From positions 1 through 64,000 of the forward strand of contig JAENRU010000467.1 in the NCBI GenBank assembly GCA_016647705.1: DNA of 64,000 nt. Direction: 5' to 3'. A program made the translations under genes and the position numbers. This DNA is from Eucommia ulmoides. Lineage: Eukaryota; Streptophyta; Magnoliopsida; Garryales; Eucommiaceae. Below are positions 1-64,000 of the stretch, piece after piece (the stretch's first letter is position 1; every line of letters starts with the position of its first letter). The notes beneath the pieces were generated by a model, which was not told where the DNA came from, searched no databases, and was given only the letters and a program-made list of their open reading frames with translations.

Positions 1-129
1 GTAATTAATATATTCAACACTTAAAATTCAACATTCATAATTTTTAACACTTAAAATTTAAGCGTTTATCAAACTTGACCTTTATTTGTACCTTTATTTT
101 ATTTATTTTTCAAGTCCCTTTTTTGTTTT

Positions 130-1060
130 TGTTTTTGTTTTTTTCCAAACAACCCAGAATCAATCATTCCAAATATTTTTTGTTTCCTCATTTTATTTTA
201 TTTTAATTTCTTGTGATCTATACAATAAAATATGAAATAGTATCATTTAAAATATGAAATAGTATCATTTAAAATATATATTTTAAGTAATTTTATTAGC
301 CACTAGATTTTAAAAATAGGAAACAATTTTTTGGGATATATTTTTTAGAGACATTTCAAAAAACATGGACCACATCCTTCACATTCTATCTATATTTAAT
401 GGATAAGTATCAAATCCCTCAATTCCTCTCTTCTTTATCTTTCAAACCCTTCTTTTTAATTTTTTTAATCCTATACAACCAAAATTATTTTCTTCTTTCG
501 TATGTTTTGTTATTTTATTTTATAAATGATTTAATAAAATATGAAAAAATATATTTTTAGAAGACATTTTAAGAGAAGTTATTAGTCATTAGATTTAAAA
601 ATAAAAAACAGTATATAATTTTCAGAGATAATTTTGAAAGACATTGTTAATAGACATTTTCAAAATATGTGGTCCCTATCCTTTTTTTCCTCTCTATCTT
701 TAATGGACGTTCCTTCTTACTTAACTTTCAATCTCCCTCCCCTTTTTTTCTTTTTTAATTCAAAATAGCCTAAATTCCTTCATCCCGATTTTTATTTTTA
801 TTTTTTATTTATTTTGTGGTCTATGTAATAAATAGGAAATAGTACAATTTCAAAAGATATTTTTAAGAGATAATAGACATTAGATTAAAAAATAAATGTC
901 GAAGATGAAAACTAAATTTGAGAAAAAAAAAATAATTTCACCTAATAAAAAACAAAGTGGGTCTCTTTGTCTATTTCCCTAAAATGTGCAAGTATCTCGG
1001 ATCTCTTTTTCTCTGATATATTTTTTGTCTCTTTTTTTAATATTCAAAAGAGCCTAAAAC
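130..1060. repeat. Diverged ~300-bp tandem triplication
   Basis: Three successive stretches (about 130-485, 486-783 and 784-1060) follow the same order of landmarks. Each has a T-rich lead, then an 'aataaaatatgaaatag'-like block, then 'ttagtcattagattt' with 'aaaaataaaaaaca', then 'agacattt', then a CT-rich tract and an 'aaaatagcctaaa'-like end. The copies differ at many sites, so the duplication is old. The first copy also holds a short internal duplication around 222-285. No coding signal is seen. Confidence 0.6.
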
Positions 1061-2059
1061 CTATACCATATTTTTGTTACTTTATGATATTGCTATGTTC
1101 TTATTTTTAATATAAAATAAATAGATTATTGGAGAAATTAGTGATTATCCTTGAAATAAGTTACTTAATTTTTTATTCTTCTTTTTTTAGCCCATTAATT
1201 AATGTTAACTAATTATTTAATTTTTTAATTAATATCAACTAAATGTTAAATTCATATGAATGTCAACTTAGACTGAAAAATAAATTTGTCTAAAATTAGA
1301 AAATAAAATAAAAAAATAAATAAATAGAGGAATTCAAAATAAAATTGTCAATATTGTTTTATTTTTTGTTGAGTGAAAAAACATCGTATAATTATTATAT
1401 TTATTTTTTAACATTTATTGGCATGTGTTAGTGCATATTTATTAATTTTCTTCTAGCAAAATACAAAATAATTTATGTATAGTGATGAATTTTTTGTTAT
1501 CAAGGTGCAAAACAATTTATATGTATACTACAATATGAAAGGATTTTCTTATAATACTCTAGTATATATTAAACTTTACCTTTTTATTTTATTGCCTAAA
1601 TATTTATGTTATTTTTTAAAATTAAGGTTATTTTTTTAGTCTGAGTCTTCAGGCACATGTAGGCTGGATTAAAATATTAGTTTAGCTGGTATTAATCATT
1701 ATTATATTAATTTTTTTGCAGATCTTAGATATTGAGTTGAAGTATCTTGACTATTTAATACGATTAAAATGCGTAGAACGAAGACATTTGGCTAAATTAT
1801 TCCCAATCGGTATTGGATTGTTGAAAATAGTTTCAACAATCTAGGCTATCTTGTTTCGTTTTCTCTTTAAGAATAGCAAGTCTCAAGCCATTAGTATGAT
1901 ACACTAGAATAACTACAAGAGGACTTATTAGTATAGTAAGGGACCAAACGCGATTATCCTTGATATCCTACATGGTAGCTTTGCTTAATGTTAAAATAAG
2001 ATATCTAAGGTGTGATAGTATTGGTGATCTTCTAACTTAAGCTCTTGAATGTTGCACGT
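1061..2059. other. AT-rich spacer
   Basis: Low-complexity AT-rich DNA with short T and A runs. I see no long frame, no terminal repeats and no RNA-gene signature here. Confidence 0.6.
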
Positions 2060-3295
2060 GTGGGTTGTTATACTATGATAATACTAAATGTTGTTCTCTA
2101 ATCGCAATACTTCAAACGTATTATTTGGGTATATTGGGACATAGATGTGAATATATGAGTATACAAGATATAATCTATCACTCTTAGTAAAAGAGACATG
2201 TCATATGTGATTAGATTTAATATAATTCATCCAAGCCCCTGTCCAGAGATGTGTGACGATTGGTATAGAATTCCAAATGGTTTTATAAGGAATTATATTA
2301 CCAATCAAAATACATATGATTGGACTGTGGATTTTTTACTTAACTATACCTTGTTGGTCCTTTTGAGTACATAAATAGAGAGATCGTATAATACGGTAAT
2401 CATACCTAGAGAGGTTTAGTTGTTGTTGATATTGTTGTAAACTTGGGTACGTTTTCTTGTTTAAATTTCTTCCAACTTGACATGACTTTATTATGTGGGT
2501 AGACGTGACTAACAGTCGAAGAAAATGCCTTAAGAGAAAAAATATTTTCTTTTGGAATGAAACATTTTGAATTGCTCCAATTTTAATAGATTCGTTGATT
2601 AGTAAATCAATTAATGTTTATCATCCATCTTTTGATATGAACCTAAAAGGTCACACACCATAGAAACTTGAGTTAGAAAAGTCCTTGAAAAATGAACTAA
2701 TAGTAATATTGAACTTTGAAAGTTCGAGGGTCAAAGTTCAAATACAAAAAAGAAGGGGTTCAGAGTTTTGAACCCTACCAGATTATATATAAGATGAGAG
2801 ACCTTAATGGCCGCCCAAGTCTTATAATTTTTTTCCCCTCCAGTTTTTCATCTATACTCTCAAAGCGTGTCTATGAGATTTTATTTTCTGATCTCTACTT
2901 GTTGATTTGAATCTTATTACCCCCAAGATTCAAATTAGAGCTACTCCAAATTTGAGGTATTAGATTCATTCTTAGAAATTCAAGGAATACTTTTCTATCC
3001 TAAATTTTCTGTGTGGATATTGTTAGAGGTCTCACTTGTGTTGCTTCTTAGAGGATAAATCTCATCAATCGATTCTATATCATGTCCTGACGTTCTCTGA
3101 AGAGCATATTCAAATCACACCTTGGGAACTACTACCTTTGAGACTAAAGTATTGGAAGAGGTAAATGATATATTAAATGAAATTTAATATTTACCCGTTT
3201 TTTTATGTTAAATGTGGTTTAATTTTTTTTATTTTATTTTTTATATTATGCTGCGTAAATCTTGTGATTTTAATATTTGATTTCCTTTAATTAAT
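2060..3295 (+). repeat. Dispersed ~1.2-kb repeat, copy I
   Basis: This stretch shares a long series of landmarks, in the same order, with 24681-25650. Examples are 'tgttgttctctaa', 'cagtcgaa.aaaatgcctta', 'agtccttgaaaaatgaa', 'tgtggatattgttagaggt' and 'ttgggaactact.cctttgag'. Copy I has an extra block of roughly 285 bp (about 2200-2485) that copy II lacks. It lies directly before gypsy gag-like sequence, so it may be the LTR or leader of that element, but copy II has no gag after it and no primer-binding site is visible. Family not identified. Confidence 0.6.
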
Positions 3296-3300
3296 TTCAG

Positions 3301-4500
3301 AGACACCTATGTAAATACAAGTTGAAAGCCCTCAGCTTGGTAGGATATATTACAACAATCCTTAGCTTTCCAACGAAAGAGACCGATTAGGATGTTGTTA
3401 AAGATGAAGAAGTACATGCAAGAAAGGAATCTTTCTCCGGAGTATGAGAATATATTATTCCAGTAGCACTAAAATTGTTGACAAGGTGGAAGGACGGTTG
3501 ACGTTTATGTCGAAGAGTTCTTTAGGTTGTCGACTCGCATTTACCTAATGGATACAGAAGGCCGCCGAGTTACTAGATTCATTGGTGGGCTGCCAAGACC
3601 AATTCAAGAGTAGTTGGCCCTATTGTACATGGTAAATGATGCCCTCACTTTAGCCATGAAGGTAGATCCACAACTGAATTGTGATAGGTCACAGGGTCAG
3701 TACAACAACCGTAGTAATCTTCCTAAACCATCATGCCTTGTGGTAGATCGTGGAAAGAAGCCAACAATATAGTCTTGAAACTTTAATTGGGCAATATTAG
3801 TGGGTCCGTAAGACCATAGAAAGCAGAAACACTTCGAAAATAAACCCCATTGAATCTCTATGAAAAATCCAGTCTTGACAATTGTTACCGATACAGGCAA
3901 CCAAGTCACAAATAAAACTTCCCAAACTATCCAAAACATGTTGTGAATTTGTTAGGGAAACAAGACAATTGCACCTGAGGAGACCTAAATATTAAGGAAG
4001 AGAGATGGATATTATGATCCCAATGAAAACGAATCTGGAGATTAAAGGAAGTGTCTTCCAAATTTTCTATTTCAGAGACAGATTATGTTGGACCCTAAGA
4101 AGCTGGAGCATCTGCAGTGGTATAGTATTTTTCAAAGCCATTGCACTAAAAATTATGAAATTCGTAAAATTATTGTTGATAGTAGAAGTATTAAAAATAT
4201 TGTGTCTCTAACCATGGTATAGAAATTAGACTTGGAGACTGAAAAACACCAAGCATCATACAAGATTGGTTATATAAACACTCTCTCTGAGACAAAGGTC
4301 CTTGAAACATGCTTTGTTTTTTAATTGGTCAGACTTTCATGGATGAAGTCCTGTGTGACGTGTTCGACATGCATGCATGTCACATGATCCTTGTTAGATC
4401 GTGGAAGAGGGAAGTCAACACCATCCACAAGTTAAGCGATAGTGTGTATGTTTTCCACAAGAATGGTTGAAGGATCATTCTCATTCCATACACAAGTAAA
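3301..4500 (+). mobile_element. Ty3/gypsy fossil, gag to protease fragment
   Basis: Pieces of a Ty3/gypsy polyprotein are visible on the plus strand. A gag segment reads like '.FIGGLPRPIQ' near 3570-3615. A region near 4155-4450 matches the gag-protease zone of chromovirus-like elements, with 'IIVDSRSIKNIVS' and 'KLDLETEKH' followed by a 'DEVLCDV..MHACH' type block. RT, RNase H and integrase are not seen, and no LTR pair brackets it. It is an old, heavily broken fossil with many breaks. It may belong with the repeat just upstream. Confidence 0.65.
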
Positions 4501-6274
4501 AACGTTTCCAATCCTCCTCCTCCTCCCTCTTATTTCTCTTCCTTCTCCTCCTCATTCTTCTTCTTCAATTTTGAATCATCCAATGATTTAGACTTTGATT
4601 TGAGTAACCCCATGTTGCTATAAGTTCTTTATTACTTTTCTTCTTATGGTTTTTATTTTCGGGATACTTGGTTCCAGCATATCCAAAACCATTTCATGTG
4701 AAGCAACGAATTTTGGATATATTGTTCATGGGTCCGTTTGGTTATCGTGTCTTTCCCACGGCTCGTTAGAAATGACTCGTAGAAGCATTTCTATTCAAGC
4801 GGCTTTTCAAAAGGTACAAAAATCATTTGCCAAACAAAGTGACATATTTATACGGCCCATCATCGTCTCTCTCTTTTTCGGTTTTCTTCATATATTTCTC
4901 TTTTGAGTTGTTGAAAGCCATAATCTTGTAAAAAACCTCAATAATATGGATAACTTGTCCCATCAAGTAATGGTAGTCTCCATAATGTTGTGCCTACTCT
5001 TAGTGCTAGATTCCTTAAGAATATTAAAAAAAAAAAAAATGATGAAACACAAATCTAAGCCCTACTTATTTCAACAATGTCTTCCAGACTCCTTAATTGA
5101 GAACTATATTAGTTGCTCGTGCTTCAAAACTCCTGCACGACATTGATATGTTCCCACCAAAGAGAGATTTTTCATGACCATCAAACATGATCCTTTAGTT
5201 GGGTATTTAGTAATTTTAACAACAACAATTGTTGATTAAAGACATAAATAACGGGGAGATTGTTTCGTTGTTACGGATTAGATCATGTAACATTATGTGC
5301 AAACGCTATTCAATCAACCTGGACATAGGATGCTATATTTTTTATTTATAAGCATGAAAAGTCAATACCCAATCCTTAAATATATTCTAATATCACAAAA
5401 TAGAAGGAATTAATGGAAAGATTATTTGGAATTCATTAAGGCGCACCATCCAGACACAAAATTTTGGCTTCCAGATGATTTCCAGTCAAGGAACGAGTAT
5501 TTTGGATAGTTGACTTAATTGTTATATGCTTAGACCTCTGCCCAGATCCATATAGATGCTGCTGTGGGCATCAAAATGCCACATGCACTGTTTTTTGAAA
5601 AATAAAATTGAAACATTAAAAACCATTTAAGCCTATGCAACTCCTACCTCATCAAAATTAGGAGGATTGATTGAAGATCTTATTGGAACAAATATATAAT
5701 CTCCAGCTTCAATATATGTAGGGAACTTAACATCCCCCACTCGATCAATATGTAACTTAGCTAGTATACTACTTTTACTTCTTAGTGATTGCAACTAGAG
5801 AGTGAGGGCAACTGATATGTGGGTAAAGTCCTACTCGCCACATGTTGCCTACTCAATGCAATGTCACCATCTACAAATAAGTTGGATCACGAGCCCATAC
5901 AACCTAGTTTATTGACCTACTGATGTGACAACGATGTCGGTGTCTGTCCTCTACCAAGGTCAACCATCGGCCTAGGCATACTAAGAGTTCCTCATCCTAA
6001 TTAATATAAGCCTTAATCGCTTTGACTACTAGACTTCTTGAAATCTATTTCAGCACTGACTACTCAAAGCTAGGGTTTTAAGAGTGCCTATGGAGGCCAC
6101 TGGGTAATCAGATAGGCCTATCCACGTGCTTCTATTTTGCTTCACCTAACTGGTTAAGAAAATTAACACCCGATTAATGAAACTAACCTCTCACTAGTTA
6201 ATTAACTCACAACTGTCCAATTAGTACCTGCCCGGTGTGACTTTTAAGTATTCAATTACCATTACAATAGTATT
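4501..6274. other. Spacer without recognisable gene
   Basis: Mixed AT-rich DNA with a few open frames under 90 codons that show no family resemblance. The stretch 5780-6270 is slightly richer in GC but has no terminal repeats or coding match that I recognise. A possible tiny MITE lies at 4730-4859 (separate entry). Confidence 0.5.
4730..4859. mobile_element. Possible ~130-bp MITE
   Basis: The left side reads GGGTCCGTTTGGTTATCG. The inverted right side reads GGGCCGTATAAATATG and then TTTGTTTGG. The GTTTGG terminal flavour is common in PIF/Harbinger and hAT MITEs. No clean target duplication is visible, so this is a weak call. Confidence 0.25.
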
Positions 6275-8600
6275 TGTTGAATCCAAGATTTTGATAAACA
6301 ATTAAGTATTAATGTTTTTTATAGAACTAATGATTTTATCAAGTGTTTCAGATTTATAAGTTTCATGTATGTGATTAAGAAGAAGACCTCATGAAGAAAA
6401 TATAAAGGGTGCAAGATGGACGCAATGAAGATGTAAAGAGTTTTGAAAGACCTTGAAGAAAAATAGGTGAAAACAACTCTCTACTTATATACTCTTAATG
6501 CAACCCAAATGAGGATCACACATGGCACTTTAAATGAGTTAATTATATGTGTGTCATAATAAGAAGTGATAAGTTCAAGATCCTAAAATAAGATATTGCA
6601 TGTGCTCCTTCTGTAAAATGAAATTGATAATTGATCTAATTAGAAAACATGTTTTAAAGTATAAAAAAATGAATTTTTTGGGTCAATTCGGTTAACTAAG
6701 AAAAGAAATTGGTCAAGCGAATCAAACGGTAAATTTTGGAGTTGAAATGAGGTGCTATTGAACTAGTCGGTTAACCAAATAAAATTGGTCGGTCAACCGT
6801 TTGATGCAGTAGCTAAATTGGAGAAGGAAGTGAGTACACTGATCTAATCAGTCAACCGAATGAAAGTGGTCGGTCAACCGTTTGAGTCAGTAGGTAAATT
6901 GATGGGAAATTGGATTATTCTAATCCAATCAGTCAACTGATGAAGAGCAATCGGTCGACCGACTGGCCATAAGGCAATGACTGAATTAGGGATCTAGATA
7001 GGTTGATCAACCAACCTGTAGGACTCGGTCAACCGACTGAGCCAGTTGAGAGTTCGAGAAATTTGGTCTCTTAGTAAAAAAACTATTCGTTTTTTATGAT
7101 TCCAAGAGAGGGATTTGGGGGATTTGAACCTAATTGAGATATTATCTACCTATTATGTTATCCCTATTGATTTGGTCCATGTACTTTGAGATTTTTCTAA
7201 TTTAAATGGTTTAATACTTCTATTTCTATGATTTTAAGTTGAAAATAATTTTATAGACTTATTTGAGATAATCAAAAGGTAGTTTTAAGTGAAATACTCC
7301 TGAATTGAAAGGTTATTATATATGGAGTCTAAGAGTATCTTTTAGAGGCATATTTTTGAGAAACTAACCGTTGAAAGGCTTGATATTTGTCTATTAATAT
7401 AGACCTGCGGGAGAGATCAACACATCAAGAACTATCAGTTTGAGTTATTCTAAGAGTGATATTTACGCTAAGATTTTATGAGAAATTTATTCTAAGTTCT
7501 TGATGTAAAGCGCTTGTGGTTTGGCGTCACCGACTTGAGTTTTATTGCTATTCTATCACTATCTTCAGTGTTTCTCGGTGAGATCTATCCAAACTTTGTT
7601 ATTTACCTTGAACTTATATTTTTATTAATTGCTTGGTATAGGATTGTTTAGAAAATCGCTTTAAACTTAAAAAACCTAAAAATTTATTCTAAACGATTTT
7701 TGTTTGATTATTTGATTACGTGCTTAAATTGTGCTACTCACATTATTTATTAATCAAATTTTATTTGCCTCACATTGTCTATCACGTAATAATTATTCGG
7801 GGTCATTAATTGAGTATATTCGTATTAAGGTGGTAGAAATTCCTTATGGAAAGAAACTTACATTTTTTTTGTATTTGTGAATTCGAGCGGATTAGACACG
7901 TTTGAGATAGTGTCTAATCAAGGTAGTTAGGTTTCGATCTTTTTCCTGAGAAAAATGTTAGAACTTGATCTATATCTAGGTAAAAATGTTAGATTATTCT
8001 TTTCTCTTGAAAAAAAATTAGGTTTTGATTTTTTTGATAATTGAATTATTTTTTTGAGTGAACTGTAAAAGTTCATCATTCCTTTTAAAAAGGATAAGTG
8101 AGAGAGTGTTAAGTTTTTCTTTAACCTGGCAAAAAGATAGAATTCATCCTTAGCCTAGGAAAACGGTAATTTGTAAAAATTGATTCTCTGCGTATAAAAG
8201 TATCACTGTGAGTTTGGTTCCTATATGGTAAAGGGATCAAAGGGTTTAGTGGATTGCGAATCTCCGTGGAGCTCGGAAAACTGGACGGAGATAAGACTAG
8301 CTTGATCGAACTAGGATATATCGTTGTGTACTACACTGTTTATTTTTTTATATTGTGTTTGGGTATACACTTAATATCAAACATATATTTCTCTGCGTAA
8401 CTAAGATAATAATTAATTTAGGAAAATTGATTATTTGATATTAAGTGTTTAAAGAAATTAATTGTTTAAATTTTGTACTTACCTAATTCACCCCCTTCTT
8501 AGGTTGCTCTTTGGGCCCACAATATTATCTGTGTTACTTACTCTTGTGACCGTATGGCTTCATCAAAAACCACCACCTCAACTGTAGCTTTTATGTAAGT
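6275..8600 (+). mobile_element. Sirevirus-type Ty1/copia fossil: 5' LTR plus start of gag
   Basis: The LTR appears to run from 6275 (TGTTGAATCC) to 8521 (...GGGCCCACA). Its tail 'cctaattcacccccttctt' is typical of Sirevirus LTR ends. An ATG at 8553 begins a gag-like 'MASSKTTT' start, after which the element is lost. Between about 6685 and 7045 lie roughly ten copies of a TCGGTYRACCGA-like motif. The same LTR family recurs at 24114, 33340, 41157/44300 and, on the minus strand, 57922. It is broken and partial, and looks old from its divergence to the other copies. Confidence 0.75.
6685..7045 (+). repeat. Array of TCGGTYRACCGA-like motifs in the LTR
   Basis: About ten imperfect copies of a short near-palindrome are spaced 20-45 bp apart, for example 'tcggttaacca', 'ggtcggtcaaccg', 'cagtcaaccga' and 'tcggtcgaccgac'. 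The same motif class sits at the matching place in the other LTR copies of the family. Confidence 0.75.
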
Positions 8601-10139
8601 CTCCAAGGAGGACATTTGATTCGCAAAGATTCATCCACCAGCTCTGCAGACTCTCTATTTTAGTAATCCACCTCATCAACTCACTTTATCCATTATTATC
8701 CAATTTTCAGCATAAACGATTGATTTTTTTGGTCAAATTATAATATAGTCTTGTCATTTTTAAAATAGTTCCAACATGTGTTGTAATTGAAACACAATTA
8801 TTTTATTAGATTTTTTGAGATTATTTTTGAACTTTTTTCATTAAGATGGAAAAACGATGAATTGGATCAATTTATTTTTTCCATCTTATATTTGCGTTAG
8901 AATGTCATTTGTCCCTAAATCATTTAGGCCATAGAGAATGTTAGATTATATATAAAAGTTGAGTTGTTTCATAATTTAATTTCCAAAAGGGGAGATTAGG
9001 TCCCTAATTTTAATGATTAGATAAATTTGGGGACCATTGTGTTGTATTTCGGTTTAACAATGTGTGGTCATTATGCTTTTTACCATCAAATATTTTTCTT
9101 GTTCTTTTCCACCAGTTTCTAAGATCATCATTCTGCATTTTGGTATGCTTCGAAGAGTTAATTTTCAATGTTGTACACATAATGCATCACCTGAATATTT
9201 ATACATTTTCCAAACATATAATCATAAAAATATAAATTTTTTCAATAGTTCACTGTGTCTAAACAATCATCATAAACGTATGTAAGGGGATAATCCAAAG
9301 GGAAGGACCATTTGGATGGTGATTATACTTTCCTACACATCATATGGGCTTTTAATAGCAAAATAGAAAACACACGTACTAGGCTAGACAATTAAATTCA
9401 AAGGATGCAAACTCTTCTCATGTCTATATAGTAGAAAGATATGATTATTCTCGTTGCAATTCTTTCTTTATTCAATTCATCCTAATTGACAATCCTTTCG
9501 TTATTCCATCTTACATGACATATTTACAATTTTTTCTTACATTCGTGCACAATACTGTGAAACCGTTTATGTTTATTTTTAAACAATAGTCTTTATTTTT
9601 TTATTCTTTTTAAATTTACTGTTTTGTTTTTGTAGTTAAATTTTATTTACACAAATGATTGTTTAATTTATAAACATTTTGGCGTATCATGGGTTGGTCA
9701 GTTGTAAAATTGAGAACATATACGAAAAACATCAAGATTAAATTCAAACATTAAAGGATATCAATCTTACCGTCTAATCTAGAGATCGCCCTTCTTATTC
9801 TTTTTTCACACCCTTCACAGTCCATATGAGCCAAGATCTCCACAATCTGCAAACAAATAAGAGGGTTTAACTGCAAACTTCTAAGAATATTGTTACAATA
9901 AACACATAAATACATTATTTGTTTCAAATTTTCAACATAGTTTCATTTTCTTCTCTAATATATTAATTAATTTAATTAATGGGTAATTTATTTTGGGCCC
10001 CCAAAGCCCACTATTTCTCACATTTATCCCCATCCATCTTTTTTAATTCATGAAAAGTCCCATTGTAAAAATGTATTATTTTTCTGTCAAAAATACCCCT
10101 TAATTAATTTTTTAATAATAATATTAATCACTATAAAAA
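8601..10139. other. AT-rich spacer
   Basis: No coding family, terminal repeat or RNA gene was recognised. The frame at 9064-9285 is short and compositionally like its surroundings. Confidence 0.55.
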
Positions 10140-10460
10140 ATATTCAATACTCTGTCACAACCATAGTAAATATTTCTATTATTATCACCACCACAGTAAA
10201 TATTTGTTACTGTTCATGTCACTACTACAACAAATATTTGTTAACCACTACCACCAACATAGCAAAAATTACTATAATAGCCACTACCACCACAACAGTA
10301 AATATTAAACTATCATCACCGTCACCACCACATTAAATATTCATCATCACCACCACCCTTACCATCAATATTCACACGATAAATAATATAACAAATCTCA
10401 CAATAAAATATTACAACAATTATTCAAACACAATAGTAAATATTAAAAAATAACATATAT
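10140..10460 (+). repeat. Degenerate minisatellite (TAAATATT with CACCACCAC)
   Basis: The motif 'agtaaatatt' alternates about every 30-50 bp with 'caccaccac'-like triplets, for example near 10190, 10245, 10300, 10330 and 10365. Spacing and sequence are irregular, as expected of an old array. Confidence 0.55.
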
Positions 10461-10559
10461 TACTAAAATAAACAAATTTAATTAAATCAACAATAAATAT
10501 TTAAACTACCCGAGAAAAAAATTATTTTGTTCGTTTAGTGTCAATAATACTATTGTCTC

Positions 10560-10870
10560 ATCTTCTCCGACCGACCCAACCTCTAGATCAGAACCTGTGC
10601 AAAATTACTCGTATAAGTTTCGCTTTACCCTCCCCAATTCCAGTTCCCGAAGAATCGCCATCTCCATGAGCCTCAAATTCAATAACCAAAACCCAACGTC
10701 AACCATGTCTTACCGTAGCCATGTGGAGTGTGAGCACCCAGATTTGGCCAGATCTGGTAGTCGTTGGACGAGATCTGGCCAAATCCAGTGGTCGTCGGAC
10801 CAAATCTAGCAAATCCGACCAGATCCAGCCAAATTGATCTGGTGACCACCACCAATGATAATTTGGTGGT
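10560..10870. repeat. GATCTGGCC-rich patch with small hairpin
   Basis: Short imperfect repeats of 'gatctggccaaatcc' and 'agtggtcgtcggacc' occur between 10738 and 10830. They are followed by a hairpin, 'ccaccaccaa' with 'tttggtggtgg', near 10847-10870. Several frames overlap here on both strands, but none resembles a known protein. The GC content is higher than in the flanks. Confidence 0.45.
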
Positions 10871-11162
10871 GGCTGAACACACACACACATAAAGAGAGAG
10901 AAATAGAGGAAGGGAAAAAGCAAAAGACATAGAGGGCATCAAGAATGAAGTCGACATGAACAAACCGGTAGTGGTGGTAATGGCGACATTTGTGCTTCTT
11001 CGTTGAGGTTCGACCGCCACAACGAACGCCTTTTATATAGAGAGAAAAAGATAGGGAGAGAAGAGAAAAAAAAATTCCTACCATGACGCCTTTGATAGAA
11101 ATAGAAAGAGGGAGAGAAGAGGAAAGGAAACACCATAAACCCCTTTGATATATATATATATA

Positions 11163-11789
11163 TATATAGGTAAACGTACACTTTAAACCCTCTAACTATT
11201 GACACGTTTTTATGTAATCCAATAATTTTTTTTGTTTCAGTTTAAACTCTCTAAGTATGTACTTAGTTTTAAATGATCATTTTATTACATTTTCCATCCA
11301 ATCTAACATAAATGAGGGGTAAAATGATATTTTTCTAATTTTTTTTTTTTAATTTTTATTCTTTTCTTTTCTTTTTTTCTTTTTCTTTTTCACCTCTCTC
11401 TCTACCGCTCAACCCTTTCTCTCTCCTTCCCTCCCCACCGGTTCACCCCCTGTTACGGGGGTGAACCACCCCCATTTATAGTGGTTCACCCCCATAACAA
11501 AGGGTGAACCGACGGGGAAGGAGAGGAAGGGAGAGAGATGGTTGAGCGGTAGAGAGAATGAGAGGTAAAGAAGAAAAAGAAAAAAGAAAAAAGAAAAAAA
11601 AAAGGAAAAAAAATAGAAAAAGACTATTTTACCCCTCAATTTGTTAGATTGGATAAAAAAAATGTAACAGAAAAATCATTTAAAACTAAGTGCATACTTA
11701 GAGAGTTTAAATTGATATGAAAAAACTTATTGGATTACATAAAAATGTGTTAATAGTTAAAGAGTTTAAGATGTATTTTGCCCATATAT
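11163..11789. mobile_element. Foldback (hairpin) MITE, copy 1
   Basis: The two halves of this ~627-bp element are imperfect inverted repeats of each other. The left end runs 'taaacgtacactttaaaccc', then 'ctctaactattgacac'; the right end inverted runs 'gggcaaaatacatcttaaac', then 'tctttaactattaacac'. Both arms then carry 'ctctaagtat', 'acttagttttaaatgat' and a CT-rich (left) or GA-rich (right) tract. The centre (about 11440-11510) is built from GGTTCACCCCC inverted repeats. It sits in a TA-rich microsatellite. The terminal ~60 bp match the element at 52361-53234, so they are one family. It has no coding capacity. Confidence 0.85.
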
Positions 11790-12533
11790 ACATGTGTGTG
11801 TGTGTGTGTCATTATAGATATATAAAAGCAGAAGACATGTAACTAGAATGAAGTATGTACAAACTCTTCAATCTTATTGAATTTTATCAATAAACGGCTC
11901 AAATTGAAACTCTCCACCATCTCTTTAAACATTAGTGGGTGGCTCCAGTACTCTAAAATTGCCTTACAATCTTCGCCTTCACCTTCACTATCAAGCCCCC
12001 CCCCCCCCCCCCCTCCAACACCATTTCTCCTTCAATTTCTCTCTCCTTCTTCCCTCTCTAAAATCACCGCCACCACCAGCAATTCGCGATAGCGACGACG
12101 ATCCACAACGATCTCACTCACTCACTCTCAATCTTTCTCTTACTCTCACTTTCACAAAATCAATGCCAAGATTATTTCTCCTATACTAATATTTTAAACC
12201 CTTTCACAGTCGTTCTCACGATCCACCTCCCACAATTACTTCCATTTCTCACCCCCACCGCCTGCACAGATCGCGTCTCTCTCTCTCCCTTGCTTTTTAT
12301 CTTCCTCTCGCTCTCAGGTCTCCTTCTTGCAAGCCACCGCCGCCACTGCCAAACCATCGCCTTCTTCTTCTACAGGTACATTTATCTTCATCTCTTTCTC
12401 TTTCTATTCCACAGATACATTTATCTTCATCTCTTTTTCTTTCTATTCCACAAGTACGTTTCTCTTTCTCTTTCATTTTGGGTACTCAAGAAATTCTTCT
12501 GATATTGGTTAGTAATGCAATTTACTCAACTTA
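11790..12533 (+). other. Pyrimidine-rich stretch with microsatellites
   Basis: A GT run at about 11793-11808, a C run at about 11996-12013 and long CT-rich tracts dominate. The composition resembles a plant 5' leader, but no start codon with a believable frame follows. A 39-bp tandem repeat lies at 12377-12480 (separate entry). Confidence 0.45.
12377..12480 (+). repeat. 39-bp tandem repeat
   Basis: Two near-identical 39-bp units start at 12377 and 12416 ('tacatttatcttcatctc' and onward to 'ctattccaca'). A partial third unit starts at 12455. Each ends in a 3'-splice-site-like 'ttccacag'. Confidence 0.75.
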
Positions 12534-13679
12534 TCCATATATAAAGCCACGCGGGTTTGATCCTTTTGCCATATTTGCTTATTTATTCACTTAATTTTTA
12601 AACGAAACATCCAATATTTCTAATGGCACTTCATTTCTGGGGTCACCAACAGTTTGGTAAATTACCTATGAGAAAAGGAGAAAAAGACAAAAGGGCAGTT
12701 TTGTTCTTTCTCTTCCTCTTTCTATTTCTCTTCCTATTCTCTTTCTTTCTCTACCGATTTTTTCTCCTTCCACAGGTACAACTCTCGCCAATGTCCACTA
12801 CTAGATGTTTGAAAATGGTATTGCATAAGTCCATTTGTTTTCCTCTCGCAACAACTTAATTTAGGGGTTCTTTATTTTACTAATATATATCTCTCTTGAT
12901 TTAGGTTATTGGTTACTATTTATATATGGACATCTATTTTTGGGTTTTGCAGATCTGGATTTTTCGCCATCGAGAGTTATAGATCTTATTTGTAAATGAT
13001 TTTTTGAACTGGGTATCTTCTGTTGATATGTATATGGATTATCTCTATAGTTAGCTTTGGTTTATTTCTAAACTTTAAGGTTAAATTTGACAGTTCGTTG
13101 ATTTTTTTGAGGACACTGAAGATCGACAGCTTCGATGCATCATTGCATCACAGTAGCACGACAAATCTGAGGTGACTACGACCTTGAACCTCGCCAACGA
13201 CGATAATGCAGACCCTGAAGTAGGTATTTGTTCAAATCTAACAACGATTTGTCTACAACTCGGTTCCAATTGAGTTTGAGTTGGTCCGAATTGACTATAT
13301 CTGGCTGAAATTAATACCAAACTTATCGGTGTGTGATATTAGCTTGATCTTAGCTTAATCTATTTTTTTTCCTGAAAAACTTCTCAAATCCACCGTGAAA
13401 CAGGTGTTGACCTCTGAGAATTTCAGTACTTTTTGTTTGCATTTTTAATTTCAGATTAAGGTTTTCATTCTTGAATTTTAACTGTCTGAAACTCTGCTTA
13501 TCTGAATTTAGGTATGTTGAACTTCATCATTCAATTTCGTTTTTAGTTCATTACATTGATTGTTTGACTGAAACCCTAATTTTCTAATTGTATTATTTCA
13601 TATGCTTCTGTTTTTGGTCAAATCATTTCCTAATTGCATTATTTCTTTTGCTTCTATTCCTGTTTAAAAAAAAGTTTTA

Positions 13680-14476
13680 GGATGGTTCGGGATGAATATT
13701 TTGGATTCAAAGATTACTTCAAATCATTATGCAACTCAGTAGAAGACGATAAAGATTTCTATCTCCTTGGTGTTGATTTAGGTGGAGTTTGGTAACCGTT
13801 TCTGTTTCCATTCCAGCAGTGGGATGGGAATGGGATGGGATGGGATGGAAATTTTGTTTTCTTTTTGGAAGTAGAATCGCGTTTGGTAACGATAATTTTT
13901 TTTTTGTTTTGGGAAGGGAATTGTGTTTGGTAACGATTTTATCCTAAAATCTTCTTCTTCTTTTTTTTTTCCTATTTTGGCCTGACAGCGGTGGCGCCGT
14001 CGCTGGCCAGTCGGCGGTGGCCCCCCGCCGGCGATGGCCGGATGGCGGTGGCGCCGGCAATGACCGGACGGCGGTAGCGCCGAAGACGCCGGCCGGAAGA
14101 CAATGGCGCTGTCGCCGGCGACGGCCGGAAGTGGCCGGAAAATTTCCTGCCAGACGTGACCGGCGACGGTCGCCGGAGATGGCGACGGCGGACGGCGGTT
14201 ACGGTGACCGGCGGCGGCGGACAGTGGTCGGCCGGTTGGTGAATAGTGACCATGTGTTTTGGGAATGGAATGGGAATAATGAGAAACAACTTTTTTTTGT
14301 TTCTAATTTCTTAAGAAAAAAGTGGGCACAATTCTCAAATGGAAATGAAATGGAAACGGAAACAAAAATTACCAAACGCTATTCCCAAACAGAATTTCCA
14401 AAAATCTGGGAATGGAATGGGAATTTCTGGAATGGAAATGGTTACCAAACGGGGCCTTAGCTACTTACTTGGAGCT
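13680..14476 (+). pseudogene. Unidentified exon-like fragment split by a MITE
   Basis: Just after 'aaaaaaaagttttag' (a plausible 3' splice site) an ATG-led frame at 13682 reads MVRDEYFGFKDYF, then SVEDDKDFYLLG. It is interrupted at 13780 by a 676-bp Harbinger MITE. Beyond the MITE and its TTA duplication the same frame continues as ATYLEL to a 5' splice-site-like 'cag|gtac' near 14478. The acidic, hydrophobic peptide looks like real coding sequence rather than noise, but I do not recognise the family. It may be a host gene piece carried by the Helitron-like element. The MITE must spoil the exon unless it is spliced out. Confidence 0.4.
13781..14456. mobile_element. PIF/Harbinger (Tourist-like) MITE, TTA duplication
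   Basis: The ends are GGTGGAGTTTGGTAACC on the left and, inverted, GGCCCCGTTTGGTAACC on the right. The target TTA is repeated at 13778-13780 and 14457-14459. Such ends and a 3-bp TTA duplication are typical of PIF/Harbinger MITEs. The subterminal parts are rich in 'gggaatgggatgg' and 'ggaatggaa' repeats. The centre (about 13980-14250) is strikingly GC-rich, with GCCGGCGATGGCCGG-type repeats in both orientations. The long frames there arise from composition, and no transposase is present. Confidence 0.88.
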
Positions 14477-14730
14477 CAGGTACTTAATGTGACATTTGTT
14501 AATATTCCTAATTGTTTGTGTTATTGTTTATTTAATTGTTTATTAGTTGTTTATTTAGTTGTTTATTTAATTGTTTTGCTCCATAGTCCAGTTCGTTGCT
14601 CCTCCAATAATTTCTTCCAATCATATTCTTCTTAGTTTCTGATTTTTTTTTCATGTTATTATTTGTTTGTTTAATTCTTTATTCAATTTTTTTGTTATTA
14701 ATTATTTATTTAGTTTACTTCTATTATTAT

Positions 14731-14820
14731 TTAGGTTGTCTCCATGTGACCTGAAAGTTACGAGTTCGAGTCGTAGAAATAGCCTCTTGCAAAAGCAAGT
14801 TAAGGCTGCGTACAATAGAC
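14731..14820 (+). mobile_element. Au-type SINE fragment
   Basis: The stretch reads 'gttgtctccatgtgacc', then the tRNA B-box-like 'gagttcgagtcgt', 'gaaatagcctcttgca' and 'aaggctgcgtacaatagac'. This order matches the middle of the Au SINE family of flowering plants. Both the A-box end and the 3' end are missing, so it is a truncated copy. Confidence 0.8.
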
Positions 14821-15591
14821 TTAGCAATAAAGATTTGGCCAATAGAAATGAGCAGTGTAGTTGTTTGTTCGTGTGTGCATTGAGAAGTGGAGGAGACAAC
14901 TGAAAATTTGGAGTGCATGTCACCTGAACTCACCTAGACTCTTCTTCACAGTTTACTTCACGATGTGGAATTCCATCAGGTAAAATTTATGCTCTTTTTT
15001 CTCTAATTTAGTATGCATCGGCCACAAACAACACCATCACCTAAAGTTTGAAGTTGCATTTTCAATAATAATTAAGAAATTTAATCTTTTGATTTTTAAT
15101 TTCACATATGTGGCATACATTCAGAATATATTTAATATTTGCTTGTTTTTTTACTCTAAGTTTCTTCTAAAACTAATTGAGACATTATGAGAAGTAATTG
15201 TTGTTGAGTTCTTTCATTTTTGTTTGTCTAATTTTGTTAAGTTCGTTGACGTGTTGTCTAAAGTTGTTTATTGGGGCTAAACTACTACCTCATGAAGTGA
15301 ATGATCTGTCTTTTGTTTTGTGTTTCTGCCTCATGAAGTGAATGACTGGCCTTTATCCTTACTATTCTCACAATGAAGGTAAAAATCCATTTTTATTTTT
15401 ATTTCTTATTTCCTATTCTATTTATGTTTTATTTGATGATAATGAAGAGTTTATTTATTCAATTTGAATTTTAGTTATGTTTTTATTTTATATTTCCTTT
15501 CAAAAATAAAACCTACCTAATCAAAAATTATTTAAAAACAATAAAACGTATTTTTACTTCTAAAATCCGCGTTTGGCTCGGGCTAAAACTA

Positions 15592-15593
<2 letters not shown>

Positions 15594-15660
<67 letters not shown>
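15594..15660 (+). repeat. (TA)n(GA)n compound microsatellite
   Basis: A TA run is followed directly by a GA run. It lies immediately beyond the proposed Helitron 3' terminus. Confidence 0.95.
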
Positions 15661-15665
<5 letters not shown>

Positions 15666-16999
15666 ATAAGAGAAAAGGAAATGTGATCTGTAGAGAGAGA
15701 AAATGAGAGAAAATTATGGACCAAAAATTAGGTAAGTTTAAGTTTTATTTAGGAAGGGTAGTTGTGGAATTTTGATGTGAATTGATGGTTTTTTTTTTCA
15801 ATTTTTCTTTTATAAACGTGTTTTATTAAAAGAAACAATGGGCTTGTGGCCCATTCTTTTTTTCTTTTTCTTTTTTTTTTTAACTTAAAAATGAGGCTAA
15901 CATCAAATAATCCTTTAATTAATTTACTTATATTCTTTACATTGTGACACTACATACTCCAATACTTCATAAGTACTCCATTCAACTAAGAATTAGAAAA
16001 GTGGAAGCATGAATATTCATTTTATATTATTTTTCGATTCAAGAAATAGTCAATTATACTACATGCTTTTAAAATAGGGAGTGATGTCAAATTGATCATT
16101 CAAATTCAAATTTTCCAATAAAGAGGTTCGAATTCGAAATGTCATTGAAATGTCATTCTTACTCTTATTTAGTTTTTTATGGGCTAAAGACCCAAAAGTT
16201 CTCCGAGTTTTATCCAAATTGCTTGGTCCTCAAATTACAAATTTATATATTTTTGTAATCAAATTATAAATTTTGTTGCAAATAAGAACAAATCATGTAC
16301 TCCATAAAATAATTGGACAAAAAATAATATGGTTTTTTCTTGATTTAGTATGGATTTGGAATTAGAGGACTAAAAGACGTAGGTTTTAATTTAATTATTT
16401 AGTAGAGAATGTGATTAGAGCTAAAAAATGAAAATTCGTACTTTGAAAATCAAATTGAAATGTAAAATAAACTTGAAGGACCATTTGGACAAAACCCCTT
16501 TCCCAATAAAATCAAATTAATTTTTATTAATATTTTATATATTGGGAGTTACTTAGTTGTGAAGTTACATAGTCTAGTTTCTATTATAATAATTGTGTTG
16601 TTAGTGACTTAGTATGATAGCGAGAATAATTAAATTGTTCATGGCAGAGTCATGAGTTACTAGTTTGAAGCAACATATATACTTCATTTATTGTTTTCAT
16701 TATAAAATAAGTGTAAAGTGTTTTTAAGTTCTTGACATTCTCTTCTATACTTGTGATATACTTTTGTTCCAATGAAATCGTATCAACACCAGTTAGGCCC
16801 GAGGCAAGAATAAGTGAGAAAGATGTCAAACAACAATTTACTTTCATTTCAAATTTCATGAATTGCCAAAGATAACTATAGAAATTGATGTATTCACTGG
16901 AAAGCAATTTTTGGATCATAAGACTCATGAGAGGTGGTAGAGAAATGATACACAAAGTAGCAATATGAAGCCACCTTAAGTAAAAATCAATGGATGACA
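15661..16999. other. AT-rich spacer
   Basis: No terminal repeat or RNA gene was recognised. The minus-strand frame at 16650-17000 (116 codons) has no recognisable motif. The right end of this stretch leads into copia gag sequence. Confidence 0.5.
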
Positions 17000-18310
17000 T
17001 TATTGAATATGAAGTTACAGGATCAACGATCTCTTTTCATAATCCATCAATCTTTAGTTGATTTTATGTAGAAAAAAATGTTAATGCAACAAAATCCGAG
17101 CAAGCATGGGATATTCTTCCAGTCTTTCATAGTGAGTTAACAATTTCAAGAAAATTCCCTTTCAAAGGTTGAAAAGTGAATTTGAGTTGTTGCAAATGCA
17201 AAAATCCAAATTGGTGTTAGATTATATTTCAAGAGTTCTAACAGTTGTTATCAAATAAAGATAAATGGCGAGGAAACAAATGATGCCTAGCTAGTGTCCA
17301 AAATCCTATGTTCTTTACACTCCAAATTTGATTATGTTGTTGTTGCCATTGAAGAGTCTAAAGATTTAGACAAAATATTTGTGTTTGAACTCATGGGATC
17401 CTTATAATCTAACGAAGATAGAATTTAAAAGAATGCAAGATCCCTTGTAGTATAAACTCCAAACAAAACTTTCCATGAGAGAGAAGGAAGAAAAGTAATA
17501 AAAATAGAAAAAGGGTTGTTGACATGGATGAAGATGAAGAGAATGAAATAGTTCAATTTTACCTTACAATGAATAAAAGGGACACAATTAACACCATTCA
17601 AGAGGTGGTGTAAATCATAACTCAAAATTATATAGGAGAAGGTATGATAAATCACAAGTTGAATATTATAATTTTTATAAATTTAGCTATTATTTTTCAA
17701 ATTAAACAATTGAAGCTAACAACGTTGAGGAGAATGAAAATTTTGTTAAGAGAAAAATGAATATTTTGTCGAGCCTACCTTATTATTTTCTTCAAGGGAG
17801 AAAAAATGGTGCTAATAAGAGTAGGTACCTTTACACCAGCATTGGAAACCACGTTTGAAGAAACAAAAATTTATTTGTGGAGCTCGATGAATCGGTTAAT
17901 GAAAAAGTCCATTTGGAGACTCCTTTCAAATAATGATAAAAGGAAGAGGTAATGTTTTAATTCATTTGAAGGATGAAATGGATTGATTTATTTTTAATGT
18001 TTATTATGCGTTTAATATAAAAAAATAATATCTAGAGTGCAGAGAAACTTTTGGAAAAAGATTATAATATTTTTGTGGAAGATCATTGTCTTTCAACTCA
18101 TGATTCTTCATGAAAAATTGATGAATAAAGTGACAATGACAAATAATCGCATGTTTTTATTGAACATTTTTAGTGATGTGGCTCAATTTTTTATAACATG
18201 TTAAAGATCCCTCTTGGTTATGATATTTATGATTTGGGCACTTAAATTTTGGAGAACTACCATCATGTCTAGAACATTGAAGGTAAAATATTTGAAGGAA
18301 TAAGATATTA
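17000..18310 (+). mobile_element. Ty1/copia fossil, gag and protease region
   Basis: A gag (UBN2-type) segment is recognisable by '[15 protein letters not shown]' and 'ELMGSL' at about 17320-17410. It is followed by a degraded zinc-knuckle area, a protease-region block with 'NKNLFVELDESVNEKV' at about 17860-17915, and a faint pre-integrase region near 18130-18260. No LTR pair, RT or RNase H is visible. This is an old fossil with many breaks. Confidence 0.65.
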
Positions 18311-19173
18311 AAATCACTAGATTAACGCAATGGAATATAAAAAAAAAATTAATTGTTCCTCTAAACCAAATCTATCCATATTAATATTAGATCAATAAGT
18401 GCATAAAATAACATTTCATTCAAATAAAAATTAAATCATATTTAATTTAAAAGCAGATAGTGAAGAATGATCATCTTAAAAGCAACACAAGTGTACTGCC
18501 TCTTATAGTATTCAAACACAATACTTCTGAAATAAAAGTATTCCTGGAATTTCTAAAAATATGATTCTAATTCTATGGAACTAGAATATTTCTAATTTGA
18601 ATCTATGTGATATTAAGATTCAAATTAGTAAGTACAGGCATAAAAAAAAATAGATATCTCACAGACACAAAAGGAGTAGCTGGAGGGGGGATTTTCGGTA
18701 GAAGCGGCCATATGATCTCTCTCTACCTATAAGATCTATCAAGGGTTTGAAACTCTGGACTTTTTTAGTATTTGCACTTTGACTCGCAAACTTTTAAAGG
18801 TCGGCATTAGTATTGTTTCCTTTTTCAAGGACTTTTCTAACTTCTATTTTCATTTTTGACCCATTAGGTTTATACCAAAAGTTGGATGGTGAAATTAATG
18901 AATTAATTAGATTAGGTGGAATATAAATAAAGGTATTTATTTTATTTTTTTTGAAAATTGTATAATTTTAATAAATAGTAAAATTCATTGCATCTTGGAT
19001 TAAAAATTAGAATTAAGTATAATATAAAAGTTGTATTGGAACTCGTTATTAAGATTATACATATAAAAATAGACAATTTTGAAATGACAATTTTTTTTGT
19101 AGTTATGTCATTAGTTAGATTTGGTTAGTACTTAAAAAAAATAACGTTTTGTTTGGGGCACCCTAAAAAACCC
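18311..19173. other. AT-rich spacer
   Basis: Nothing recognisable apart from short A/T runs and a G run near 18685. Confidence 0.5.
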
Positions 19174-19176
19174 TTA

Positions 19177-19470
19177 GGTAGTGTTTGGTCACGCGTAATT
19201 TGATTGAATTGGAATTGTAATTCCTTGGCATTAGAATTCCACTATTTGTTAGCATGTTGGAATTCAATTGTAATTCTATGGTATTAGAATTCCAAGGTTT
19301 GGTCTATGGAATTAGAATTCCAACAATTATAATTCTATGGCATTAGAACTCCATTCTTTGGTAGCTTGTTGGAATTCAATTGTAATTCTGCTATATTAGA
19401 ATTCCATTGTTTGATATAAATATTACAGTTCATTTATAATTCCATGATAATTATAACTTCATCAATTCGT
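19177..19470 (+). mobile_element. PIF/Harbinger-like left end with EcoRI-site repeats
   Basis: After TTA (19174-19176) comes GGTAGTGTTTGGTCACGCG and then repeats of 'attagaattcca' and 'ttggaattcaattgtaattc' with a period near 55-60 bp. No matching right end lies nearby. The candidate partner is at 26690-26735, followed by TTA, with inverted end GGGTGTATTTGG and similar 'attccaattctaattcc' subterminal sequence. The two may be one older element split by later insertions, or two separate remnants. Confidence 0.5.
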
Positions 19471-19744
19471 TTATTAAATCATTCATTTCTAGTTCCATTA
19501 TGGCTATTAGGAGGTTCCAACGTAAAACCATACGGTGCTAAGTGAGGTAACTCCTTAGATTTATATAGTAGTTTGGGAATTCTCAAATAGTCGATGTGAA
19601 ATAGGAATCTAACACCTACCCTTAAGTGTAACCTCAGATTTGCACGAATGATTTGACTACAAGAGAATAATAAGAAATGTGCAACCCCCGGCTTGTACGG
19701 ATGATTTGATTGCAAGGGAAAGAAATACACATAACCTTGGTTCC

Positions 19745-20270
19745 GATTGATGCGAACCTCACAAAGGATTAGTGACACCCGAAACCAACTTAGAGTTTCT
19801 TCGTGAAGGATTGAACTAAATTCAGATTTATAACTATTTAAAAATACAGAAATTGAAAGATAAGTTACCTTAACCCAACGTTTATTAATAAAACGTGAAC
19901 CAAAGGTATAAAGTAACAACCTTGACCCAATGATTATAAGTGAATCACGAACAAAGGTATAGAGTTTGAACACCACAAGAAATTCTTGATAAGTTCAGAA
20001 AAAAAATCTCTGAAAAACTTAAGAGAAAACTCTCACAATTATATTAATCAAAATTAATGTGTTTTTCCCATAGAATATAACTCTCTTAAATAGGCGGCTA
20101 ACAATAAAGGAAAACCCTAGCTAGTGAATAGTATCGCGCATGAATAATATCGTGAACAGTAACAGTGAACAGTACGACTGCAAAAAACAAAACTAGTGTC
20201 TCCCACTACAAGACAAAAGAAATAATAAGGAAGTTTCATATCTTACCATATACTCCTAGTCCAAAAAAGA
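19745..20270 (-). repeat. Gypsy LTR copy 1 of 3 (partial)
   Basis: Matches 20330-20800 and 23460-23930 over several hundred bases, for example 'aaggattagtga.acccgaaac', 'aacccaacgttta' and 'ttcttgataagttcag'. It is joined to copy 2 through a short stretch of internal sequence. Confidence 0.7.
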
Positions 20271-20317
20271 AAATGATAGATGAAACCAGATTTAGAATCT
20301 TGCTCTGATTACCAAAT

Positions 20318-20990
20318 TATGCAAACATCATCAAGGATTAGTGAGACCCAAAACTAATTAGGGTTTCTTCGTGAAGGATCAAACTAAATTTATATTTATA
20401 ATTAATTAAAAATACAGAAATTAAAAGATAGATTATTTTAACCCAACGTTTATGAATAAAACACGAACCAAAGGTATAGAGTAACAACCTTGGCCTAATG
20501 ATTATAAGTTAATCATGAACCGAAAGTATAGAATTTGAACACCACAAGAAATTCTTGATAAGTTCAGGAAAAGTTCTATGAAAAACTTAAGAAAAAACTC
20601 TTACAATTATATTAATCAAAAGTAATGTGTTTTTCCCATGGAATACAACTCTCTTAAATAAGCAGCTAACAATAAGGAAAAATCCTAACTAGTGAATAGT
20701 GCCACGCATGAATAGTACAGTGAGCAGTAATAGTGAACGGTGCGGCTACAATAAAGAAATAAAAGAAACCCTAGTGTCTTCCACTACAAGACAAAAGAAA
20801 GAATAAGGAAGTTTCTTATCTTGCCTTACACTCGTAGTCTAAAAAGAAAAAATCTAATTGGCAATCATGCCTTACAAATCATCAAATAAAATACCTGAAT
20901 TAAATTAAAAGACTAATAAATAAAATAAATATGTTGAATTTTCGTGGTCCTCATGCCTTGGCTCATTTAAGTTCATGCCTAAGCCTATTC
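20318..20990 (-). repeat. Gypsy LTR copy 2 of 3
   Basis: Direct repeat of 23447-24113, ending in a shared 'cgtggtcctcatgcctt' block near 20945-20960. In the minus-strand reading it is the 3' LTR of the 21170-22810 coding remnant. Confidence 0.8.
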
Positions 20991-22819
20991 GCTTGCCTTG
21001 ATGAGATGGCTTAGGTCTTGATTGTCTGATGAGCCTAATTTAGGCTTAACTATTGTAGACATGGACTAAATCTCTTAAATTAGTCCATTAAGTGCTACCT
21101 TGAGCTTCTTGGATCTTGCCCTAGTAATTTGCCCAACTGGAACATGTAACTGATCTTTTGATGGTGATCGTTGATTCTCATCTTTCCCCCTCTCTTTAAA
21201 AGGATTCATCCTCGAATCTTCATCATAATGTTGTTAATAGCTCGACCATCAACACACATTCTCCAAGTACTATCCTTCTTTGGCACAAGTAGCACAGGTA
21301 CCGTACATAGACTCATGCTTTCTTTTACGTGTCTGTTAGCCATCAACTCCTCCACTTTCCTTTGAAGTTCCTTTGTCTCCTCTGGATTACTCCAATAAGC
21401 TGGTCAGTTAGGAAATATTGTAACCGATAAAAAATCAATTTGATGCTCTATGCCTCGAATAGGTGGCAATCCACTAAGCACGTCGCCATGGAACATGTCC
21501 TCAAATTCCTTATTGTTAACGTGGCGTCTAGTATGAAAAATGCTCTCCCTTTGTTGTTCCATGTCATCTTCCGCAACTTGATCACTTAAAGCACGCCAAG
21601 CCACAAGTAACTCATCTTCCACCGGGTACTCCACATCACCGTCACAAGCATCCCCAGGCGGTACCATCTGGTCATCATCACTCTCATTTTCGGTTTCCAT
21701 CTCTCCATCAATATTTACTATCATAGTCCTTTTATTTAGGAATTGTGAAGCTATGTGACCCACTCCTAAACAATGAAAACATTTAATATCATGGTTACGA
21801 GTTTGGGTTTCGATTTTACCTTTGTTGACATTGGGCACGTCATCTCGCATGTTTGGTGGTTCGATTTTGAAATCAGAAACAGCCCATTCATCTCTCCTCC
21901 CATTAGGCCTCCATGAAGTAGACAAGCTTGGATTTTTAAATAACCGAGTTCCCATCATTCTAATTTTTCATTCCACCTTTATTTCCATGTGCACCATGTC
22001 CTCTAACTCCATGTAGTGTTGCAACTCCACCACGTTGGCAATTTCTCGGTTCAGTCCATTCAAGAACCTTGTCATTGTAGCTTATCTATCTTCCTCGACA
22101 TTAGCCCGAATCATGGAAACCTCTATCCCCTCTCAGTAATCATCCATACTCCGATAGTCTTGAGTAAGGATTTGTAACTTTTGGTACAAGTCCTTATAGT
22201 AACTAGGGACAATTCGTCTCCTCATGATGGCCTTTATTTTCACCCACGTCTCGAGAGGCCTCTTACGGTTTCTTATCATGTTCATCACAAGTTGATCCCA
22301 CCATATTATAGCATAGTTAAGAAACTCAATTACAACAAGTTTTACCTTTTATGCTCGAAGTAGTTGTGGCACTCAAAGATCAACTTCATATTCTTCCCCC
22401 ACTCCAAGTATGCTTCAAGGTCATTCTACCATTGGAAATACAGAATCTTCATCTTGATGCTTTCCAAATTATTATCAATCCGTTCCCCGTACTTCTCTCA
22501 TTTATTCCCATATCCACGCTTAAATCTACCCAAGCTCGCACTAAAGATGCGATCATCTTCATCTAGGTCATCCCCATAATCATCTTCATAGTCAACCTAA
22601 GCGAATTCCTCTCTTTTCTTTGCACATTAGGAGCTTTAGGTTGCTGTCCTTTTTGTGAACTAGACTCAATTTTTTCAAGTCGGTCATGCACTTCGTCAAA
22701 CTGCAAGTTCAACCATTCAAACTTTTGCTCCAAGGCCTTGTAGAAAAGTTTAACGTCCATCCTTTATGGTGCTTCATCAGACGAGCCTTTATTTGTTCCT
22801 TGAGACATGTTTAATAACC

Positions 22820-23440
22820 TACAAAACAAAGTTAGCAAACCTCACAAACACTCCCTCACGTGTTTCCACTTAAACTACGTGACTCCACTCGTATTTGACT
22901 CAAATTCGGCTTTTACCCTATTATGAGCTCACACTGTCGTCTTTTTTCACTCTTTTAGTTCTTTATTGAACTTAACGAACCTCAATCAGAAATTTCTCGT
23001 GACAATTCAAACTCAACAAATCGATTCACTTAGAATGAGATTTAGGACAAAAGTAAAAGTGAACAAGAATTACGCAAAAGATAAGCTTATGGAATAGAAC
23101 AAGAAGAGTTTAAATCTCAATATGGCTACTGGATTTTTTTTATTCTGTTTTTTTTTTTTTTTTTCGTTTCTATTTTTCTTCTCTATTTTTGTTTTGAAAA
23201 GTAGCAACTTTGAATCGAGATTTGAAGATGTATAGTACTTAAATGAAAAATCTAACCAGAACAAAGATGCATCGCTTTTTTTTGTCAAGATCTGACCAGA
23301 TTTGAATTAGAACAAAAAAAAAAATGCACAATAGATCTAAAGATAAAATTCGGTCAAGAAAAAAAAATAGGAATAAATAGATATCAATGAACAAAAAAGA
23401 AAAGAATAGATGAAACCAGATTTAGAACATTGCTCTAATT
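22820..23440. other. Leader-like stretch of the gypsy fossil
   Basis: AT-rich DNA between the gag start and the LTR, with a T run at about 23147-23165 and A runs. It corresponds to the untranslated leader of the minus-strand element. The open frame at 23070-23288 is compositional. Confidence 0.5.
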
Positions 23441-23446
23441 ACCAAA

Positions 23447-24113
23447 TGACCCAAACCTCACCAAGGATTAGTGAGACCCGAAACTAATTAGGGTTTCTTC
23501 GCGATGGATCGAACTAAATTCATATTTATAATGAATTAAAAATACAGAAATTGAAAGATAGATTACTTTAACCCAACGTTTATGAATAAAATACGAACCA
23601 AAGGTATAGAGTAACAACCTTGGCCTAATGATTATAAGTTAATCATGAACCGAAGGTATGAAATTTGAACACCACAAAAAATTCTTGATAAGTTCAGGAA
23701 AAGTTCTATGAAGAACTTAAGAGAAAACTCTTACAATTATATTAATCAAAAGTAATGTGTTTTTCCCATGGAATACAACTCTCTTAAATAAGTAGCTAAC
23801 AATAAAGGAAAACCTTAGCTAGTAAATAGTGCCACGCATGAATAGCACAGTGAGCAGTAATAGTGAACGGTGCGGCTACAATAAAAAAATAAAAGAAACC
23901 CTAGTGTCTCCCACTACAAGAAAAAAAAAAAAAAATAAATAAATAAATAAAGAAGCTTCTTATCTTGCCTTACACTCGTAGTCTAAAAAGAAAAAGTCTA
24001 ATTGGCAATTATGCCTTACAAATCATCGAGTAAAATACCTAAATTAAATTAAAAGACTAAAAAATAAAATAAATATGTTCAATTTTCGTGGTCCTCATGC
24101 CTTAGCCCACTTA
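23447..24113 (-). repeat. Gypsy LTR copy 3 of 3 (5' LTR in minus reading)
   Basis: Nearly collinear with 20318-20990. Homology stops at 24113, where a Sirevirus LTR piece begins. A primer-binding-like TTTGGTAATTAGAGC lies at about 23431-23446 on the minus strand. Confidence 0.8.
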
Positions 24114-24680
24114 AGTGAATTTGTACATTCTTCCTTAATAGAATTTAAATTTGAGTGAATTGTAAAGGTTCAATTCTTACTTGGAAAAATGATACTTGTG
24201 AGTATTGATTAGGTTTGATCTTAAGGCTGTTAAAAATATTAGGTTGTGATTCTTCCTGTAATAGAGTTAAATTAGTCTTTAGCCTGCAAAAGATGAGGTT
24301 TTTCCTTAGCCTATGAAAAGTGAATTGTAAAGGTTGATTCTGAGCTTGGAAAAAGAATCATTGTAAAGGTTTAGTTTCTACCTTTAAAGGAATCTGGGTT
24401 TTAAAGGGTGCAAATCTCCGTGGAGCTCGAGGGACTGGATTAGGCAAGACTAGTTTGCTAAACCAAAATATATCTTGGTGTGCTGTATTGTTTAATTTCT
24501 TTACATTTAATTTGGGTGTGCACTTAGATTAAATACACTTATCTGCCACTTAACGAAGATAATAATTGATTTAGGATATATTGATTATTTGATTAATTAA
24601 GTGTCGCAAAATTTAAATTTGTTAAAATTTTTATAACTACCCAATTCACCTTCCATCTTTGATAGCTTACTAGGCCAACA
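24114..24680 (+). repeat. Sirevirus-type LTR fragment (right part)
   Basis: Collinear with 7900-8521. Shared blocks include 'ttagcctatgaaaa', 'gcaaatctccgtggagctcg', 'gggtgtgcactta', 'agataataattgattta' and a final 'ttcacc...aggccaaca'. Only the right part of the LTR is present, abutting the gypsy LTR on its left and the dispersed repeat on its right. It is old and partial. Confidence 0.75.
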
Positions 24681-25650
24681 TAGTACATGTATGGTTTGTT
24701 ATACTTTGATAAGATTAAGTGTTGTTCTCTAACTACGAGCTTTGAAAAGTATTCATTGGGTACCACGGGATATGGATGGGAACTTACGAGTATGCAAGAA
24801 GAGACATTTATTTTGTAAACGTGACTCACAGTCGAAAAAATGCCTTATGGAAATAATCGTTATCTTCTAGTACAGTAAAATTAAAATTATTCTAATTTTT
24901 ATTAATTAATTGATTAGTAAAATAACTAATTAATTAATTATTTTGATCATCCAGCTTTTGATATGAATCTAATGGATCACACATGATGGAAAATTGATGT
25001 AAGAAGAGTCCTTGAAAAATGAATACGTAGTAATGTTAAACTTAAAAAAATTAGGGGCGAAAGTGCCATTAATAAAAATAAGGGCTCCATGATTGTGATC
25101 CCTGAACAATATTTATAAGGGAGGCGTACCATATGTCGTCCATACCATAGAAAATTTGGCCAACACTATGGCTTCCCTTCTCCGTCTATTCTCTCTCAAT
25201 TTTCTATGTCTGTGAGATTTAGTTTTCTTTTCTGTACCAATGATTTGAATCCTGCTATCTCCTACATTCAAATAAGAGTTTCCTTAAAGTCTTAGATCAG
25301 ATATGGTCTTAGAAATCTTAAGCACACTCTTCTTTCTAAGGTTGTTTATGTGGATACTATTAGAGGTGAGACATTTGTGTTAATTCTGAGAGAATTAGCC
25401 TCTTGTAGCTGTTTTTGTTCGTGTTCAGACGCTCATGTAAGAGCCTTAGCATATCATACATTGGGAACTACTGGCTTTGAGGTTGAAGTATCGGAATAAG
25501 TATATGTATTAAAAGATTTATAACATTTCATGTATCTTTGTTTTAATGTTGATACAGATGGAACTCATTGAAGGAATTGTATATTAAATTATGATTTAGT
25601 TTTTTATATTCCTGCGTAGATTTGATAGTTTTAATATATGGTCCCTTCAA
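24681..25650 (+). repeat. Dispersed ~1.2-kb repeat, copy II
   Basis: Collinear with 2060-3295 except for a block present only in copy I. Shared marks include 'gattaagtgttgttctc', 'gtgactcacagtcgaa', 'gagtccttgaaaaatgaa', 'gtggatactattagaggt' and 'cattgggaactactgg'. No coding match is visible. Confidence 0.6.
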
Positions 25651-26277
25651 GAAGTATACATCATAATGTGCAGCAGGTGTCCAACTTTGTCCCGAAATTT
25701 GGTAAGGAAGAGGGTATGCCAACTTTATTTGAAAACCAATGATCCAATCTTATTACAATTTCAGTTGTTCTATATTTTGTTGTACTGTTAAGTGTTGTAG
25801 GAATGGTATTCCATATAGTATTTTATATTTGAGGTGTTTGTAGTGTGTAGTAAGTTGTACTTCATGTGTTTATAGCATGATCAGGTGTCTAAGCCTTGGG
25901 GAGTCCTTGTGAATTTTTGGATCAAGAATGATCCAATTGTAGAGCTCAATCTTTTCTTTGTTTTGATTTATTTTGATCGAAAGGATCTTGCGGGCTACAT
26001 GTCAATTTATGGCGTGCACTAAGGGAGACCCTTCCCCTTACTTGTAGTAATAAATTTTGGCTTACCAAAAAAAAATTGATAGGCATTTTACATATTTTTT
26101 TAATCATTTTACACACAAAAAATAATGATATTTTTTCATGCATATAAAAAAATAGGTTTTTTCATGCGCATAAACAAGGCTTTTTCATGCATATAATCAT
26201 CGAGTATTTTCATTCATCACGCAAAAAGAAAAAAAAAATTGATCCTGACTTTTAAAAAATTAGATTTGCAATTCACT
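25651..26277. other. Spacer
   Basis: AT-rich, with a cluster of 'tttttcatgcatataa' repeats near 26120-26200. No gene signal was recognised. Confidence 0.45.
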
Positions 26278-26589
26278 TACTACAACAAAATTGACTATTA
26301 AGGGTACTAAATATGTCCTAACATATACAATTTTGTGACGGATTAAGTATTGAAATAATCAAAAAGTGTCCTATAAAACATTGTCCCAATACTTATAAGG
26401 GCAATTATTTTATCGCATTAGTTTATATTTATTACTATAATTTTTATTCTTTATTATATATTTTTTTAAATGTATCTTATTAAATAAATACTATAAGAAC
26501 AATTAAGTGTCTCAATCAAAATTTAAAAATATATTATTTTCAAATTGTTTCTAAAAATGTTATCCTAATATGTAAGTTTTATTGTAGTG
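26278..26589. mobile_element. CACTA-type MITE with ACT duplication
   Basis: The left end TACTACAACAAAATTG is matched by an inverted right end CACTACAATAAAAC. The 3-bp target ACT is repeated at 26275-26277 and 26590-26592. The 312-bp interior is AT-rich and non-coding. End sequence plus a 3-bp duplication fit a non-autonomous CACTA element; the first base of the left end has probably changed from C to T. Confidence 0.7.
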
Positions 26590-26689
26590 ACTTGGATTAC
26601 GAAATTTAAATTAAGAAATTGGACTCCATAAATTATAAATAAAAATCAAATTCATGACCAATTAGTAATCCAAACAAAAAAATCGGAAT

Positions 26690-26735
26690 TCCAATTCTAA
26701 TTCCAAGGTCCAATTCCATGATTCCAAATACACCC
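26690..26735 (-). mobile_element. PIF/Harbinger-like right end
   Basis: Inverted, it reads GGGTGTATTTGGAATC followed by 'atggaattgg', and it is followed by TTA at 26736-26738. It may be the partner of the left end at 19177. Confidence 0.4.
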
Positions 26736-26738
26736 TTA

Positions 26739-27442
26739 TATAGTATTGAATTTTTCTCCTACACCCAAAGTGCTTCTCTTAGGTTCAAGTCCTAATGAAT
26801 CCAAAAAGTGGTTCACCAAGTTGAATGGTCGTCAACTTACAATTTTAAGCTCTTTCAACTTGTAGTATCCGTAGAAAAAAATTTCAAAGAACAATTGAGA
26901 CTAGATGAGCGTATCTTAGTAGCATGGCAATCTCTTTCCTATATCGCAACCTAATGTTGTCACACAAAATCTTCACTCATCAGTAGCCGCCACATTATTC
27001 GGCATCCTTCCATCAATCGAGTCCAAAAACAAACTAGTGTTTATCTTCTTCTTCTGTCATATTCTCCATGCCTAATTGGCAGCTCTCACCCCCTAGCTAT
27101 TGTCACGAGGCATGGGAAGCACATTCTATTAGTCTATGGGAAGCACATTCTATTAGTCTTAAACTCCCCGTCAAGTGCTAATGTATCCAAATATACAAGG
27201 CCAGAGGCATTGGCCCATTCGATCATTTGGATATTCATGGTATGGTGGAGACTGATTTCCTAAATACTTGGAATCACGCCTTTACAAGGAAACCTTAACA
27301 CTATCTTTGTTACACTAAAATGGAAAAAAATTTAATAGAATGACAATAAAATTTGAATCAATGTGATATTAAAATAAAATGATCATTATCATTCATATGT
27401 TTAATAATAAAAAGAATTTAATGTGATATTAAAATGAAAATA
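26739..27442. other. Spacer with 25-bp tandem duplication and older TE flank
   Basis: A 'gggaagcacattctattagt' unit is duplicated at about 27113-27163. The part after about 27307 ('ctttgttacactaaaatgg') may be the left side of an element whose right end lies near 32030-32060. No host coding family was recognised. Confidence 0.45.
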
Positions 27443-28165
27443 TGTTGGGTAAGTCTAGCCCATGTGAGGGTGGATTCAGCCCAAAGCCCAATTGAACTTA
27501 ACTTAAGTGAGAAGGAAAAATTGAGGGCACAATTTTCTTAACGAAGAAAAAAACTTGGCCTTAATAATGAAATAAGAAAAATTGAAAAAGCCCAACCCAT
27601 TGGGACTTTATTCATGCGGCAGTAGAAACAAAGAAGAAACAGTGCATGCGACCAGTGGGTAGTGAGAGAAGGAAGGGAAGAGAGAGATAACTATTCGGCT
27701 TGAAGATCGGACGGCAATTTGGAATTTGATTGAGCTGAAATTTTAGGAGTTTGTTCTAGGCATCAATTACTTCGTTTCCATCGGTTTTTATCTTTCGTAA
27801 CCATCTTCCAAATAATGATTCAGTATTCTCTAAACCTTTGTTTATCATTTGTTGTTGTAACCACCAGTTTTGGTGATGTTTATACAGTGATAAAAGTTTT
27901 TATTTTGAAGGTATGAACGATTGTGATCTCGTTATTTTTTTTATAGTAAAAATTGAGATCGGACTTTAGTCCCATAGTTTTTTTCCCCGCCTTAGGGTTT
28001 TCCACGTAAAAATTGTGTCTCCCGCTTTATTTGTTTGTTTTTTGTTTGTTTGTTTTTTTTTTGCTTTTATCTTGATTAATATTTTTGGGTATTGAAATTG
28101 GTAATCTCATTTTAATCACATAAAGAGGGAAATAAAATCTAAATAATTAGTGAATTTTCCCAACA
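27443..28165 (+). repeat. 5' LTR of the Tork/Tnt1-type element
   Basis: Begins TGTTGGGTAAG and ends TTTTCCCAACA, three bases before the Met-tRNA primer-binding site. It is collinear with the 3' LTR throughout, including 'gaaaaagcccaaccca' and 'gaaacaaagaagaaacagtg'. Confidence 0.9.
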
Positions 28166-28168
28166 ATG

Positions 28169-28180
28169 TGGTATCAGAGC
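28169..28180 (+). promoter_or_regulatory. Primer-binding site (initiator Met tRNA)
   Basis: TGGTATCAGAGC is the complement of the 3' end of plant initiator Met tRNA and follows the LTR end after three bases, the usual layout of plant copia elements. Confidence 0.92.
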
Positions 28181-30985
28181 TTTAGGTTATTGGGAATAGA
28201 TTTATTTGTATGATTTAAAATAGAAAATAGTGGTGGGGCTATGGTAAAAAATTGACATCGGCCAATTATGCTATTTAGAAATCTAGAATGATGGATATTA
28301 TTTATTGTAAGGATTTGTATTTGCCTTTAAAAGGCAATACAGGTAAACCAAGCGATAAAAATAATTAACAATGAGATATAAAGCATAGGAAAACAATTTG
28401 TTACATTCGTCAATGGATTGATCAGAGTGGGTACCAATCTGTTATTAATGAAACCAAAATAGATGAATTGTGAAAAAAAAAAAAAAAAAGTCTTTGTACG
28501 AGAGGAAAACTGGATTGAATAAGACTAATTTGATTAAGATAATTGCTCACTTAACCTATAGGGATGGGCAAAATATAGTTGATCACATAAATAATTTTAA
28601 AGACCTTATTAATCAGTTGATTACTATAGAACTTATTTTAGAATATGAAGTGCAGTCATTACTACTTCTCAACACATTACCTGACAGCTAGAAACGCTCA
28701 GAATATCACTCAGTAATTCGTCGCCAGATGAAAAGTTGACGATGGATACGTTCAAAGACAGTCTCATTAATGAAGAAGTAAGGAGGAAAGCGCAAAGCTC
28801 ATTCTTAGAGGCGCAGACACTGGTTACTGAAAACCAAGAAAGACGAAGGAGAAGCAAAAGTAGGAATCCTCGTAATAATAGGTGGTTTGACAAATTAAGA
28901 GGTAGATCGAAAGGTAAAAAGAACTTCAAGTGCTTTGACTGCAACAAGTCAGGACATATACTCCAAGATTGTAGATTCTTGAAAAGGGAACAATCTAAAG
29001 ACCAAACTGTCGAGCAAGAAGAAGATGAGAAGACTAATGCAGTTGTTGTTGATGAAGATATTGTGACTCTTTATGAATATGATTGAGTTAACCTTGCATT
29101 CCAGGGTTATAATTGGGTGATTGATTCAAGTGCATCATTTCATGTTACTTTTCGTGGTGATTTATTCTCGTCTAACATTAGCAGTGGCTTTGGCTATATA
29201 AAAATGGAGAATGACGGTGCATCCAAGATCATTAGCATGGGAAACATTTATCTAAAAACCAGTATCAACTACAAATTGGTACTTAAAGATGTCGGGCATG
29301 TTCTTGATATTCAGCTCAATTTGATCTCCGCTGAAAAGCTAGATCATGAAGGTCACAGTAGTCATTTCGGTGAAGGAAAATACAAACTCACCAAAGGTTC
29401 TTTGGTGTTGGTCAGAGGTAGTAAACTAAGCAGCTTGTATATGATGTAAGCAAGATTGGATAAATGACAAGTCAATGCAGTTGAGGATTCTTCTATGGAA
29501 TTGTGGCATCTACGACTAGGTCACTTAAGTGAAAAAGACCTTCACATGCTCGTCATAAAATAACTCCTGATAAAAGTAAAAAGTACATCTTTTAAAACTT
29601 GCATGTTTTGTTTTACTGGTATACAATATAGAGTTGCATTTCAAAATTTTAATTCATCTAGGAGACGTCATCATTTGGATTTTGTGCATACAGATGTTTG
29701 TTTCATGAAAGATAAAACACTTCGTGGTGCTTCATATTTTGTTACATTTATTGATGATTTTTCTCTAAAAGTGCTTGTCTATTCTTTGAAAACTAAAGAC
29801 CATGTATTAGAGGTGTTCAAGCATTTCCACACCAAAGTTGAAAGAGAAAAGAAAAGAAAAGAAAAAAAAAAAAGCCAGCTCAGGTATGTGTGTGTAGATA
29901 AAAGAGTTGAATACAAATGCCCGTTTGAAGAATACTACAGAAAATATGACACTAGACTTAAGAAAAGTGTACCCAAGACTCTTCAACTTAATGGAGTTGC
30001 CTAGCAAATGAACCGAACCACTCATGAACGAATCAAGTGTATGCTTTCTAATGCAAAGTTGCGTAAATCATTTTGGGGTATGGCAATGAAGACTGCAGTT
30101 AAGTTGATCAATTTGTCTCCATCAATTTCTTTGGATGACGATACCTCAGAAAGTGTAGGGACCAAAAAATACATCTCCTACAAGCATTTGAGGGTATTTG
30201 GATGTTGGACATTTGTTCATGTTCCAAAGAATGAGAGGTCCAAACTTGATGACAAGACAAAACAATGTATATTTTTGGGTTATGGGCATGAGGAATTTGG
30301 CTATGAATTGTAGGATCCAGTTGATAGGAAAGTGATTCCTAGCAGAGACGTGATATTCCATGAAGATCAGTCTATCGAGGATGTTGAGAAATGTGTAAAA
30401 CTAAAATCCTTTGTTGAGTATCTAGTCAACATAGATCCAGTTCTAGCACCCACGACAGATTCACCAGAAGAGCAGTCACGTGAGACTATCAATGAAGCAC
30501 TTGTCGGTGATGAAATAGTGCGCGAGCAGCCACTTCTACCTCCTCCAGTTAATGTCCAGTTGAGAAGATCCAACAAGGATCGAAGGACTTCTACAAAATA
30601 CCAGTCTGATGAATATGTGATGCTTACAGATGAGAGAGAGCCAAAATGCTATGAAGAAGCCGTGTCGAGTGAAAATAACAATGAGTGAAGCAAAGTCATG
30701 AAAGGAAAGATGAAGTCTTTGCATGTGAACTACACTTATGACTTGGTACAACTTCCTAAATGCAATAGAAGTTTAAAGAATAAATGGGTTCACAATTTTA
30801 AAATTAAAGACAATAACTCAAGTCCAGATACCATTGGATTCGCGATGTGTTAGATATGAAGTTGCTACACACAATTGAAAATGGTTCAGATGTGATTACA
30901 AAAGTTCTTTTGGAACAGAAACTTGAGAGTTGTAGAGAGTGAACAGATCTCTTGCATTTCTCAACATGAGTTGGAGGGAGAGATT

Positions 30986-31747
30986 TGTTAGGTAGATCCA
31001 GCCCATGTGGGGATGAACCTAGCATAAAGTACAATTAGTCTTAACTTAAATGGAAGAAAAAAGTGAGGTCCATTTAAATTTTGAAAAAAATTGGCTTTAA
31101 TAATGAAATGAGAAAAATTGAAAAAGCCCAACCCATCAGGGCTTCAGCTAAGTGGTCATTTAACAAACAAAATGAGTAGCCTTGTTTTTTTATGAAAAAA
31201 AAAAAAAAGGGCAGCAGCAAGTTCATGCGGCAGTAGAAACAAAGAAGAAACAGTGCACGCGGCCAGTGGGTAGAGTGGGAAGGGAAAGAGAGAACTATTC
31301 AGCTTGACGATCGACCACGATTTGGAATCCGATTGGATTGAAATTTTAAAGGTTTGTTCTCGACATCAAGGACTTCACTTCTATCGGTCTTGATCTTCGA
31401 TAACTTTCTTCTAATTAGTGATTCAGTATTCCTCTTTAAACCCGTGTTTATTGTTTCTTACTGTATTCACTGATTTCAGTGATGTTTGTGTGGTAATATA
31501 AGAGTTTTTCTCTTGAAGGTGTAAACGATTATAATCTCATTATTTTTGTGATAGAGGAAGTTGAGATCTGACTTCGGTCTCGTGATTTTTTTTCTCGCCT
31601 TGGAATTTTTCACGTAAAAATTGTGTCTTCCGTTTTATTTGTTATTTGCTTTTATCTTGGTTAATATTTGTGGATATTGAAATCGATAATCCCATTTTAA
31701 TCATATAAAGAGGGAAAGTAAAATTTTAGTGGTGAATTTTTTCAACA
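30986..31747 (+). repeat. 3' LTR of the Tork/Tnt1-type element
   Basis: Begins TGTTAGGTAGA directly after the polypurine tract and ends TTTTTTCAACA. It carries a block around 31145-31220, including an A run, that the 5' LTR lacks. Confidence 0.9.
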
Positions 31748-33339
31748 CATTTCTATTCCAATATTTGGTTAGTGTTAGAAATAAATCAATTTTTTTTTAA
31801 ATAGAGAATATTCAAATATAAATGAAATAAAACGAACATCAAATATAAATCAAATGATCAGTACTAACCTTTTACTTCTCTAATTTTTGGATTAAGTAAT
31901 ATCACATTTTATTTGGAATTGACTTATTTGTGGGATTAATGAAAACCTAGAAATAGGAATGAAAACTAGTCTCACCTACCAAATATGGGAATAAAATTAT
32001 CATTTCCTGAAACTATTCCATTTCTCAATTGAATCCCGCGTACCAAACTTTGTCGATATGATTCAGTTTCTCGATCCACCTATCATCTCCTAATGGACTT
32101 AAACGTCTGCCCAAGAAAATTAGACCTCAATTCCCTGCGTATAATATGAGGTTTTATGAACATTTTTAGTCCAACAATCGACCTGTTTATTTTTCTACTT
32201 TCTTAAACATTTTTAGCTCAAGAGTATTTTTTAGCTTCTAATTTCCCTATATGGACAAATAAAAGGATAAACCATGACTATTTGCATCCGGCAAGACGTT
32301 TTAAAATTTAATTTTATGAATGACTTGTGCTTATTGAGTGTATTGTAATATTGCCACTTTGCTAACCAGATGGACTATTTCAAAATCGGAAAATCGAATC
32401 ATCCGTGAACATCTTTCCCATGTCTTCTTCTATTAAATATAATTAAATGAGTATCCGTGTCACGTACAATGCGGAAATACGACAAATTTTAAAAAATCAA
32501 GATACGAGTACGGTTGGAATATGCAAAATTATTATATATATTAAAAAATATTTTTACTCATTAATTACATGAAATAAAATAATAATAAATTAGTTTCAAT
32601 GGCATTTAAAAAAAAAAAGTCCTAGAATCACAACAACAATACAAGAAAATAAATAAATTATTTACTGTTTTACGTGTGTTGTTTTTGTTAACTTAAACGA
32701 TTTTATTCTTTTTTTTTTTATTATTCTCCCCACACCTTTTGAATGTGAAACTAATCTCGTTTGGGATTCATGGTTATCCCTCCCAATAAATGTGTTCAAG
32801 CTCGAACCTTTAACATTGCAGAAGTCCCTCAACTGTTTTAACTCAAATGGATTTTACCATTTGAGTCATACTATGTCGGTAAAGGATTTAATTACTAATT
32901 GATGATTTGGGTAATTAAATTAACTTGATGATTTTTTCTAAACTAATCCTATACTTGAAATGTCATTACAATTAAGAGGATATTAGTCTGAATAATGAAA
33001 CATTGGGAATGAAAAATGTTGAATGATGATGCATTGGATATGAAATGGATGATCAAGATTATTCAAGAACAAATGCATAATCAAGATTTTTTGACAAGAC
33101 AATTTTTTGTATTTCTCAAGGTAAACAACATCTATACTTGTCAAATTCATTTCATCCTTACTAAGATCACACACTACACATGAACTTATCGTAAATACAA
33201 TATTATGTGTGCGATGAAGTGTCAATTATGCATGCATGTGAGTATAAATGTGTTAAGATATTTTTCATGTAGATGAAAAGGCATTGTAACTAAAATTTGA
33301 AAAATAGCACTAAATATTTAAGAGGGATAGAAATTTGAA
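31748..33339. other. AT-rich spacer, possible right half of an older MITE
   Basis: The first ~310 bp end in 'cccgcgtaccaaactttg' (inverted CAAAGTTTGGTACGCGGG), a MITE-like terminus. With 'ctttgttacactaaaatgg' near 27307 this suggests an older element into which the copia inserted. The remainder is AT-rich with no recognised gene. Confidence 0.4.
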
Positions 33340-33985
33340 AAATATGTCTAATTCAATTGACCGAAATGGTAATTCAATCAACTGATTGATTCAAATTGTT
33401 GATGGTTTTGAAAATTGATCAATTCAATCGATTGAATAAGTTGATTAGTCAAGCGAATCTTAGCAGTTTTTGAATTTTCATGAATGATTTTCGCAAATCT
33501 GTTTACATCATTTTTAACGATAAAGATTTCTAATTTTTTTAATATTCTTAAAATATATATATTAATTGTAAATATTTTTAAAATAATTATTTATGGGATA
33601 AATTTTTTAATTTAATGGTTTTATTGAATTTCTATTTTGGTCCATGTGTTTTCTGATGTCATAAAATATTCGATAAAAAGTTTTGACTCAGTTAACTATC
33701 TAGTCTATATTTCTGAGTCTTGACTTGAATTTAGACTGATTTATGTCCTCCTTCATTGGTCAAAAATCATATTTACTTGGGCATATTTTTGGGGGTCAAA
33801 GTCAGTAGTCATAATTTTTCAAACAAGGTAAAAAAATCTTATTTTTTATGACAGTTGGTAGTTTCTAAAATTGTTATAATTTTAATTGTTTGAGTATGCA
33901 CTTAGTTAAACACATTTTCGCTAGTTACAAGATAATAATTGATTAGAAAAATTGATAAACATGTGGTCTAGATTTACCTTCTAAC
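33340..33985 (+). repeat. Worn Sirevirus-type LTR fragment
   Basis: A motif cluster near 33355-33470 ('caattgaccgaaatgg', 'caatcaactgattg', 'caatcgattgaat') is followed near 33890-33960 by 'gagtatgcacttagttaaa' and 'agataataattgatt'. This matches the order in the LTR at 6275-8521. It is the most degraded copy of the family in the window. Confidence 0.55.
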
Positions 33986-34159
33986 CTAATAATTGACACG
34001 AAATGAGATGATAATTTGAATCATGTTTGGGGTTACCCATTAACATGTGGAACAATATGTTACGCGGAATTAATTAATCAATTTGTTAGATATTTTAACA
34101 AATTAATTTAGGACACACACACAATATATATAATTACTAAAATCATTTGTAATGGGGTC

Positions 34160-34402
34160 AAATATATTTGTGTTACACGATTAATTATTATAATATGTCA
34201 TTATGTTGTATTATTGTTTTACAAGATTAATCATCATATTGTATCGGCACGGTAAGATATTGTGTGGTGCTTGTGTTTTATTTTTTTGACACGATATGTT
34301 ATTGTGTCGCGTTTGTCACGTGTTATCGTGTTCGAGTGAGATAATGACACAAAATACTACAAGAAGACACAAATTGCCGACACAAATTGCCAGGCCTAGT
34401 TT
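34160..34402 (-). repeat. MITE-like 'acacgat' repeat ending in TAGGCCTGGCAA
   Basis: Read on the minus strand it begins TAGGCCTGGCAATTTGTG and contains many 'cgtgt', 'acacgata' and 'cgacac' blocks. This pattern is familiar from dispersed plant non-autonomous elements. The far end is not clear, so the class stays open. Confidence 0.35.
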
Positions 34403-36099
34403 TTACAAATTGATCCTACTCTACTTATTTGTGAGGCCAGCCAATCCTCTACATGAACAATCATAAAATAATTATAGAGATGGTGGAGGAGACAAAAATA
34501 ATTATAGAGATGGTAGAGGAGACACACGTAAATGAAACGACACTAACATGAAGTGTTGGATCCTTGCTCTATCTAATGTTCCCTGACTCTAAATTGTCAA
34601 CTTTCACCCCTCTTCACTCGAAGAGTTTCATCTCACTCTTGAGTCTCGACCGTACTTCAGGTGTCCATTTATGGAGTTCCATCCTATAATTCTTGTTGGA
34701 CAACGATTCTAAACCTAACAAATAATTATTAACTGAAATGTAACTGCATAAAAAAAATCATAATTATATTAGAAATAACAAACCAATTAAGAATTTCACA
34801 CACAATTCCTAACACTCATCCAAGTAGATTTTGAACTTTCGACTTAATAAACAACAATCGTCTTCAGGGGTAGCATTTCACCACTAAGATTCGGAATACC
34901 TCAGCGCCTTCAATCCAATTCAACTTTGTTATTATACAGACAAAAAAGGTCACGGATTTGCTCTAAACAATATATCAAAACTGATCTTGCTCATCATATA
35001 GGAAGATTTATCCAAGTATATAAAACAAACATAACATTATATAAAAAGAGGTATTACGGGCAGAGAGATGAGACCGAGGTATTACAAATACAAGGATAAA
35101 ATAAAAAAAAATAAAAAAAAATAAAAAGGTGATACAATTTTTTAAGTTGAAAAGTTAATGAGAAAAAATTAAAATTAAAAATTTGGGGAGCCATGGTAAA
35201 CATTAATTCAATTATAAATAGGAGGTTATCTATTAAAAACTAGGGACCTAATTGGTAAAATATTATATATTATGAGCTAAATTAATATTCAGGAGGAGAT
35301 TACTTACAGAAATGGCATTCGAAACTCGTGTCCGCCTGAAGCACCTCCCAAACATGTCGTAGCGAAGACCTTTGTTTTTGGGCTTCAAAAGCAACCAAGT
35401 TAAGAAGGAGGGGAGTTTTGTTGGTGAAGAATACAATGATGTCCTACTCTTTTATTGAAGTGAAGCAAGTTGTTTCCCAAGTTGGGAGATGCTCCAGCAC
35501 CTGCATGCGAATTATCTTCTGCTACAAGCTAAACCTTCTTCCTCCTCTCCCAATCTTTTCAGTTAAAAAATGTTACGCTTTCAATTTCATAACTTCAGAT
35601 TGTTGTTTATTCTAACATTTTCAGAGTATATCTAGTGTCATATTATCAGAGAATGACTTATTAACCAAGTCGATGTAGGAGAGTGTAACCGGAAGTAATT
35701 AGACTGATCGGACACATTAAAATTAAAATATCTATATCATTTCGTGGGGAAACTTTCACTAAATTTTAAAGAGAATATTTTTCCTCAACTTGCTATATAT
35801 TTCTGAAGGAGCCTGGGACTCCATGTATGACAAATTCCACTAAATGGGAATATATCCTCGCCTTGCATATTGTTTAACTAATTTAACTCTGATAGTTAAC
35901 CGCTATTGTAGGCCACTCCTTTCTACTCTAATACATATTCATTTCTTACATTTCTGGAACAATATTTGGGGTTGAAAAGACTTCAAAAATTGTTTACAAA
36001 AAAATGAAAATCAAACGTACCATAAATTATACTCTTAGTTACACGATATTTCGTGCATATTAATATTTCATATTTATTAATTATTTATTTTGGAATTTT
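34403..36099. other. Spacer with a 30-bp tandem duplication
   Basis: The unit 'ataattatagagatggt' plus 'gaggagaca' is duplicated with a 30-bp period at 34465-34524. The rest holds short frames only. A minus-strand segment near 35300-35340 ends at a good GTAAGT splice donor, but its peptide is not identified. Confidence 0.45.
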
Positions 36100-36740
36100 A
36101 CCACTATTTGAATGACTTCGTTCTCTATTATTGCTTGGTAAGGGGAGAATATATAGCCAACCACGTGTCGTCAGAATACACGTCACGTCCCTCTATGAGT
36201 ATTCTCGTACATTTTCATGTATGTCAACCATGTGATCAGTCTACGTCGGGCTTGGGTCTTCCAATATGTGCCTGATTCGCCATTATATAAGTAGTAGCTC
36301 GACCCTTCTGCCCAAAAGCCCAACAGGCCGAGTATTCTAATGTTGCTCTTTCTCATGCCGAGCTATTGTTTTGAGTGGGTCGTTAGGCCTCTTGGCCATC
36401 ATAAAGCCTATTTGTACGGTCCGGTTGTCCCCTCCTAATTGGTCCACGTGGCATATAGCCCAAGGGTTCGCTTATGAATAGCCCCCATTTTGATGCGTGA
36501 GGTACGGAATTCTAAAATGTTACTTACCAGTTACTTGACTTTTTATTTGGATACTTACTATAATACTGGAGGGGCTTGACCGAAGAATCTCCTCACTATT
36601 AGCTTTTTGTGAAAGTCCTCAAATCAGATTTTTGGACTCCTTTATTGGGCTGATCACTGGCTCACTAATGCTTTTTCACCAGCTTATCGACATCAACATC
36701 CCTTTTCTTCTACATTGATCCAATTCTAGGCATTAACAGA
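36100..36740 (+). repeat. Probable Ty3/gypsy (Tat-like) LTR
   Basis: The GC-richer stretch contains a TATA-like 'cattatataagtag' (about 36272) and G-box-like CCACGTG motifs (36160, 36442). It ends 'aggcattaacaga', followed by TTGGCACC (36741). This resembles the LTR-to-primer-site junction of Tat elements, where TGGCGCCGTCTGTGGG is usual. There is no second copy to confirm limits. It is an old fossil if correct. Confidence 0.4.
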
Positions 36741-36775
36741 TTGGCACCTTTTATGGTAACACAATGAAAAGCCAA

Positions 36776-37218
36776 GATAGCGTTTGGTTAGTGTTCCCAC
36801 TTTTCTCAATCCAACTGGGATAGGTTAGATTGGGTTGGGTTGGGTTGAGTTTAGAATTTTATTTCGTTTGGGGAACAGAATTGCACTTGGTAACGACAAT
36901 TTTTATTTTTTTTTTGCTAGAAATAGAATCGCGTTTGGTAACGATAAATTCCAAACAATCACTCAACTGAAGTCGACCGTGGATCTCATTAACATTACAA
37001 ATAATTCCGAGCGTGTCCATAAAGTTAGGTTCAATTTTTTGGGCACAAAAAAAAATAAAAAAAAAATAAATAAAAAAAATTGTTTCTCGTTTCCTTTTGA
37101 TTTTGAGAATCAATTCTCATTTTTTAGGTTGAGTTGGGTTGGGTTTTGTGTTGCCAAACGCGTTTCCAAAAATCAATCCCCGAATTTTTAGGTTGGGTTG
37201 GGTTAACCAAACGGGGCC
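36776..37218. mobile_element. PIF/Harbinger MITE, second copy
   Basis: The left end is GATAGCGTTTGGTTAG. The right end inverted is GGCCCCGTTTGGTTAACC and is followed by TAA (37219-37221), with CAA on the left (36773-36775). Subterminal 'tttggtaacga' and 'gggttgggttg' repeats resemble the organisation at 13781-14456, including the shared 'agaatcgcgtttggtaacga'. It belongs to the same broad family but has an AT-rich rather than GC-rich centre. Confidence 0.75.
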
Positions 37219-38350
37219 TAATTTTCTACTCATTTAGCCATTTATTATTGGGTTTAATAGCACCAAAACTATGGCACAACGGACAATTTGCATCACACCA
37301 GCCACCTTTGGTGGAGGACATCGAGACGCCGTCAGAGGTCATCCCCAAACGATTAACAACAATAGTGGTGGCTCTTAGGAACGCGATGAGCGATCTTGTA
37401 TGACCACCGGGAATGAGAATACTTTCCTGTACTTGAGGATTATCCTCCCTGCACCCTAGAAAGCAGCCACAAAAGGAGAGAACTACATATCAAGAGGCAG
37501 CCTCGGGTAGTATACAGTAAGATCGAGGATGCTACAAAGGCGTCTCTTTGTTGTTCGCAACTCAAATATCCATCAGGCATGAACTTCTGAGCCTGAGGCC
37601 AACTACTTCATGGGGCAAACCAGACATGAGGCATTAGGGCATCCATGATCGTACAATATCACGGGCTGACATCCAGCTGAATTTGAGGCTTAACTCTTGG
37701 TACTGACCAAAGTTTGTTACTCATATCTTGTCCATGAAACAGGAAGAGTCAAAATTCATGGGCCAGATGGAGTGATGCTTGCACCTATATTTTGATTTGT
37801 ACACAACCCCTTGGCCAATTGGGATTAAGCCTAAGAGAATAGGGAAAGGTTCATTTGGCCGATCTAAGGGCCGCGGGTAATAAAGAGAGAGAACGTGGGG
37901 GAAGAGAAAGGTTCGTGCGAATAGCTCCAGATTGAGGACCGCTTGGACCCTTTCTCGGAGAGCAGAAAGCGCAAAAACAACATGACATTGTCCCTTTGGT
38001 TCTCCTGGTGTAGCCGAGAATAAGGATCGACCGGCCACCACCTCTAAAAACAAGTTGCAAGGACGGAATACTCTGAGTTTTATTGGGACCAGTGGGATAC
38101 CATAGATAACTACTTCTAGTTGAGTGAATATCTTGGCAAGAGATGTCATCCCCAAAGGAGTGTCCATCGTGATGAGCAAGTGGAGGAATCGATGAGAGAG
38201 GATAGGCATCAAGTACCTCGGCTACGATCATAGAAGATTGCATGGTGTCATTATTGGTGGTTTTGGGTCCAGTTGAGAAACCCCTTAGTGCCCACGAATC
38301 CAATTCCATGAGAAAGGCCTACAAATTAGTATATGAGGTCTGCCGGCTGC
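37219..38350. other. Unrecognised GC-richer segment with overlapping frames
   Basis: This kilobase has a composition unlike its AT-rich flanks. It carries long overlapping minus-strand frames at 37721-38212 (163 codons) and 37851-38309 (152 codons). Neither shows a domain I can name. The plus strand near 37300-37400 could be a degraded Tat gag start, given the LTR-like sequence upstream. It may be the body of an LTR element or a captured fragment; I cannot decide. Confidence 0.35.
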
Positions 38351-39095
38351 GGTCACAATCTCATCATCCTCGATGGCCTCAAGGGGTTTCATCTACCACA
38401 TGATAACACGCGGATAATCACAGCCCTCGTCAACTAATTTACAATTGGGAAGATTCATATAGATGGGGACAGTTCTGTCGATATATGGTCTAATAAGTAG
38501 GACTTTTCAATAGGCCGGGCCTGACCAGTTCGGAAAACAAGATGCACGGTTGGACCCGAGCCCGGGCCTATTAGGCTTTTACTAGTCAACGAGTCATGGA
38601 TTGGAGGTGCCTGAGCCCGCCCAATAGATCCAAATCTTCGTGTACTCTGGCTCCGTACTGGGCCTTGAAGCTCGCATTGCAGGTCTTTTTTATTTTGAAT
38701 TTTAATTGGTTACAATGCCCGATGCACAAAATTAAGAGTTATTTTGAATGTCAAAATCAAAATAGTAATTGTCAAGTACATTGTACACACAAGGCTACTT
38801 AAATTAGTCTTTTACTCTTTCAAGACTCTAGTCCCTAACTTAATAGTTTTTAAGGTATTAAACATTTGTTTGTTTTTTGTCAGAAATATTTATCTCCAAT
38901 TAAATTTATTTTGTACTTTAAAATTATGTTTGTCTTTAAACCTTTTTTTTTTCAAAAATATTTCTCTTTAATTAAACTTATTTTAAACTTTTAAGTTATA
39001 TTTTTTATTTTAAAAATTCTTATAATTTTTATAATATTAAAAAATAAATTAAATTATTTTATCTAATAAAATTCAAATAGTGATATTTCTATTAA
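38351..39095. other. Spacer with palindrome and local duplication
   Basis: CCGAGCCCGGGCC (about 38557) and 'ggccgggcc' (about 38513) form short GC palindromes. A ~65-bp unit with 'aaatatttctctttaatta' is duplicated around 38884-39005. No gene was recognised. Confidence 0.4.
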
Positions 39096-40978
39096 GGATA
39101 TTTGTCGCTTTTCTCCCCTGTCTTTGTGCTATTAACCCGATATCTCCCTTGATATTTACTAAATACCAATCACCCTTTTTGACTGATTTTTATGTAAACA
39201 AACATAAATGTCCTTATCTTATTTAATACAATAATATTTATTTATTTTTTGAAATTTCACTAGTACCCTTATTAAAAAAAAAACTTTTACTCTTAATTTT
39301 TTTTTAACATTACATTAACGCCCAACCCCACCTCACCCACTGCCACCGCCACCATCGTCGTCAGTCTTCTTCTTCTTTATTCCCTCTCTCTCTCTCTCAG
39401 ATTCAGGTTGCATCTGTGTTGTGGCGCGTAGATCAGCATTGGATCTGTGCGCCGAAACACAGATCTGTGCTCCCTTATAAATCCAATTCAAACCCAAGTT
39501 TTTTCACCATTCAACAATCAAAAATCCAAGTTCAAGATTTTCAATTGTTTCGCAATTTCAACTTCCGGTCAAGAGATAAAAAGAAAAAATTAGCACTGTC
39601 GAAAAAATTGGATCGTCGTGGCCAGCATCGACCTCATCGAGGCACTCAAAGACCAGGGTTTCTGCAGATAAAACTACGCCCTGAGGTTCCTATAATAGCA
39701 AGTGATAAACAATTTGGCTTTTCATTAACGATCCCGAAGACTCGCTGCTCCGTTGAATCCTCTAATCACATCAAATGAGCAATGAAAGAGAAATGGGACT
39801 GAGAGAGAATTTGATGATAAAAGTGATAGACTTCAGTTGTTGTGGACCCAATATTGTTAACGTCGGTATTCTTATTCTTCCTCCTATATCTCTCTCCCTC
39901 CAAAATTTGGACTTGGATATGTGCTTCGACTCATAGATTAGTGCCAAATCTTTGCGTCGGAGCGCAGATCCAGTGAGGATTGAGAGAAAGGGAGAAAAGT
40001 AAAAAGACTGGCGGGATTGAGGACACTGTACTTTTTGTGTTAAAAAAGAAAATGATTTTAAAAAGATATAAAAAAAAAAATTAAAATAGGGATGTTAGTG
40101 TAAAAAAGGTAAAGTAGGAAAATAAATATATAAAAAAAATTACAGGGATATTTAAATTTTTTAATTTTTAATATTTTTATTATTCTTAAATGTGATGAAG
40201 CCAAAATTTGGTTCGTCAGATATGGGATTTTGGGATTAAGAATTAGGTGATTCTCCTATCTTAGTTTTCTACAAAATAATGCATCGCGGATAGACCTGTC
40301 AACGTTGCACCTCCGGTGTGAGAATCGGTAGATTTTTCTAAATTGGACAGAGTGTTGGCTAGGAAAAATAGTGCATACCTGACTAGACCCCATTTGGCTC
40401 ATATTTATAGACAATGAAAGACTTGTTTGGCAAGTCTTCCCTGAATCTTGGCCATTATCATTAATGTGACGAATTTAGTAGGATATGGAGTAATAAGTCG
40501 TTACTTAAAGAGTAATAACGACTTTGTCCTTAACAGGTAAGGGACGTTATACTTCTCCCGAGCAGGAATCACAGCAAAAATAAGTATCAGGACTCTGCGC
40601 CTTGATCGGGATATAGGTCCCAGGTTGATGGCCCGCCTTCTCTCGCCTAGTGATGTTCGGAGGTGTCTTGCTCGGGGAACATGGTCGGGTGAATATTCTC
40701 TTCTCGAGAGTAGCAACATTCTTGTGTGTTGTAGACTTCGTGGATGCATGTGCATGGCATATGCTTAGCAAAAACGTGGATCCAACTCGAATTCTCATTT
40801 GTCAAAATGGTTAAGGGTAAAGTTGTCATTATAATAACATTTCAGTAAAAAAAATTCCTATAGAGGAACTAAGTGGTCTTTGACAAAAAAAGATAAGGGG
40901 TTGACTGGTATTTAGTTAATGACATAGGAGATTTATTATTAATAACAAAATGGCAGGGGAGGTAAATGAAAAATACCC
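39096..40978. mobile_element. Foldback element, copy 3, interrupted by a solo LTR
   Basis: The left arm runs GGATATTTGTCGC, 'ctcccctgtc', 'tactaaatacca'. The right arm inverted runs GGGTATTTTTCAT, 'ctcccctgcc', 'aactaaatacca'. Matching continues inward with AT-rich and CT/GA-rich tracts toward a centre with 'gatctgtgcgccg' and 'acacagatctgtgc' repeats. The right arm is interrupted by a solo LTR (40193-40804). Without it the element is about 1.3 kb. Design matches the other two foldback elements, but the terminal sequence differs. The frame at 39416-39778 lies in the core and is unlikely to be a gene. Confidence 0.7.
40193..40804 (+). repeat. Solo LTR with AAATG target duplication
   Basis: The 612-bp unit begins TGATGAAGCC and ends ATTTGTCA. 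Perfect 5-bp AAATG copies lie at 40188-40192 and 40805-40809. A TATA-like 'catatttatagac' lies at about 40409. It interrupts the right arm of a foldback element, which independently confirms the limits. No internal region is present, so it is a solo LTR of an unassigned LTR retrotransposon. The intact duplication suggests it is not very old. Confidence 0.85.
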
Positions 40979-41156
40979 TTTTATTAATAGTAAAACAATT
41001 ACATCATTATTCATTAAAATTCACGAGGTAGTAATTAATAAATGTGGATAAGTAATTGCATTATTAAAAAATATTTACATCCCAACTCGGTTGGCACCTA
41101 CACATTGGACAATCATTTGCATTGTTATCAATAATGTTGGCGCGCACACACGCGCG

Positions 41157-41877
41157 TGATTATTTGTGTACGTGTTATTACATATCATATAATTTTTTTA
41201 CATACTTCTACAAAATAATAGTGAGTCAATATAGGCTGTATGTGTTTATAGGTGATAGATAGAAGCTCTGAGGGTTAGCTCTCTAAAACTTACAAAGAGA
41301 TTAAATTCAACTTGTGAGGGTGTGAATTATAACTTAAAACAGGTCGTTGTTTTAAGTAAGAGAATTGGAGCAAGGTATAAACATTAGTTTCCTTGTGAGT
41401 GATTGTATCAAAGTATAAACGCAACTTACTTTGTAAGAGAGTCTATAGGTATAAACACAACTTACCTTATGAGAGAGTAGCAAGACATAAAGATAGATTA
41501 TCTTGCAATAGTGTGAAATATGTATAAACGTAGCTTACATTTGATTGTAACAATCTAGTGTTCACTAAAGAAGAAGATCTGAATATTAGCGGATAGAAAT
41601 CTCCGAAGGAGCTCAGGAGAGTAGGCGTAAGTAAAGAGAGGCCTTGTCGAACTAATATAAATCATTTTGTATATATTGCCTTTCTCTATATATATTTATC
41701 TATGTGTTTGTGCTTTCATTATTTAATTATATATTCTATTTCACCTCTTTAACACATTCTTGACTTATTAATTGCTTAGTTGTGTTGTAAGCAGTAGAGT
41801 AAAAGAGATTAATAAACTACTAAGTTATTTTGAATATCCAATTCACCCCATCCATGTTGGATGGACTTGGACCAACA
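41157..41877 (+). repeat. 5' LTR of the Sirevirus-type fossil (partial)
   Basis: Matches 45857-46430 from 'gtgattatttgtgt' to the 'tatccaattcacc' tail, ending ACCAACA. It contains several 'gtataaacgcaacttac'-like internal repeats about 45-60 bp apart (41370-41560). Confidence 0.8.
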
Positions 41878-44299
41878 CATTCCACGAAGATGGTCACAAA
41901 GATGATGAAGAAAGCCTAGACTGTAACCAAGAGAAAAGCTTGGCACTCGTGACTAAGAACTTTCATCGGTTAGCCAAAGGTGCGTCCAAGAGGAAAAAAA
42001 AAAGTTCGAGACCATAAAAGTTGAATGTTTCAACTGCCACAAGACCGGTGAATTTCAATCTAACTACCCAGAGACCAAGAAGGAACTTAGACGCTAGAAA
42101 AAATAGCACTGCCGAAAAGGGAAGAAGACGACCATAAAAGGCCACTTGGGTTGACACGGATAGTATTGGCTCAAAAATTTCATCTAGTGAGGAGAAGACC
42201 ACAATGTTTTCCCTAATCAAAAATGGAGACGAGGTATGTGATGTAAGTTATTCAAATAATATTGAATACGATAAACTCTATGATTTATATGAGGAAATAG
42301 CAACGAATTTACAAAACAAAATTCTAGATTTTTTGCACTTAAGAAAATAGTTTCATCACCATCTGAGCGAGTCAAAAAATGTTTAAAATATTTCTCTCAC
42401 TAACAAAATTTATACTTTAAAGAAAAATTGTTTTTAATAAAACAATATGGAGCTGAAACTTAAAATCGAGGACCTTAAATCCACCGATTTTAAGTTCACT
42501 CTAGGAGTGGATAATTTGAAACTCATGTTGGGAAGTAAACAAGGTGTTCTCGACTGAGCTGGACCTACATATCAAACAGTTTCAAAACAAAAACAATTTT
42601 AAAAATTCTTTTTTGAAACCAAGAAAATGATTAACTACTTTCACTGTCTTAAAATTTGTAATTTGATTAAAGCATGCTCTAATAAGTCTCAACAAATCAA
42701 AAGGATTTGGGTACCTAAACGGACCCTAATTTTGCATACTAATCCTCTCGGACCCTTTTAGTACGGGTACTACTTAGGAATCATTTGAGGTGTGCCTTAA
42801 GGGTTGAAATGAAAACATCACTAAGCAAGTACAAGTGGTTCTTGGACCGTGGATGCTCACGGTACATAACAGGTGATAAATATAAGTGCGTATTTTAACA
42901 TCTAAAGATAGTGGTCATGTGACGTTCGGAGACAATTCAAAGGATAAAATCATTGGAATTGGTAATATAGGTAACTCCAAAACTATTATAGAAGATGTTT
43001 CACTTGTTAATAACCTTAAACATAACTTGCTTAGAATTAGTCAATTATGTGACAATGGTAATTGATTTACATTTAATAATGATATATGAATAATAGAAAA
43101 TTTTAACGATCATAAAAAATCTTATTCGTTGCATCTAGATTTCAAAACGTGTATAATTGCTCATTCAATGACATGGCATCTCAAAAGTTTACATGTTTAA
43201 GCACACTATCTAAATATATTTGACTATAGATAGACCCTTAGGACATGCTAGTATGGACTTAAAGAGGTTGTGGTTATAGAAAAATCTATGCATGCTCGAT
43301 TTGAAGAGTTTAATTCCTTTGTATCTAAAAAGTTTTTGGATGAGGATGTTACATGTGTTATAGAATTCTGATTGGACCACAGTGTTGAGAATAACATTGG
43401 AGAGGAGGATTCATATGATATTCATCCAACCGAGGAAAATGCGGATTTTTCCAAATCCATGAATAAGGTAATCGGGCACCATCTGGAGCTAACCGTCGAT
43501 GATATTCACCGTAGAGTAAGCACTCGCTCTTCATTGTGTAATCTAGTAAATAATGTTTTTTCTCCCAAATTTATGCTAAAAAAAAAAAATGGAAGAAGAG
43601 CAATAGATGATGAATCATGGGTCTTGGAAATACAAGAAGAGCTTAACCAATTTGAGCATCACAATGTAGGGACCTTAGTACCTAGGCCTAATGACCATCC
43701 CATAATTGGTACTAAATAAATCTTTGGAAATAAGAAAGATGAATTTGGAAATGTTACTAGAAATAAAGATATACTAGTTGTTCAAGGTTATAGTCAAGAC
43801 AAAGGAATTAACTATGAGGAAACCTATGCCCCCGTAGTTAAATTAGAAGCCATTACAATGTTGTTCGTTTTTTCTTGCAGTTGTAACTTTAGATTATTTT
43901 AGACGGGTGTCAAAATTACATTTCTAAATGGTTAGATTATGGAAGGATTATATGTGGAACAACCCTCAAGGTTCAAAAATGAAAATTCTCAGATTATGTG
44001 TTCAAATTTACAGAAGTTCATTATGGCCTCAAACAAGTCCCTAGAGCTTGGTATGAGTGGCTTAGCGATTTCTTAATTGAGAAAGGATTTAAATGAGCGG
44101 TTAGTGATCATACAATGTTTATTAAAAAATTTGGTTACAATATACTATTAGTGTAGATATATGTTGATGTATTTGGGACTACTAACGAGGATATTTTCCA
44201 AGAGCTTACGAAGAATGTGTAGGAATAGTTCAAGACGGGCATGATAGAATAGTTAAAGATGAGCATGAATAAAATTGGCTAAGAAAAAGAGTTATAATT

Positions 44300-46430
44300 A
44301 AAACAATATGAAGTCCCATTGACTGAACCCCTGCATCAATTACCTGAATAGGACAGTAGCCTAGAAAACAAATCATCCTAATCCGGTCGACTGATAGGAA
44401 GCTTTAATCAACCAATTCTAACAGTAGACCTTGATCTGAAACAAATACATGAAATTGGTAAATTGAATAAATGAATAGTCGATTAATTTGGAAAGTAGGC
44501 TCAAAAGTATTGATCGGTAAACCGATCAGTGGACAAATTGGGGAAGAATGCGTTTTACAAAGGCTGCACATGAACATAGGTAGATCGAATAAGGATTCGG
44601 TCCACCAATTATCAAAGTTTGTCTTGATATCTTGAACGAAATTCTAATTCAAACTTGAATTGAACACCAAATTGATTCAAACATGTTTCTAATGGTAAAT
44701 ATTTTATCTTTCAATTGAATCAATTATTCAAACTAAAAGATAATATCAATGGGTAAATCGTGAAAAATAAAGTTACCATTTTCTAAACCCTAAGTTGTAG
44801 CCCTTTTCGTAGCTACTTGTCTCCTGATGGATAGTTGCTCAAATTGGAAAAATCGGAATCTTGCAATGAGCATGTATTCATCAGATTTAATAGTCCTAAA
44901 GTTCAACTCGTTAATTACAAAGAATTCATTCTAATATCAAACTCATTTGCTCAAATCTAAAGCCTATAAATACCTTTTCATAAAACCTTTGAAAATAAGA
45001 GAAGAATCAATGAAATTAACATGCTATACATATTTTTAGAGTTTAATTTTAAAGCCTACAAATAACTTTTCATAAATCCAGAGAAAATAAGAGAAGATTC
45101 AACGAAATTAACACACTATACATATTTTTAGAGTCTAATTCTTGTTTGTTAAACACTCTTAGTACTACATTGAGATAAATAGTGTTGTAGAAAGACAATA
45201 TTTACTAAAAGAGTGGGGATTTGAGACAAACACTATAGTGTGACTTTATAAGAGAAATCTTCAAATCCAATTAGGGCTATCCTAGGGGAATTCTAGCTAA
45301 GATCAATTCAATTCAGGTATGATCTACTAGACTCATCCTAAACTTTATTGTTAGTTCGTTATGTACTTGTTTATACATTAATTGTGCTTATTTGTCTTTT
45401 TGTGGAATAATTTGTGAATATACTTGCATCTAGATCTATTTGTATTGATCACATCTTTAATTCTACATGTTATATATATTGTTGACTTAGTGATAATATG
45501 ATTTGCGATTTTATATCAAGCATTATAAGAGAAATTTTGCATGCACATTCAAATCTATCATTTTGAGAAAACCAAATGAACATTTATTAGAATCAAAGTG
45601 TTTTCTAATAAGATCAAGAAATTGTCAGATTTGGTAAATAAGACACAGGAAGAACTGGCACCGTGAGCGAGATTAAGTTACTCATCAAAATTTTAAATCC
45701 TAATTGGATGTTTTCACTGATTTTTCAAAGAGCTTTTTAATATATTGAAAATAGTCATACCTTCATATTGTAAAGTATCATAAATATTGAATATTGCACT
45801 TAAATTTATTAATTTGATTCTTTATATCACATGGACTTAATTGATTATGTCTTGTACGTGATTATTTGTGTGCTTGCTCTTAAATATCATATTTATTGTA
45901 TATACACTTCTAAAAGTAGTGTATCGATTCATAGGTGATTGATGGAAGCTCCGAGGGTTAGCTCATTAAAACTAATAAAATTAAACCTGTTAGGGTACAA
46001 ACTGTAGCTTAAAGCAAGGTGTTAATTTAAGTGAGAGAATTGTGACAAGGTATAAGTGTAATTTACCTTTCATGAGTGTATGAAAAGGTATAAGTACAAT
46101 TTACTTTTGAGTGTAACAATTTAGTCTTCACCGGCGAAGAAGATCAAAAAAATTGAGAATTAAAAATCTCCAAAAGAGTTTGGAGGAGTAGACGTAGACA
46201 AAGAGGGACTTTGCATGAACTACTATTAATCGTTGTGTTCGTACTATCTCTATCATTATCTTTGTTTGTATGCTTGTGATTTAATTCTTTGCTTGTATAT
46301 TATGTTGTATTTTTTTTAACACTTGTTCTTAATTGTCGTTTAAGTGTGCTTTGAAAAGTAAATAAAAAAATATATAAAAAAAAAAACTAATAAGCTATTT
46401 GTACTATCCAATTCATCCACATGGATGAAT
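44300..46430 (+). repeat. 3' LTR of the Sirevirus-type fossil
   Basis: The right end pairs with the 5' LTR. The left part holds TCGGTYRACCGA-like motifs (44370-44620) and corresponds in layout to the LTR at 6275-8521. A ~110-bp internal duplication ('agcctataaatac', 'agagaagaatcaa') lies at about 44955-45155. The exact left limit is uncertain. Confidence 0.65.
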
Positions 46431-47899
46431 GCCCCCGTTTCTAGAAATTGATGATACCACACAGATGTTAGTGTTATAAGAGAGAATTAATATTGCTTCA
46501 GACTGAACTCATTTTGTTCTTCCTTTTTTTAATCTCTTTATATTGTATTGAGCCAAAGTGCCTACCTTTTGTGCCTATTTTCATTTTGATTAATAAAAAC
46601 TATTTCCTTTATGGCATTTTTTTTTTTTTTTTTTTGTTATTTGACTTGCACATTTTGTATATTGGTTGTCATGACGTTTGTGAAAAACAATTCTTCACAG
46701 AGCCGAGTTGATGCGGTTCCAATTAGAATATATGTTACGCACTTTGTTTTGAACCGGTACTGACACTTGAAAATATGTTCATCCGAACGGGCTAAAATTG
46801 GTGTATTGAATTGGATGCTTACTCGTCCTCACTTAAAATGATTTTTCCTTGGTTTAATTTTCATTAGGGATTTTTGAAAAATTTTGGCATTTTCTTTCCG
46901 TCCTATGTCAGCACATTCATTTCAAATGAAGTGACCATATTTTTATTCCCAAAAGTGTGTAAACACCACAATCTATCCCGTCACCAACCCATTATAGTAT
47001 ATAGGTCTCATGTTGCATCTTTTTAATTTAAAAAATAGAAATAAACACAAAAATATATAATTAGCTTTATGATTAGTTGGAAAAATTTATTTCAATTTTG
47101 GTAAGCCTTTATGTGAAACAAATCTGACTTTCAATGGAATTTTAAAAAAGTTTTGACTTAATTGAAAATTAAAAAATTGTGATGATTACAGGGTATCATT
47201 TCGATTCCAGAATTTGCATGAGTGTATTAGTATTAATTTTATAGGGATGGGGCATATATTAGAAGTCCAATTTGATTTTTTGAAAGTCGGCCGTCTTATG
47301 TGTTAATTTCTCCAACTTTCAAAATCAATAGGGGCTCTTCTTGATTTAATTAATTTGTATATAAAATTAATTAAAACAAAATTTACAAATATTTTAATTT
47401 TGATAATCAATTAATTTTCTTAGAGCTATACTTGAATTATGAAATTCAATTGCATTATTTATTGTAAAAAATTGGAATTTAGAATTAAATTATACTTCAA
47501 TAAGGAGTTAATTGATTTTCTATAAATTAATCACTAATTTTTGTTGGTTTTGGAAATAATTATAATTTTATCATCAATGATATCTCATACTGACCAATTC
47601 AAAGATGACATGTGGCACTGTATTGATTTATTCATTTCAAAACTCTATGGAGATCTTAACTACTTTATAGGTAAGCTATTTATCATTTTTTAGAATGTAA
47701 TTTGGGGTAATAATGAATTCTAAACCCTAAAAATAGAAGTGTAACAAGTGCCCAATCCACAAATAGTTCAAGGACAAAAACAAATATGAGGTTTTCACTT
47801 AGGAAACACAATAATAAATACATTAAAAAGGGATATTATTGATATTTAAAATTGGTTAATATCTCGAGTTGGTTTAGCCAGAATCCACGTGTAATTTTC
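46431..47899. other. AT-rich spacer
   Basis: Contains a T run at about 46618-46635 and short frames only. No terminal repeats or coding family were recognised. Confidence 0.55.
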
Positions 47900-49130
47900 C
47901 TACTAAGATGAGGTGTTGAGTTTAGAGTTTAGGGTGGGGTCCTTAAGCACTATGTGGTTAGCGGTCAATCTTTTTGAAATTTGGGTTGAAGTCCAGAGTG
48001 TGTACCTGCACAAAGACCTACCAGGGTTGTGCCCGGTGAAGTCTCTCTAATGTGAAAGTAAGAGCTCGAGAGAAAAGGCTTTTGTATGCTTCTATTAGAC
48101 ATATGAGCATTACCTGGGGCATTCAATGCCTGAGTATTTATAGGAAATGAGAACAACTAGCATCGTAGAATTAAGACCCTGAGCGCGATTAATTAAGGTA
48201 ACTCAACGCGTAGTAATTCGGAGGGCGTGTGGGGAGATTAGACCATTAGGATTAGCTTTCTGGCCCATATGAGAAGCCCATAGATTGATCCAAATGATTT
48301 AAGGAGACTAGGCCTAGCCTACAGGTACAGCGGGGTTTACCCTTGTGGATTAGTTTCTTTGGAAGAGTGTCATGGTGAAAAGCTCATCAGCTTAGAGCGC
48401 TGGGAGGAAAATGGAATGTTGAATACGTCCAAGGATTCCCACTACCAGGGCCTTCAAGTAGTGTTAGAACGGAAGCTCGAAAGACAAACGAAAGCACAAG
48501 TGGCTTGCCTTGGGTGTTTACCAAGCGAGGGCAAGATGTTTGAACAGAGATCAGACAAACGAAAATAGGTCATCTCTTTACTGATTACCGACCAGAGGCA
48601 GCGCGGATGATCAAAGCTTGGCCAAAATCCCAAAGGGCCTTCCATTAGTAACTTCTGAGCTGAGGCAGTACGGTGGGGCGCAGCTTAGCCAAAACACATA
48701 GGGCTTTCTCTTTGGTAACTTCTGAGAAAAGGCAGCATGGCAAGACGCAACTTGGACAAAACCAAAAGGGCCTTTCCTTTGGTAACCGTCAGGCAGAGGC
48801 AACACGGCATATATAACTCAGCTAAAACCCAAAGGGCCTTCCTTTTGGTAACCGTCGAGCAAAGGAAGCTCTGCTGGACGGAAGTCAGATGAATTCACTG
48901 ACTTGTCGCTGATAGGACACATGAAACTTGAGGGGTCTTCCAGTTGGAACTTGCCGAGCTCAGGCAGCTCAGCTAATCGGAGGTCGGCCAGTTGTGCTTA
49001 TCTGACAAGGGGGTTCCTTCTCTTATTATGTGATGAGATGGCCGTTATGGAGGGAGCCCATCTGCCAAATGTGAATTGTCCTTAGCCAGGTGAACATCAA
49101 CCAAAATATCTAACATCAGATACAAATGAA
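47900..49130 (-). mobile_element. Tat-type Ty3/gypsy fragment: tandem array plus 3' LTR (minus strand)
   Basis: On the minus strand the LTR-like part (about 48550 down to 47900) has a strong TATA box (CCTATAAATACTC, about 48139 down to 48127). Downstream come 'ctctcgagctctta', 'gagagacttcacc' and 'tgtgcaggtac', the usual order of Tat LTRs. To its right lies a ~66-bp tandem array, which in Tat elements occupies the region before the 3' LTR. No coding part is visible. It is an old, partial fossil. Confidence 0.55.
48550..48905 (-). repeat. ~66-bp tandem repeat array
   Basis: Units with 'ccaaagggccttcc', 'ttggtaac' and 'gaggcagcacgg' recur with spacings of 66, 67 and 66 bp (marker positions about 48632, 48698, 48765, 48831). 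A degraded unit lies on each side. About five to six units are recognisable. Confidence 0.85.
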
Positions 49131-49449
49131 GACCCCTGAAACATATATAGATAGTCATCATTTATTGAATTGCGGGAGGACTTTTTACGAGAATAGTTTC
49201 ATGGGTAACAATTCTTCTAATTTCCAACTATAATTGTAAAGTATAAAATATCCTAAAATACCTTTAATTCCTTCAATGATTTCAAGATTTGAAGATAAAA
49301 ATGAAGGTTCGATTTCAAAGAATAAACACGTTTAAAAAGGTGTCTTAATTAAACTACTCTCTCCTTCAAATTGTATTTCAATCCTCACATTTTTCTTACA
49401 TTTTTTGGCCTTTTATTTTTCTGTTCTCCTCTAACATATAGTTTCAAGA

Positions 49450-49929
49450 ACCCTGATGGCAGTGGTTCTCACCATGCCTCATACACATGCCTAATAATGG
49501 GCAAAAATGGATTCGTTTAGGAAATGTGGATTAATGGGCTTAATTTGATAGGCCCAACACACAAAAAGGAAAAAGAACATGAATCTAAATTGGGATGGCC
49601 CATGGAAGATCTGGAATGATCATGCCCAAGCATACAAGCATACAAACGGGCTCACCATAACTTAAATATAGAGGATATCCAAGAGAACGTTAGGGTAGTT
49701 AAGATCATGAGGAAATTCTTGGTGATCAGGTATTCTTACTCTATAAATATTGTAAGTTTTAGGCAAAAATAGTGATGCATTGATATATCATTAAAATGAT
49801 TGATTAACTTATTCTCACTCCGGAGAATATTTAGCTGATATCACACCTGTATCCCAAGTATTAATCCTAAGTACTGCTAGTGTTATTCAGGGCTTTAGGA
49901 GTTGGAGTAGCTGATGAAATTTGGCAGCA
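49450..49929 (+). repeat. 5' LTR of the Tat element
   Basis: Ends ..TTGGCAGCA five bases before the primer-binding site. TATA-like 'ctctataaatattg' lies at about 49739-49752. The left limit is estimated, since no second LTR is available for comparison. Confidence 0.6.
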
Positions 49930-49934
49930 TTATT

Positions 49935-49952
49935 TGGCGCCGTCTGTGGGAA
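49935..49952 (+). promoter_or_regulatory. Primer-binding site of the Tat element
   Basis: TGGCGCCGTCTGTGGGAA is the junction sequence found just after the 5' LTR in plant Tat elements. Its first part is complementary to the 3' end of a plant tRNA, probably tRNA-Asp. Confidence 0.8.
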
Positions 49953-51549
49953 ACAAACAGAAGGTTATAACTATGCCACCAGTGAGATCAGGACACGAGA
50001 TCGCTAATGAAGTACCGTATGAAAATATAGCAATGGTAGGAGATTGAACCACTAATTTTGTCACTCGTAATCTGCAAATTGGAGAGCTACGGGATAAAGT
50101 GGTTTAACTGAAAGAAGGTGCACAAGTGCAAAAGGAGCAACCAAATGAGCGAAAGTCGGAACTGCAAGATCTGCTCCGTATCTCGAGAATAGAAGAGGAT
50201 CGAGTCTCAATCCAAAGTACAAAAAAGGTCCACCTCAGCATAATGAATCACGAGGAAGAATCTATCAATTTAGATTGGAAAGCAGCAAGAGACGAGACAA
50301 AGTTCACAAAAAAAAATGAATTGGAAGAGTTGTTTGGCATAACGGAGCCCTATTTGCTAAAGCGATCATGAAAAGACCTTACCCAAGAAAGTTTGATTTT
50401 GCCAAGTTAGATAAGTATGATAGAAATTTGGATCCAACGGATCATCTCAAACACTTCATGCATATGATGGCGATATACGAAACAAGAGACTCAATTTTGT
50501 GTCGTGCATTTGCCACAACGTTCAAGAGCTTGACTTTGGATTGGTTTTGCTCACTTCCACCATGGTCAATTTGTTCATTTGTAGAACTGGAAAAATGGTT
50601 CATCAACTGATTCATCACTTGTCAGGCGTTGAAGATAGGAGAGAAATACTTGCTCACGCTGAAGCAGGATAAAGGAAAGTCACTTTGGTAGTATGTGACT
50701 CAATTCAATGAGGAGATGACCTCCATTGAAGAATGTGGAACCAACTTGATCATAAACACTTTCCGTACTAGGCTACGGCCAGGGCGTTTTCAATCTTCCT
50801 TCCACTACAAGAAAAAAGATTTTTTATCACAATTAAAAACAGTGATAAAAATATTTTTATCACAGTTTCTGCCCTCAAACTGACAATGATCGATAGAGGA
50901 GTGATTAAAATTAGGATACTTATTATCACGTTTATAAACCATGATAGATGAGTCATAAAAAACTGTGACAGTCACCAAAATACAATATGGATTACTTATT
51001 TATAATCTCGCTTATTTAAAAAAAAAATGAGATGGTTAGTCCATCTAATGTCTTAGTTTTCAAATGTGATTAAAATGATCATTTATATATGATCTAAAAA
51101 AATGCGATTATTTTAACAATATCAATCTCAATTTTGTATTAAATTGAGATGTTTACTCTCTTTTCTATCACATTTAAAAACTGTGATTGTTTCTCATTTC
51201 TATATTAAAAAAAATCCGACTATTTTATAAAAAAAAATTCTATAAATAATTAAATAAAAAATAAATTTGATAATTCTAAAATAATTAAAATATTGATGAC
51301 ATAAGAATTCTACATCAACATAAAAAACACAAGTAGTATTGGTTTTCAATACAAGAATCATAAACTTGAATTTCTATAAGTATAAATGTCTAAAATGCAA
51401 AATTTATATCAAGTATAAAGAAAATAAAAAACAAATAAAATCTTGCAATGGTAGACCATATCGATGATAAAAGTGAATTTTCAATCCTCAAATAAATCAT
51501 ATAGTTGGCAAAATAATTTTTTAAGAGGCAACATATAACAGTAGGGATG

Positions 51550-51830
51550 AAATTTTTTTGCAGCAAAACAACAAAACATTTTTTTCAAAAGCAACGTATA
51601 ACGATAGAGATGAAATGTTTTTTGTTGAAAGCAGCAAAAACAACTTTGTTGTTTCACTGTTTTTAGAGCAAAACAATGTTATTTTGCTGCAAAAGCAGCA
51701 AAATAGTGCTGTGTTTTGTTGTTTTTGCAGTAAAATAGCAACGGCTTTGATGTTTTTGCAGCAAAACAAATGACAGCAGATGGATAGTACAACAGTGCTC
51801 TCACAAATGGACAGCAAAACATTGCTCTCA
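51550..51830. repeat. GCAGCAAAA repeat cluster inside the CACTA element
   Basis: 'gcagcaaaac' and its inverse 'ttttgctgc' recur many times, including the palindrome TTTTGCTGCAAAAGCAGCAA around 51681-51700. Two direct copies of a 'gatgaaat.ttttt' unit lie about 60 bp apart. Frames open on both strands because of the composition. Confidence 0.65.
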
Positions 51831-52360
51831 CATATAGTTCAACAACTGATAGTTCAAACTTCTCACAAATGAATTATATATTCAAGAAAATGACATACCT
51901 TTTCCACAATCACATTTATTTTGTAATTTATGTAATCCATTCAATTCTCAATTCGTCTAGTTCCTCTTCAGAATAGGCATTCTTCCCAGTAAACTACACA
52001 ATCCATTCAAATAAGTTAGAGAATAATATTTTCGAGAGATGCAAAGTGCAAAATAAATGAAAAATAGACAACTTATCTCACATTTCCTCGAGGAATGATG
52101 CTCTTATCTCTTAAAATATCTTTCATGAATCTCATTACATAGATACCAGATTTCATAGCAGAAGATTGCCAAGGACACTGAATATAACTGGATTTGATGA
52201 GACCTAGGGTAGAAACTATGATATTAAATAGATACATATTTATATTTTATATAAATATATGTTGAAGAACATGTTTATCACCTGAATGCACTTTCAAGTT
52301 GGAGTTTTTTTTGTCCTTCTTTTGGTCATTTCTAATGTTCTAAGACCACTACATGAAGTT

Positions 52361-52654
52361 TAGGAAAAATCACATTTTAAACCCTCTAACTATTGACACA
52401 TTTCTATGTGGTCCAACAAGTTTGTGGCGTTTCAGTTTAAACCCTCTAGGTTGTACGCGGTTTTAATTGGTCCTTCTGTCAATTTTTTCATCCAAACTAA
52501 CAGAAAGACCAATCATGTGCAATGCACATGAATTTTTTAAGGGTATTATAGTCTTTTTTACATTATTTAAAGGTTTTTTTAGTTTTTGTAAAGTTTTCTT
52601 TTTTCTTTATGTTTCTTCTTTTTCTTTTTTCTTCTCTTTTTCTATCTTCTTCTT

Positions 52655-52710
<56 letters not shown>

Positions 52711-53234
52711 CCCACTAGAAATAGATGGTGGGTGTCCATCCTCTGTTTCTTCTCCACGAAAAACAGAGGGTAGACACCCTATGTTTAAAATAGAGAGTGT
52801 CCACCCTCAGTTTAAAAAGAGGGCATCCAGCCTCTGTTTTAAATGGAGGGTACGGAGACCCTCTATTTTAAATAGAGGGCATCCACCATCTATTACCAGA
52901 AATAAAGGGTATCGACCCTCTATTTCTGGAGTAGAAAAAACAGAGGGTGGACACCTCCACCCTCAATTTTTGGTGGAGACAGAGAGAGAGGGGAAGGAGA
53001 AGAGAGAATAAGAAGAACGAAAAAATAAAAAAAAAATAAAAACAAACTATAATACCCTTAAAACATCATGTGCATTGTATATAATTGGTCCTTCTGTTAG
53101 TTTGGATGAAAAAACTAACAAAATGACCAATTGAAGTTGCCTACATACCTAGAGGATTTAAACGAACATGCCACAAGTTTTTTAGACTACATGGAATTTG
53201 TCAATAATTAGAGGGTTTAAAAGGTAATTTTTCC
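52361..53234. mobile_element. Foldback (hairpin) MITE, copy 2
   Basis: The left end runs TAGGAAAAATCACATTTTAA, then 'accctctaactattgacac'. The right end inverted runs TAGGAAAAATTACCTTTTAA, then 'accctctaattattgacaa'. Both arms share 'ttggtccttctgt' and 'tagtttggatgaaaaa' blocks and a CT-rich or GA-rich tract. The core (about 52717-52985) is a series of AAATAGAGGGTGTCCACC-like inverted units. The outer ~60 bp match the foldback MITE at 11163-11789. It is non-coding and sits in an intron-like or broken part of the CACTA gene. Confidence 0.88.
52660..52712 (+). repeat. (CT)n microsatellite
   Basis: A long TC run in the left arm of the foldback MITE. The right arm carries a shorter GA counterpart near 52980. 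Confidence 0.95.
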
Positions 53235-56200
53235 TAAAGATTATGTGGGGGGGAAAAAGAGAGAGAGAAAGTTATAAACACAAAAAGTTTTGAAAGAAAT
53301 ACTTGCATGTAAAAGAAACATGGAATATAACAAAATAACACTTATGTGTTTATTATGAATTCAAGAGTTATGTTCACTTCACCTAAACAACATGGATCAA
53401 AATTGAATACCGTTAGGGAAGATGGGTCAATAGCAATATCCAGCGTTCCCTGAAAAATTAAAATTTACAAGTACAAACAATGAGATTCACAACTCATGAA
53501 TATCCTAAAACTTAAAGCTCTGTACATCGAAATTATAAGAGATCTACCCAATATCAAATGAAATAATGAATAATTGATTAGGTATTGAAGTCTCTACTTT
53601 TAGTGTAAGCATTCTAGATTTTTTACCACTAGCATTGGATCTTCAATTTTGCTAATGGACAGCAGATAAACAAATCCAAAATTTTCATCCAATCTGCCCC
53701 TTTTACTAACACCAAATAGATAACTAAAATTAAACAGCAGAATCATAATATTCAATGACTTATCGATCTAAAAACAAACATGATGAATTTAATAATAAAA
53801 AACAAAAGTTATTTCTTGCCTCATGTGTAGAATGATGCATGCAACCGATACTTTGTTAAACTCAAAAAAAATACTCTAAATTAGATTTACTAAGTTGGAG
53901 TGTTATGCTCTCTCCAAATATTTATTTTATCAATCAAATATTTACAACTTCGCCATCTTATAAAAGATCTATACAATTTTCCATAAAAGAATTTATGCAA
54001 TCTAAGTTACCATCACCATTCGTCTCTCTCGAAACTACATATGATATAACAAATCCAATATCAACTCTCAATTGTTAATAAAATAAACGAATGGTTTAGA
54101 ATTTTATAATATAGAAATTTAATACCTTATCAACTACTACTATAAGATTCTTATGCCAAGCCACAAGAGACCCCTAAGCATCTATAACCTTGTACATCTC
54201 GTCATGTACAGGTATTAAAAGAAGAGAACTTATCATAATTGCATAATCTACGGAAACACGCATATTGAAATCCCCTAATGGAACATTGTGTATCATTTCA
54301 TTTGCTCTAATTGTATCATATACGATTCCATGGGCAACAATATTTTCTATTGAGTTCACTGTAACTTACATGCTTTGATCTGTAACATTCTCAAACAATT
54401 TATATTATTAGAAATAGCATAAAACAATCATATTAAACACAAACTAAAAGTAAAAAGGTGTGAATTACTGAATTACCTTTCTCACAATCACCTTTGGTGT
54501 ATTTTCATCTTTTTTGGAATGTCTTTTTCTTTTGACATGAATTCAACAAGTGATATTGAAAAATTTTGTAAAGTTTTAGAGCTCATATTATCAGACTCAT
54601 GCATTCAGTAAGCGCCCTGTTGTTTTATTGCACAAAGTTCTTTTTGCAATTGTAACAATATTGCCTCCATTGACTTTTGTTTTTTCTCAAACTCAACTTT
54701 CTTTTCTTTTAGGCAAATGAAAATAGACACTTGGTGTCACACAACCTCCCACTCCCCTCACTTGACCAGCGTGCTCAGGAGTTTCCAACACCATGCTAAG
54801 AATATCATTACTCCCTTGAGTTTGTAAATTTCCAACTTGAACCTCTTGTGTCAACTTATCATGTGAGATTGTTATCATACAAAATGATACGTACAGATAA
54901 ATTCAATACAAATATATTAAATAAGTTCACGTAGTAATAGAAAATACTTTTCTTTCAGCAGTCATCCTCATCATATCATCATATTCGCCATCTTTATTTT
55001 GCCGAACTTTCTTCCAATAAAAACTTCTATCTGAAATCTCATTCCCTTCTATGTCAGGTTGTTAAAAGAAAAATATAATAATTTCAAGATATAAAATAAT
55101 ATATTCCAAAAGATAAGAACTATGAATTTTTTTTCTTATTCAGTTTATATTTATGAAAACTTACACATTCTTGTGCAAGTTTAGTATAGCCTTTTCCACT
55201 TAGCCGATGGTTATATATATTCTTTCCTCGTAAATCTCTTTGAAGTGCACGTGATTTCTACACTGTAAAATTTAACATGTGTAGGTCAAACATCAATACA
55301 TAATGTAACAATATGAAAAATAGTATCTCTGATGCATAAAGCAACAAGTCAAAAAAGAATACCTTAAATTCTTCTGTCAATCTCTTTTTAACAAATTGAT
55401 CCCAATGGCGTTGCTTGATGCACTTATATTTTTCCGGTCGATGTTTGAGAGAAATAGGGTTAGCCTCAAATGGATGTACATAAGTACTGGTAAGGTACTT
55501 CTTGAATGTCCTCCATGTTTCTCCAATTGAAGATAAACACTTAGACTTTGGATCGACAAAATAACTTGACTAAAAACCGTTCATAAAACATAATATAAGA
55601 TAATATGAAAAATGTGCAAATTATACAAAAATTAAAGAGGGTTACCTCCACAGTACTTCATATCTTGTTTTTTAAATATTGTTTTACCTTCCGCCATTGA
55701 TCATACTTGATTGGAACCATATTACGAGCCAATACTCCAAGATAACTTGTGTACTCTATTGCAATTGTTTCTATTGAAGATTGTAAAGCCACAAATGGAA
55801 TTGGAGGATGCGAAGAGAATCAATGAAAGAAAACTCTCTACTAAAGAGAGTCAGTTCAAGGAACGAAAAGAGAAGCCACTTAAGAAGTAGAAGGTGGAAA
55901 ACTTAAATTATGATAGCAAAATAGAGCGAAACTCTCAAAGCGGTAAGAAATCATCTTTTCAAGGGTTAAAGGTACCAATTTTGAAAGTCCTGTATGAGAT
56001 CAAGTTATAGTTTATAAATAGATCTGGCCTCAGAAGATCGCCACTCACCCAGATAAGAGGAACAGAGGTAAATTCTACCACTTTCACTAGGATCACGGCA
56101 ATATTAGTAATGAGTGCATACATCTAAGATGGGAGATCGCATGATTGATAGAGAAAGGACATCTGAAGAACTACCTTGAGGGTAGAGAAAAGAAAAAAAT

Positions 56201-57072
56201 GAAGGGAAGAAATGAACCCATAAATGAGAATCAAGATAAAAAGAGGAACGAAAATTAACCTAATCAAAGACATGACATGATCTACATAATCAATTGGGGC
56301 TCAACTCTCACTGAGGAATCCAATAGATCCAGGAAGAGGAAGGTAAAAGGAGTTACCCTGGAGAAATCATACGGAGAGGTATTAGCGGTTCAGCTAAAGA
56401 AAAGTTCAGATCAGTCAATCTTTTTCTCTGAAGAATACCTCCGCAAAGTGAATCAGCCATACGACAATGCCTTTATGGTGACCCTATGGATCTTAAGCTA
56501 CCAGGTAAGACGAATCTTGATCAATACTGGAATTTCTACAAACATTATTTTTAATAGTGCTCTGCGTCAAATGGGAGTTCCAGAGTCAGATATGAAATCA
56601 ACCCTAATCATCACGGTCGGATTCAATGGAAAATCGAATTCCCCATCAGGGAAGATAATGTTATTTGTATCTGCTGGATAAGGAAAGGCAAGAATAACTC
56701 AATCAATGAAGTTCATGGTGATGACGTGTAGCTCTCCGTACAATGTAATCCCGAAAAGAACCTAACTTCGTGCAATGAATATAGTAGTCTTTACTTTTTA
56801 TCTATGCCTTAAATTCCCAAGACCTAAGAGAATAGAGTTAATCCAATGAGAAAAAATAGAATCTCGAGACTACTTTATAGTGGTATTAGATGGGAAGTCC
56901 AAGATGAAATAGAAATCAATAAACGAGATCAGTTCCCCAAGGGAAACCAAGCTCTAACCCTGAAGTGAATGACTTCAAAGAGAACTCAAGAATAGCTCAC
57001 CCTGTTGAACTGACAGAATAATTGTACCTAGATAAAACAGGTCAGAAAAAGGTGAAGATTGGAGAGACTAAC

Positions 57073-57922
57073 AATACAGAACACTACGATATATCCTGGT
57101 TCACCAAGCTACTCTTGGTTAATCTAGCCCTCCGAGCCCCACAGAGATTCACACCCGCTAAACCACTAAGATTCTTTTAAACAAGTAGGAACCAAACATT
57201 TACACAATGATTCTTTTACAAGCTCAGACTCAACCGACCAGCGTTTGAAATTGGCTTGGGCTACAACCTAAATCGATCGGTCGACCGATAGTTCATTGGT
57301 CGATTAACCGATCATCGATGGTCGGTTAACCGATCGATTCAGAGAGTTCACTTATCAGCCATCGGTTGACCAATCTCTCTTGGTTGGTTGACCAATCAAT
57401 TCAGAGACTTCTCCAATTCCCAGCCTATACCCATCAGTTGACTGATCCTTCACGGTCAGTTGACCGATCATTGCCAGAACATTTTTCCTTAATTCATTTT
57501 AACTCCAATCTTCAACGTTTTCAATCCTTTAACATATTTCTTCTCTCGGTTTACTTAATTGACACTAATAATTATTTTTAAATATTAATCTTGCTTAGGT
57601 TAATTTTTCTTTTTCAATTTCACATTGGACCAAATATGTGAACTAATTAAGACCCTAATAAAAACACACATAAAATATAAATCATTTAATTTTTGTGTGT
57701 GTGATCCTAATCAGGATACATTAAGAGTAAAAATGAATTTGAGTTGTTTTCACCTAGATTCTTCTGAATCTTCAATCTCTTAATGTCCGTCTCTTTGCAT
57801 TCTTAGCAATTACTTCATGATAACATCATCAATGGAACTTTTAAACTGAAATACTCAATAAACTCATTAGTTCCACCAAAAACATCAACACTTGATTGTC
57901 CATCAAAATTTTGGGATCAACA
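57073..57922 (-). mobile_element. Sirevirus-type LTR inserted in the Tat element (minus strand)
   Basis: On the minus strand it starts TGTTGATCCCAAAATTTTGA at 57922 and proceeds through 'gaatctaggtgaaaaca'. About eight TCGGTYRACCGA-like motifs lie at 57230-57475. It then runs through 'gaatctctgtggggctcgg' and 'gatatatcgtagtgt' near 57085. The order is that of the LTR at 6275-8521, but this copy is much shorter. No internal element sequence accompanies it. It lies between Tat protease-linker and RT sequence. It is partial at the left end. Confidence 0.75.
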
Positions 57923-60643
57923 GATGATATGTTGGTAAAAACAAAAGAATGATCAACCACGTGGAACATCTGAGGGAGGCACTAGAGGTACTTCAAAAAT
58001 ACCACATGAGGACAAATCCTAAGAAATAAATATTTGGGGTGTCATCTGGAAAATTCCTAGGCTATATTGTGGATTTGTTCGGAATCAAAGCTGACCCAGA
58101 GCAAGTAAACAGCATTATGAAGATTGAATCCAAAACAAGCACCAAAGAAGTACAAATGTTAAATGAAAGGCTAACAACACTGCATCGGATCATCTCAAAA
58201 TTCACCATCCAATCTTTAAAGTTTTGAAAGACAATAGGAACTTTGAGTGGGCTGATGAATATAAGCAGTCTTTCTAATCTTTGAAGGAACATCTAGGTCA
58301 GATCGAGCTGCTGACACAAGTAAAACAAATAGAGGAGCTTAACTTGTACCTTGTAGTGTTTGAATCGGCAGTTAGTGTAGCTCTAATAGAAGAAGAAAGC
58401 AAATTTCAGTACCCCGTGTAATACGTTAGTGAGTCATTACTTCCAGTAGAGTCCAGATATACATAATTGGAGAAGCTTGCCTTAGTACTGATCACAGCTT
58501 CCAAGCAACTTAGGTATTATTTTCAGTCTCATCTAATAAATGTAATGACTTCCTATCCTCTAAGAGTAGTGATTCATCGACCCAATGCCTCATTACGCTG
58601 ATGAAATAGGCAGTGGAGATTAGCGAGTTCAACATCAAGTTTGTCCCGAGAACTTCAATCAAAGGCTAAGCCCGGCCTGATTTTTTTGTGAAACTGACCT
58701 ATATAATAGAAGAAGACAACCTGAGGATCTTAAAGTCAATCTTAAATCTAGGGAAACTGTGGATTAACGAATCTGCAAACTCAAGAGGATGCAGAGTTAG
58801 AATTATAGTTGTAACCCCAGAAGAAGATAAGCCGGAGAAAACAATTCCGTTCGAATTCAAGACCTCAAACAATGAACCTAAGTATGAGATAGTAATAATT
58901 GGATTGAGCTTAGTTTGGTCTTTGGGAGTTGAAGGTGTCATCATCAAGTCAGATTCTCAACTGGTGGTAAACATATAATTGGGACCCTTACGGTCAATGA
59001 AGAACGTATGCAACTCTACCTAGAGCTAGTCAAGGGTCTAATCGCTCAGTTCAAGGGATATACTTTTCAAATGCTCCTCAAGGATAAAATACAAAAACGG
59101 ATGATTTGGCACTTCTTGCATCATTAAGGAAAGCTGGATCCAACTTAGATTTGGTGAGTTTCATAGAATTTTCATCAATAACGGCATTAGCAAACTTATG
59201 TGTCAAAATTAGGCGAATTGAAGAATAGGATGATTGGTAAAATCCTATCGTCGACTATTTAAATGAGGAAGCCCTACCAAAAGATCGAGGAACAACAAGG
59301 AAGATCAGATACAATGCAGAAAAATGTATGATTATCGAAAGGACGTTGTATCAAAGGTCAATCGCCCATCCACTTTTGCTCTTATTTGGGGGCAAGTGAA
59401 GCTACTTACGTAACCCAAGAGATCCACGAATGAGTGTATGGAAATCATAAAAGGGGAAGGACCTTAGTGATGAAAGCATTAACGACTGGATATTATTAAC
59501 CCACGATGAAGAAAGATTGCGAGGAGTTTGTTTGAAGATGTGATAAGTGTCAAAGGTTGGCTAGAGATATTTGTGTACCAGCTCAGCCACAGAGTCCTAT
59601 ATCAATTTTGTGGTCTTTTGCGAAATGAGGAATGGACGTACAGGGATCGTTTACCCCAGTTCCTAGAAATAAATGATTCGTGTTGATAATGATAAAATAT
59701 TTCGCAAAGTGGGTGGAAACTGAAGGATTCATTACGCTTGGATAAAATGAGGTGAAAAGTTTCTTGTGGAGAAACATCGTATGTAGATTTAGGGTTCCAG
59801 CAATATTGATCTCCGACAATGAAACTCCATTTGGAGGAGGCAAAGTGGAAAAGTTTTGCAAAGAGGTCAACATTGATCATCATACAAGCAGTCCAGCTCA
59901 CCTATAGGTCGACGACCAAGTTGAAGTAACAAATAAGGCAATTAAAGAAGCAATCAAGAAGAGGTTGGATAACACAAAAGAAAAGTGGTTGGAAGAGCTA
60001 CCATATATTCTTTGGTCTCACAGAACAACCCCGAATGGGTCAATAGAGAAAACTCCATTTTCGCTAACATTTGGGATGGAGGCACAAGTTCTAGTGGAGA
60101 TTGGATTACCCAGTTACAGGGTCAACCAATTTGACCTAGACAAAAACGAGGGTAAGAGCAAAGAAAACTTGGATATGTTAGAGGAAAAACGAGATGCAAT
60201 GCTGATAAGGATGGTTGCTTGCAAATCAAGAATGACAAGAAAGTCAATTAGGAAGTTCAACCAAGATACTTCGGTGTCGGTGATTTGGTACTCCGAAGGG
60301 CGATACTTCACAGACCACAAGCAAGACAGGAAAGCTAGCTCCAAACCGGTAAGGACCATACAGATTGATCAGAATAAACAGGCCAAGAACCTACTGAGTG
60401 GAAAAGCTCAATGGGATCCAAATACTAAGGCCATGGAACATTGAGCATTTAAGAAATTATTTTATTTAAATTATTTATAGTTCTTGTTATTTTTCATTAT
60501 TAACTTTTGATTCATTTATTGAAAAGTATTAATAAAGTATGATTGATGCATATTTAACATCGTATTATGGAGAAATGAAACTGAATAGGAATCACTACAA
60601 AAATTTAAGTTCGGCTACAAACAAAGTGAATGAATGAGCACGG

Positions 60644-61139
60644 CGTCACGGACCAAGTCTTTGAGCCCTGACAAGTCCGATTTCAACCCAGTCCAAGTAC
60701 ATAGGGAGGCCCTACCCAAGGAGACTCTCCAGTCTTCGGAAGATTCTAGAGAACCTTGTACATTTCAAGGTGTATATAGAGGATTCTAGAGAATTTTTTA
60801 GGAGATATTTTATAGGAATGTTCTAGGCCTTGATTGTGGATCATTTGGATCAAATTGATCTTGACCATCCATTCTCATAGCCAAGGCCTATATAAGGGGA
60901 GGAGCTCATTTGCTCCAAACCATCCTTCAAGCTCTCAAAGCTTAGCAACCTTGTATACTTCATCTCTAGAGATAAAAAGAAATTATTTCTCCCAATTTCT
61001 TGCTTTCCCCAATTCCTTCCTTCTCTCTATTTCAAGTCTTCCACTGGAAATAGAGTCAGTTAGGCTTTAGCGCTTCAAAATTGGGTGGAATAACGCTAAG
61101 GCCGCACAGATTCTTGAGGTAAAATTTTAGTCTGTGACA
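60644..61139 (+). repeat. Solo LTR-like insertion in the Tat 3' array
   Basis: The unit begins CGTCACGGACCAAGTC and ends AGTCTGTGACA, so the ends form the inverted pair (T)GTCACgGAC / GTCtGTGAC(A) usual in LTRs. A strong TATA box (CTATATAAGG) lies at 60888-60897. It separates a degraded 'aatgaatgagcacgg' unit on the left from the tandem array on the right, which suggests insertion into the array. It is about 496 bp, with no internal region and no clear 5-bp duplication. Confidence 0.65.
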
Positions 61140-61740
61140 ACAAGGTTCAAATATAAATCTACCTCAAGGATGTAGGCCACAAGATTTAGATACCAAAAAC
61201 TATGCGAAACAATAATCACGGGGTAAGGTTCAGCTATGAACCTACCTCAAGGTCGTAAGCTATAAGACTCAAACACAACCAAGCTAAGGAATGAGCATGG
61301 GGTAAGGTTCAGCTATGAACCTACCTCAAGGCTATAAGCCATAAAACTCAAACACCAACAACAATGTGAAGCGATGAGCATGGGGTAAGGTTCATCTATG
61401 AACCTACTCAAGTCTGAAAGCCATAAGACTCAAACAAAATAAAGCTAAGGAATGAGCATGGGGTAAGGTTCAGCTATAAATCTACCGTAAGGTTGTAAGC
61501 CATAAGACTCAGACTCCAATAAAATGCGAAGCAATGAGCACGGGGTAAGGTTCACTATGAACCAACCTCAAGGCTTAAGTCGTAAAACTTTAACATAACA
61601 AAGTTAAGGAATGAGCACGAGGTAAGGTTTAACTATGAACTACCTCAAGGGTATAATCCATTAGACTCAGATGCCAAGAACTAAAGCTAAGAAATGGGCA
61701 GAGGTCATGTTTAGCTAAGAACCAATGAAACTCAAGTAAC
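61140..61740 (+). repeat. ~80-bp tandem array with a ~160-bp dimer pattern
   Basis: The core 'ggggtaaggttcagctatga' recurs at about 61220, 61299, 61382, 61460, 61542, 61619 and, degraded, 61696. Spacings alternate around 79, 83, 78, 82, 77 and 77 bp. Unit ends alternate between 'aatgcgaagcaatgagca' and 'aagctaaggaatgagca' types, so the basic repeat is a dimer of about 160 bp. It lies after integrase, where Tat elements often carry tandem repeats. Confidence 0.85.
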
Positions 61741-62366
61741 CCACTAACTCGAAAACTTTAAATGTTTAAACTTACTAATTGAGGTTAGCACAATATCAGG
61801 ATGATCTTAGTTAAAGAATGAACAAAATTGGAGTTACCAACAGGTTACCCACGACAACACGAGCTCTAACAAATAGAGGCCAGGTTTAGTTGAGAACCAA
61901 CCACCTCGAAGTACAACTTAGCCAATAATTCAACGCCTGAGGAAAAGCTAAAAAACTAAGATGGAGTAAGAATCAACCTAAGCAGTCATGAACTATAATA
62001 ATGCTTAAAATCAAGTCAGCAAAATTAGTATAGCCTCATGTTGACCTCATTTTAAAGAGGTAGGTAAATCTTGCCTCATAATGGAATCATCGTAGTAATA
62101 GAGGTTCAATTTAGCAAAGGGCCATAATCATCTGAGGAGCTGGTCAGCCTGAAGAACAATTAATGAAGAGTTGCCAACTACTTAAAGAGGTCAACCTAGT
62201 TGTTTATTGGCTCTCAATTATCACAACAAAAAAAAAAAAAAAAAAAAAAAAAAGAAGAAGATCAACACAGCAGAGTATATCAGCTTGATTAGCAGGTCCT
62301 ATGAGGAAATGCTACCCTAACATTCTATAAAGGTGCATTGAAAGATCAACAAAAGACCTGACTTCA
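61741..62366 (+). other. 3' non-coding part of the Tat element
   Basis: Moderately GC-rich, with worn echoes of the array ('ggtttagttgagaacca') and an A run at 62228-62253 followed by 'gaagaag'. No frame of note. Confidence 0.5.
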
Positions 62367-63170
62367 CACTATAAGAAAAAAGCCTTTTTATCACGGTTTT
62401 TCGTCCCAAACCAAACCGTGATAGTATGCAGTGTGATTAAAAATAGACTTTTGATCACAGTTAAAAACCGAGATGATAGACTTTTTATCACAGTTAAAAA
62501 CTGAGATAAATAATCCATATAATCTCGGTTTTCAAATGTGATTAAAAGATCATATATATGTGATGAAATTAAATAAAAATGTGATTATTTAGACTATTTA
62601 TCTCAGTTTAACCTATTTTCTATCACATTTAAAAACCGTGATAGTTTCTCATATCTATATTAAAAAAAAAAAAATTACAAATCACAGCACTATTATATAT
62701 ATATATAAAAATAAAAATAAAAATAAAAACTACAAAAAATTAGCTAAAAAATAAATTTTATATTTCTAAAACAAATAAAACATTGATGACATAAGAATTT
62801 TACCTAACATGAAAAACACAAGTTATTTTTCAATACAATAATCATAAACTTGAATTTTCTATCATGTACAAATGTCTAAAATTGGTCATCTAATCACAAA
62901 TAAAACATCATTACCTACATCATCAACTTCATTTTCTTTTTCATCAACTTCATCAAGGCGCACACAGTGGAAAATACATCAAAATTATTTAAAAGGAATA
63001 TCTAGTGATACCACGCTCAGCTTCATATGCACGGGTATCTGTCATCCGAACATCACCAGCCACTTCTTGAGCAATGATATCTCATTTATATTGTTACAAT
63101 CACGATTTATTAAAAAAACGAGATGAATTATATTTACTAAGCGTGATAAACAGGGTATTTTCTAGTAGTG
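62367..63170. mobile_element. Non-autonomous CACTA element with TCA duplication
   Basis: The left end is CACTATAAGAAAAAAGCC; the inverted right end is CACTACTAGAAAATACCC. Target TCA is repeated at 62364-62366 and 63171-63173. The left ~490 bp are collinear with 50803-51370, including 'tatcacatttaaaaac', 'attgatgacataagaatt' and 'aatcataaacttgaat'. No transposase is encoded. It is 804 bp long and is an internally deleted relative of the larger CACTA element. Confidence 0.9.
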
Positions 63171-63173
63171 TCA

Positions 63174-64000
63174 TGGAGAGGGCAACCTATCAAGAAATAG
63201 TTAGAAGCTATGTTCAAAACAACACCTACATCAAAATTAACAAGCATCAAAAAGAAAAGGCAATGCAAATGGCAAATTTATCCAAGCACAAATAAACAGA
63301 CCAAAAGGCCAGAGGCCACCAACTTTTCAAATCCCACCAATGGGATGAGGAAAAATGATGAACAATGAAATAAAAGTGATCATTCCTATTTAGAGGACCA
63401 GTTAAAGTCTTCGACCACTTGAATTGCCGCAGTTCCTCAGTGAGTTCTTCTACTTGTTGTCGAGCGTATCCCTTCTTGTCCACCTCCACATTCCTTTTAT
63501 GTTGCAGGTTGTTGGACTCCAAACTGGTATCACACCACTTGTTGGTAAGTTCTTTAATTTTTGCATTCTTTTTGTTCATGATATGGCGAAGCTCTACTAT
63601 TTTGGAAGTCGCGATATAATGAGTGGTGTTCAAGCGGTATTAGTAAGAGAAAATATTCTCCAACTTGCGCAAAACATGGTGGTTAGGCAAGGCTCCGTAC
63701 CTCCATGACTAGGGTGTCAACTTTGACTCTGGAGTTGAAGAATTCCATCCGCAAGCACTCGACCTCGTATATAAAAGGAACCTGAAATTAAAAAGGAGAA
63801 ACGACATAAAAATTAAGGGAGAAAGTTGTTGAAAAATAAAATAAGTCGAGTATCTCACTTTATCTGGAGCCCAGCCATTGAAAATACGAAGTCCCGAGAA
63901 ACACGTTTGAAAGGCAGTGAAATAAGAGAATACGAGGCTGATAAAATTGGTGACGGAAGAGTTTATACAGACAAGAGTAAAAAGTTTAGAAAATGGAAAT
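63174..64000 (-). mobile_element. Tat-associated antisense coiled-coil remnant
   Basis: After the CACTA insertion a minus-strand open stretch (63247-63633) encodes a Lys/Glu-rich segment with heptad-like ELTEELRQF and KNAKIKELTNKW pieces, likely coiled coil. More protein-like sequence continues to the window end. Tat elements such as Grande are known to carry an extra antisense open frame between integrase and the 3' LTR, and the position fits. It is treated as part of the broken Tat fossil. The family is not otherwise identified. Confidence 0.4.

Follow-up and report, generated by a model that had tools for sequence, protein, structure and literature searches.

Foldback Mutator-like elements of Eucommia ulmoides with seemingly unrelated centres likely carry variants of one palindromic array

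Three inverted-repeat elements lie in a 64,000-nucleotide stretch of the Eucommia ulmoides genome (assembly GCA_016647705.1, contig JAENRU010000467.1, positions 1 to 64,000; hereafter the window), and they raise the question of whether foldback elements keep their ends while changing the hairpin core between them. A sequence-only reading had proposed that two of the elements share ends around unrelated centres, that a third has other ends and a third core, and that together they form a modular class whose cores are exchanged or regrown. Foldback elements that share their ends do indeed form a real class, and the centre differs among its copies. Our main reading, to which we give a probability of about 0.7, is that two of the elements come from a single abundant family of foldback elements, non-autonomous and Mutator-like, in which an array of palindromic units is an inherited trait that changes as units are gained and lost and as they drift.

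Results

Inverted-repeat foldback elements were confirmed at all three loci, with refined limits. E1 (11169-11783, 615 bp) and E2 (52363-53234, 872 bp) are foldback elements of Mutator-like (MULE) type, delimited by alignment of their terminal inverted repeats (TIRs) and by flanking repeats; E3 (39096-40978, 1883 bp) is a MULE-type element of a different TIR family, its right end set one base beyond the limit used in the arm alignment. These elements, the cores and the E3 module below are given without strand. In E1, the left TIR (11169-11314, plus strand, from the arm alignment and blastn profile) has its right counterpart at 11642-11783, and the core (11440-11516) holds four half-sites of the GGTTCACCCCC type that alternate in orientation. 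In E2, the left TIR (52363-52506, plus strand) and right TIR (53092-53234) enclose a pyrimidine tract (52592-52719, plus strand) that includes a (TC)n repeat (52659-52710), a purine counterpart (52971-53042) and a core (52712-52972) composed of an array of palindromic units of ~27 bp with the half-site CACCCTCTGTTT. The flanking repeats match at 8/9 positions for E1 (11160-11168 and 11784-11792, inside a TA microsatellite), 7/9 for E2 (52354-52362 and 53235-53243) and 8/9 for E3 (39087-39095 and 40979-40987). GG-type TIRs together with near-matching 9-bp flanking repeats in all three elements point to non-autonomous MULEs. Pfam searches gave nothing around E1, covering two frames of the plus strand over 1-15000 and three of the minus strand over 8-18 kb, or around E2 (six frames of 48-58 kb). 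A second MULE that by eye seemed to begin near 9978 had no right end in three stretches and was rejected.

The proposed sharing of ends between E1 and E2 was borne out by both blastn and shuffle-tested alignment. At up to 3 mismatches the window holds 3 copies of the motif TTTAAACCCTCTAACTATTGACA (0 in 100 shuffles), exact in the left ends of E1 and E2 and with 1 mismatch in the right end of E2. Comparing the two elements by blastn gave 3 matches of 136, 143 and 257 bp with identities of 79%, 78% and 68% (E-values 3e-27, 2e-23 and 1e-14, respectively), and in each of the 4 arm pairs 0/200 shuffles reached the alignment score; the homologous TIRs are ~140 bp long. E3 arms gave no match to E1 or E2 arms in 8 pairs, with 23 to 172 of 200 shuffles reaching the score, and align with each other over 82 bp at 73% identity. 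The CT-rich left and GA-rich right arms described earlier recur in all three elements, the inner left arms being pyrimidine-rich and the inner right arms purine-rich at 85-91%. E1 is self-complementary across 599 bp at 81%, and the arms and core of E2 behave similarly. The expected hairpin potential is strong for E1 (predicted fold -341.6 versus -125.5 kcal/mol in 5 shuffles) and E2 (-404.9 versus -193.1 kcal/mol in shuffles) but far weaker for E3 (-517.5 versus -453.7 kcal/mol in shuffles).

Since its TIRs differ from those of E1 and E2, E3 is not a third core of their family; the other ends and similar layout described earlier are borne out. A DUF3774 (wound-induced protein) gene fragment with an in-frame stop lies at 39621-39713 (plus strand), between the TIRs as in Pack-MULEs (PF12609, E 3.3e-6, 28.5 bits against a cut-off of 27.3, stops read as X). 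Judged from its sequence, E3 is Pack-MULE-like: its TIRs are those of another MULE family, its layout is similar and it carries a putatively captured host gene fragment; a literature search for a link between DUF3774 and Pack-MULEs found none. Where its left arm ends on the inner side lies a self-palindromic module (39412-39464), with a counterpart at about 39900-39975; these modules fold at -31.7 versus -18.9 and -23.6 versus -13.2 in shuffles. We also considered a solo-LTR insert in E3 (40193-40804, 5-bp repeat) and rejected it: with the insert taken out the arm alignment scored 107, little above the 93 obtained with it, and joins placed elsewhere as controls reached up to 115.

The TIR motif has 4803 near-matches in the Eucommia genome (947 Mb), against 3 for a control motif. 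Sampling was confined to exact-motif matches on six contigs (C1-C6), where 76 of the 100 places listed were fetched, giving 72 stretches; 33/72 lacked paired TIRs and were left out, so that 39 further TIR-paired copies plus E1 and E2 made 41 elements. Their left and right TIRs (consensus GGgaAAAaTACATTTTAAACCC) are identical at a median of 0.85 (0.73-0.97) across ~145 bp, as in long-TIR MULEs. Flanking repeats of 9 bp, within the 8-11 bp of MULE target sites, were perfect in 16/41 elements, 8/9 in 14 more and lower in 11 (best score over ±3 bases at either end), while shifted flanks gave 0 perfect and 4 at 8/9 among 164 cells, 40 of these without sequence. Most of these flanks are AT-rich without being TA repeats. 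Cores are under 650 bp in 25/41 elements and longer in 16, up to 5385 bp; like MITEs, the family is short, non-autonomous and, with 4803 motif matches, high-copy, though 16/41 elements are long-cored. No transposase was matched in the longest copy, L036, in the 5 of 6 frames read, and we rejected this copy as an autonomous partner, its sole match being TCP below the cut-off (22.3 versus 23 bits). Searches of Pfam, PDB sequences and NCBIfam gave no confirmation of a P450-like fragment spotted by eye in another copy (L085). The TIR pattern had no match in viral_contigs or genome_contigs, E2 had none in plasmids, and literature searches with short TIR and unit strings returned only an unrelated occurrence of a string.

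Compared directly, the cores of E1 and E2 do look unrelated: their alignment was not significant (score 18, reached by 114/500 shuffles, with 85/500 as the second shuffle count), and the best 14-mer match was 12/14. The half-site of the palindromic unit is CACCCCCTGTTA in E1 and CACCCTCTGTTT in E2, the units themselves being CACCCCCTGTTACGGGGGTG (E1-type) and CACCCTCTGTTTAAACAGAGGGTG (E2-type). Four GGTTCACCCCC units were found in E1 at up to 2 mismatches, with 7 over the whole window versus 5.0 expected, which is not above chance; eight AAATAGAGGGTGTCC-like units were found in E2 at up to 3 mismatches, with 10 in the window versus 1.5 expected. In the genome copies, nonetheless, both centres prove to consist of a palindromic unit repeated as an array, in linked variants, contrary to the claim that they are unrelated. 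With a profile trained on the 39 copies, E1 and E2 left out, alternating arrays of one palindromic unit appeared in 34/41 elements (reversed 1/41, shuffled about 0.5), so a single kind of core largely prevails, which is the result named earlier as refuting the modular reading, even as direct alignment of the two centres fails; 7/41 elements have no alternating pair. With training and test halves kept separate, arrays were found in 29/39 copies (114 pairs versus 2 reversed and 0.8 shuffled); on E2, one split-trained profile found 0 pairs and the other 6. E2 has 11 half-sites against a shuffle maximum of 3. Alternating pairs also occur in 9/33 loci without paired TIRs, and strong half-sites in the far flanks of 12/39 paired loci. 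Half-cores fold alone at z below -2 in 33/50 cases.

The two variants are linked by intermediates and by the arms that carry them. A profile trained without E2-like elements, a label that we assigned by unit letters and by eye, found alternating pairs in the intermediates L012 and L024 (0/100 shuffles) and none in E2, L025, L070 or L028; the best single E2 site was reached by 4/200 shuffles. A genome search with the E2 core alone led to the family TIR in 5/6 fetched places. The closest match to the left arm of E1 is an arm of L012 (88%), an element with E2-like units, and all arms of the six elements labelled E2-like fall within a single supported set of 33, E1 among them. On the arm tree, the E2-like label needs 9 changes (shuffled mean 11.4; 12/500 shuffles as low). 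Half-sites of the E1-like and E2-like types differ from each other at fixed positions. We rejected strong homogenisation of the units inside an element, the difference being very small (likeness 0.625 within versus 0.611 between elements; permuted 0.612, sd 0.0045, maximum 0.627). Clustering of cores by blastn lumped 36 to 38 elements and was set aside because the lumping ran partly through T-rich and CT-rich stretches.

Arrays in 34/41 elements, the intermediates, and an E2 core search that returned family TIRs together indicate that the core appears to have been passed on mostly along with the arms, with variable unit number and sometimes flanking other sequence. The centre does vary as had been supposed, and regrowth partly suits this variation, with 0 to 22 half-sites per element and neighbouring half-sites oppositely oriented in 200/275 cases; 4/16 longer copies have other sequence between the array halves. 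Exchange fares less well for E1 and E2: with one-unit arrays shared by 34/41 elements and E2-like arms in E1's own set, free core exchange is not supported, and their cores are likely two variants of one array, as read from the units, rather than swapped modules.

Discussion

The E1/E2 family belongs to the foldback MULEs, a kind already known from MuTAnT and FARE; its inverted repeats are long and enclose a repeated inner domain, arrays being present in 34/41 elements. MuTAnT, a foldback MULE family of Medicago truncatula, is described in similar terms: its members are short and non-autonomous, fold back on themselves, show 9-bp target repeats and have long TIRs built from several similar segments (PMC4486113). 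Its TIR mask GGGGTTTGCTAGAACA, however, is unlike our consensus when compared by eye; its insertions favour TA microsatellites, a setting seen here for E1 and few other copies; and its members are mostly 200-300 bp (PMC4486113). The family therefore shares neither the TIR nor the TA-repeat insertion of MuTAnT. FARE of Arabidopsis resembles our family by description: its foldback elements have long palindromic repeats and are placed among the MULEs (PMC4486113). Tm1 Mutator/Foldback elements of root-knot nematodes have composite TIRs, mostly 9-bp target repeats, and one TIR family with different interiors and MITE-like members, but their inner repeats are described as tandem 13-15 bp TIR motifs, not an alternating palindromic array (PMC3169594). 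Tomato MULEs offer 9 TIR families with 24 internal-region types in one size class, and Pack-MULEs with gene fragments between TIRs, although a palindromic minisatellite core is not seen in what PMC3310237 describes. Tetris and Galileo of Drosophila likewise have a flanking domain, an inner repeat domain and a variable middle (PMC4079207). Tetris repeats seeded satellite arrays; they are, in contrast, direct repeats of about 220 bp (PMC4079207), and Galileo is of the P superfamily.

Each short copy is a single long palindrome that runs from the TIR through a T-rich stretch and a pyrimidine tract to an alternating unit array at the hairpin tip. A MULE transposase that acts on the TIRs presumably mobilises the family in trans, and the array would change through unit gain, loss and drift, with template switching or foldback repair at the tip as the most likely cause.

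It is possible, if somewhat short of even odds, that transcripts of the palindrome would form long hairpins feeding 21-24-nt small RNAs that help silence the family, a reading compatible with array inheritance. It would fit the very high stability predicted for the E1 and E2 folds, the rice 24-nt small RNAs mapped to TIRs and internal regions of MULEs (PMC4858842), and the excess of transitions over transversions between the arms of E1 (23 to 10) and of E2 (23 to 12), as deamination of methylated C would give; the E3 arms lack such an excess (10 to 12), the window has no Rfam match at gathering thresholds, and the variety of cores is left unexplained. It seems unlikely that the array is kept for binding transposase or another protein, as proposed for Galileo inner repeats, where extra transposase binding sites are reported (PMC4079207): the unit persists in most sampled elements while surrounding sequence drifts, but paired units are missing in 7/41 and the two half-site types differ at fixed positions. 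Less likely still is that the TIR family repeatedly swaps hairpin cores, those of E1 and E2 being independently acquired, since the failed direct alignment, the several unit-type changes on the arm tree, the seven elements without paired units and the tomato precedent of one TIR family with several internal regions (PMC3310237) are set against a half-site common to both, intermediate units, the same place on the arms, an E2 core search leading to the same TIRs and, among sampled elements, E2-like units in only one TIR set.

Under array inheritance, foldback MULE copies may seem to bear unrelated centres though both hold one fast-changing palindromic array, and such centres are a trap for annotation. 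More tentatively, and with some doubt, we suggest that the array at the hairpin tip may be a site of sequence uptake, where template-switch repair of breaks or stalled forks would multiply units and insert host sequence, so that captured fragments would be flanked by array halves. Because the family is large, with thousands of TIR motif matches, and includes copies with and without sequence between the array halves, it is usable for the question of how MULEs acquire sequence. The E1/E2 family could show whether hairpin tips drive that acquisition and, if they do, would be a natural record of tip-driven capture.

The window elements and their relations

A whole-window scan for inverted repeats (at least 45 bases long and at most 6 kb apart; repeats with indels can escape the tool) returned 11 pairs, all within or at three foldback elements; the elements proposed by the sequence-only reading are real. 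Delimited by their terminal inverted repeats (TIRs), these are E1 (11169-11783), E2 (52363-53234) and E3 (39096-40978), and the TIRs of all three begin with GG. Each is flanked by a 9-base near-repeat, at 8/9 in E1 (but located in a TA repeat), 7/9 in E2 and 8/9 in E3; random 9-mer pairs from the window reached at least 7/9 in 0.33% and 8/9 in 0.04% of cases.

The window has a GC content of 33%, looks like plant nuclear DNA, and lies at C36:1-64000 of a genome of 946,670,599 bases in 391 contigs. Retroelement remnants occupy separate frames of the plus strand at 28685-30688: a zinc knuckle (below cut-off), Pol_BBD (E 1.1e-15), and rve with SH3_retrovirus (below cut-off). A minisatellite at 61142-61700 can be read as units of 161 bp (3.5 copies) or 79 bp (5.7 copies). 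Directly left of E1, at 10738-11133, a tandem repeat of ~31 bp with CCAGATCTGGCC is followed by purine-rich stretches, together resembling one half of another foldback element; a partner end for this stretch was looked for and not found.

The window has three occurrences of the TIR motif, and 100 shuffles have none. All four pairings of E1 and E2 arms outscored 200 of 200 shuffles, which upholds the claim that these elements have common ends, and the CT-rich left and GA-rich right arms described earlier stand as well. None of the eight pairings of E3 arms with E1 or E2 arms stood out from shuffles. E1 and E2 are one family and E3 is another. Inside E3 lies a fragment of DUF3774 carrying an in-frame stop (PF12609, E 3.3e-6), which makes E3 Pack-MULE-like, that is, like a Mutator-like element (MULE) with a host gene fragment. 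The left arm of E3 pairs, in its inner part, with 39890-40158 (score 101, against at most 66 in shuffles), leaving ~0.7 kb of other sequence within the right arm.

Genome copies of the E1/E2 family

Allowing up to 3 mismatches, the TIR motif matched the genome 2370 times forward and 2433 times in reverse, with 3 matches for the reversed control. We fetched 76 of 100 listed exact places as 72 stretches and, using a TIR profile built from the four window TIRs of E1 and E2, paired two facing TIRs in 39 of them, leaving 33 unpaired. With E1 and E2 added, the set numbers 41 elements, between 440 and 5385 bp long. Flanking 9-base repeats, scored as the best over small shifts at either end, were perfect in 16 of the 41 and matched at 8/9 in 14 more; shifted flanks gave 0 perfect repeats and 4/164 at 8/9, with sequence missing in 40 of the 164 cells. 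In the consensus of 82 arms, the TIR is followed by a T-rich stretch and then a pyrimidine tract. By these terminal features, the E1/E2 family is classed as a MULE family; no transposase match came to light in the longest copy, L036, read in five of six frames.

Some sampled copies are related beyond their ends. Over 120 bp, the cores of L051 and L052 agree at 96% when one is inverted, which makes them the closest pair of the sampled elements for that stretch, and their opposite arms pair on the TIR tree (97 and 99); perhaps they are recent copies in opposite orientation. L011 and L067 have ~0.9 kb of interior in common at 86%, a sub-lineage amplified together with its non-array centre. At L080:2379-3438, three family TIR copies in the same orientation are spaced ~365 bp apart (TRF 2.9 copies), forming a short tandem array made from one arm, comparable to satellite birth from foldback elements.

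Alternating palindromic arrays in the cores

Read directly, many shorter cores contain palindromic units whose orientation alternates, for example CACCCCCTGTTACGGGGGTG, which is the E1 type. The E2 core carries CACCCTCTGTTT together with AAACAGAGGGTG, and E2-like or intermediate units are present in L012, L024, L025 and L070. A 12-base profile of the half-site (one half of a unit), trained on the 39 elements other than E1 and E2, found 5 half-sites in E1 (maximum over 30 shuffles, 4) and 11 in E2 (shuffle maximum, 3). Alternating pairs, meaning neighbouring half-sites in opposite orientation at most 32 bases apart, occurred in 34 of the 41 elements (at least two in 25), 151 pairs in total, compared with one pair in one element for reversed sequence and ~0.5 for shuffles; the exceptions were L011, L015, L023, L037, L070, L073 and L076. 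With training and test halves kept separate, 29 of 39 elements held 114 pairs (reversed, 2; shuffled, 0.8). Among the unpaired loci, 9 of 33 had a pair no more than 900 bases away from the TIR (reversed control, 0). A looser, less clean count of single strong half-sites gave 29/39 inside and 12/39 in the far flank of paired loci, and 11/33 and 5/33 for unpaired loci.

The sequence-only reading took the E1 and E2 cores to be unrelated and suggested that cores are exchanged or regrown. Head to head, their similarity is indeed not significant (114 and 85 of 500 shuffles), the top 14-base match being 12/14. A profile trained without E2-like elements found zero alternating pairs in E2, L025, L070 and L028, and its best E2 half-site was equalled by 4/200 shuffles; it did find 4 half-sites in E2, as against 0/200 shuffles (which lose repeat structure), and pairs in L012 (2) and L024 (1), with 0/100 shuffles for each. 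In the split test, E2 had 6 pairs under one profile and none under the other. Searching the genome with the E2 core alone returned 11 matches, 2 in E2 itself and 9 at 7 other places; 6 of the 7 were fetched, and 5 had a family TIR within a stretch of ~1 kb, L084 having none in its stretch. On the TIR tree, built from few columns and with 55 of 79 inner branches open, all 12 E2-like arms fall inside one supported set of 33 arms that also includes E1. The E2-like label, assigned from unit letters and by eye, needs 9 changes (shuffled mean 11.4; 12/500 as low). Closest to the left arm of E1 is an arm of L012 (88%), an element with E2-like units. For E1 and E2, exchange of unrelated cores is not supported, and variation in the number of units is; the two cores are likely, though not proven, to be homologous.

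Folding and probable sequence capture

Half-cores of short elements self-fold, with z below -2 in 33 of 50 (one not computed); values were -4.3 and -2.9 for E1 and -6.2 and -9.3 for E2. For single TIRs the range was 0.9 to -0.8 across E1 and E3, and the E2 values were -2.2 and -3.0. Hairpin transcripts may, as the sequence-only reading proposed, feed small-RNA pathways. The inner ends of the E3 arms carry self-palindromic modules, both more extreme than all 200 shuffles. Four of 16 long members (L028, L039, L040 and L041) have half-sites near both inner ends and a unit-poor middle. Among 10 ORFs of long members searched for domains, that at L037:476-967 (the L037 locus being C3:13558300-13561900) encodes a UBA_At5g58720 domain (PF24767, E 3.6e-20) between family TIRs, and one in L011 matched ribosomal L25 below cut-off. 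L037 is likely a member of the E1/E2 family that captured a host gene; the profile match of its right TIR starts no earlier than position 12, and low-complexity sequence flanks the element. These observations suggest that the array can take up sequence internally. Fork stalling with template switching is among the models put forward for how TIR elements capture sequence, as is gap filling at internal breaks, which secondary structure may induce (PMC8277862); either may have acted in this family.

Comparison with known families

Exact strings had no relevant match in open-licence papers. Among described elements, MuTAnT combines 9-base target repeats with long TIRs composed of several similar segments; FARE, which has long palindromic repeats, is classed in the same paper as a MULE (PMC4486113). 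Several interiors within one TIR family are reported in tomato (PMC3310237), and several interior classes in nematode Tm1 (PMC3169594). Foldback MULEs are already known, and the E1/E2 family adds a further one; less usual is the palindromic minisatellite at the hairpin tip of most sampled copies.
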